A stretch of DNA of 38,354 bases. Origin: Pseudomonadota bacterium (lineage in GTDB: Bacteria > Pseudomonadota > Alphaproteobacteria > Acetobacterales > Acetobacteraceae). Below are positions 1-38,354 of this stretch, piece by piece. Location of the stretch: positions 1 through 38,354 of the forward strand of contig JAKAEC010000013.1 of the NCBI GenBank assembly GCA_021818425.1. The letters are read 5' to 3'. Both the position numbers and the translations under genes were made by a program. The first letter of the stretch is position 1; every line of letters starts with the position of its first letter. The notes below the pieces were generated by a model. That model saw only the letters and a program-made list of their open reading frames with translations. It ran no database searches and was not told where the DNA came from.

Positions 1-8
1 GCCTCCTT

Positions 9-713
9 TCAGGCAGCGCGGAATTTTTCCCAGCCGTTAGCGCGCAATTCACAGGCGGGGCAAGAACCGCAGCCATAGCCCCAATCGTGCAGCGTCTCCC
101 GCGCGCCATGGTAGCAGCTATGCGAGGACGTACGGATCAACTCCACCAATACCTTGCCTCCCAGATCCTGCGCCAAGGCCCAGGTTTGCGCCTTGTCGAT
201 CCACATCAGCGGGGTGTGCAACACGAAGCGGCTTTCCATGCCCAGATTCAGCGCGGCCTGCAGGGCCTTCACCGTATCGTCCCGACAATCCGGATAACCG
301 GAATAATCCGTCTCACACACACCTGCAACGACATGTTTGATTCCGCGCCGATAGGCAATGGCGGCGGCAAAAGTGAAAAATAATAAATTCCGCCCTGGTA
401 CGAAGGTGTTGGGCAGCGCGTTCGCCTGCATGGCGATGGCAACATCCTTGGTGAGTGATGTATCGCTGATCTGTCCGAGTACCGAGAGGTCGATCACATG
501 ATCCTCCCCGAGTCTTTCCGCCCAGACCGGGAAGCTTGCAGCGAAGCCGACCCGTAGCGGGACACGCAAATCCAGCTCCACGCGGTGGCGCTGACCGTAA
601 TCAAAGCCTAACGTCTCCACCCGACCAAAGCGCGCAAGCGCCCAGGCTAGGCACGTGGCGGAATCCTGACCGCCAGAAAACAATACGAGGGCAGCGTTCG
701 AATCCAAGCTCAT
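9..713 (-). CDS. queC: 7-cyano-7-deazaguanine synthase QueC
   Basis: QueC converts 7-carboxy-7-deazaguanine and ammonia to preQ0 using ATP, the last step before the queuosine-specific branch. The 234-residue protein carries the PP-loop LFSGGQDS at residues 11-18 and a C-terminal zinc-type cysteine set (C200, C215, C218, C221, in the form SC..CGSCPAC). The frame stays open upstream to 818, but homologues begin just before the PP-loop. The ATG at 713 overlaps the queD stop as ATGA, so 713 is chosen as the start. It is the last gene of a queE-queD-queC operon and is probably translationally coupled to queD. The family call is very secure; the start is inferred from the overlap and length. Confidence 0.96.
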
Positions 714-1081
714 GCGGTCTCCGGGCCAAAATAGACACAGCGATCCTGGCTGGAAGCACGCGAAATGGCCACCCGATACAACGCGGGGCAGACAGGGGCT
801 AGGCGAGCCCAAATCCAAGCGCAGAGATTTTCCATCGTCGCGGGGCCGAGCTCAGGCACCTCGTCCAAAAAGCGATGGTCCAGCGCATCGCGGGTGGACT
901 CAAGCAGCCGCCCCAGTAGCCCCACATCCATCACCATTCCGGTGGCAGAATCAGCAACACCCCGTACCGTTACCTCTGCCAGATAGGTATGGCCATGGAT
1001 GCGGCGGCTAGATTCGACGTCGATCTTGCGATCCAGTGTGTGCGCGGCGTCGAAGATGAATTGCTTACTCAGCTCGTACAT
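710..1081 (-). CDS. queD: 6-carboxytetrahydropterin synthase-like QueD lacking the canonical catalytic Cys
   Basis: This 123-residue protein of the PTPS/QueD (COG0720) family should make 6-carboxy-5,6,7,8-tetrahydropterin from dihydroneopterin triphosphate in queuosine synthesis. The zinc-ligand histidines are present (H14 in DAAH, H29 and H31 in HGH), as are LDHRFLDE and [11 protein letters not shown]. In E. coli QueD a catalytic Cys sits four residues before the HGH; here that position is Ser25. The C-terminal pterin-binding Glu of the family (VKE in E. coli) also appears to be Arg. The ATG at 1081 overlaps the queE stop (TGATG); a TTG one codon upstream is less likely. Its place between queE and queC supports the QueD role despite the changed residues. 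Confidence 0.9.
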
Positions 1082-1716
1082 CAACGGATTCCTAGAAATT
1101 TATGCATCTGCAGGGAGAGCCGCCAGCGCGGGTTGGCCATGCAGAATTCCACTGCCGCCTGCGTGTTCGCGGCCTGGTTGGGTCCGTCCATCGGTTGCAG
1201 CAGGAAATGAGTGAAGCCAAGCGCTTCAAAGCAGGCCGGTTCCGTGCCCGCCTGCGGGAAGACGAGCTTTAACTCATCGCCCTTCTCCACCGCCAACTTC
1301 GCCCCAGCCTTGGGGCTGACGCACAGCCAATCGATCCCGTCTGGCGGGGCGATGGTCCCATTGGTCTCCACCGCAATCTCAAACCCGGCCTCGTGCAAGG
1401 CGGCCACCAGGGCATCATCCAGTTGCAACAATGGCTCGCCCCCGGTCAACACTACTAGCGCTTCTTGCGGTGCCGCAGAGGGCCTAGCGGCAGCAATGGC
1501 GTGAGCCAGATCCCGCGCAGTGGCAAAGCGCCCGCCGCCGGTACCATTAGTGCCCACGAAATCCGTATCGCAGAACCGGCAAGCAGCAGTGTCACGATCG
1601 ACCTCACGCCCGGTCCACAGATTGCACCCGGCAAAGCGGCAGAACACGGCCGCGCGGCCAGCATTCCGGCCCTCGCCTTGGAGGGTGTAGAAAATTTCCT
1701 TAACGCTGTAGGTCAT
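1081..1716 (-). CDS. queE: 7-carboxy-7-deazaguanine synthase QueE (radical SAM)
   Basis: QueE is a radical SAM enzyme that contracts the ring of carboxytetrahydropterin to 7-carboxy-7-deazaguanine. The iron-sulfur cysteines are spaced C-x14-C-x2-C (GCNLW...CRFCDTDF), the variant known from Burkholderia multivorans QueE, instead of the usual C-x3-C-x2-C. The SAM-binding TGGEPLLQ and the VETNGT and SPKAG motifs follow. The frame is open upstream to 1791, but MTYSVKEIFYTLQGEG is the typical family N terminus, so ATG 1716 (211 residues) is chosen. It is the first gene of queEDC. The glnA terminator lies just upstream, so the operon probably has its own promoter in 1717-1796. Confidence 0.95.
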   Translation of the reverse strand: MTYSVKEIFYTLQGEGRNAGRAAVFCRFAGCNLWTGREVDRDTAACRFCDTDFVGTNGTGGGRFATARDLAHAIAAARPSAAPQEALVVLTGGEPLLQLDDALVAALHEAGFEIAVETNGTIAPPDGIDWLCVSPKAGAKLAVEKGDELKLVFPQAGTEPACFEALGFTHFLLQPMDGPNQAANTQAAVEFCMANPRWRLSLQMHKFLGIR

Positions 1717-1796
1717 GGCTGCAAGGGCGGCATATAGGCCTGTTCCTGCCCTGGCAATGCCGCCGCGACGGACGCTGCCCCGCGCTTTCATCGCCC

Positions 1797-1826
1797 AAAC
1801 AAAAGCGGCGCCTTACGGCGCCGCTT
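1797..1826 (-). terminator. Rho-independent terminator after glnA
   Basis: Read on the minus strand, a perfect 10-bp stem (AAGCGGCGCC with GGCGCCGCTT, loop GTAA; 1803-1826) is followed by a U-rich stretch (UUUUGUUU). It lies 20 bases past the glnA stop codon and separates glnBA from queEDC. Confidence 0.85.
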
Positions 1827-1846
1827 CCGTTAGATAACCCTTCAGA

Positions 1847-3277
1847 TCAGGCGGAGTAGTACATTTCAAACTCCACCGGGTGTGGAGTGTGTTCGAACTT
1901 GTAAACTTCCTTCCATTTCAGCTCGATATAACTCTCGATTTGCTCCTTGGAGAACACGTCACCCTGCAGCAGGAACTCGTGGTCAGCTTCCAGGGCGGTC
2001 AGGGCTTCACGCAAGCTGCCGCAGACGGTCGGGATATCCTTCAACTCCTCCGGCGGCAGGTCGTAGAGGTCCTTGTCCATCGGGTCGCCTGGGTGGATCT
2101 TGTTCTTGATGCCGTCAAGTGCCGCCATCAACAGCGCGGAGAAAGAAAGGTACGGGTTGCAGGTCGGGTCGGGGAAACGGACCTCAACGCGCTTCGCTTT
2201 CGGGCTGGTGGTGTATGGAATGCGACATGAAGCAGAGCGATTGCGGGCGGAATAGGCAAGCAGCACCGGGGCCTCGAAGCCGGGGATCAGGCGCTTGTAA
2301 CTGTTCGTCGTGGGATTCGAGAATGCGTTGATCGCCTTGGCGTGCTTGATGATGCCACCGATGGCATACAAGCACATCTCCGAGAGGTCCGCATAGCCAT
2401 TGCCCGCGAAAAGAGGCTTACCGGCCTTCCAGATGGACAGGTGGGTGTGCATGCCCGAGCCGTTATCACCATAAATAGGCTTCGGCATGAAGGTCGCAGT
2501 CTTGCCATAGGAGTGGGCGACGTTGTGGACGCAGTACTTGTAGATCTGCATCTGGTCGGCCATGGTGGTTAGGGTGCTGAACTTAGTGCCCAATTCGTGC
2601 TGAGACTGCGCCACCTCGTGATGGTGCTTCTCGATCGGCAGGCCCATCTCACCCATAGCGGAGAGCATCTCGGCGCGTAGGTCAGACTCGCTGTCAACCG
2701 GCGGCACGGGGAAGTAACCACCCTTCACGGCCGGTCGGTGGCCCATATTACCCTCGGGGTAATCTTTCAGGCTAGAGCCGGGACCTTCAATGGAGTCCAA
2801 TTGATAAGTACCGTAATTACCGCCGGTGCCGAACTTCACGTTGTCGAACACGAAAAACTCAGCTTCTGCGCCAATGAAGGCGGCATCGCCGATGCCGGTG
2901 GACTTCAGGTAAGCCTCGGCCTTTTTTGCCGTGGAGCGCGGGTCGCGGGCATACCCTTGGCCGGTCGCGGGCTCGATGATGTCGCAGAAAAGGATTAGGC
3001 TCGGCTTGGCCGAGAACGGGTCCAGCACAGCACTGTCCAGATCCGGCTGCAGGATCATGTCAGACTCGTTAATCGCCTTCCAGCCGGCGATGGAGGAGCC
3101 ATCGAACATGAAGCCGTTCTTCAGGCTATCTTCATCGACCGTCGAGATGTGCTGGGCGGTGTGCTGCCACTTGCCCCTGGGATCGGTGAAGCGCAGGTCG
3201 ACATACTCGATCCCGTTCTCCTTGATCAGATTGAGAACCTTGGCGACGGCATCGCCGCCCTCGGCCTTCTTAGCCAT
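1847..3277 (-). CDS. glnA: Type I glutamine synthetase GlnA
   Basis: Glutamine synthetase condenses glutamate and ammonia with ATP; it is the main ammonium-assimilating enzyme and works as a dodecamer in the cytoplasm. The 476-residue length fits GSI-beta. Visible signatures are DGSSIAGW near the N terminus, [29 protein letters not shown], and the adenylylation loop DLYDLPPEE with the modifiable Tyr at about residue 405. It should therefore be controlled by GlnE adenylylation through PII. The ATG at 3277 has a weak GGGGAA upstream. It follows glnB on the same strand, with a hairpin between the two genes, and ends at a strong terminator. Confidence 0.98.
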
Positions 3278-3353
3278 GCTCTTTCCCCGTTGTATAAATG
3301 ATACTCGTTAATGCCCACGGCGCGCACCATGCGACCGCTATGAAACGCGTAGC

Positions 3354-3378
3354 GCCCGGCATGTTAAACATGCCGGGC
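3354..3378 (-). promoter_or_regulatory. Intercistronic hairpin between glnB and glnA
   Basis: A perfect 11-bp inverted repeat (GCCCGGCATGT / ACATGCCGGGC) with a 3-base loop lies 17 bases after the glnB stop and 76 bases before glnA. No U-tract follows on the minus strand, so it is not a classic terminator. It could be an RNA processing or stability element, a partial attenuator, or a protein site near an internal glnA promoter. The structure is seen directly; the role is inferred. Confidence 0.6.
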
Positions 3379-3395
3379 CGCTTGGCAATGCCTGC

Positions 3396-3956
<561 letters not shown>

Positions 3957-4036
3957 TTAGCCTATTTTTTGTGCAATCTTGCCGCGTGCGCTTTAGGTGG
4001 TTAAACTCGGACAATGACAAAGGGCTTCTTCTCAAC

Positions 4037-5218
4037 GTGAAACACGCCAACGCCCTTCTAACCAATATGGGTACGACAATCTTCACGGTAATGTCCGCTC
4101 TGGCCGTGAAGCACAACGCCATCAATTTAGGCCAAGGGTTTCCAGACACGGAAGGACCCGAGGACATTGTGCGCACAGCCGCCGATGCGCTGCTGGATGG
4201 CTGCAACCAATACCCCCCGCTCACCGGCTTGCCGGAGTTGCGCGATGCCGTGGCGGCCGCGAGTGCGCGGTTCTACGGAATTGAAATCGACTCTGCCTCT
4301 GGTGTGGTTGTAACATCCGGCGCTACCGAAGCGATTACCGCCAGCCTGATGGCGCTACTCAACCCCGGTGACGAGGTGGTGCTGATAGAGCCGCTTTACG
4401 ACACCTATCTGCCCGTGGTGAAGATGTTGGGCGCAATGCCAAAGCTCGTGCGGCTAGAACCGCCAGATTGGGCATTACCGCGCGCGGAACTTGCCGCCGC
4501 ATTCGGGCCGAAAACCAAGCTGCTGATGCTGAACTCACCCATGAATCCTACCGGCAAGGTGTTTAGCCAAGATGAGCTGGCATTCATCGCCGGACTTCTG
4601 CGCAGGCACGATGCCTATGCCGTATGCGATGAGGTTTACGAGCATTTGGTGTTCTCGGGCGCGAAGCATGTTCCGTTGGCTACCCTGCCTGGCATGGCGG
4701 AACGGAGCTTGCGCATAGGCAGCGCGGGCAAGACGTTCTCCCTTACCGGCTGGAAGGTAGGCTATGTTTCCGGCCCCGTACCGCTGATGGCGCTGGTGGC
4801 CAAGGCGCATCAGAACCTCACCTTCGCTACCCCGCCGAATTTGCAGCGCGCAGTGGCCTATGGGCTCGCCAAACCAGACTCATATTTCGAAAAATTGGCC
4901 GCCGGACTGGAAGAGCGGAAGGACTTACTTGATGCCGGACTGAAACGGCTTGGCTTTTCCACCCTGCCCGCCTTTGGCAGCTATTTCATCACCGCGGATG
5001 TTTCCTCCTTGGGGTTTGAAGGAGGTGATGTGGCGTTTTGCGAGGCAATTACCAGGCAGGCGGGTGTAGCGGCGATTCCGGTCTCCGCCTTCTACGCGGG
5101 TGACGGGCCGCACCACTATGCGCGCTTTGCCTTCTGCAAGCAGTTCCACGTGCTAGAAGAGGCCTTGCGGCGCCTGGAGAGCTGGGTGGCCGCAAGGCCA
5201 TTGACGGCGCTGGCATGA
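4037..5218 (+). CDS. Class I/II PLP-dependent aminotransferase
   Basis: This is a fold-type I aminotransferase of the kynurenine/methionine aminotransferase and DapC-like group. It shows NLGQGFPD near residue 30, the substrate/PLP Asn in SPMNPTG (N170), CDEVYEHL (D198, Y201), and the PLP Schiff-base lysine in SAGKTFSLTGWK (K232). The frame runs back to 3860, but homologues start near the GTTIF motif. The GTG at 4037, with AAAGGG about 12 bases upstream, gives 393 residues and is chosen. It is divergent from glnB and stands alone upstream of tRNA-His. The amino-acid substrate cannot be told from sequence; N-succinyldiaminopimelate or methionine are typical annotations. Confidence 0.88.
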   Translation: MKHANALLTNMGTTIFTVMSALAVKHNAINLGQGFPDTEGPEDIVRTAADALLDGCNQYPPLTGLPELRDAVAAASARFYGIEIDSASGVVVTSGATEAITASLMALLNPGDEVVLIEPLYDTYLPVVKMLGAMPKLVRLEPPDWALPRAELAAAFGPKTKLLMLNSPMNPTGKVFSQDELAFIAGLLRRHDAYAVCDEVYEHLVFSGAKHVPLATLPGMAERSLRIGSAGKTFSLTGWKVGYVSGPVPLMALVAKAHQNLTFATPPNLQRAVAYGLAKPDSYFEKLAAGLEERKDLLDAGLKRLGFSTLPAFGSYFITADVSSLGFEGGDVAFCEAITRQAGVAAIPVSAFYAGDGPHHYARFAFCKQFHVLEEALRRLESWVAARPLTALA

Positions 5219-5244
5219 CCGCGTTAGGACGCGCCATCCTGGTT

Positions 5245-5321
5245 GGCGGACGTAGCTCAGTTGGTAGAGCGCCGGTTTGTGGTACCGGTTGTCGCGGGTT
5301 CGATCCCCGTCGTTCGCCCCA
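5245..5321 (+). tRNA. tRNA-His (anticodon GTG)
   Basis: A complete cloverleaf with 7-bp acceptor stem (GCGGACG / CGTTCGC), D arm GCTCAGTTGGTAGAGC, anticodon arm CCGGT-TTGTGGT-ACCGG (anticodon GTG at loop positions 3-5), T arm with GGTTCGATCC, and genomically encoded CCA. The extra G at -1 (5245) facing C73 is the identity element of tRNA-His. Confidence 0.97.
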
Positions 5322-5345
5322 GGGGATTTACAGCGAAATTCCCTG
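5320..5345 (+). promoter_or_regulatory. Hairpin joining the tRNA-His 3' end to the mobA start
   Basis: A 10-bp stem with one G-U pair (CAGGGGATTT / AAATTCCCTG, loop ACAGCG) begins at the CCA of tRNA-His and ends two bases before the mobA ATG. No U-tract follows. It could help processing of the tRNA 3' end or hide the mobA initiation region in a read-through transcript. The structure is seen; the function is inferred. Confidence 0.4.
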
Positions 5346-5347
5346 AT

Positions 5348-5911
5348 ATGACACTCGCGGCGCTAATCCTGGATGGAGGCAAGGCTACACGCTTTGGCGG
5401 GACGGACAAAGCATTCGTTTCCCTGCATGGCCGTCCACTTATTGAGCATGTGCTGGAACGGTTGCTCCCGCAGGCATCTTCCATTGCCATTAGTGCCAAC
5501 TGCGATCCTTCCCGTTTCGCAGCCTACGGGCTGAAAGTAGTGGCGGATGCTCCGGCATTTGCCGGTTGTGGGCCGCTGGCAGGGGTTGCGGCAGGGTTAC
5601 GCTGGGCTGCCGATGAAGGGGCGGAATTCCTGCTCACCATGCCAGTGGATACGCCGTTTTTTCCGCGAACCCTGGCGACGGATCTCTCGCCCGGCCCATC
5701 CGTTGCGGTTTATGCCGGGCGGCAGCACCATCTCGCTTCGCTCTGGCCGATCGCCTTCCTGCCTGAATTGGAGGATTTCCTGCGCCAGGACACCAAATAC
5801 AAGGTGCGGGATGCGCTGGCGCTCTGCGGGGCGCGGACGGTCAGTTTTGTCTCCCCGCGAGACCCCTTCGCCAATCTCAATAGCCCTCAAGATCTCTCGG
5901 CGTTTGGGTAA
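5348..5911 (+). CDS. mobA: Molybdenum cofactor guanylyltransferase MobA
   Basis: MobA transfers GMP from GTP to molybdopterin to form the guanine dinucleotide form of Moco. The 187-residue protein has the nucleotidyltransferase N terminus ALILDGGKATRFGGTDKAF (the usual LAGG reads LDGG here), the metal-binding Asp in MPVDTPFFP, and the C-terminal NLNSPQDL. An upstream in-frame start at 5243 reads through tRNA-His and is rejected; ATG 5348 fits the family. No clear Shine-Dalgarno is visible, and the start is only 26 bases after the tRNA, so co-transcription with it is likely. Confidence 0.9.
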   Translation: MTLAALILDGGKATRFGGTDKAFVSLHGRPLIEHVLERLLPQASSIAISANCDPSRFAAYGLKVVADAPAFAGCGPLAGVAAGLRWAADEGAEFLLTMPVDTPFFPRTLATDLSPGPSVAVYAGRQHHLASLWPIAFLPELEDFLRQDTKYKVRDALALCGARTVSFVSPRDPFANLNSPQDLSAFG

Positions 5912-6061
5912 TTCCAACAGCCTTGTATAAATTTTATGCCATGCCAGAGAGTTTTGTGTTTAGTTTCACATTTTTATTCAGATTCTTTAACTAAATTTTC
6001 CGACGCCAAACCGTTTTGGACATAAGTGATTTGCCGCACCAGCCAAAATCGGGGGCATTCA

Positions 6062-7172
6062 ATGTCATACCAAGACAGCCTTCATAGCGTGAATGAACTC
6101 ACCGCCGCCAAAGGGCATCAACTGGGATGGAATCTCCTCGGAGGCCGTGGCCCGGATGTAGTCGCAGAGACGTTTCCCAACGGAGCTGGACGTTGCCCGC
6201 TACACCGCCACACTCCTCCGCCGCGACATGGCAAAATACAACGCCAACCCGCGAACTGCACTCAGTCGCTTAATGCCGGCACGGTTTCATTGCCCAACAA
6301 CAAATAATCTCCATTATGAAACATTCCGGCACCACAAGAGGTATATCTGCCTCTCGGACTGGATGATCGCGGCCATGCGCTCCGCCCTTTGACCTGCAGC
6401 CAGATCAGTCCGTGCACGAAAAAACTCCGTGCCAACGCTCATCGAGGATGATTTACACCTTCCTACGCCAAGCCAATACGTACGAGCTCTGCGATCTGTT
6501 CCGCAAGATGGACGCCTCCCACGCGGCAGACAATTTGGCCAGGGGGACAGAAATTCAGGACGAAATAGACAATTTTGAAACCCACTTCGTGCCTATCATC
6601 GCAGATATCGACGCGGACTTCGGCAATGCATAGGACACCTAAATCTTCTGACCGAGAAGATGTTCGGGGCGGAGCTGGCGCCTTGTAGTTCGAAAATCAA
6701 TTTTCCGACGAAAAGCAGTGCAGCCACCAGGACGGCAAGGTGATGGTAACGCGCGAGGAACTCACCGCCAAGATTCTTGCCCTGCGCTATGTATTCATGG
6801 AGCTGGGAGTGGAGGACGGCATGATCGTCTGTCGTACGGACTGCCTCGGGGTCGGACCCAACAAAGCAAGTCCCGGTTTCCAGAGAGCTAGGCAATATCG
6901 GTAATCTCTATAATTCCTTCCTGGATTACGAGGAGGTCGATGCGCCCGGATCGGCAATGGCAAAGTGCTCATCACCCAGGGCGGCAGGCTCGTGCGCCAA
7001 AGGCGCCTAGCCTCGCATCTCTTCCAGCTTCGTCCTAGCACCGAGGCCGAGCGCTGCGTGCTCGATTGCATCGACGCATTTGACGCAACGGCGCCGAGTT
7101 GCCCGGCATCAATACTGAGAATCCGCATATCGGGCAGGTGGCCTGCCATGGTAGACAATATCCGCAATCGCT
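6062..7172 (+). pseudogene. aceA: Decayed isocitrate lyase (aceA) of the long, about 530-residue type
   Basis: Pieces of one isocitrate lyase lie in order but in different frames: MSYQDSLHSVNEL (from 6062), then after a frameshift near 6172 FPTELDVARYTATLLRRD and YICLSDWMIAAMRSAL (stop at 6390), then IYTFLRQAN and NFETHFVPIIADIDADFGNA (stop at 6631), then SDEKQCSHQDGKV holding the active-site Cys region, RYVFMELGVEDGMIVCRTD, YNSFLDYEEVDA, RLASHLFQL, ERCVLDCID, and NPHIGQ up to about 7172. The last third of the enzyme is missing. Several frameshifts and stops rule out a functional product. The intact gene would run the glyoxylate shunt. An AT-rich stretch (5912-6061) upstream may hold the old promoter. 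Confidence 0.9.
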
Positions 7173-7843
7173 AGACATGGTGTTCGAGACGGCAGGGCTT
7201 ACGTCTTCGTCCTCGGCGGGGAAGCTGGTTTGTGGCTTTCGGCCTGCCTGTTAGTGCTAGCGCTGTTCATCAAGTGGAATCTCCCGCACTACCCATGGGT
7301 GCCGGACTGTCGCTGCTTCTGCAAAGACGCTGGCCCGCCCTGCTGCGATGGCTGGCGGGGGGTGATGAGCGGGGAACTGCTGCTATGGCTGACCTTCCAG
7401 TTCGACGGTCCGTACTTGTTCGCAAGCATGCGGATACCACGAGCCTCCGTCTGGCAGGCTTTCGCCAGTCAGGGCAGCGATTATGTGCTTGTGTTCCTTT
7501 CCGCGCTTTGCCTAGCCTGAAGCTAGTGCTGGCAAAGTCGCGGTGACCCACAAGCTTGGTGGTTCATCTTTTCGTGACTTGCCGCTAATGTTCTGGGGTT
7601 TAGCTTTGCGGGTGGCGACGAGATGGACCGGACCCGCAACGCCGCGTAACGTTTGGGCCGACATTTCTGGCCGCACTCAAAGCACACAACCGGCTTGCCC
7701 TACAAAGTCGGACAATCTCGGTATGGGTTCCCGCATCCTGAAATTTCTAGCGCTGCCATGCGCAGCTGCGCTTGCGCTAAGCCCTGGAACAGGCCAGATG
7801 CGGCAGAGCTGGCTTCGCCCCGCTCGCACAGGTAATCCCCGCC
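7173..7843. other. Unrecognised stretch, probably decayed coding DNA
   Basis: About 670 bases with no convincing gene. A plus-strand frame from 7230 (TTG) to 7520 encodes a hydrophobic start (WLSACLLVLALF), followed by KWNLPHYPW and WLTFQFDGPYLF. This vaguely recalls a fragment of an integral-membrane glycosyltransferase, but I cannot identify it. A second frame (7543-7974) has a signal-peptide-like piece but runs into the EamA gene in another frame. It continues directly from the aceA remnant and probably belongs to the same decaying segment. Confidence 0.5.
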
Positions 7844-8815
7844 ATGACCAATATGCTCCATACCGGGAAAGACGAAACGCTGAAGGGCGTGCTTCTGGCC
7901 TTGGCGGCCTTTGCCGCCTTCTCTTTCAGCGACGCCAGCGTGAAGCTGATTCATGGTGCGCTGCCACCATTTGAATCGGCTTTTTTTGGCGGGATGTTTG
8001 CGCTGGCGGTATTCCCCTGGGCGATGAGACCGGGCGACAGACTACGGGACATATTCACCGCGCGCCGCCGCAAAGTCTGGTTACTGCGCTTCTTTTCTTT
8101 TGCCTTTGGGGTCATCGGCAGCGTCACCGCCTTTACCCACCTACCCATGGCGGAGGCTTTCGCTCTAATGTTTCTGCAGCCAGCCTTCGTCACCATCATG
8201 TCCGTGCTGTTCCTGAAGGAGCGGGTCAAGGTGTCGCGCTGGATGGCGGTGGCGATCGGCTTCGCCGGGGTCATCATCGTGCTGCGGCCGGGCTATACGC
8301 CACTTTCCATCGGGCACGTAGGAGCACTGTTTGCAGGATTCGGGGGCGCTGTTTCGGTGGTGTCGTTCCGCGCGGCGGGACGCAAGGAAAAGCGCATCTC
8401 CCTGCTTGGCGCAGGGATTCTGGGCTCCATATGCATCCCTGGGCTGTTGATGCTGCCGAGCTTCGTGTGGCCGAATACGCAGCAATGGGGGCTACTAGCA
8501 AGCTACGGGCTGCTCGCGGCGCTGGCGAACATGCTACTTGCTTCCTCCACCACCAGGGCGCCGGCAGCCTATGTCGGCCCTATACAGTACAGTCAGATGC
8601 TCTGGGCCATCATTCTCGGCTATCTGGTGTTCCAGAACGGGGTGAACCGCTTTACCCTGCTCGGCGCCACGCTCATCATCGCTTCCGGCTTGCTCACCTT
8701 GGTGCGGGGGAAGCAGGTCGGTACGTCCATGCCCCACGCCGCTGCCGTGCGCGGCCACCATTCCGTGCTGGCGCAGTTCCGCGGCCGAAGCTGGACAGCC
8801 CTACGCCGCCAGTAA
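7844..8815 (+). CDS. EamA/DMT-family membrane transporter
   Basis: An inner-membrane protein of 323 residues with two tandem EamA repeats and about ten hydrophobic helices, typical of the drug/metabolite transporter superfamily. The first repeat covers about residues 14-140 (ending near VAIGFAGVIIVLRPGY) and the second about 155-285 (ending near LIIASGLLTLVRG). ATG 7844 is followed by a second ATG three codons later (MLHTGKDETLKG), which could be the true start. The substrate is unknown; such proteins export metabolites or amino acids. It precedes the lipid hydroxylase by 107 bases on the same strand, but nothing ties it to sphingolipids. Confidence 0.85.
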   Translation: MTNMLHTGKDETLKGVLLALAAFAAFSFSDASVKLIHGALPPFESAFFGGMFALAVFPWAMRPGDRLRDIFTARRRKVWLLRFFSFAFGVIGSVTAFTHLPMAEAFALMFLQPAFVTIMSVLFLKERVKVSRWMAVAIGFAGVIIVLRPGYTPLSIGHVGALFAGFGGAVSVVSFRAAGRKEKRISLLGAGILGSICIPGLLMLPSFVWPNTQQWGLLASYGLLAALANMLLASSTTRAPAAYVGPIQYSQMLWAIILGYLVFQNGVNRFTLLGATLIIASGLLTLVRGKQVGTSMPHAAAVRGHHSVLAQFRGRSWTALRRQ

Positions 8816-8922
8816 TGGCGGTTTGCCACTGCCGAAGTGCCCATGCTATGCAGCCCCAGCTGACGGGACCGGCGGACATGCACGGTTTCCAATCATTTCC
8901 CGGAGCGTGAGCGGTACACGGC

Positions 8923-9702
8923 ATGGCAAAGAAACTTGTTTGGGGCCGTGCTTGGCATGGTCGTTCGTATGATCTTGGGCGGATGAGCCTACGGGAACTC
9001 TGGGCGGCCTATCTCACGTACCCCGCCATCAGCCTCTACGCCTGCCTAGCCGTGCTTGCCGGCGCCTACGCACTGTTTACGGCCTGGCACTGGCAACAGA
9101 TCGTAGTGCCCACCGTGGCGGTGCTCATCGTCTATCCCCTGGCTTGGTACGGGCTGCACCGCTTTGTACTACATGGGCGTTGGCTCTACCGCATGCACTG
9201 GAGTGCCGCTCTCTGGAAGCGCATCCATTTCGATCATCATCAGGATCCGCACAGGCTCGAAGTGCTATTCGGCTCCTCCCTTAACACTATACCCACCATG
9301 CTCGTCATCACCTTGCCAGTGGGCTATGAGTTGGCGGGATGGACAGGCTTTGCCGCAGGATTCTGCACCGCACTCGTCACCACGTGCGTGTACGAGTTTG
9401 TCCACTGTATCCAGCATTTGAACTACAAGCCGAAAAACCGTTTCGTACAGAAGCTCAAGCGCGACCATCTGCTGCACCACTTTCAGAATGAGAAAGTGAA
9501 TTACGGCATCGTCTCTTTCCTGCCGGATGAGCTGTTCAATTCCTACGTCGCCGACCCGAAAGACTGCCCCAAAAGCCCGACTGTGTTCAATCTCGGCTAT
9601 GACCTGGAGGAAGCAAAGCGTTACCCATGGGTAATGGAGCTAACCGGCAGCCCCCCCCGGAATAAGCCTCCAGGTGCGATGCAGGAGCGGTTTGACCAAT
9701 GA
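8923..9702 (+). CDS. Sterol desaturase/fatty acid hydroxylase family protein, predicted ceramide hydroxylase
   Basis: A 259-residue integral-membrane di-iron oxygenase. The histidine boxes are complete: HRFVLH (79-84), HFDHHQDPH (102-110), HCIQH (161-165) and HLLHH (182-186), between hydrophobic segments at about 32-75 and 118-160. The family hydroxylates or desaturates sterols, fatty acids and sphingoid bases at the membrane. Its stop overlaps the start of the ceramide synthase gene as ATGA, so the two are made together. I infer that it hydroxylates the long-chain base or the N-acyl chain of ceramide. The exact position cannot be told from sequence. Confidence 0.85.
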   Translation: MAKKLVWGRAWHGRSYDLGRMSLRELWAAYLTYPAISLYACLAVLAGAYALFTAWHWQQIVVPTVAVLIVYPLAWYGLHRFVLHGRWLYRMHWSAALWKRIHFDHHQDPHRLEVLFGSSLNTIPTMLVITLPVGYELAGWTGFAAGFCTALVTTCVYEFVHCIQHLNYKPKNRFVQKLKRDHLLHHFQNEKVNYGIVSFLPDELFNSYVADPKDCPKSPTVFNLGYDLEEAKRYPWVMELTGSPPRNKPPGAMQERFDQ

Positions 9703-10829
9703 GCGAAATCAAGATTATTCCCGTTACGGACAAGAAACTCCTCAAGCGCTTTATCCTCTTGCCCGAGAGGCTGCATCAAACCGATCCCGCGTATATCGCG
9801 CCCCTGCATATGGAACGCGAGGAAGCACTCAGCTCAAAGAATCCATTCTTCAGTCATGCTGAGGTGCAGTTCTGGCTGGCGGTGAGAGATGGGCGCGACG
9901 TGGGGCGCATCTCCGCACAGATTGACAAGCTGGCCCGCTCCCTGCGCCCGGATGCGCCGGGCATGTTCGGCATGCTGGCCGCCGAGAATGATCCTGACTT
10001 GTTTGCCCTGCTGCTAGAAACAGCAGCCAACTGGCTGAGGCAGCGCGGTATGGCACGCATGCAGGGTCCGTTCAACCTTAACATTAACGAGGAAACTGGT
10101 GCGCTAATCGACGGGTTCGACACGCCTCCAATGCTTCTGATGCCCCATGACCTACCTTACGTCGCCCAACAGATAGAGGCGCTGGGCATGCAGAAGGCCA
10201 AGGATGTCATCGCGTATCTTTACGACATGCGCGTGGATTTGCCTGACAGCGTACGGCGCCTGCTCGACCGCACGTTGCCGCCAGGACTGAAGGTACGGCC
10301 TCTCAACATGAAGCGCATCAAGGAGGAGATTCAAAACGTCACTTCCATCTTCAACGATGCTTGGTCACAGAACTGGGGTTTTGTACCATTGACCGAAGAG
10401 GAGACGGATTACCTCTCAAAGTCGCTCAAACCGCTTTTGCACCCGCGCTTGACCAGCTTGGTGGAACGTAATGGCGAGCCGGTGGCCTTCATGATCGCGC
10501 TACCCAACCTTAACGAGGCGATTAAGGGGCTAAATGGTAAGATTTTGCCCTTTGGCTGGACCACTCTGCTCTGGCGCCTGAAAGTGGCGGGGGTGAAGAC
10601 CGCGCGCGTGCCGCTAATGGGCGTGCGTCGTTCTGCCGCCAAGGACATGATCGGCAGTTTGATGCCGTACCTGATGATTGACATGGTGCGCCGGGAGGGG
10701 CTGAAGATGGGCTATACCCATATCGAACTCTCATGGATTCTTGAAGACAACATGCCGATGCGCCGCATGATCGAAAGCCTGAACGCCAAGCCCTATAAAA
10801 CCTACCGCGTATTCGAGACAGCACTCTAA
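9699..10829 (+). CDS. GNAT-like N-acyltransferase, predicted bacterial ceramide synthase (bCerS)
   Basis: A soluble 376-residue protein with a C-terminal GNAT-like acyltransferase fold. Conserved blocks include RMQGPFNLNINEETGALIDG at about residues 120-139, GMQKAKDVIAYLYDM, FNDAWSQNWGFVPLTEEE and ELSWILEDNMPMRRM near the C terminus. It resembles the protein that acts as ceramide synthase (bCerS) in Caulobacter, a family unrelated to the eukaryotic membrane enzyme. It would N-acylate 3-ketosphinganine or the long-chain base. ATGA coupling to the hydroxylase, and the presence of spt, acp, AasR-like and CerR-like genes within 12 kb, strongly support this role. Homology is recognised by eye, not by search. 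Confidence 0.85.
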   Translation: MSEIKIIPVTDKKLLKRFILLPERLHQTDPAYIAPLHMEREEALSSKNPFFSHAEVQFWLAVRDGRDVGRISAQIDKLARSLRPDAPGMFGMLAAENDPDLFALLLETAANWLRQRGMARMQGPFNLNINEETGALIDGFDTPPMLLMPHDLPYVAQQIEALGMQKAKDVIAYLYDMRVDLPDSVRRLLDRTLPPGLKVRPLNMKRIKEEIQNVTSIFNDAWSQNWGFVPLTEEETDYLSKSLKPLLHPRLTSLVERNGEPVAFMIALPNLNEAIKGLNGKILPFGWTTLLWRLKVAGVKTARVPLMGVRRSAAKDMIGSLMPYLMIDMVRREGLKMGYTHIELSWILEDNMPMRRMIESLNAKPYKTYRVFETAL

Positions 10830-11160
10830 TCCACCTGCGCTGGCATGGCCCAATGCCAGCCAGCCACAGGGCGCATCCCGTTGCCATTGGCGTCATAGCC
10901 GGGCTCGCTCGCCAAAGCGTACATCCGCAATGGTCCTGCCAGACAATACCCAGACTATCGCGTATTATGGAATGGCCGTCACCAGAGGGGAGTACGCATG
11001 CACGAGCACTCCCGTGGCACCGGCATGAGCCAGGAATCAACCTAATACACTGACATTTGTTTTGTTTTCGGAAAGGGCCCCGCGCCCGCCTGTTGTGCCC
11101 AATCACCATGTCACCTTTGGCTACGGACGTGAGATTTTCTTCCACCGCACCGGGCATGAT
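10830..11160. other. 331-base gap between convergent genes
   Basis: The space between the converging ceramide synthase and ceramide reductase genes. It holds an 8-bp hairpin at 10839-10860 and a T-rich run near 11053-11070. I see no supported gene, RNA or repeat. A 32-residue minus-strand frame at 10826-10924 has coding-like third positions but no recognisable similarity. Confidence 0.5.
10839..10860. terminator. Possible bidirectional terminator hairpin
   Basis: An 8-bp perfect stem (GCTGGCAT / ATGCCAGC, loop GGCCCA) lies 10 bases after the ceramide synthase stop, between convergent genes. No U-tract follows on either strand, so it is a weak or Rho-assisted terminator at best. Confidence 0.35.
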
Positions 11161-12129
11161 TCAGCCAGAGCCACTTTGCCTCAACCACCCTACTTGTCGG
11201 TACCAGGCAACAGCTTCTGCAAACCCCGCCGCCAGGGAGATACGCGGCCTATAAATCTCCCGCGGCAACAATTCCGAATTAGAAACAGACCAATCAGGAT
11301 GTAGCATCTCCCGCGCCTTGCCTAGCGTGAAAATTGGTCTTGTTCCACGCCCACTCCTCAGTCGTTCAGATAAAAACCCAGCAGACAGAACCAGAATCCT
11401 TGGCAGATTAATGCAAATAGGCGCGCCGCCCGTAGCGCGCGCAGCTTGCGTCATCAGCGCGCGTATCTCATAGCCTTCCGGATTTTCATCAGCCAAGGCA
11501 AAACATCCCGGCCGGAACTTTGGTCCCACCATCGCTGCAATCGCCCCCGCGGCATCTCGCGCGTGAATCACCGCTGCCTTACCGTGACCGAGCAGTGGCG
11601 CCACTTTCCATAAACTTTCCTGAAAAACCGCCAGGGTTTCCCTGTCCCACGGCCCATAGACCGCGGGCGGGCGAATGATCGCCAACTGCTCTGCAGCGCC
11701 GCCAAACATCCGCCTGACCTCGTCTTCCGCCGCGCGCTTACTAAATGCATAATTTGAAAGTTGCGGTTCCCGCGCAGCAAGGGATGAAATCATGATAAAC
11801 TTGGCCATGGGGGCCATGCGCCGCGTGGCCCGTGCCACGGCCACCGTGCCGTCTCGGTTGGCGCGCATGAACGCGGCCCTGTCGCGCGCCTTTATCAATC
11901 CCGCCGCATGCACTACCACATCCGCACCCTGCACCAATGCCGCCATAGCGGCCTCATCTTCCAGAGTGCCATTCACGGTTTCAAAGGCCAGTCCCTCAAG
12001 GGCGACATGGGTAACAGGACGCCGCACGAGCAGTCGCAGGCGCAATCCCGCTTGGGCTAGGGCAGGTACCAAATGCAACCCCAGAAACCCTGTTCCGCCG
12101 GTAACGGCGACCAGCGGGGACAGACTCAT
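11161..12129 (-). CDS. Extended SDR (NAD-dependent epimerase family), predicted ceramide reductase CerR
   Basis: A 322-residue extended short-chain dehydrogenase with the dinucleotide-binding VTGGTGFLG at residues 9-17, HAAGLIK at 74-80, SSLAARE with the catalytic Ser, and the active-site pair YAFSK (Y127, K131). In Caulobacter an SDR of this kind beside spt reduces the 3-keto group of ketoceramide (CerR). Here it is the second gene of a minus-strand pair and overlaps the fatty acyl-AMP ligase stop-to-start as ATGA. The role as keto-reductase is inferred from the cluster; the fold and cofactor type are clear. It could in principle be a sugar epimerase for the glycan part. Confidence 0.82.
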   Translation of the reverse strand: MSLSPLVAVTGGTGFLGLHLVPALAQAGLRLRLLVRRPVTHVALEGLAFETVNGTLEDEAAMAALVQGADVVVHAAGLIKARDRAAFMRANRDGTVAVARATRRMAPMAKFIMISSLAAREPQLSNYAFSKRAAEDEVRRMFGGAAEQLAIIRPPAVYGPWDRETLAVFQESLWKVAPLLGHGKAAVIHARDAAGAIAAMVGPKFRPGCFALADENPEGYEIRALMTQAARATGGAPICINLPRILVLSAGFLSERLRSGRGTRPIFTLGKAREMLHPDWSVSNSELLPREIYRPRISLAAGFAEAVAWYRQVGWLRQSGSG

Positions 12130-13865
12130 TCAGCCGCAGTGGCAGGCGCGCGGGGTTGAAAGGCGCCGTCGAGATACATCGCCCGGGCACGCGAACGGCT
12201 AAGCTTGCCCGACGAGGTCTGCGGAAGACTGTGCGGAGGCACCAGCACTACGCGCGTTTCAAGCCCCTGGCGACCGCGGAAGAAGCGCGTAAGCTCCAGC
12301 GCCAGCGCCTCCCGCTGGGCAGGGTCGGTGGTACGGCACTGCACGAGGACCACGACCTCCTCATCCTCGCCGTTATCTGTGGAAAACACCGCCACATCGC
12401 CACTACGCAGGGCGGGAACTTCCGCCTCAGCTGCCCATTCCAGATCCTGGGGCCACACATTGCGGCCATTCACGATCACGAGATCCTTCGCTCGGCCGGT
12501 AATCACGATCTGCCCATTGATCAAATAGCCTAGATCGCCAGTATCCAGCCAACCATCACGGGAAAGCACGCGCGCGGTTTCTTCCGGTGCACCGAAATAG
12601 CCCAACATCAGGCTGGGCCCCCGCACAAAAATATGGCCTACCTCGCGCTCGGCAAGCAGCGTGCTATCTGGCCCGCGCACCTCCACCTCGTGCGCCGGCA
12701 GCATCTGGCCGCAGATCACGAAATGCCTGGTGCGCTCGCTGTTCTCGTTGGCGGGCACGGCGCGGTGCTCGCGTTCCAATACCAGCCCATCCACCGCATC
12801 CTCCCTCGCCCCTTGGCCATCTGGACTGAAGCTTAGAGCCAACGTGGCTTCGGCCATGCCATAGCATGGGATGAAGGCGGTTTGAGAAAAGCCGATGCTC
12901 CCGAAACGTTCGGCAAAGCGCGTCAGTACCGCTGGGCGGATCATATCCCCACCAATTCCGGCCCGGCGCCAGGAGGAAAGGTCGATACCATCCGTCGAGG
13001 CCGTTTGCGCCCGACGTGCGCAAAGCTCGTAACCAAAGGACGGGCTGAAGGAGATGCTGCCCTTGTTGCGGGTGATCAACTGCAACCACAGCAACGGCCG
13101 ACGGGCAAATTCGCGCGTAGGCAGCACGTCCACCGAGAGCTGGCAGGCCATTGGCATCAACAGAAACCCGACCAGTCCCATGTCGTGGTAATATGGCAAC
13201 CAACTTGTGCAGCGATCGTTCTCGTTCACCTGCAGACCGTATTTGGCCATGTAATGCGCATTAGCCATGAAGGCCGCTTGCGAGACCGCCACACCTAACG
13301 GAAAGCGCGTAGAGCCAGAGGAGAATTGCAGATAAGCCAGCGACTCGGGCACGGGCAAGCCGCCCTCAGCCGCCATCGGCGCGTTTTCTAGGGCGGAAAT
13401 CACGCCCGAACAGCGCAAATTCAACCCCTCCACAGCTTCCGCGAGCCAATCCGCAAGCACTTGTGGGCCGAAAACGGCATGGGCATCCGCCCCCTGGATC
13501 ATCCGGCGCAGGAAACCAATATAGCCTTCTTTGCCGCCAAAGGCTGCAGGCAAAGGCAGGGGGGCCGGCACCAACCCGGCATATTGGCAGGCAAAGAAGG
13601 CGCGGGCAAAATCCCCGTCGCTCTCGGCTAGCAGACCGACGCGCTCGCCTGGCTTCAACCCCGTGCCGAGCAGCCGGCGGGCCAGGGCGATTGCCTGCAC
13701 CCGCAGCGTGGCGTAGGGAAGCGATTCGGCGAGAATACCCTTGCCTGAATAGAAATTAAGGCCCGTCGGGCCTTGCGCTGCATAGTCCAGGGCCTCGGCT
13801 ATGGTTCCGAAATCGGCGAGACGCTTGACCAGCCCATGATGGTGAGTCGGGGTAGGCTCAGTCAT
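12126..13865 (-). CDS. Fatty acyl-AMP ligase / acyl-ACP synthetase, AasR-like
   Basis: A 579-residue ANL-superfamily enzyme of the fatty acyl-AMP ligase type. It shows the P-loop FSSGSTRFPLG (181-191), SWLPYYHDMGLVG, YGMAEATL (335-342), GWLDTGDLGY (438-447), GRAKDLVIVNGRNVWPQDLE and the C-terminal catalytic lysine in QTSSGKLSR (K554). Such enzymes activate fatty acids as acyl-AMP and load them onto an acyl carrier protein. In Caulobacter the homologue (AasR) charges the dedicated ACP that feeds serine palmitoyltransferase. Here the ACP gene is at 20594. It leads a two-gene operon with the ceramide reductase gene. I am confident of the class; the ACP partner is inferred. Confidence 0.88.
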   Translation of the reverse strand: MTEPTPTHHHGLVKRLADFGTIAEALDYAAQGPTGLNFYSGKGILAESLPYATLRVQAIALARRLLGTGLKPGERVGLLAESDGDFARAFFACQYAGLVPAPLPLPAAFGGKEGYIGFLRRMIQGADAHAVFGPQVLADWLAEAVEGLNLRCSGVISALENAPMAAEGGLPVPESLAYLQFSSGSTRFPLGVAVSQAAFMANAHYMAKYGLQVNENDRCTSWLPYYHDMGLVGFLLMPMACQLSVDVLPTREFARRPLLWLQLITRNKGSISFSPSFGYELCARRAQTASTDGIDLSSWRRAGIGGDMIRPAVLTRFAERFGSIGFSQTAFIPCYGMAEATLALSFSPDGQGAREDAVDGLVLEREHRAVPANENSERTRHFVICGQMLPAHEVEVRGPDSTLLAEREVGHIFVRGPSLMLGYFGAPEETARVLSRDGWLDTGDLGYLINGQIVITGRAKDLVIVNGRNVWPQDLEWAAEAEVPALRSGDVAVFSTDNGEDEEVVVLVQCRTTDPAQREALALELTRFFRGRQGLETRVVLVPPHSLPQTSSGKLSRSRARAMYLDGAFQPRAPATAAE

Positions 13866-14024
13866 ATTGCCTGAAATTTACCATTGATGCCATCCGATGG
13901 CGCTAACAGACTCGCAAGTGAATGGCAATGGCTTTGCCGGATGGCGCGGTTGACAGCAAGTCTGTCCGCCGCCTAGCTCCCCCACCAGTGCATGTCTTCC
14001 CCGCCGCCGGATTACTCTTTCCTT

Positions 14025-14996
14025 ATGTCAATTCCCAGAACGCTGCACTTTTGTTGGATCGGCCCTCACCTTACCTGGGCTCACGGCTTCGCACTGCTCT
14101 CCGCCGCCGCCAAGAGCGGGATGGACCAGGTCATTCTCCACCACACGGACGAACTGGCTGACGGCCCGGCGCTTGGCGCGGTGGTGACTGCAGGCGTTAC
14201 GCTCTCCCGCCTCTCGCCGCAGGCGCTGTTGGCGCCAGTGCAAGCTCAGCTTGGACTCGGCGAGACCCTCACCCTTCTGCACGCCCGGTTGCAAAGCCCC
14301 ACGCAGCGGGCGGATCTGCTGCGCGCCGCCCTCCTGTACAGCCGCGGCGGCGTTTATATGGATGTAGATACCCTCACCTTGACATCGCTCACAGAACTGC
14401 TGGAAACACAGCAGTTTATCGGGGCAGAGCGCATCGTCTGGCCCCATTGGATCTATCAATCGAACTCGCCCCTAGTCTGGGCCAAGCATCTGGGGCTGGA
14501 CGTACTGCGCAAGATGCTACGCTTGGCACCGGGTGGCTGGCGCGCCTTCCGCGCCGTGGAGAGCTGGTATGTGCCGGCCGTAAATAACGCCGTAATGGGC
14601 GCCGAGCCCGGTGCCCCCTTGTTCGCCACTGTGCTGCGCACCATAGCAGCTCTGCCAGATGGAGCCCTCCCTGGCCCTTACGCGCTGGGGCCCGATATCT
14701 ATCAAGCGCTGCTAACGACCTCACCGCCACCAAGACTCGTCATCCACGAGCCAGCCTGTTTCTACCCGCTGGCACCGGAAATCTCGGAACATTGGTTCCG
14801 CCCTTGCCACAATGCGCAGGCCGCGCTGGACCACGTGCTCAGCCCCCGAACCAGCGTGGTACATTGGTACGGCTCGGTCCGCACTAAGCCCTATGTGGCA
14901 CAGATCAGCCCCAATTATGTGCGTACCAACTGCCAAACACAACTTTATAGCGCTCTAGTCTGTCGCCTTCTGCCAGCGCTGACGGGCCTGCAATAA
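14025..14996 (+). CDS. GT32-type glycosyltransferase with DXD sugar-binding motif
   Basis: A 323-residue protein starting with the family-typical IPRTLHFCWIG and containing RADLLRAALLYSRGGVYMDVD (R95 to D115), the nucleotide-sugar and metal-binding core of the Gly_transf_sug (Och1-like, CAZy GT32) fold. The frame opens at ATG 13992, 11 codons upstream; neither start has a good ribosome site, and 14025 is preferred because homologues begin at IPR. The yeast inositol-phosphoceramide mannosyltransferases Sur1 and Csh1 belong to GT32. The gene sits upstream of the inositol operon on the same strand, so glycosylation of an inositol lipid is a reasonable inference. The sugar donor is unknown. Confidence 0.78.
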   Translation: MSIPRTLHFCWIGPHLTWAHGFALLSAAAKSGMDQVILHHTDELADGPALGAVVTAGVTLSRLSPQALLAPVQAQLGLGETLTLLHARLQSPTQRADLLRAALLYSRGGVYMDVDTLTLTSLTELLETQQFIGAERIVWPHWIYQSNSPLVWAKHLGLDVLRKMLRLAPGGWRAFRAVESWYVPAVNNAVMGAEPGAPLFATVLRTIAALPDGALPGPYALGPDIYQALLTTSPPPRLVIHEPACFYPLAPEISEHWFRPCHNAQAALDHVLSPRTSVVHWYGSVRTKPYVAQISPNYVRTNCQTQLYSALVCRLLPALTGLQ

Positions 14997-15339
14997 AGCC
15001 AGGTTTTCTATCTTACCTGTCTGTCACACTTGCGACATATGGCAGAAAGAGCTACGACCCTGGCCAAACTTACCGCGCAGAGTTCGGACTCACCCAGATT
15101 TTCCCGCAGTCCGTCCGGAGCCTTTCGCACTATTGCGCGGCGTTCCGGTGCCGTTTTGGCAGGGTTGCGATTGGCAGGAGGCTTTAGGGTACGGGGTTGA
15201 GGTACGACGGCGATTCCCAATGCATTTTTGGCGTATGGCGGGCAAGCTGTGATGGCCGGGGTGTGCTTGGACATCCGGCGCCTTGGCCCTGGGTGGCGTC
15301 CTGCTCCCAGACAGAATTTAGCGAGAGACGAGGTTGATT
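14997..15339. other. 343-base region upstream of the inositol operon
   Basis: No convincing gene on either strand; a minus-strand frame at 15008-15274 has no recognisable similarity. It should contain the promoter of the ino1 operon, but I could not pick a clear -35/-10 pair. GAGG lies 7 bases before the ino1 ATG. Confidence 0.5.
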
Positions 15340-16476
15340 ATGGCGAAGAACGGCGGCATCCGCATCGCAATCGCTGGCATCGGCAATTGTGCCAGCTCCC
15401 TGATCCAGGGCATTTATTACTACACGCCGGAACGTTGCGCCGAGGGCGTCGTCGGCCTCATGCACACCGAGATCGGCGGCTACCAGCCGAACGACATCCA
15501 AGTTGTTGCCGCGTTCGACGTAGATTTCCGCAAGGTCGGCCACGATGTCTCCCGTGCTATCTTCGCCAAGCCCAACTGCACCAAGGTATTCGAGCCGAAC
15601 ATCCCGGAAATGGGCGTTACCGTGAAAATGGGCCGAGTACTGGATGGCATCTCCGAACACATGGCCGACTACGACGAGGACCGTACATTCGTACGTTCCG
15701 AGGCCAAGGAACTTACAAAGTCGGAAATCGTCGCCGAACTGAAGGCCGCCAAAACGGATGTGCTACTGAACTACATGCCAGTGGGCTCCGAAGCCGCTGC
15801 GCGCTTCTATGCCGATTGCGCCCTTGAAGCCGGCTGCGCCTTTGTGAACAACATGCCAGTCTTCATCGCCAGCGATAAAGCCTATGCCGACAAGTTCGAA
15901 GCAGCCAATCTACCGATCATCGGCGACGATATCAAATCCCAGGTGGGCGCCACCATTACCCATCGCGTGCTGACGGATCTATTCGCCAAGCGCGGCGTGA
16001 AGCTGTTGCATACCTACCAGCTCAACACCGGCGGCAACACAGACTTCCTGAATATGAAGAACCAGCAGCGCCTGGCGTCCAAGAAGAAGTCCAAGACCGA
16101 GGCAGTGCAGGCCGTGACGAAGAATCGGATGGAAAAGGACAACATCCATATCGGCCCGTCCGACTATGTGCCCTGGCAGAACGACAACAAGATCGCCTTC
16201 ATCCGCATGGAAGGCTTGCAGTTCGGCGATGTGCCGATGGATTTGGAGCTACGCCTCTCCGTTCAGGACAGCCCGAATTCCGCCGGTGTCGTCATCGACA
16301 TGATCCGCTGCTGCAAGCTGGCGCTGGAAGCCAGCGTGGGCGGCGTACTGACCGGGCCCTCGGCTTATTTCTGCAAGCACCCACCGGTGCAGTTCACAGA
16401 CGATGTAGCACACGAAATGACCGAAGAATTCATTCGAACCTGCCGTCCGCTGCTGGCGGTCACAGCCGCCGAATGA
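15340..16476 (+). CDS. ino1: Inositol-3-phosphate synthase (actinobacterial-type Ino1)
   Basis: This enzyme cyclises glucose-6-phosphate to myo-inositol phosphate with bound NAD. The 378-residue protein has the NAD-binding start IAIAGIGNCASSLIQG (residues 9-24), GDDIKSQVGATITHRVL near 195-211, and the family signature LNTGGNTDFLNM at about 228-239. This matches the short bacterial/archaeal Ino1 family (as in Mycobacterium) and not the longer eukaryotic one. ATG 15340 is preceded by ACGAGG; a TTG two codons upstream is not needed. It is the first gene of a tight operon: its stop overlaps the cytidylyltransferase start as ATGA. De novo inositol synthesis is uncommon in Proteobacteria. Confidence 0.93.
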   Translation: MAKNGGIRIAIAGIGNCASSLIQGIYYYTPERCAEGVVGLMHTEIGGYQPNDIQVVAAFDVDFRKVGHDVSRAIFAKPNCTKVFEPNIPEMGVTVKMGRVLDGISEHMADYDEDRTFVRSEAKELTKSEIVAELKAAKTDVLLNYMPVGSEAAARFYADCALEAGCAFVNNMPVFIASDKAYADKFEAANLPIIGDDIKSQVGATITHRVLTDLFAKRGVKLLHTYQLNTGGNTDFLNMKNQQRLASKKKSKTEAVQAVTKNRMEKDNIHIGPSDYVPWQNDNKIAFIRMEGLQFGDVPMDLELRLSVQDSPNSAGVVIDMIRCCKLALEASVGGVLTGPSAYFCKHPPVQFTDDVAHEMTEEFIRTCRPLLAVTAAE

Positions 16477-17189
16477 GATGCCTGATTGTCGCCGCCGGTC
16501 AAGGCACGCGCCTGCGCGAGAAGGGAGAGCTGAAGCCGCTCATCCCCATCCGCGGCGTGCCACTGATAGAGCGTGTGATTGGCAATGCCCACGCGGCGGG
16601 GGTAAGTGAATTTCTAGTCGTCACCGGCTACCGGTCTGATGAATTGCAGGCCCGGCTAGGCGAATTTTCCCGCCGCTCCACCATCCATATTACCCGTATC
16701 TTCAACCGTGCCTGGGACCGGGCGAATGGCGTTTCGGTTTTGTCGGCCAAGCAATATCTGGATGAGCCATTTCTGCTGATAATGTGCGACCATCTAGTGG
16801 ACCCCGAGATTCTGTGTGGGGTGATCACGGCCGAACATGAGCCGGAAACGGTTACGCTGGGCGTCGACTTCAATATCGACAACCCACTGAACGATCCGGA
16901 CGACGTGACTCGCGTAAAATGCGACGGCCAACGCCTACTGCATATTGGCAAAATCATCCGCGATTATAACTGCTTCGATACCGGCGTGTTCCACTGCACA
17001 CCAATCATGTTTGCAGCGCTGGAGGAATCCCAGACACGCGGTGATGACAGCATCTCGGGCGCCATGAACGTATTGGCCGAATGGGGCAAGGCGCGGGCGC
17101 ACGACATCGGCGACCGCCTCTGGGTGGACGTGGACGACCCTATCGCCTTTGGTAAAGCCGAGGCGCTACTGGACGCCGGCAGACTTTAA
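16473..17189 (+). CDS. Nucleotidyltransferase, predicted inositol-1-phosphate cytidylyltransferase
   Basis: A 238-residue GT-A fold nucleotidyltransferase starting with LIVAAGQGTRLREKGELKP, with a metal-binding aspartate in LLIMCDHLVDPEIL (D106) and the C-terminal LWVDVDDP (216-223). The MCDHL motif, IGKIIRDYNCFDTGVF and the DVDDP ending match the cytidylyltransferase (IPCT) domain of the archaeal bifunctional IPCT-DIPPS enzymes, which make CDP-inositol from CTP and inositol-1-phosphate. It overlaps ino1 by ATGA and abuts the CDP-alcohol phosphatidyltransferase with no spacing: the same two activities are fused in archaea. Nucleotide and sugar-phosphate choice are inferred from the context and these motifs. 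Confidence 0.85.
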   Translation: MRCLIVAAGQGTRLREKGELKPLIPIRGVPLIERVIGNAHAAGVSEFLVVTGYRSDELQARLGEFSRRSTIHITRIFNRAWDRANGVSVLSAKQYLDEPFLLIMCDHLVDPEILCGVITAEHEPETVTLGVDFNIDNPLNDPDDVTRVKCDGQRLLHIGKIIRDYNCFDTGVFHCTPIMFAALEESQTRGDDSISGAMNVLAEWGKARAHDIGDRLWVDVDDPIAFGKAEALLDAGRL

Positions 17190-18071
17190 ATGAGCGTTGC
17201 CACGCACGATGCGGAGGAGCCAGTGCGCCGGGCCCGTGAAATCGAAGATCCGACCAATCTTTATTTCATCCACCCCATCTCAGCCCGGCTGGTGCCGATC
17301 TTCGCCGAATACGGCATCACGCCCAACACCGTGTCGTTCGTCGGCATGGGCTGCGGCATTCTCGCTGGCGCTTCCTATTATTTCTACGGCGCGCAATGGG
17401 CCGCTAGCCTGGGCTTCGTGCTGATGCTCGCCTGGCATGTGATGGATGGGGCTGACGGCCAGCTTGCCCGCCTCACCAAAACGTATTCTGAGCTCGGCAA
17501 GGTGCTTGACGGCATTTGCGACTACGTCACCTTCACAGCCGTATATGTGGGTCTAGCCCTGGCGATGACCCGCCATATAGGTGGCTGGGCCTGGGCGCTG
17601 GTGACGTGCTCGGGTATAGCCCATGCCGTGCAATCTGCCGCTTATGAAATGCAGCGCCAGGATTATAATTTCCTAGGTTGGGGGCGGCAGTCCGCGGCCC
17701 TGCCAAAACTGGACACAACGCCGAACGGCCTCACCGGGCTGCTGCACCAACTGTATGCCCGAGTACAGCTATGGGCCAGCGGCGGGGCAACAGAATTCCG
17801 CGAGGAATTCGCTATCATACTGGCCACCGAGCCCGAGCGCGCAGCGACCCTACGCGCCGCCTACCGCGTAGCCTTCGCGCCAGCGATCCGCCGCTGGGGC
17901 ATACTCTGCGCCAACTACCGCACATTGGGTCTCTTCATCGCGGCCCTTATTAAGCAGCCGGCCCTGTATTTCGTGTTCGAAATTCTGGGCCTGGGTGCGG
18001 TTCTCATCGTCCTTTTGGAAGTACAGAAGGCGCATTATCGGTCATTCCTGGTGCAGATCAGGGTTACCTAG
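17190..18071 (+). CDS. CDP-alcohol phosphatidyltransferase, predicted CDP-inositol:lipid phosphoinositol transferase
   Basis: A 293-residue membrane protein with a complete CDP-OH-P motif, D-x2-DG-x2-AR-x8-G-x3-D-x3-D, at residues 86-111 (DGADGQLAR ... GKVLDGICD). About six hydrophobic helices are visible. Its ATG directly follows the stop of the cytidylyltransferase gene. In hyperthermophiles the equivalent DIPPS domain joins CDP-inositol with inositol phosphate. Here, in a sphingolipid cluster, ceramide is the likely acceptor, giving inositol-phosphoceramide. Diacylglycerol or inositol phosphate as acceptor cannot be excluded. The enzyme class is certain; the acceptor is inference. Confidence 0.85.
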   Translation: MSVATHDAEEPVRRAREIEDPTNLYFIHPISARLVPIFAEYGITPNTVSFVGMGCGILAGASYYFYGAQWAASLGFVLMLAWHVMDGADGQLARLTKTYSELGKVLDGICDYVTFTAVYVGLALAMTRHIGGWAWALVTCSGIAHAVQSAAYEMQRQDYNFLGWGRQSAALPKLDTTPNGLTGLLHQLYARVQLWASGGATEFREEFAIILATEPERAATLRAAYRVAFAPAIRRWGILCANYRTLGLFIAALIKQPALYFVFEILGLGAVLIVLLEVQKAHYRSFLVQIRVT

Positions 18072-18125
18072 AGCCAGCTTCACATATCTGGCCACCGGCA
18101 CACTCGCAATCGGGTCAAACAGATA

Positions 18126-19214
18126 TCATCGCACTCTGAAACCTACACCACCCGCATGGCCACGCTCGAGCAACCAGCCGCCGAGCGCCAACAGCAACAA
18201 CGAGGGGGCAAGGGCCGAGAATGCCGGATTCACCGCTAGCAGCAGTCCCAGATAAAAGGTGATCCGCTGTACCAGCACGAACGCCATCCCCAGCAGCGCG
18301 CCTATGACAATCTGCCGCCCCGCCCCGCCCGAACGCTGCGGCCCAAACACAAACGGTGCGGCGATTAGCGCCATGCCAATCAGCGAAAGCGGAACCGCCA
18401 CCATGCGCCAAAAGCTCTGCTCATATACTAGCGCCTGCTGATGTTGCCGCTTCAGCTCGCGCGTATAGGCGTACAGCGCGAGCGGCGGCATCGTCTGGGG
18501 AGGAATGGCCAGCAATTGCAATTGTTGCGTGGAAAGAAACGGCTTCCAACTCAGTTTTACGGGCTTATCCGTCACAGTCTGTCCATCGCTAACAACGTCG
18601 CGGGTCACGCCCGTGAGGGTCCACTGACCATCTGCCTGGGGTGCGGCGTTGTCCGCTTCGATCAAGCTTTGTAGTTCACCAGAGGGCGCAAAGGTGAAAA
18701 TCGTTACGCCATGTAGCGCCGCGCCGGCAAAACTTTGTACATTAAGGAATACCCCGTTTTTCTGGGCCCAGAAACCGCCATGCGAAAGCCCCGGCAACGC
18801 AGACCCCAAGGCGCCGGCGCGTTCGCGCTGCGCGGCTTGCTGGGCGGGCGGGATGACAAACTGCGCAAGACAAAACAGCGCGACAATCACCGGCAAGCAA
18901 AGTTTCACCACTGCGCCGATGATTCTGGCCTGGGAAACACCAAAGCTGCGCAGGGCGGTCAACTCCGAATGCTTGGCCAACGCACCCAGCGCCAGCAACG
19001 CAGCGAGCAGCATGGAAACCGGCGCCAGCTGTAACAGCAGGTCTGGCGCAGTCAACAGCGTGTAGCTCAGCGCATCGCCGAGACGGTAATGCCCCTGGCC
19101 AACAAAGCCCAGCTGTTCGACGAAGGTGAGCAAGCTGAACAAGACAGTCAGCCCAGCGGCGATCAGCAGGAAACTCCGGGCAACCGCCCCGCCAATATAG
19201 CGATCAAGCAGCAT
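18126..19214 (-). CDS. lptG: LptG/YjgQ-family permease
   Basis: A 362-residue inner-membrane protein of the LptF/LptG (YjgP/YjgQ) family: helices near residues 12-32, 55-85 and 100-125, then a periplasmic beta-jellyroll-like region (about 130-260), then three C-terminal helices. In LPS export LptF and LptG form the channel of the LptB2FG ABC transporter that lifts lipid from the inner membrane. It overlaps the upstream lptF gene by 11 bases. No lptB or lptC is nearby. Sitting inside the sphingolipid-inositol cluster, it may serve sphingolipid export instead of, or as well as, LPS. This may also be the only lptG of the genome. Confidence 0.85.
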   Translation of the reverse strand: MLLDRYIGGAVARSFLLIAAGLTVLFSLLTFVEQLGFVGQGHYRLGDALSYTLLTAPDLLLQLAPVSMLLAALLALGALAKHSELTALRSFGVSQARIIGAVVKLCLPVIVALFCLAQFVIPPAQQAAQRERAGALGSALPGLSHGGFWAQKNGVFLNVQSFAGAALHGVTIFTFAPSGELQSLIEADNAAPQADGQWTLTGVTRDVVSDGQTVTDKPVKLSWKPFLSTQQLQLLAIPPQTMPPLALYAYTRELKRQHQQALVYEQSFWRMVAVPLSLIGMALIAAPFVFGPQRSGGAGRQIVIGALLGMAFVLVQRITFYLGLLLAVNPAFSALAPSLLLLALGGWLLERGHAGGVGFRVR

Positions 19215-20370
19215 CTTGCCCGCCAGCCGGCATCCAGCTCATCTGCGGCGGGTGAACCGGGGGTACCGGCATCTCGGGCTCCGTCCCGAAGGGTAGCCGC
19301 CGCACAACTCGCCGGGCTGAAGGCGCACACCATATGAGCAGGGTGGCTAGCGCCAGGGCCGCGGGGGCCCACCACAACCCCGGTACCCGCCCTACCACGC
19401 CGTGCTGCACCCAAACTCGGGCCGTGGTACAGAGCAAGTAATAGATGCAATAGGCCAAAATGGCTGGGCCAAAACGTGCATAGCGACTCTGCCGCGGACG
19501 GCCCCTGCTCAAGGCGGCACCCAATAAGGCCAATAACAGCGTAGAAAACCCCGTGGAAAACCTCCATTGCCGTTCGGCAATGTCAGCAGCGTCAGATGCG
19601 GCCAAAAGATGCGCAGTGGTCGCAGCAACAGGGCTGTAGCCCCCACCACCCGCCACGCGGCCATCCGGGTTCAAATTCAGCCCCTCGGCCACGAGGGACC
19701 GGTCCTGCTCCGGATGGCCATGATCGAACTGGTAAACATGCACGCCAGAGAGATGCACGCTGCGCTGCCCATTTTGCACCGGCACGGCTGGATTGGCGCG
19801 ACGGGCGAAGATCACTTCGATATGCGCGCCTTTGCGCTTGGCAATGAACACATTCTGCGCCGCACCGTGAGGACCGGCTCGCTTGCCCAGAAATACAACC
19901 TGCGCGCCGTCGTGGCTGGCATAGAAAGTACCGGGCTCCATTGCGTTCACATCCAGTTCCGCCGCCGCGCGGCGGGAAATCTCATGCGAGGTGGCATATG
20001 CCCAGGGCCGCACAAACAACGACAATCCCCCCACGCACATCGCCAGCCCCAGTGCCAGTCCCAGCACGGGACGTAGGAACTGGCGAGGCCCCATGCCCAG
20101 CGCCAGCATGGCCGTAATCTCGCTATCCGCCTGCAGGCGACCAAACGCCGCCACCACCGCAATGAACAACGAGATGGGAATTAACACCTCCAACGCGATA
20201 AGGAGTTTGAGTGAGGTCAGTGCTGCGATTGTGCCTACGGGCAGCAACCCGTTCACCGCATCTGATAGCATTCCCGTCAAGCTATATCCGGCGAACAGCA
20301 GAACAAATAGGCAAAGCACCCCAGCGAAGGGCCGCAAAATCTCACCAATAAGATAGCTGTCTGTCTTCAA
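19204..20370 (-). CDS. lptF: LptF/YjgP-family permease
   Basis: A 388-residue member of the LptF family with N-terminal TDSYLIGEILRPFAGVLCLF, the conserved LIPISLFIAVVAAFGRLQADSE-type block, a periplasmic domain and a C-terminal helix bundle. The frame runs to 20589, but no ATG lies near the family N terminus; TTG at 20370 (LKTDSYLIGEIL) is the best start, with GGAGAG about 15 bases upstream. The start is therefore uncertain. It leads an lptF-lptG pair divergent from acp-spt. The partner and likely substrate are discussed under lptG and in the findings. Confidence 0.83.
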   Translation of the reverse strand: MKTDSYLIGEILRPFAGVLCLFVLLFAGYSLTGMLSDAVNGLLPVGTIAALTSLKLLIALEVLIPISLFIAVVAAFGRLQADSEITAMLALGMGPRQFLRPVLGLALGLAMCVGGLSLFVRPWAYATSHEISRRAAAELDVNAMEPGTFYASHDGAQVVFLGKRAGPHGAAQNVFIAKRKGAHIEVIFARRANPAVPVQNGQRSVHLSGVHVYQFDHGHPEQDRSLVAEGLNLNPDGRVAGGGGYSPVAATTAHLLAASDAADIAERQWRFSTGFSTLLLALLGAALSRGRPRQSRYARFGPAILAYCIYYLLCTTARVWVQHGVVGRVPGLWWAPAALALATLLIWCAPSARRVVRRLPFGTEPEMPVPPVHPPQMSWMPAGGQDAA

Positions 20371-20593
20371 GGCGCCAAACCAATTCTCTCCGGCGTATCT
20401 AACCTTGTCGTCCCCCGCCAGAGCGGCTGCACCAGGCCAAAGGCTCCATTCGTCCAGAAGGCTCGTGACAATACTATGCCCGATCTTTAATAGAGCAGGC
20501 AGGTAATTTATATAGTTTTTATTGCACGGTTGCCATCTCTCCTCTTGCGGGATTGTCGTGCATGGAACGTCCGAGGGAGCCATACGCAACCAA
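20371..20593. promoter_or_regulatory. Divergent promoter region between lptF and acp
   Basis: 223 bases separating divergent lptF (minus) and acp-spt (plus). It contains an AT-rich core near 20488-20525. A weak plus-strand promoter-like pair is GTGACA, a 17-base spacer, then TAATAG. No firm operator was found. A shared control region for lipid export and synthesis would be consistent with the layout. Confidence 0.35.
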
Positions 20594-20845
20594 ATGACTG
20601 ATCAAGCCAATGAAGTCCGTGAGATTATCTTCGGCACACTGCAAGCCGCGTTGCCGCAAGCGCGGCCACTGTCCAACGAGACCCATATTATCGAGGATTT
20701 GGGGCTCGATTCTGTCGCGGTGATGGATTTCGTGATGGAAATCGAGGACAAGCTTGATATCTCCGTGCCACTAGACAAGATCGCCGAGGTGGAAACGTTG
20801 GGCGATCTTGTTGCCACCGTTCAGCGCCTGAAGGAAGCCGCGTAG
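20594..20845 (+). CDS. Acyl carrier protein dedicated to sphingolipid synthesis
   Basis: An 83-residue acidic ACP with the phosphopantetheine-attachment serine in GLDSVAVMDF (S40). The frame runs back to 20522, but ATG 20594 gives the normal ACP length; AGGGAG lies about 15 bases upstream. The serine palmitoyltransferase gene begins 4 bases after its stop, which marks it as the acyl donor carrier for that enzyme, charged by the fatty acyl-AMP ligase at 12126. It is distinct in context from housekeeping AcpP, which lies with fab genes. Confidence 0.9.
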   Translation: MTDQANEVREIIFGTLQAALPQARPLSNETHIIEDLGLDSVAVMDFVMEIEDKLDISVPLDKIAEVETLGDLVATVQRLKEAA

Positions 20846-20849
20846 CTAG

Positions 20850-22064
20850 ATGGCATTGCTCGACAAATACGCTTCCCTGGCGGCGCAGTACCGCCAGTTG
20901 GAAGAAGCTGGCGCGAACCCCTTCAATGTCCCGTTCGACGAGGTGCTTTCTCCGACCGAGGCGATTATATCGGGGCGGAAGACGTTGCTTCTCGGCACCA
21001 ACAATTATCTCGGCCTCACCTACGACCCGGCGGTGATCGACGCCGCCAACGCCGCCACCAGCGCCATGGGGAGCGGCACCACTGGCTCGCGTATTGCCAA
21101 CGGCAGCTATGACAGCCATGCCCGGCTGGAAGCAGCCCTGGCCGACTTCTACGGACGCAAACACGGCTTGGTATTCTCCACCGGATACCAAGCCAACCTT
21201 GGCATCATCTCTGCCCTCGCAGGCAAGGGCGACCACCTGCTGCTGGACGCGGACTCTCATGCCTCCATCTATGACGGCGCGCGGCTTGGCCATGCCCAAG
21301 TTACACGCTTCCGCCATAATAGCCCGGACGACCTCGCCAACCGCCTGCGTCGCTTGGCGGGTGAGCCGGGCGAGAAGATCGTTATCGTCGAGGGCATTTA
21401 CTCCATGCTGGGCGACACTGCCCCCCTAAAGGAATTTGCCGCCGTGAAACGCGAGTATGGCGCTTATTTGGTGGTGGACGAGGCCCACTCGCTGGGCGTT
21501 CTTGGCGCCACCGGCCGTGGTCTCGCCGAGCTGGCCGGCATCGAGACAGATGCGGATTTCATCGTTGGCACCTTCTCTAAGAGCCTCGCGGGTATTGGCG
21601 GTTTCGCGGTCACGGATATAGAAGGCGCAGATATTCTGCGCGTTGTTTCCCGACCGTATATGTTCACCGCTTCCTTGCCGCCCGCCAATATCGCCGCCAC
21701 ATTAGCCGCTTTGCAGCAGTTGCGCGCAAGGCCGGAGCTGCGCCGCAGCCTCAACGAAAACGCGCTGCGACTTTACAATGGACTTGCGGGTCTGGGTTTC
21801 GAGCTTGGCCCCGAACCCAACCCCGTTGTTTCTGCCGTCATGCCCTCGGCAGAGGCTGCCTTCGGTTTCTGGGCAGCTTTGCTGAAGGCCGGGCTTTACA
21901 CTAATGTTAGTCTGCCGCCTGCTACACCCAAGGGGCTGGCTCTGTTACGCTCCAGCGTCAGCGCCGCCCATAGTTCGAAGCAGATCGACCACGCCATAGC
22001 CCTGTTCGCCGAAACCGGAAGGGAATTGGGCCTGTTGAATGCCGAAATGGCGGCGTTGAAATAG
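20850..22064 (+). CDS. spt: Serine palmitoyltransferase
   Basis: Spt condenses L-serine with an acyl thioester to 3-ketosphinganine, the committed step of sphingolipid synthesis, in the cytoplasm. This 404-residue alpha-oxoamine synthase has GTNNYLGL (49-56), NGSYDSHARLE (84-93), the PLP-stacking His in DADSHASIYDG (H137), VVDEAHSLGVLG (D210, H213) and the Schiff-base lysine in GTFSKSLAGIGG (K244). The GTFSKS form and the preceding ACP gene separate it from AKB ligase and BioF. The ribosome site AAGGAAG lies in the end of acp. A GT4 glycosyltransferase and a PIG-L deacetylase follow at once, probably in the same transcript. Confidence 0.93.
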   Translation: MALLDKYASLAAQYRQLEEAGANPFNVPFDEVLSPTEAIISGRKTLLLGTNNYLGLTYDPAVIDAANAATSAMGSGTTGSRIANGSYDSHARLEAALADFYGRKHGLVFSTGYQANLGIISALAGKGDHLLLDADSHASIYDGARLGHAQVTRFRHNSPDDLANRLRRLAGEPGEKIVIVEGIYSMLGDTAPLKEFAAVKREYGAYLVVDEAHSLGVLGATGRGLAELAGIETDADFIVGTFSKSLAGIGGFAVTDIEGADILRVVSRPYMFTASLPPANIAATLAALQQLRARPELRRSLNENALRLYNGLAGLGFELGPEPNPVVSAVMPSAEAAFGFWAALLKAGLYTNVSLPPATPKGLALLRSSVSAAHSSKQIDHAIALFAETGRELGLLNAEMAALK

Positions 22065-22072
22065 CTGCACCC

Positions 22073-23242
22073 ATGCGCCAAGTCGGAGTCTTCCGCCATA
22101 ATTTGTTCAAGCTTTCCGAGCCTTTCATCCCCCAGCAGGCGCAGCGCCTGCAGCGCTACCGCCCGCTTTATCTAGGCCGGTTGCGTTATGGCTCGGCCCC
22201 GCCGGGAGCAGAAGCGCTGTTACTGGAAGACCTCGCCCCTAAAATGCGCCTACTGCCCGCCGCTTGGCACATGCTCTCCGTCAGCCCGCATCCCTACCTC
22301 TACATGCTGGAAGGAAGGCGGCTCGATCTCATCCACGCCCATTTCGGAGTGGAGGGCGTGTACGCCTTGCCTTTGGCCGCCAATCTGAACGTGCCGCTCA
22401 TTACCACCTTTCACGGCTTCGACGCCACGCTGGCGCCGTTCGGCCTGCTCGCTAACCCGGCCTGGGTACATTACGCGCTGAGACGCGGGCGGCTTGCGCG
22501 GCAGGGCAACCTATTTCTCGCCGCCTCCAACTTCCTACGGGAGAAGCTGCTGGCGCTGGATTTCCCACCCGAGCTCGTGCAGACACATTATATCGGCGTG
22601 GATACCAGTGCCATCGCACCACGCACCCCTGCACAAGAGGAATCTTGCATCCTGCATGTCGCACGACTGGAGGAGGTGAAAGGTACCGAATATCTGATCC
22701 GTGCCTTCGCACTTATCGCTCCGCACAATCAGACAGCTCAGCTGGTCATCATCGGCGACGGCAAGCTGCGCAAAAGCCTTGAGCGACTGGCGCGGGAAAC
22801 CCACCTAGCCGAACGCATCCACTTCCTGGGCGCGCTCCCCCATGCCGAGGTTCTAATCTGGATGCGCCGTGCCGCAATGCTTGCCCTGCCCAGCATTAAA
22901 ACTAGTTCGGGGCGGGAGGAGGGGCTCGGTATGGTGATGTTAGAAGCCGCAGCCACTGGCGTGGCCAGCATCGGCTCACGCGTTGGCGGCATTCCCGAAG
23001 GTATCGCGGAAGGAGAAACCGGCTTCTTGGTGCCTGAACGCGATCCGGAGGCCCTCGCCACCGCCATTGGTACGTTGCTTGCCAATCCCAGCTTGCGCGT
23101 GCGCATGGGCGAGGCCGCCCGCCGCCGCGTGGAACAGCATTTCAACCTTGCCCACCAAACCGCGGTACTGGAAGACATTTATGACGGGCTGCTCAGCGCC
23201 CGCGAGAATGGTGGGGCGGCCGCGCGCCAGGAAAATAGATGA
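22073..23242 (+). CDS. GT4 glycosyltransferase, predicted sphingolipid headgroup transferase
   Basis: A 389-residue retaining GT-B enzyme. Visible features are HAHFGVEG (about 85-92), TTFHGFD, the donor-site segment ILHVARLEEVKGTEYLIRAF, and the EX7E motif region REEGLGMVMLEAAATG. It starts 8 bases after spt and overlaps the PIG-L deacetylase by ATGA. A GT4 plus PIG-L pair acting on inositol is exactly how GPI anchors (PIG-A, PIG-L) and mycothiol (MshA, MshB) begin, with GlcNAc transfer and then deacetylation. I infer an N-acetylhexosaminyl transfer to an inositol-phosphoceramide; the sugar cannot be read from sequence. Confidence 0.85.
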   Translation: MRQVGVFRHNLFKLSEPFIPQQAQRLQRYRPLYLGRLRYGSAPPGAEALLLEDLAPKMRLLPAAWHMLSVSPHPYLYMLEGRRLDLIHAHFGVEGVYALPLAANLNVPLITTFHGFDATLAPFGLLANPAWVHYALRRGRLARQGNLFLAASNFLREKLLALDFPPELVQTHYIGVDTSAIAPRTPAQEESCILHVARLEEVKGTEYLIRAFALIAPHNQTAQLVIIGDGKLRKSLERLARETHLAERIHFLGALPHAEVLIWMRRAAMLALPSIKTSSGREEGLGMVMLEAAATGVASIGSRVGGIPEGIAEGETGFLVPERDPEALATAIGTLLANPSLRVRMGEAARRRVEQHFNLAHQTAVLEDIYDGLLSARENGGAAARQENR

Positions 23243-23985
23243 CCCGCACCGTGGTGGTGGCCGCGCACCCTGACGATGAAATCCTCTGGCTGTCTTCCGC
23301 CGTGGAAAAGGCCGACCCCGTGGTGCTGTGCTTTGGCGCGCCCCACGGCAAACCAGAAAAGGTGCAAGCTCGTGCAAACGCCGTCGCCGCCCTCAAACTC
23401 CCTCGCCTCGTCAACCTCGCCATTCCGGAAAGCGGCAGCCGCCTACATGTGGATTGGCAAAACCCTATACTCACCAAAACGGGCATCGCCATCACTGAAC
23501 CCGAGGCCCAAATCCGTTACGATACCAATTTTACAACCCTTATTGAAAAACTCCGCCCGATTCTCACGGGTGCCGCGGATGTTTATACCCACAACCCTTG
23601 GGGTGAATACGGCCACCCCGAACATATCCAGCTTCACCGCGCCGTCGTGGAGCTGCAAAAAGAGCTAAGTTTTACCATCTGGTTCTCGAACTACATGGCC
23701 CCCCTTAACCGGCCACTCATCCGCTCACTCCACCTCACACCGCTTTGGGCCAAAAAAAGCGTGGCGGTGCCAGATGTGCGCGTTGCCCGCCGCCTGCGCG
23801 CCATCTATCTGCGCCACCGCGTCTGGACTTGGTCCCTCTTCCACCGCTGGCCCGCCGTGGAAACGCTCTACGCCCAGCCTCCAGGCCGGCGTGAGGGCTG
23901 GCACAGTTTGGTGGGCGAAACGCTGGTGGACGTGACGAAGCTGCGCTGGTGGCGGGGAACTCAGGCGGCAAGGTGGGTAGTTTAG
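23239..23985 (+). CDS. PIG-L/LmbE family deacetylase
   Basis: A 248-residue zinc-dependent deacetylase of the PIG-L family. AHPDDE (residues 9-14) and HNPWGEYGHPEH (118-129) supply the zinc ligands and the catalytic Asp. The family removes N-acetyl from GlcNAc linked to inositol (PIG-L, MshB) or from related amino sugars. ATGA overlap with the preceding GT4 implies sequential action on the same product, giving a free amine and so a positive charge on the lipid headgroup. The segment after residue 150 is basic (VARRLRAIYLRHR), which could favour membrane contact. Confidence 0.88.
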   Translation: MTRTVVVAAHPDDEILWLSSAVEKADPVVLCFGAPHGKPEKVQARANAVAALKLPRLVNLAIPESGSRLHVDWQNPILTKTGIAITEPEAQIRYDTNFTTLIEKLRPILTGAADVYTHNPWGEYGHPEHIQLHRAVVELQKELSFTIWFSNYMAPLNRPLIRSLHLTPLWAKKSVAVPDVRVARRLRAIYLRHRVWTWSLFHRWPAVETLYAQPPGRREGWHSLVGETLVDVTKLRWWRGTQAARWVV

Positions 23986-24349
23986 GGCAGAAAATAGTCG
24001 CATTATTTTGTTTTGCTGAGAGAGCCTTGCCTCTCATGGATACATTCATCTGATAAAACTCTAAAAACCAAAATGGACGGGCTGAAGGGCTTCCCGCAGA
24101 CACTCGAGGCGGCCTCCCCCAGACGCGGATCCAGACCCGCCTCGTTCATCTGCTGCGCCATTCTATGAACTTCGGCTGCAGGTTATGATATCGATTGGGA
24201 AAAAGTAATCGCCTAATCACAGATTTCAGTTGATATAGGTTTATCCTAAATCACGACCAAAAATCATGTGGACCCTTTTCTTCGAAAACAGAAACTTGTT
24301 GCTCTAAACAACCAGCATCCCGTTATTTCATAAATTCCCTACTCGCATT
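23986..24349. other. AT-rich gap with a transposase scrap
   Basis: 364 bases between the deacetylase and flippase ends, clearly richer in A+T than the rest. Apart from the IS256 fragment (24073-24180) and a 6-bp stem at 24017-24036 without a proper U-tract, I see no gene or repeat. Confidence 0.5.
24073..24180 (+). mobile_element. Fragment of an IS256-family transposase
   Basis: Frame one reads MDGLKGFPQTLEAA; one frameshift later PQTRIQTRLVHLLRHSMNF follows. Together these match the conserved DGLKGFP...VQTCIVHLIRNS.NFV core of IS256-family transposases. Only about 35 codons remain and no terminal repeats were found, so it is a dead remnant. Confidence 0.75.
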
Positions 24350-25822
24350 CTACGCGGCCCCATCCCGTGTCGTCTTTCTCCCCCACAAACCCAACCCACC
24401 ATAAGCCAGCCCGGTTGCCACTACCGCCGCCGCAATCCGCGCTGCAGCGTGACCGCCAAATGGAAATGCCCTTGCCACCAACGTAAACGCCACCATGAGC
24501 GCCACCACCAGCCCCGGCGCCAAAAACGGTTTCAACAACGCAAGCGGCGAAACCTGCCATTGCGCCCGCAGATAATTCACGCTCCAGATCAACAGAAATG
24601 GATAAATTGCTAGCCAAGCTAGGGACACGGCGACCAACCCGGCATCGCCACGCACTGTTAGCCCGGCAAGAAGAATAAGGCCGCTCAGTAGCAGCAGCGT
24701 GGCGAAAGATAATTTGGCTGCCGTGCCGGGGCGGCCGGAACTCATCAGCACGGGCGTGACAAGCTGCGTGGCAACGCGCAACATCGCTGCCACTGCCAGA
24801 ATCTGCAGTGGCACGGCCGCCGCCGCATAACTATGCCCCTGCGAGTCATGCAGCAGCCCCATCAACGGCACCGCCATCAGTCCCAGCCCCGTCATGCAAG
24901 GGGTTGTGAGCGTGGTGAGGCGCTGCAGGGACCAGAGTAGCGCTTCGCGTAGATGCGTTGGTACGGCTGCCACGCGAGCAAAGACCGGCAGGGCGGTGCG
25001 GTTAACCAGCGCGCCTACCGCCATTGCTGGCTCCATCGCCAAGTCGAAGGCCACGCGGTACACGGCCAGAGAGGCAGCGCCATAAAACCAGCCTACGAGC
25101 AGGTAATCAATATTCTTAAAAATTTGATCGGAGATGTTAGCACCAGCCGAACGTAGCCCAAATGACAAGAGCGGCCGGATAGATTCGAAATTAAAATGCC
25201 ATCCCGGTTTGAACGGACTGGCCCAGAGTGTTCCCGCCAAGATAAACACGCCGCTGGAGACATATCCGCCCACCAGTGCCCAGCTACCACCGCCCGCCAT
25301 GGCGATGCCCAACCGCGTCATAGCCGCACCGAAAGTGGAGACTACGTTGACGACAGCGATCTTTTCATAGCGCAGTTCCCGGTTAAGCATGGCGATAGGT
25401 ATCACCGCCGCGCCCACCAGGGGCTGTTTGGCTGCCAGCGCTAGGAAATAAATCGGGATGCCCTCCATGCCGTAAATCCAGCCCACGGCAGGGGAAAGCA
25501 GCACCGCCAACGCCCCCACGACAAATGCCAGCGCCATGATGAACCAGAACAACGACTGCAATTGCCGCTCATTCAGGCTTTTCGCCTGAATGAGCGCATC
25601 GCCCGTGCCGAGACCGTCGAAGGCTTCCACCACCATACCAATGGAGAGCACCAGCGAGCCTATGCCTACCTGGGTTTTGGTTAGGAAGGTCAGCACGGCG
25701 ATAATGGTGGCGAAATCCGTGATTCTGGCAATGATGATTCCACTGCCCAGCCAGTTGAAGCCACGCGCCAGATGGCGCTTATGCTGTTCCGTCTCGGCCA
25801 CGGATGCGGAATGCTCGTCCAT
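24350..25822 (-). CDS. Lipid-linked glycan flippase (Wzx/polysaccharide_synt family)
   Basis: A 490-residue multi-helix membrane protein (about 12-14 helices) of the MOP superfamily, close to WzxC-type flippases: an N-terminal RGFNWLGSGIIIARITDF, then a characteristic AKQPLVGAAVIPIAMLNREL block. It would flip a lipid-linked oligosaccharide across the inner membrane. Its start abuts the stop of the GT9 gene (TGAATG). It is the last gene of a GT4-GT9-flippase operon that converges on the PIG-L gene. A perfect 13-bp hairpin lies within its coding sequence. The substrate is unknown: an exopolysaccharide or O-antigen unit, or the glycosphingolipid, are options. Confidence 0.85.
   Translation of the reverse strand: MDEHSASVAETEQHKRHLARGFNWLGSGIIIARITDFATIIAVLTFLTKTQVGIGSLVLSIGMVVEAFDGLGTGDALIQAKSLNERQLQSLFWFIMALAFVVGALAVLLSPAVGWIYGMEGIPIYFLALAAKQPLVGAAVIPIAMLNRELRYEKIAVVNVVSTFGAAMTRLGIAMAGGGSWALVGGYVSSGVFILAGTLWASPFKPGWHFNFESIRPLLSFGLRSAGANISDQIFKNIDYLLVGWFYGAASLAVYRVAFDLAMEPAMAVGALVNRTALPVFARVAAVPTHLREALLWSLQRLTTLTTPCMTGLGLMAVPLMGLLHDSQGHSYAAAAVPLQILAVAAMLRVATQLVTPVLMSSGRPGTAAKLSFATLLLLSGLILLAGLTVRGDAGLVAVSLAWLAIYPFLLIWSVNYLRAQWQVSPLALLKPFLAPGLVVALMVAFTLVARAFPFGGHAAARIAAAVVATGLAYGGLGLWGRKTTRDGAA
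25566..25596 (-). repeat. Perfect 13-bp inverted repeat inside the flippase gene
   Basis: CGCTCATTCAGGC and GCCTGAATGAGCG form a 13-bp stem around a 5-base loop, in codons about 76-86 of the flippase (AKSLNERQ region). In the mRNA this would be a stable hairpin with a GAAAA loop. No U-tract follows. Confidence 0.7.
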
Positions 25823-26971
25823 TCAACCTCCGGCTGCTTCTGATCCCGCGGCCGGGGAAAATTGTCCGCGTGCCCACAAATGGTCGATGGCGGCGGTTAC
25901 GCGTGACACGCCAATCTGTTCCATGCAGCCCACGTTGCCCAAACATTGCCTAGGGGAGCGACCGCAGCGTTCAATCCATCCGCGGTGGCGCTCAAAAACA
26001 TCGTGCTGGTCGCGGCACGGAAAGCCCTCAATCGTGATCTCATCGCAGGGCGTGTCGCGCCAGAATCGTCCGCGACCGAACAGCAGCGGACTGCCGGGGC
26101 CAAAGAGCGAAAGGGCGGGAACACCGGTCAGCCGCGCGAGATGGGCAACCCCCGTATCTGGGGATATGAATAGGGCGGCCTGTGCCATCAGCTCCCACAT
26201 CTGCGCAAGATCAAGCTGCCCCGCATAGCTGGCATACCGGCCCTCGGGGTCGATCTGCGTCACCAAAATATCTTCTCCGGGTCCGCCGCTCCAAACCGGC
26301 GTGACGCCGCGTTCGACCAACCAGCCCGCCAGATGCCGCCAATGCGCAACGGACCATAATTTCACCGCCGTGCTGGCGCCCACATGCAGCACGGCATAAG
26401 GGTAAGCTGGCAAGTCGAACGACTTGAAGCTTGGCTGTGGCCAGTCGGCCCTGCTGAAAGGGCGTGGCTCTGCACCCGGGCACAAGGTTGCGAAAATATC
26501 GGTCATCGCCATAGGGTTTTGCGGATATTCAATCAGCTCATCGATTAGCCAACTTTTGACCCCGGGACGGTCTCCCGCATGTGCGACGATCCACTTCGCC
26601 CGCAACGCCGCGGCCAGCCAGCCATGGCGGTTGTCTCCGGGAATGATGGCGAGATCGAACCCGGCCTGCGCCAGCATCGCGGCGACCGTCTCGAACCGGC
26701 GGGGATGATAAGGCCAGACCGTCACGCCATAAGGCTTTGTCTGGTAGAGCGGGAGCATGGGCAGCGTGCTGATGAGCACGATTTCTGCAGTTGGATACTG
26801 CTCCCGCAATTTCGCCAGCAGAGAGGTCACAAGCAAAGCATCGCCCAACCGCAAATGCGGCGCCACCAGAATTCGCGATGGCGCGGCTGGCCGCTGCCGG
26901 CAAGACGATGTCAGCCGAGCCCATAGCGCATGCAGAACCGTGCGGATGATGGAAGGGACTTCGCTATCCAT
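25823..26971 (-). CDS. GT9 (heptosyltransferase-family) glycosyltransferase
   Basis: A 382-residue GT-B protein of the LPS heptosyltransferase family. It shows ILVAPHLRLGDALLVTSLL near residues 34-52 and the donor-site block ALFISPDTGVAHLARLTGVP, followed by SLFGPGSP. A cysteine-rich C-terminal part (PCRDQHDVF...CGRSPRQCLGNVGC) is typical of several GT9 proteins. It follows the GT4 gene by 33 bases and abuts the flippase. A role in LPS core or another surface glycan is likely; the sugar is unknown. Confidence 0.83.
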   Translation of the reverse strand: MDSEVPSIIRTVLHALWARLTSSCRQRPAAPSRILVAPHLRLGDALLVTSLLAKLREQYPTAEIVLISTLPMLPLYQTKPYGVTVWPYHPRRFETVAAMLAQAGFDLAIIPGDNRHGWLAAALRAKWIVAHAGDRPGVKSWLIDELIEYPQNPMAMTDIFATLCPGAEPRPFSRADWPQPSFKSFDLPAYPYAVLHVGASTAVKLWSVAHWRHLAGWLVERGVTPVWSGGPGEDILVTQIDPEGRYASYAGQLDLAQMWELMAQAALFISPDTGVAHLARLTGVPALSLFGPGSPLLFGRGRFWRDTPCDEITIEGFPCRDQHDVFERHRGWIERCGRSPRQCLGNVGCMEQIGVSRVTAAIDHLWARGQFSPAAGSEAAGG

Positions 26972-27004
26972 GACGGCTGCCGCGCCGGGTGGCGTTGCTG
27001 GCGT

Positions 27005-28255
27005 TCATTCGGCACGTTGACCGGTGCCATCCGGCGGCAAAATCACCGAGCGTGTGCAAGCAAAATGTGCGAACCAGCGACGCGATCCCCGCTTCCAAGC
27101 CGTAACTTGCGTCGCCCCCCAGTTGCCTGGTTTGGGCCTAGCCGCATCCGCCAGCCAAGCGCTGACTGTGGCAAAAACCTTCTCCGCCCTGGCATTCCAT
27201 GTATAATTCCGGCTATCCGCCGCAGCCCCGGCGGACAACTTTGCTGCCAGCACCTCATCCTCGGTCAGCGCCAGCAATCCAGCCACCAAAGCCTCCAGCG
27301 AGTCCGGCTGTACTAACAGGGCCGTTTCGTCATTCTTCAACACCTCTGCCACATCCGGCGTCCGCCCCGCTAGAATCGGCCGCCCGGAACCGAGATAGAA
27401 AAATAGCTTCAACGGCAGCACCGTGGAGCCGAACTTTGCCAAAGGCTGCAGGGAGGGCGGAATCAACAGCACATCGGCGGCATGGATATAATTACCGAGT
27501 GTGGCTTCTGTCTGCCAGGGCACGACGATGATGTTCTGCACCTGCCGCGCCAGCGCCTCCACCTTGCCCTCGCCATAGGAGCCTACGAACAGGAAGGTCA
27601 GCTGCGGCAATTGCTTCGCCGCCTCAATCACCAACTCTAACCCCTTCTTGTGATTCACCCGCCCCGTATAAATCACCGTCTTGGCTTCTGCCGCTACGCC
27701 GATCCGCGCCTTGGCATCAGCCAACGGAATCGGCGTCATAAAGCGCCTGGGTTCGAACCCGTTGTGTATGCAGCGCAGCTTCTCTGAAGGCACCCCCAGC
27801 TCGATATATTTCTGCCGCGTGTACTCGGAATGACAGATGCTGCCCAGGAAACGCGGATGGGTGAACAGCTTGTACAACCAGCGCTGCAAGGGGGGAATCT
27901 GGTCAGGCCACGGGCGGTAATGATCGAACACCACTCGCTGCCCGCACAGAATTGACATCCACGCTACCCAGAGATTGCGCGTATAAACCAGATCCGCCTG
28001 ATGGAATTCTCGACGCAGCCCAATCGTGATCCCGCACAGGAAGTGCCGTAGGGCTGCGGGCCTCAGCGGTGCGAATGCGCGGATGATAGGCATGTTTGCC
28101 AGCCCCTGCGCCACGCCCTGGTTCTCCCGCGTCACCGGAACATGCAGCCAGTTATCCTCCAGGTGCACACCCAGATAGCGCGACGTGGTAACAAACACTT
28201 CCGCGTCCGCCTCGGCGTTGGGCAGTGGATTTTCAAAGGCGAAAAGGATTTTCAT
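27005..28255 (-). CDS. GT4-family glycosyltransferase
   Basis: A 416-residue GT-B glycosyltransferase. Family features are VYTRNLWVAWMS and FDHYRPWPD in the acceptor half, the donor-binding VIYTGRVNHKKGLELVIEAA, and PLKLFFYLGSGRPILAG with a KLFFYLGSG variant in place of the usual EX7E. The frame opens at 28315, but MKILFAFENPLP at 28255 is the natural N terminus, with GAGAG about 9 bases upstream. It is first in the GT4-GT9-flippase operon. The basic C-terminal tail (about residue 385 on) is long for the family. Donor and acceptor are unknown. Confidence 0.84.
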   Translation of the reverse strand: MKILFAFENPLPNAEADAEVFVTTSRYLGVHLEDNWLHVPVTRENQGVAQGLANMPIIRAFAPLRPAALRHFLCGITIGLRREFHQADLVYTRNLWVAWMSILCGQRVVFDHYRPWPDQIPPLQRWLYKLFTHPRFLGSICHSEYTRQKYIELGVPSEKLRCIHNGFEPRRFMTPIPLADAKARIGVAAEAKTVIYTGRVNHKKGLELVIEAAKQLPQLTFLFVGSYGEGKVEALARQVQNIIVVPWQTEATLGNYIHAADVLLIPPSLQPLAKFGSTVLPLKLFFYLGSGRPILAGRTPDVAEVLKNDETALLVQPDSLEALVAGLLALTEDEVLAAKLSAGAAADSRNYTWNARAEKVFATVSAWLADAARPKPGNWGATQVTAWKRGSRRWFAHFACTRSVILPPDGTGQRAE

Positions 28256-28371
28256 CGCGCTCTCAAGCTTTATGGACGCAGGCAGGCGGTTTTCGTTTAA
28301 ATCGCGCGGCGGCATGATCTAAAGCCATCCGGCCCTGCGCGCAAGGCGACAACGGCAAGCCAAATTCTGGC

Positions 28372-29334
28372 TTAGGTGCCAGGTGCCGCTTCCGCCAGCG
28401 CCAAATGCGCCATTGCGATCGCGCCCTCCCGGGTTTTTGCCCCGCCGACGAAACGGCGCACATGCACGAACACTGCGTCCTCAACCCCACTGGCCGCCGC
28501 CAGCTCTGCACCCTGTAGCCCGGCCCAACGTTCTGGCAAGGATAAGCGTTGCGCGAAGGAACCAGGCTCGGGCGGTACCGTGTCAACCATCCAGTTCCCA
28601 TTGGAAGCTGGCGAGACAGTAAACAGTACCGGCAGATCGTAACTGAACACGACATTCTTCCAAGGCATACCCGATTCCAGCACCAACAGGCGCTTATCCC
28701 CGGAGGCTTCATGCGCGGCCAACACCAGCGCCTCGGCCCGAAGTTTGGCGCGTTGGATCTCCACCTGCCGGGTCAGTACACCGCATACCATCGCAGCGGC
28801 ATGGTGGAACGCATCGTCGCCAGCGGTTGGGCCGTTCGCGTCCGGGCTGTCCCATGGCGGATTGAAATCTTCCACCAAAGCGGCAAGGCCCAGTGGGTCC
28901 CGAATCACTGCGCCAGACATAGAAACGCCGTTATCGATCTCGTCGATGCGCTTCACCAGCTTTTCATCCAATTTGGCGGTGATGAGGGGAACAAATTGCG
29001 CTGCTTCCGGAGCAAGGAGCGCCGCCACCGCACGCGCCCCATAAATCTGCCAGACAAGCCCGGCAGAGGAGTAGGGCGTGCCATCCGCGCGGGTGGGGGC
29101 ACCGATCTGGTGATGGTCGAACCGATTGGCGGTGACATCGAAGATGCCGCCTACATCGAATACGATATCGCCGGCTTCGATCAGCTCCGGCCTGCGGGTG
29201 CGGATGAGCGCATGGTCCTTTCCAGGGCAGAAGAAGCTGAGCGCCAGGCGCAGTACGGCATAGGCGAACACTTCATCAAGATGGAATTTGCCGCCATGTG
29301 TGATGAGCAGCGGGCGGTGTGGAGCGTCGGTCAT
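28372..29334 (-). CDS. MYG1 family protein (DHH-type exonuclease-like)
   Basis: A 320-residue MYG1/UPF0160 protein. It has ITHGGKFHLDEVFAYA (11-26), DIVFDVGG (56-63) and the metal-binding RFDHHQ (71-76), with a second conserved half ending in VEDAVFVHVRRFVGGAKTREGAI. Eukaryotic MYG1 is a mitochondrial and nuclear 3'-5' RNA exonuclease; bacterial members are widespread but little studied. It stands alone, 73 bases downstream of the biotin carboxylase gene on the same strand, and may be its read-through partner. Confidence 0.88.
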   Translation of the reverse strand: MTDAPHRPLLITHGGKFHLDEVFAYAVLRLALSFFCPGKDHALIRTRRPELIEAGDIVFDVGGIFDVTANRFDHHQIGAPTRADGTPYSSAGLVWQIYGARAVAALLAPEAAQFVPLITAKLDEKLVKRIDEIDNGVSMSGAVIRDPLGLAALVEDFNPPWDSPDANGPTAGDDAFHHAAAMVCGVLTRQVEIQRAKLRAEALVLAAHEASGDKRLLVLESGMPWKNVVFSYDLPVLFTVSPASNGNWMVDTVPPEPGSFAQRLSLPERWAGLQGAELAAASGVEDAVFVHVRRFVGGAKTREGAIAMAHLALAEAAPGT

Positions 29335-29407
29335 GAATCCTCGGGAAAAGCGGCATTGCTGCAGGTCTTAGAGCAAGGCTGCTTCGAGAACCATAGCACG
29401 GCACGGG

Positions 29408-31117
29408 CTATTCATATGCCGCGATAGTGTCGCCGGACTTCAGCGCCGCGCCGACCGCCGCTTTCAGCCGGATGACGCCCGCGCGGGGTGCTGTGATCCG
29501 CACTTCCATCTTCATCGCCTCCATGATGGCGAGAAGATCGCCTTGCTGGATTTCGGTTCTGTCCTCGATGTTCCAGCTCTGCAATGTGCCCGCGATCGGG
29601 GCTTTTACATCATCCTCTTTGTGCGCAGGCTGCGCCGATGGCACGGGCGCCGCGGCAAGCACCGCAAATAGACCACGCGGCAAACCAATCTGGTGGCGTT
29701 TGCCGTCGATATCGATATGCACACGCAAAAGCCCCGCCGTTTCGGCAGGGGGTGGGCGAGCGGCGGCTTGAAGTGGAGCTTCAAAATCCGTTTCGATCCA
29801 ACGCGTATGTACGGCAAAGCCATTTTCCCCGGTGAAGTCCGGGTGATCAAGAACCGCACGATGGAAGGGCAACACCGTTGCCGGCCCTTCGATAGCGAAT
29901 TCCGCTAGTGCGCGCCGGGCACGTTGCAGCGCCTCCTCACGTGTGTTGCCTTTGACGATCACCTTAGCGATAAGCGAATCGTATTCCGCAGGAATCACGA
30001 AGCCTGAGGCCACGCCACTATCCAGCCTCACTCCTGGACCGCCCGGTGGCTCGAAACGGGTGATCTGCGCTGGAGTGGGAATGAAGCCTTTTGCCGGGTC
30101 CTCAGCGTTGATGCGGAACTCGATGGCATGGCCGCGCGGCGGTGCCTCGGAAATCTCAAGTGCATGACCTTCGGCAACACGAAACTGAGCAATCACCAGA
30201 TCGACGCCTGTGATTTCCTCCGTCACCGGATGCTCAACCTGTAGCCTAGTATTGACCTCAAGAAACGAAACCGCGCCATCCTGCCCGAGCAAAAATTCTA
30301 CCGTTCCCGCGCTTGAATAGTTTGCAAGCGCGCAAATGCGTTTTGCCGAGTCTTCAATGATGCGGCGCTGCTCATCGGTGATGAAAGGGGCTGGCGCTTC
30401 CTCGATGAGCTTCTGATTACGGCGCTGGAGCGAGCAATCCCGCGTGCCAAGCACCACCACCTTGCCGTACTTATCAGCGATGATCTGCACCTCGATATGG
30501 CGAGGTCGATCTAGAAAGCGTTCCACATAGCATTCTCCACGACCAAACGCGGCCTTCGCCTCGCGTACGGCGGAATCGTAAAACTCCGCCACCTCGTCCA
30601 ACTTTCGTGCTACCTTCATGCCGCGCCCGCCGCCGCCATGGACAGCCTTGATGGCGATCGGCAGGCCATGCAGCTTTGCAAAGGCAAACACTTCGTCGGA
30701 TGAAGCGAGCGGGCCTTCGCTACCAGCCACCAGAGGCGCTCCGGCGGATTGTGCGATCCTTCGGGCGCAGAGCTTATCTCCCAGTTCTGCGATCACCTCC
30801 GCATCGGGCCCTATCCAAATCAACCCGGCGCCCGCCACCGCACGGGCGAATTCCGCGCGTTCGGAAAGAAAGCCATAGCCGGGATGCACCGCATCTGCTC
30901 GCGCGCGCTTAGCGATATGGAGAATCTTCCCGATATCAAGATATGTTTCAGCGGATGTGCAACCATGCAGCGCATAGGCTTCATCGGCGAGCTGCACGAA
31001 TGGCGCGTCCGCATCCGGGTCAGCGTAAATCGCGACTGATCGCAGTCCATAATCCCGGCAGGCGCGGATGATACGCATGGCGATCTCGCCACGGTTCGCA
31101 ATCAGGATTTTCTTCAT
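29408..31117 (-). CDS. Biotin carboxylase-BCCP fusion (acyl-CoA carboxylase alpha-type) of the 5-oxoprolinase operon
   Basis: A 569-residue fusion. The biotin carboxylase part (1 to about 445) starts with [20 protein letters not shown] and has the ATP-grasp loop [14 protein letters not shown] and [16 protein letters not shown] linker leads to a C-terminal biotin-carrier domain with EAMKME (biotinyl-lysine K536). It overlaps the pxpBC fusion gene as ATGA and is third in pxpA-pxpBC-carboxylase. No carboxyltransferase subunit is near. Proteins like this are often found beside pxp genes, and urea carboxylase joins the same domains in one chain. Its substrate is unknown; acetyl-CoA carboxylase function is less likely here. 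Confidence 0.88.
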
Positions 31118-32724
31118 CGCATGCTTGCTCTGCGTGTGGGCTTAATCTCTCGAAACGGTGCGGAAGGCCGGAATCGAATTTTGGCACCGACGGGAATCTG
31201 CCCAGCAAGGTCGAGATGATAATCCGCCACAACGCCAATGACGGGATAGCCGCCGGTCAACGGATGGTCGGCCAGAAATAGAAGCGGTTTGCCATCGGCC
31301 GGCACCTGCAGCGCGCCCGTCACGACGACCTCGCTCGGCAATTCCTCGTGCCGGCTGCGGGCGAGGCTCTCCGGCGCGTCCAGCCGAAGGCCGACACGGT
31401 TGGATTGCTGCTTCACCTCCCAGACAGTGTTGGCCAGGACCTTCAGCGCCTCTGGAGTGAACCAATCTGTCCGGGGACCGAGGGTGAGATCAAGCGTGAC
31501 GGTCTCACCTGATCTCGGAAATACGAAATTGGATATTTCATGGAGCAAGACAGGGGCCCGGATTTTCGTCGCATCCCTCACCGCTAGCACGCTGCCCGCA
31601 CCAACCGGCTCTGGTCCGATCTCTGAAAGCGTATCTCTGGAGGCGCTGCCGAGGACTCTTTCAATGTTAAACCCTCCGCGTACGGCAAGATAGCTGTACA
31701 CCCCCGCTTCAGTGTCAGACAACGTCACCTCGTCTCCATTTTCCAGCGCGATGGGCTCGTAAGCCGCCGCATGCAGAATTTGTCCAGCGGCATTGCGCAG
31801 GTCGATGCCGCGCGGCGCTCCGGCGACGCCGATGATGGCAGCTCCGCTACTGCGGAACGAAATGCTGCCGGTAAATTCCAGGCAGGGCTCGGCTTCATCG
31901 TTACCGACAATGCGGTTGGCAGATTTGAAGGACGAACGGTCCAGCACGCCAGAGGCGGAAACGCCCTGCCCGGCCACGCCGAAGCGCCCAAGATCTTGAA
32001 ACAAGGCTGGAACAGGGGCGACAACAACGCTAAATTGCACGGCGTTTTTATCGACGCGCGGTGCAGTTTGTTTTGAAAATTCTCTGTCTTTGGCTGTATA
32101 AATCCTATTTTTTGTCGTGGCATCGTAGAAGCGCACGCGGTAGCCGGGCTGGAAATAAGCGGGCGGCGTACGTGCAAGGTCCCACATTTTCAAAGGCGTC
32201 GTGCCGATCAATTGCCATCCGCCCGGACTGACACGCGGATAGACGCCGGTAAAATCTCCCGCCAGCGCGACCGCCCCCGCCGGGATGCGGGCGCGCGGAG
32301 TCCTACGACGAGGCACATGCAAGGCCGGATCTCCGCCCACGAGATAGCCAAAGCCCGGCGCGAAGCCGCAAAACGCTACGAAATACTCAGCGTCCCTATG
32401 GCGGCAGATCACCTCGTGCGTGCTGAGCCCGGTAAGGGCAGCCACCTCCGGCAGGTCCTCGCCGTCATATACCACAGGCACTTCAACTAACTTGCCGTCC
32501 GTCAGCGTTGTTGCCATTAGGTTCATTCGCGCAATGTCTCCTGCCAGCTCCTCGGCTTTTGCGATCTGCGATGAAAACCGGATCGTCAGCGTACGGGCGG
32601 CGGGGATGACATCCTCGACTCCTGGCAAGGGAGTCGCCCGCAACGCTTGCAGCAGCAGCAACGTCTCGCCGAGAGTTCTCAGCTCAACAATGAAGCTCTC
32701 ATGATTGAGCGCCAGGAAACGCAT
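31114..32724 (-). CDS. pxpBC: 5-oxoprolinase subunits B and C fused (PxpBC, KipI-KipA)
   Basis: A 536-residue fusion of the AHS1 domain (PxpB/KipI, about residues 1-215, with [16 protein letters not shown] and [15 protein letters not shown]) and the AHS2 domain (PxpC/KipA, about 235-525, with [20 protein letters not shown] and [13 protein letters not shown]). With PxpA it hydrolyses 5-oxoproline to glutamate using ATP. The frame opens at 32886, but [15 protein letters not shown] at 32724, one base after the pxpA stop (TGACATG), is the true N terminus. In many bacteria B and C are separate; fusion of the two fixes their ratio. Confidence 0.9.
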
Positions 32725-32725
32725 G

Positions 32726-33484
32726 TCAGACAAAGGGTTTGACCTTAATGCCCCCCGCCTCGAGCAGCCGCCGGATCGCCTGCGCCGTAGCCACGGCACC
32801 AGGGCTGTCTCCATGCACACAGATGGACCCAGCCGCAATCCGCAGCACTGTACCGTCATTGGCAGCGAGCGTACCGGTACGCACAAAATTCAGCATGCGC
32901 TGCGCGATGTGGTCCGCATCATGCAGCACGGCACCAGGTTCGCGGCGGGGAACCAAGAGACCTTGCGGCGTATAGGCGCGGTCTGCAAAAATTTCCGGCA
33001 TCACCGCTAACCCTTCGGCTCGGGCAAGATCCAGGAGTGGCGCGCCGGCAAGCCCCATCAGCACCAGGGTGGGATCGATCAGCTTGATCGCCTTGATCAC
33101 AGCCAATCCCTGGCACTCATGATGTGTGATATGATTGTAAAGTGCGCCGTGTGGCTTCACGTACCGCACGGAGGTGCCGGCCGCCTTGGCGATGCCCTGC
33201 AGCGCGCCGATCTGGTAGATCACATCGCCGATCAATTCCTCGCTTGCCACGTCCATGTTTCGCCGGCCGAATCCGGCACGGTCGGGGTAGGAAACATGCG
33301 CGCCGACGGCAACATGGCATGCCGCCGCGTTGCGCACGGTTTTCAGCATGCCCGCAGGGTCGCCGCCATGAAACCCGCAGGCGATATTGGCGCTGGAGAC
33401 CACGCCCAGCATCGCCACGTCGTCACCCATTTTCCAGGCACCGTAGCTCTCACCAAGATCGCCGTTCAAATCCACGCTCGCCAT
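32726..33484 (-). CDS. pxpA: 5-oxoprolinase subunit A (PxpA, LamB/YcsF family)
   Basis: A 252-residue LamB/YcsF protein with the full family pattern: [14 protein letters not shown] at the start, [52 protein letters not shown] and the C-terminal [10 protein letters not shown]. It works with PxpB and PxpC to open 5-oxoproline, a damage product of glutamine and glutathione. It is first in the operon and divergent from glcDEF, with 126 bases between. Confidence 0.94.
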
Positions 33485-33610
33485 GCGTTGCGCCGCCCTT
33501 CATCCATTCTCAATGGCAAGTATAGGCCAGACACGACAAGGAACAAATCGGGCTGCACGCTGGCGGGCTCACACTACGCCGTGTAAACTGCCGACGATGA
33601 TGAGGTTGCC

Positions 33611-35104
33611 ATGCCCTTGAAAATGCCCTTGCCGGACCAGCGGGTGCTAGCCAGACGAGACGAGATCATCGCCGCCTTGCGCCGGATTGTTCCCGGCGAG
33701 GGCGTAATCGAGCGGCCAGACGAACTCCGTCCTTATGAATCGGATGGCCTGACCGCTTACCGGCAGCCGCCAATGGTGGTGGTGCTGCCGGAAACTGTGG
33801 AGCAGGTGGCGGCGGTGCTTAGTTATTGCCACAAGCATGGCGTGAAAGTAGTGCCGCGCGGCTCTGGCACCTCAGTTTCCGGTGGGGCACTGCCGCTGGC
33901 CGATGCAGTACTGCTTGGTATGGGCAAATTCAACAAAGTTCTGGAGATTGATTATGAGGACCGACTGGCCGTGGTGCAGCCAGGTGTTACCAACCTCGCC
34001 ATCACGAATGCGGTGGAAGGCGAGGGATTCTATTACGCCCCGGATCCGTCCAGCCAGATCGCCTGCTCCATCGGCGGCAATGTAGCGGAGAATTCCGGCG
34101 GCGTACATTGCCTGAAATACGGCCTTACCACCAACAATGTGCTGGGCGTGCAGTTCGTGACAATCGACGGCGAGGTCTTGCGCATCGGCGGCAAAGCGCT
34201 GGACGCGCCGGGGTTGGATCTGCTCGGTATCATCGTCGGTTCGGAAGGACTGTTAGGCGTGGTCACCGAAGTCACTGTGCGCATTCTACCCAAGCCCGAA
34301 ACTGCACGGGCGCTCCTTGCCGGGTTTCCCACCGTCGAGTCCGCCGGACAATGCGTTGCAGACACCATCGCGGCGGGAATCATCCCTGCCGGCATGGAAA
34401 TGATGGACAAACCTGCCATCCATGCCGCCGAAGCCTTCGTGAATGTCGGCTACCCGCTGGATGTCGAGGCGCTGCTGATCGTGGAACTCGATGGTCCCGC
34501 AGCGGAATGCAATCATCTATTAGAGGAGGTACAGGCCATCGCGAACAGAAACGGCGCGGTCACGCTGCGCGCCTCACAGGATGAGGCCGAGCGTCTTGCC
34601 TTCTGGGCCGGACGCAAGGCTGCTTTCCCGGCCGTAGGCCGCATCTCGGCCGATTATCTATGCATGGATGGCACCATACCTCGCGGCCAATTACCCAAGG
34701 TGCTGCGCCGTATGAACGAGCTTGCCGCTCAATATAGTCTCGACGTCGCCAACATGTTCCATGCCGGTGACGGCAATTTACACCCGCTTATCCTCTACGA
34801 TGCCAGCAAGCCTGGTGAACTGGAACGCGCCGAGGAATTCGGCGCCGATATTCTGCGCCTCTGTGTGGAGGTAGGCGGTGTGCTGACCGGAGAGCATGGC
34901 GTTGGCGTGGAAAAACGCGATTTGATGCCCGTGATGTTCAGCGAAGTGGATTTACGACAACAGCAGCGTCTGAAATGCGCCTTCGACCCTGATTCGCTGC
35001 TGAACCCCGGCAAGGTGTTTCCAACGCTGCATCGCTGTGCCGAGCTGGGGCGGATGCACGTGCACCGGGGCAGGCTTCCCTTTCCTGAATTGCCGCGGTT
35101 CTAG
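33611..35104 (+). CDS. glcD: Glycolate oxidase subunit GlcD (FAD-linked)
   Basis: GlcD is the catalytic FAD subunit that oxidises glycolate to glyoxylate. The 497-residue protein has the PCMH-type FAD-binding motif PRGSGTSVSGG (82-92), DPSSQIACSIGGNVAENSGG, and the C-terminal half with FHAGDGNLHPLI and GEHGVGVEKRD. It is the first gene of glcDEF, with GTG-started glcE 3 bases on. Glyoxylate formed here could once have met the glyoxylate shunt, whose aceA copy in this window is dead. Confidence 0.95.
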   Translation: MPLKMPLPDQRVLARRDEIIAALRRIVPGEGVIERPDELRPYESDGLTAYRQPPMVVVLPETVEQVAAVLSYCHKHGVKVVPRGSGTSVSGGALPLADAVLLGMGKFNKVLEIDYEDRLAVVQPGVTNLAITNAVEGEGFYYAPDPSSQIACSIGGNVAENSGGVHCLKYGLTTNNVLGVQFVTIDGEVLRIGGKALDAPGLDLLGIIVGSEGLLGVVTEVTVRILPKPETARALLAGFPTVESAGQCVADTIAAGIIPAGMEMMDKPAIHAAEAFVNVGYPLDVEALLIVELDGPAAECNHLLEEVQAIANRNGAVTLRASQDEAERLAFWAGRKAAFPAVGRISADYLCMDGTIPRGQLPKVLRRMNELAAQYSLDVANMFHAGDGNLHPLILYDASKPGELERAEEFGADILRLCVEVGGVLTGEHGVGVEKRDLMPVMFSEVDLRQQQRLKCAFDPDSLLNPGKVFPTLHRCAELGRMHVHRGRLPFPELPRF

Positions 35105-35107
35105 TCC

Positions 35108-36244
35108 GTGGTTCTGTACAATCCGCAAAATGCGAAAGATGTTTGCGACATTATTTCCGGTGCCCTGGCGGGCGGTGGCAAGCTGGAAATTATCGGCGGC
35201 GGCACTCGCACCGATTTCGGCGCCCCTAACCGTGAGACCGACCGGCTCAGCCTCAAGTCCCTTTCCGGCATTATCGATTACAACCCCTCGGAGCTAGTGC
35301 TTACCGCCCGGGCCGGCACGCCCTTGACGGAGCTAAACGAGGCGGTTTCCGCCCGTGGCCAGGGCTTCGCCTTCGAGCCTTGGGGAGCCTTCATGTCTAC
35401 TATCGGCGGCGTCATCGCGGCTGGGGTGTCAGGCCCGCGCCGCATCTCCGCTGGGGCGGTACGCGACCATCTGCTGGGGTTTGAGGCTGTCTCGGGCCGG
35501 GGCGAATCTTTCCGCGGCGGGGCGAAAGTGGTGAAAAACGTCACCGGCTACGACCTGCCGAAGCTCCTCTGCGGTTCCTGGGGCCGGCTCGCGGCGCTCA
35601 CCGAAGTTACGCTGAAAGTGCTGCCCCGCCCGCCCGAGCGCCTAACACTCCTCTGGCGCGGCTTGGCGGATGAGCTAGGCTTCGCCCTGATGCGCAAAGC
35701 CATGCGCCAACCCGTCGACGTGGCCGCCGCCGCGCATCTTCCAGGTCAAGCCACACTCATCCGCCTGGATGGCTTCGGCCCTTCGGTTGCCTCGCGCCGC
35801 GCTCACCTCAACGCCGTCCTGACAAAGTACGGCGCACCCGAAGCAATGGATGAGGCGGAGGCCGCACCGCTCTGGGCCACATGCCAAGGCGGCGGTGCCC
35901 TACCGTCGGGGCCGCCGCTCTGGCGACTCAGCCTGCCTCCTCGCCGTGCATTGGCCAGCATCGCGCCGCTGCTAGCCATGGGCGGAGATTATGTAGCAGA
36001 CTGGGCCGGCGGCCTCATCTGGCTCTCGCTCGCAGGCCATGAGGAGGTAATTCGCCAGCGGGCGGCCCATGTGGGTGGCCACGCCACCCTTGCCCGGGCC
36101 CCGGCGGAATTGCGCGAACGCCTTCCTGCCCTGCACCCGCAACCGCCTGCTATCGAAGCACTCTACCGCCGCATCCGCCGCGCCTTCGACCCTCTGGGCG
36201 TGTTCGAGACCAACCGCTTCCTAGACGAGACCAATGCAGACTGA
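35108..36244 (+). CDS. glcE: Glycolate oxidase subunit GlcE
   Basis: GlcE is the second FAD-binding subunit of glycolate oxidase. The 378-residue protein contains IGGGTRTDFG (29-38), TIGGVIAAGVSGPRR and VVKNVTGYDLPKLLCGSWG. It starts with GTG three bases after the glcD stop and overlaps glcF by 11 bases, consistent with coupled translation in an operon. Confidence 0.93.
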   Translation: MVLYNPQNAKDVCDIISGALAGGGKLEIIGGGTRTDFGAPNRETDRLSLKSLSGIIDYNPSELVLTARAGTPLTELNEAVSARGQGFAFEPWGAFMSTIGGVIAAGVSGPRRISAGAVRDHLLGFEAVSGRGESFRGGAKVVKNVTGYDLPKLLCGSWGRLAALTEVTLKVLPRPPERLTLLWRGLADELGFALMRKAMRQPVDVAAAAHLPGQATLIRLDGFGPSVASRRAHLNAVLTKYGAPEAMDEAEAAPLWATCQGGGALPSGPPLWRLSLPPRRALASIAPLLAMGGDYVADWAGGLIWLSLAGHEEVIRQRAAHVGGHATLARAPAELRERLPALHPQPPAIEALYRRIRRAFDPLGVFETNRFLDETNAD

Positions 36245-37544
36245 TTTTTCCTCCGCCCAGCTTGCGAACCCGCAAATGGCGGCTTCCGAGGCGGTCATCC
36301 GCAAATGCGTGCATTGCGGCTTCTGCATCGCCACATGCCCCACATACGCGCTGCTGGGCGATGAGCTAGATTCCCCCCGCGGACGCATCTATCTCATCAA
36401 GGACATGCTAGAGAATGAGCGTACCCCCGGCCCGGACGTAGTGAAGCATATCGATCGCTGCCTCTCCTGCCTTTCCTGCATGACCACTTGCCCTTCTGGC
36501 GTGAATTACATGCATCTGGTGGACCATGCCCGCGCCTATATTGAGCAACGCTACCGCCGCCCCTGGTCCGAGCGCATATTGCGCGCCGCCGTGGCCGCCA
36601 TTCTGCCCCGGCCGCCGCGCTTCCGAGCCGCCTTACGGCTCGCCCGTATCATCCAGCCCTTGGCGCCTTTGCTGCAAGGAGTGAAACTCCTGCGTCCAGC
36701 CGCCACCATGCTGAAGCTGGCCCCGCCCCGCCTGCCACCGCAAGCCGTCATCGCCATCGTCAATGCTCCGAGCACGCGCGGCCGCGTGGTGCTGATGCAG
36801 GGCTGCGTCGAACCGGTGCTACGCCCCGAAATTCGTGCCGCTAGCCTGCGCCTCCTGAAACGTTGCGGCTATCAGGTGAGTTTTGTACCCGGCGAAGAAT
36901 GCTGCGGCGCGCTCACCCACCATATGGGCAAGGAAACGAAAGCCCTACAATCCGCACGCCGCAATATCGATGTCTGGATGCGAGAGATCGAAGCCGGGCT
37001 GGAAGCCATTATCATCACGGCCTCTGGCTGCGGGACCACGGTAAAAGATTACGGCTTTATACTGCGGAACGATCCCCTATACGCTGCCAAGGCCGCGCAA
37101 GTCTCTGCCCTGGCAAAGGATATCACTGAGGTTCTGGAAGCATCCGGCCTGCCGCCCCGTGCCGATATCCCGGCCCTCACGGTTGCCTATCATTCTGCCT
37201 GCTCCCTACAGCACGGCCAAAAAATCACCGCAGCTCCGCAGAACCTGCTGCGCGCGGGGGGCTTCACCGTGCGCCAGCCGGTGGATTCGCATCTCTGCTG
37301 CGGCTCGGCGGGCACGTACAACATCTTCCAGCCCGAAATCTCCGCCCAGCTCGGCACCCGCAAGGCGGAAACCCTCAGCCAGTTCGCGCCAGACGTGATA
37401 GCCACGGGCAATATCGGCTGCGCCGTGCAAATCGGCCAGCATACTGGTGTGCCCGTCGTCCACACAGTGGAATTGTTGGACTGGGCCACGGGCGGTCCAC
37501 CCCCGGCGGCGCTGGTCGCGAAGCTGCCTCATGTGCCTGCCTGA
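36234..37544 (+). CDS. glcF: Glycolate oxidase iron-sulfur subunit GlcF
   Basis: GlcF passes electrons from GlcDE toward the membrane quinone pool. The 436-residue protein has two 4Fe-4S motifs, CVHCGFCIATCP (C25-C35) and CLSCLSCMTTCP (C76-C86), and two CCG domains (GEECCGAL and DSHLCCGSAG). The ATG at 36234 lies inside the end of glcE. It is last in the operon; a decayed riboswitch and cobT follow. Confidence 0.95.
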   Translation: MQTDFSSAQLANPQMAASEAVIRKCVHCGFCIATCPTYALLGDELDSPRGRIYLIKDMLENERTPGPDVVKHIDRCLSCLSCMTTCPSGVNYMHLVDHARAYIEQRYRRPWSERILRAAVAAILPRPPRFRAALRLARIIQPLAPLLQGVKLLRPAATMLKLAPPRLPPQAVIAIVNAPSTRGRVVLMQGCVEPVLRPEIRAASLRLLKRCGYQVSFVPGEECCGALTHHMGKETKALQSARRNIDVWMREIEAGLEAIIITASGCGTTVKDYGFILRNDPLYAAKAAQVSALAKDITEVLEASGLPPRADIPALTVAYHSACSLQHGQKITAAPQNLLRAGGFTVRQPVDSHLCCGSAGTYNIFQPEISAQLGTRKAETLSQFAPDVIATGNIGCAVQIGQHTGVPVVHTVELLDWATGGPPPAALVAKLPHVPA

Positions 37545-37583
37545 TACCCATCACAGATTGCCATCGCCTATACCGCCCGCGCT

Positions 37584-37654
37584 GGTTACTCTCCGACGGG
37601 TAAGAAGGGAACACGGGTACGGCTGGCCTAATCCCTGGCTGCCCCGGTCAATTG
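37584..37654 (+). ncRNA. Remnant of a cobalamin riboswitch
   Basis: The run GGTTAC ... AAGAAGGGAACACGGG ... CTAATCCCTGGCTGCCCC ... CAATTG follows the order of the conserved B12-riboswitch core (GGT, AGGGAA..GGTG, ATTCC..GCTGCCCCCGCAACTG). The block GCTGCCCCCGCAACTGT is eroded to GCTGCCCCGGTCAATTG. The 3' third is absent, because the cobT coding remnant begins at once. It is judged by eye; a covariance-model search would decide. Confidence 0.6.
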
Positions 37655-37663
37655 CGCGCCCGG

Positions 37664-38354
37664 CTTTGCGATTTACCCGGCTTCGAGGAGACCATCGCTA
37701 AAGCGGCGCGCGTCCGCCAAGCGTGATTGACCAAGCCGCCTGATTCACTCGGCCACTGGAAGATTTGGCCGTGTTTATGGCTGGTTGACAGGCGAATTCG
37801 CGGCCACGCATTGGCACCGCGCAGGCGCTGGAATTTGTGGGGAATCATGGCGTGTATGCACAAGGTGTGAACCCATATCCGCAGGAGGCCGCCGTACAAA
37901 TGATGGCAAATTTTAAGGCGGGGGGTGCCGCAATCAATCAACTTTGTGTAGCAGCCGGGGCCGTACTTTCGGTTGTCGCGCTGGAATTAGACCGTCCGAC
38001 GGGCGATTTCACCGAATCCACCGCGATGCGCGAGGCCGAAGCGCTGGACGCTATGGCACACGGTGCGGCCGCAGCAGATACGAAGGCCGATATGCTTTTG
38101 CTGGGCGAGATGGCAGTCGGCAATTCTTACAGTCCCGACAGCTCTTGCAACGGCCTTAGTCAGCGGAGCCGCCATTGATTGGTGGGGCTAGGCACGGGCG
38201 CAGACGCATCGGTCATGACCCGGAAGATCGAGGCAATCAAGGCCGGTTTGGCTCGACATGAGGCTGTACGATAAGATCCGCTTCCGTAGTGCTGGCGGCT
38301 TTCGACGGGCGCGAACATACGGCATTGTGCGGGGCTATTCTAGAGCCAAATACG
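37664..38354 (+). pseudogene. cobT: Decayed cobT (nicotinate-nucleotide:dimethylbenzimidazole phosphoribosyltransferase)
   Basis: CobT makes alpha-ribazole phosphate for the lower ligand of cobalamin. Ordered fragments match it: LPGFEETIAKAARVRQA, stop at 37724, LTKPPDSLG, a frameshift, LEDLAVFMAG, stop at 37786, then a long intact piece with EFVGNHGVYAQGVNPYP, GGAAINQL, ELDRPTGDFTE and MLLLGEMAVGNSYS (to about 38130). After another shift come LGTGAD and RKIEAIKAGLARH, then a stop, then FDGREHTALCGAIL at the window edge. Several stops and frameshifts make it non-functional. It continues past the right end. The original start codon appears lost next to the riboswitch remnant. Confidence 0.9.

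Follow-up and report, generated by a model that had tools for sequence, protein, structure and literature searches.

A candidate inositol-phosphoceramide gene cluster with its own Lpt pair in the Acidocella group

The closest described relatives of the gene cluster reported here lie in Caulobacter and in Bacteroidetes. In Caulobacter crescentus, from which the core pathway of ceramide synthesis is known, the region CC_1168–CC_1152 brings together a ceramide core, a cytidylyltransferase, a CDP-alcohol-type enzyme and a second LptF/LptG pair (PMC11324152, PMC12275187). Its product is ceramide-phosphoglycerate (CPG2), the head group of which is built by a ceramide kinase together with CpgA, C and D. 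In Bacteroides thetaiotaomicron, BT_1522–1526 specify an inositol-phosphoceramide (IPC) pathway with its own inositol synthase, for which phosphatidylinositol-phosphate is the described intermediate and in which a phosphatase and an AUR1-like synthase take part (PMC8791184, PMC9246714). A putative, unconfirmed cluster in Bacteroides vulgatus and Prevotella relies on CDP-inositol logic instead, and an NTP-transferase/CDP-alcohol-transferase route to inositol lipids has already been proposed for Bacteroidetes (PMC9246714). Among Alphaproteobacteria, sphingolipids were described in a 2020 taxonomy survey as apparently restricted to Sphingomonadales (PMC7179689), and a lipid resembling PI-dihydroceramide is described for Novosphingobium acidiphilum, a strain said to have no homology to either Bacteroidetes cluster (PMC9246714). 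How sphingolipids are transported to the outer membrane is treated as an open question (PMC11087976, PMC11324152).

Here we describe a cluster on a contig of the Acidocella group. The window is a 38,354-nucleotide stretch of that contig, and the cluster analysed occupies positions 8923–28315. The host is acid-loving, and its genome is 86% complete. Judging from gene families and their linkage, we hold with moderate confidence that the cluster makes inositol-phosphoceramide by direct transfer from CDP-inositol, and exports it through a sphingolipid-dedicated second Lpt pair.

Gene content and the ceramide core

Pfam (36 ORF queries in the window), NCBIfam and PDB searches, together with gene order, gave the following features:

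8923..9702, +, fatty-acid hydroxylase, candidate ceramide hydroxylase (PF04116; 4-base overlap with the next gene)
9699..10829, +, bCerS-like protein, candidate ceramide synthase, so labelled from position and relatives
11161..12129, −, CerR-like NAD-dependent epimerase family reductase (PF01370)
12126..13865, −, AasR-like fatty acyl-AMP/ACP ligase (PF00501; NF006624)
13992..14996, +, GT32 glycosyltransferase (PF04488; DXD motif intact)
15334..16476, +, Ino1, inositol-3-phosphate synthase (PF01658; PDB 1gr0)
16473..17189, +, IPCT-like inositol-phosphate cytidylyltransferase, an NTP transferase (PDB 2xme, 4mnd, 4jd0)
17190..18071, +, CDP-alcohol phosphotransferase, candidate ceramide phosphoinositol transferase (PF01066)
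18126..19214, −, LptG2, second LptF/LptG-family permease (PF03739)
19204..20589, −, LptF2 (Pfam match from residue 79)
20594..20845, +, AcpR-like acyl carrier protein, encoded immediately upstream of spt (PF00550, E 1.9e-11)
20850..22064, +, Spt, serine palmitoyltransferase (NF047599; PDB 2x8u)
22073..23242, +, GT4 glycosyltransferase (Pfam; NCBIfam matches all below cut-off)
23239..23985, +, PIG-L family de-N-acetylase (PF02585, 31.8 bits, cut-off 28.2)
24350..25822, −, polysaccharide-type flippase-like protein, candidate flippase (PF13440)
25823..26971, −, GT9 glycosyltransferase, outside the conserved set (seen in the cluster of a single relative)
27005..28315, −, second GT4 glycosyltransferase, a recurrent neighbour of the inositol module

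Every family named in the preliminary description was thus recovered in its place, the bCerS label by position and relatives. Spt (NF047599, 645.8 bits against a cut-off of 500; 2x8u, E 4.5e-130) and the ligase (NF006624, fatty acyl-AMP ligase, 846 against 600) both pass their NCBIfam cut-offs, and the position of the latter near acpR–spt suggests that it is AasR proper. The acpR-like gene stands directly upstream of spt, as a rule for the Rhodobacterial ceramide core requires (PMC9386255). The CerR-like protein belongs to the epimerase family by Pfam, with NCBIfam matches only below cut-offs. The bCerS-like protein has no match in Pfam, NCBIfam or PDB; some of its relatives are annotated ‘dATP pyrophosphohydrolase’, and one lies within a Roseomonas sphingolipid-type cluster. 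The hydroxylase is present in many relatives' clusters. By family, then, AasR would charge the dedicated ACP with a fatty acid for Spt to condense with serine; ceramide would be completed by the bCerS-like and CerR-like proteins, and a hydroxyl group added by the hydroxylase. CerR is described as periplasmic in Caulobacter (PMC11087976), so that head-group addition may come earlier or later in this order.

The inositol operon and its linkage to ceramide genes

Ino1, the NTP transferase and the CDP-alcohol transferase occur together in one operon. Ino1 resembles the Mtb enzyme (1gr0, E 1.8e-114), and its sole NCBIfam match, mycothiol_INO1, is below cut-off. The three best PDB matches of the second protein are all IPCTs, the residues R13, K21 and D106 are invariant in 18/18 aligned sequences, and a source of inositol phosphate lies in the same operon. 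Family and operon together point to an IPCT: Ino1 would supply inositol-3-phosphate, which the IPCT and CTP would convert to CDP-inositol. The transferase keeps the family motif D-x2-DG-x2-AR-x8-G-x3-D-x3-D in 20/20 sequences, in which D86, D89, G90, A93, R94, G103, D107 and D111 are invariant. The best Foldseek match of its AF2 model (pLDDT 89.5) is AF2299, with modest TM-scores of 0.49–0.54 by query length, and it falls below cut-off for all ten NCBIfam models matched, so that ceramide is a candidate acceptor only. It does not pass as a phosphatidylinositol-phosphate synthase equivalog either (NF045883, 41.9 bits against 170; NF052561, 21.3 against 350). In our reading it would move phospho-inositol from CDP-inositol directly onto ceramide, rather than diacylglycerol, much as cholinephosphotransferases act on diacylglycerol; neither a ceramide kinase nor an AUR1-type exchange would then be needed.

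The acceptor might nevertheless be diacylglycerol. The operon would then make phosphatidylinositol, ceramide and inositol lipids would be separate products of a single outer-membrane lipid island, and any IPC would arise by later head-group exchange. A CDP-inositol route to glycerolipids has been proposed for Bacteroidetes (PMC9246714), and the inositol module is separated from the ceramide genes in Gluconacetobacter, Acidisoma and Lichenicoccus. We nonetheless consider this reading unlikely, on two grounds. One concerns the exchange enzyme. Matches to PAP2_3, which we take to be the AUR1 family, number two in the 86% complete genome, both sub-threshold (25.1 and 21.2 bits against 27): the first is a VTT-PAP2 protein cut by a contig end, which fits PF01569 better and is nearer phosphatidylglycerophosphatase B, and the second is a 205-aa ORF.

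The other is co-occurrence. The genus sample comprises 38 genomes: 22 carry Ino1 together with true Spt, defined by 70% identity or more across the aligned part, and the remaining 16 carry neither. For one of the 22, G001, Ino1 is counted from a 30-residue fragment at a contig edge. The preliminary description took independent ino1 and spt clusters in related genomes as a refutation of its proposal; for the most part they were not seen, and none of the 16 Spt-minus genus genomes has Ino1. Strong IPCT matches (20/37 genomes), LptG2 (21/38) and PIG-L (19/38) are likewise confined to Spt-plus genomes. The single Spt-plus genome without an IPCT match, G001, also lacks LptG2, and G004, G018 and G025 lack PIG-L; in each case the contig ends there. 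Gene order is conserved in the genus; G006 has the operon in reverse orientation, placed between bCerS and AasR, and in G020 it ends beside bCerS. The Ino1/Spt table (Fisher 4.5e-11) ignores relatedness; the genus tree yields no more than three independent pairs on supported branches (sign test p 0.25), and the clean table therefore reflects few events in one physical cluster. Genus-wide order, where contigs are long enough, and marker-gene co-occurrence together place the cluster beyond chance.

Beyond the genus the linkage is strong but not absolute. The 76 stand-alone IPCT loci have Spt in the locus in 31 cases, elsewhere in the genome in 4, and in 33 of the 39 tested in a wider genome set; 68 of the 74 with a checkable genome thus have Spt, and the other six, all MAGs (G069, G070, G080, G081, G095 and G100), have no Spt match, which favours the diacylglycerol reading. 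Nine of the 43 genomes in the wider set are without a clear Spt. Fused IPCTs occur in G102, which has no Spt match, and in G098 and G099, whose Spt matches (40% and 36%) are ambiguous. A more distant IPCT group (33–40% identity) is found in genomes without Spt, but the split between the two groups is not clean, since G103, with a fused enzyme, has Spt. In a class sample, non-self IPCT matches of at least 67% identity fall in Spt-plus genomes in 3/3 cases, against a background of 56/387 (Fisher 0.003).

Sugar genes and export

The GT32 motif G-G-x-Y-x-D-x-D-T is invariant in 12/12 aligned sequences, and Foldseek matches to its AF2 model (pLDDT 81.3) are GT-A-type glycosyltransferases, including Och1. 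EpsE, BshA, a PEP-CTERM GT and MshA lead the sub-cut-off NCBIfam matches of the GT4 at 22073..23242. PIG-L retains its metal-site motifs (HPDDE and HxxH, invariant in 9/9), and its sole NCBIfam match, MshB, is weak. In what is the least secure part of the scheme, the GT4 might add an acetamido sugar for PIG-L to deacetylate, with additional sugars possibly coming from GT32 and the second GT4. The inositol-phosphoceramide is probably glycosylated. That Acidocella and its relatives make a free-base GlcN-inositol-phosphoceramide, by way of CDP-inositol and without an AUR1-type IPC synthase, and send it to the outer membrane through their own Lpt pair, is a tentative proposal, which we put at less than even.

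A little less probable still is that GT4, PIG-L and GT32 make an ordinary glycosphingolipid, its free amino sugar on ceramide itself and apart from inositol, as in the tetraosyl lipids of Sphingomonas. This bears on the sugars only, and is compatible with synthesis of IPC. GT4 and PIG-L do follow spt directly (gaps of 8 and −4 bases), and GT4 is in the locus in 26/26 loci with PIG-L. Against it, GT4a accompanies the inositol module with no ceramide gene in reach at L140, L162, L164, L166 and L201, and PIG-L does so at L162 and L201, some of these contigs being short. As for the main scheme, sugar decoration is not universal: the examined regions of G006 and G013 gave no GT32, and a 10-kb range at the ten Gluconacetobacter loci gave neither GT32 nor PIG-L.

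Mycothiol synthesis also draws on the families of Ino1, GT4 and PIG-L, and the mycothiol_INO1, MshB and BshA/MshA matches would suit a soluble product, either a mycothiol-like thiol or a di-inositol-phosphate solute. This is very improbable: we know of no CDP-inositol or membrane phosphotransferase step in the mycothiol pathway, where these enzymes would have no place, and the linkage to ceramide genes is tight. The genome also has no MshC match, a weak point, as 14/14 control genomes did have one, most below cut-off.

Another LptF/LptG pair lies on contig C78, so the pair in the window is additional; LpxC is also found elsewhere in the genome, and together these suggest that LPS export does not need the window pair. 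The true start of LptF2 probably lies downstream of the ORF start at 20589. LptG2 stays with the inositol module in 16/80 loci where ceramide genes are out of reach. The flippase-like gene is a recurrent neighbour in relatives' loci, and in one Emcibacteraceae locus adjoins the transferase. The general Pfam scan found no LptC-family match among the window ORFs; an LptC2 is present in Caulobacter. We would assign the predicted inositol lipid to the flippase-like protein and LptF2–LptG2, which with the shared Lpt machinery may carry it to the outer membrane.

Comparison with known systems

Families of fungal and plant GIPC and GPI synthesis recur here by name, namely a PF04116 hydroxylase, GT32, and GT4 with PIG-L, and inositol-phosphoceramide is the predicted lipid in common. 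In the window, CDP-inositol chemistry would replace the IPC synthase, and no protein anchoring is implied. The preliminary description saw in this a GIPC/GPI logic, wording that outruns the evidence, since the likeness is one of family names alone; where it ties the inositol operon to ceramide synthesis and the extra Lpt pair, by a CDP-inositol route, it is supported by conserved loci and co-occurrence. If the scheme is right, Alphaproteobacteria have an inositol-sphingolipid route distinct from that of gut Bacteroides, in which CDP-inositol and ceramide chemistry could be assayed with two enzymes; the less probable GlcN-inositol form would be a bacterial counterpart of GIPC and the GPI core with different chemistry at the central step. 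With the putative exporter and the head-group genes travelling together, the cluster would also offer a clean genetic system for sphingolipid transport to the outer membrane, and it may bear on the inositol-like sphingolipids of alphaproteobacteria.

The Archaeoglobus proteins IPCT-DIPPS (4mnd) and AF2299 (4o6m) rank among the nearest relatives of known structure for the two CDP-inositol enzymes. The former takes its name from di-inositol-phosphate synthesis and is a fused enzyme, whereas the window has two separate proteins; the window motif is DGADGQLAR, and that of fused bacterial relatives mostly DGCDGEIAR. The Bacteroides vulgatus/Prevotella cluster shares Ino1, the NTP transferase and the CDP-alcohol transferase, but has a HAD hydrolase, found in none of the window ORFs scanned by Pfam; a ceramide core, Lpt2, GT4 and PIG-L go unmentioned in the portions of PMC9246714 available to us. 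The Bacteroides-type IPC pathway was rejected as a candidate: AUR1-type synthases in the 86% complete genome, and phosphatidylinositol-phosphate synthase models in the NCBIfam search, gave nothing above cut-off, and the intermediate, phosphatase and synthase of the B. thetaiotaomicron route were not found in the window.

Could the cluster be a CPG2 cassette with a re-tuned cytidylyltransferase? The ceramide core, IPCT-related cytidylyltransferase, CDP-alcohol-type enzyme and Lpt2 are common to both (PMC12275187, PMC11324152), yet we consider this quite improbable. The operon contains Ino1; a lipid kinase or phosphoesterase appears in 0/36 window ORF queries by Pfam, nor is there a ceramide kinase among these ORFs; and against a CPG2-looking Roseomonas cluster the nucleotidyltransferase is 21% identical over 105 residues and the CDP-alcohol enzyme 35% over only 77. 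The Ino1 operon, GT32 and GT4–PIG-L, all features of the window, are not mentioned for the Caulobacter region in the consulted parts of PMC11324152 and PMC12275187. The preliminary description knew of no account of this combination in the group. Lpt2 beside sphingolipid genes (PMC11324152) and the NTP-transferase/CDP-alcohol-transferase route (PMC9246714) have precedents; as a whole, the cluster is neither the Bacteroides IPC pathway nor the Caulobacter CPG2 cassette, with the latter of which it has the ceramide core and Lpt2 in common.

The cluster and its enzymes

The window is one entire contig (C19; 38,354 bases) of a 2.13-Mb, 116-contig genome that is 86% complete. It comprises:

3860-5218: an aminotransferase ORF that is much extended at its N terminus; the TTG start is probably too early.
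8923-28315: the cluster, with genes for predicted ceramide, inositol head-group, sugar-transfer and export proteins.
28372-37544: a gene set of ordinary metabolism, namely a MYG1-type exonuclease (PF03690), 5-oxoprolinase-like genes (PF02786, PF02626/PF02682, PF03746) and a glycolate-oxidase-like set; among the regions compared, it adjoins the cluster in that of one relative only (G001).

The preliminary description had assigned the cluster's products to families, and Pfam and NCBIfam bear out all of these except the bCerS-like protein. This protein is the weak link, having no match in Pfam, NCBIfam or the PDB; relatives on plasmids (10 listed of 45 matches) bear the annotation dATP pyrophosphohydrolase or hypothetical, and one, among the matches listed, sits in a Roseomonas sphingolipid-type cluster. 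Judged by spacing, hydroxylase-bCerS and CerR-AasR, each with a 4-base overlap, are among the tightest units of the cluster. Ino1, the IPCT-like NTP transferase and the CDP-alcohol transferase are joined by a 4-base overlap and then a gap of 0, and ACP-Spt-GT4-PIG-L by gaps of 4 and 8 and then a 4-base overlap. Antiparallel to the inositol operon, and separated from its end by 54 bases, is the LptF2-LptG2 pair.

Spt matches solved serine palmitoyltransferases (PDB 2x8u, E 4.5e-130) and passes the NF047599 cut-off; Ino1 matches the Mycobacterium tuberculosis enzyme (PDB 1gr0, E 1.8e-114). The top three PDB matches of the NTP transferase are the IPCT entries 2xme, 4mnd and 4jd0, the last of which is given as a nucleotidyl transferase only in the match list and is called an inositol-phosphate cytidylyltransferase in a passage of PMC12275187. 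Residues R13, K21 and D106 are invariant in 18/18 aligned IPCT-like proteins, and the CDP-alcohol transferase keeps its full motif in 20/20. When the AlphaFold2 model of this transferase (pLDDT 89.5) was searched with Foldseek, AF2299 came first and PIP synthases next, with choline phosphotransferases weak (E near 0.3), an order by which structure does not decide the acceptor. PIG-L has no match by sequence in the PDB; HPDDE and HxxH are kept in all nine aligned proteins. GT32 keeps its DXD (12/12), and its structure search returned a broad list of GT-A-type glycosyltransferases, including Och1. That list says nothing on substrate, and we did not use it to argue for a MIPC enzyme of fungal type. 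Possible yeast parallels are Sur1/Csh1 (GT32) and Sur2/Scs7 (PF04116); others are PIG-A (GT4), the glucosamine-bearing glycolipids of Sphingomonas, and the mycothiol enzymes.

Coupling of the inositol and ceramide genes

With 70% identity as the minimum for true Spt (paralogues reach at most 36%), 22 of 38 genomes of the genus, presumably Acidocella, have it, the window's included. Ino1 occurs in all 22 of these and is absent from the remaining 16, although in G001 it is a 30-residue fragment only, at a contig start. The first IPCT search, which covered 37 of these genomes and 24 others, found IPCT at 63% identity or more in 20 of the 37; G061 has it additionally, within its cluster. The Spt-plus genome without IPCT is G001, whose contig starts inside LptF2. 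LptG2 (at least 45% identity) is in 21/38, missing from Spt-plus G001, and PIG-L in 19/38, missing from Spt-plus G004, G018 and G025; in each case the contig ends there. G007 (L261, C142), closely related to the species of the window, has no Spt, Ino1, IPCT, LptG2 or PIG-L matches; this genome is 80% complete, so the loss is not certain.

Because related genomes are not independent, Fisher's test on this table was set aside in favor of a tree test, which gives the honest figure. The tree was built from the other LptF+LptG pair, outside the cluster, and covers 36 genomes, all of the 38 but G019 and G029, which have no match for the pair. On it the Spt label changes four times; supported branches allow only three independent pairs, and IPCT agrees with Spt in 2.9 of these 3 on average (G001 scored absent; sign test p 0.25). 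The clean genus table is thus strong descriptively, but reflects only a handful of evolutionary events. Rearrangements strengthen the case for coupling: G006 has the operon in inverted orientation between bCerS and AasR-CerR, in G020 it ends next to bCerS, and in G028 it lies between AasR and GT32-GT4b-bCerS.

The comparison was extended by scanning the GTDB genome collection for the pattern of the IPCT alignment. The best 80 of 106 loci come from Acidocella, Acidisoma, Nitrospirillum, Gluconacetobacter, Lichenicoccus, Nguyenibacter, Elstera and Emcibacter/Kordiimonadaceae, and from MAGs labelled Gammaproteobacteria, Geothrix, Nitrospirales and others. IPCT stands alone in 76 of these 80 and is fused to a CDP-alcohol transferase in four (L199, L200, L203, L204). 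Spt lies inside 31 of the 76 stand-alone loci, and elsewhere in the genome for four more (L126, L134, L141, L154). Of 39 further stand-alone IPCT genomes searched, Spt reaches at least 46% identity in 33; the six without a match (G069, G070, G080, G081, G095, G100) are all MAGs. Altogether, Spt accompanies stand-alone IPCT in 68 of the 74 cases checked from the best 80 loci, a count that excludes L139 and L150, both of which carry other ceramide genes. Among the four fused-IPCT genomes, G103 has Spt (54%), G098 and G099 have doubtful matches at 40% and 36%, and G102 has none.

A class sample of 387 alphaproteobacteria (completeness 90% or higher, with the window's genome added) has Spt (E <= 1e-80) in 56 and IPCT (E <= 1e-30) in 11. 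The four with IPCT at 67% identity or more, including the window, are all Spt-plus; for the three non-window genomes (3/3), Fisher's test against the class background gives 0.003. None of the seven with IPCT at 33-40% is Spt-plus. Three of these seven are fusions (G052, G277, G471), in three others the CDP-alcohol frame is separate but close by (G043, G133, G213), and in all six the motif reads DGCDGE rather than DGADGQ; in G139 no CDP-alcohol motif was found in the stretch examined. The fused family, seen in L121, L286, L287, L199, L200, L203 and L204, has DGCDGEIARL in 6/7 loci and DGSDGEVARL in L199; its three class-sample genomes are without Spt. In the ceramide locus of a Paracoccaceae MAG (G103, L249), a CerR-like gene and ACP-Spt flank an IPCT-like frame (31%) that is distinct from the fused IPCT of this genome.

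The predicted lipid and its proposed export

From their families, the cluster enzymes would form CDP-inositol, and co-occurrence leads us to infer that ceramide is the acceptor of phospho-inositol. Soluble products (di-inositol phosphate, mycothiol) are thought unlikely, given the linkage and a membrane transferase that they do not need.

Within the best 80 of 106 IPCT loci, LptG2 (at least 40% identity) is found in 46, in 16 of which it accompanies the inositol module with no ceramide gene nearby (within at most 10 kb, less where the contig is short): ten Gluconacetobacter, Acidisoma, Lichenicoccus, Nguyenibacter and three MAGs. PIG-L is found in 26 of the 80, with GT4 in 26/26 and LptG2 in 24/26 of these. 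Away from ceramide genes, GT4 stays with the inositol module in five of the 80 (L140, L162, L164, L166, L201), and PIG-L in two of those five. Such retention favors LptF2G2 as a putative exporter of the inositol lipid and, more weakly, action of the GT4-PIG-L pair on that lipid. In Gluconacetobacter diazotrophicus, the ACP-Spt-AasR locus is 2.2 Mb from the inositol module on the chromosome and has its own distant LptG-like match (26%). In L183 (Emcibacteraceae; 8877-15701), Ino1-IPCT are on one strand, and the opposite strand carries a polysaccharide-type flippase-like protein, a protein without a Pfam match, a CDP-alcohol transferase and an epimerase, the flippase-like protein near the transferase; Spt of this genome is on another contig.

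GlcNAc might then be transferred onto inositol and de-N-acetylated, further sugars added by GT32 and the second GT4, and the lipid flipped and exported by LptF2G2. Another LptFG pair, and LpxC, are present outside the cluster in the same genome. The CerR of Caulobacter is periplasmic, according to a passage of PMC11087976. Were this so here, head groups may be attached to keto-ceramide in the cytoplasm and reduction may come afterwards, or ceramide may return.

Comparison with known systems

Among the results listed from open-licence PubMed Central papers, none is an earlier description for Acetobacteraceae, and the two papers mentioning both 'Acidocella' and 'sphingolipid' do not link these terms in the passages retrieved. 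The Bacteroides IPC operon, as described in parts of PMC8791184 and PMC9246714, has a PIP synthase, a phosphatase and an AUR1-like enzyme. In the window, the NCBIfam PIP-synthase models score far below cut-off, and the genome's two matches to PAP2_3, used to look for an AUR1-type synthase, are both sub-threshold; the better one, which runs into a contig end, is a VTT-PAP2 protein nearer phosphatidylglycerophosphatase B. An unconfirmed alternative set in a passage of PMC9246714 comprises Ino1, an NTP transferase, a CDP-alcohol transferase and a HAD hydrolase, and the window has the first three.

Plasmid pRo-1 of Roseomonas gilardii carries a phosphosphingolipid-type cluster:

NZ_CP095555.1:2113-19228 (L294): acylglycerol-kinase family, CDP-alcohol transferase, metallophosphoesterase, LptF/LptG, sterol desaturase, bCerS-like protein, nucleotidyltransferase.

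The annotation there has three LptF/LptG CDS, of which two are short and overlap, as would the pieces of a single split gene. This cluster resembles the CPG2 type, and its transferases are quite different from the window's, its nucleotidyltransferase having no match to IPCT structures. With the Caulobacter CPG2 region, as presented in parts of PMC11324152 and PMC12275187, the window shares ceramide genes, a cytidylyltransferase, a CDP-alcohol-type enzyme and Lpt2, the last proposed by those authors as sphingolipid transporters. The window's cluster is real, conserved and lineage-crossing: a variant of the phosphosphingolipid cluster with a predicted inositol head-group cassette.
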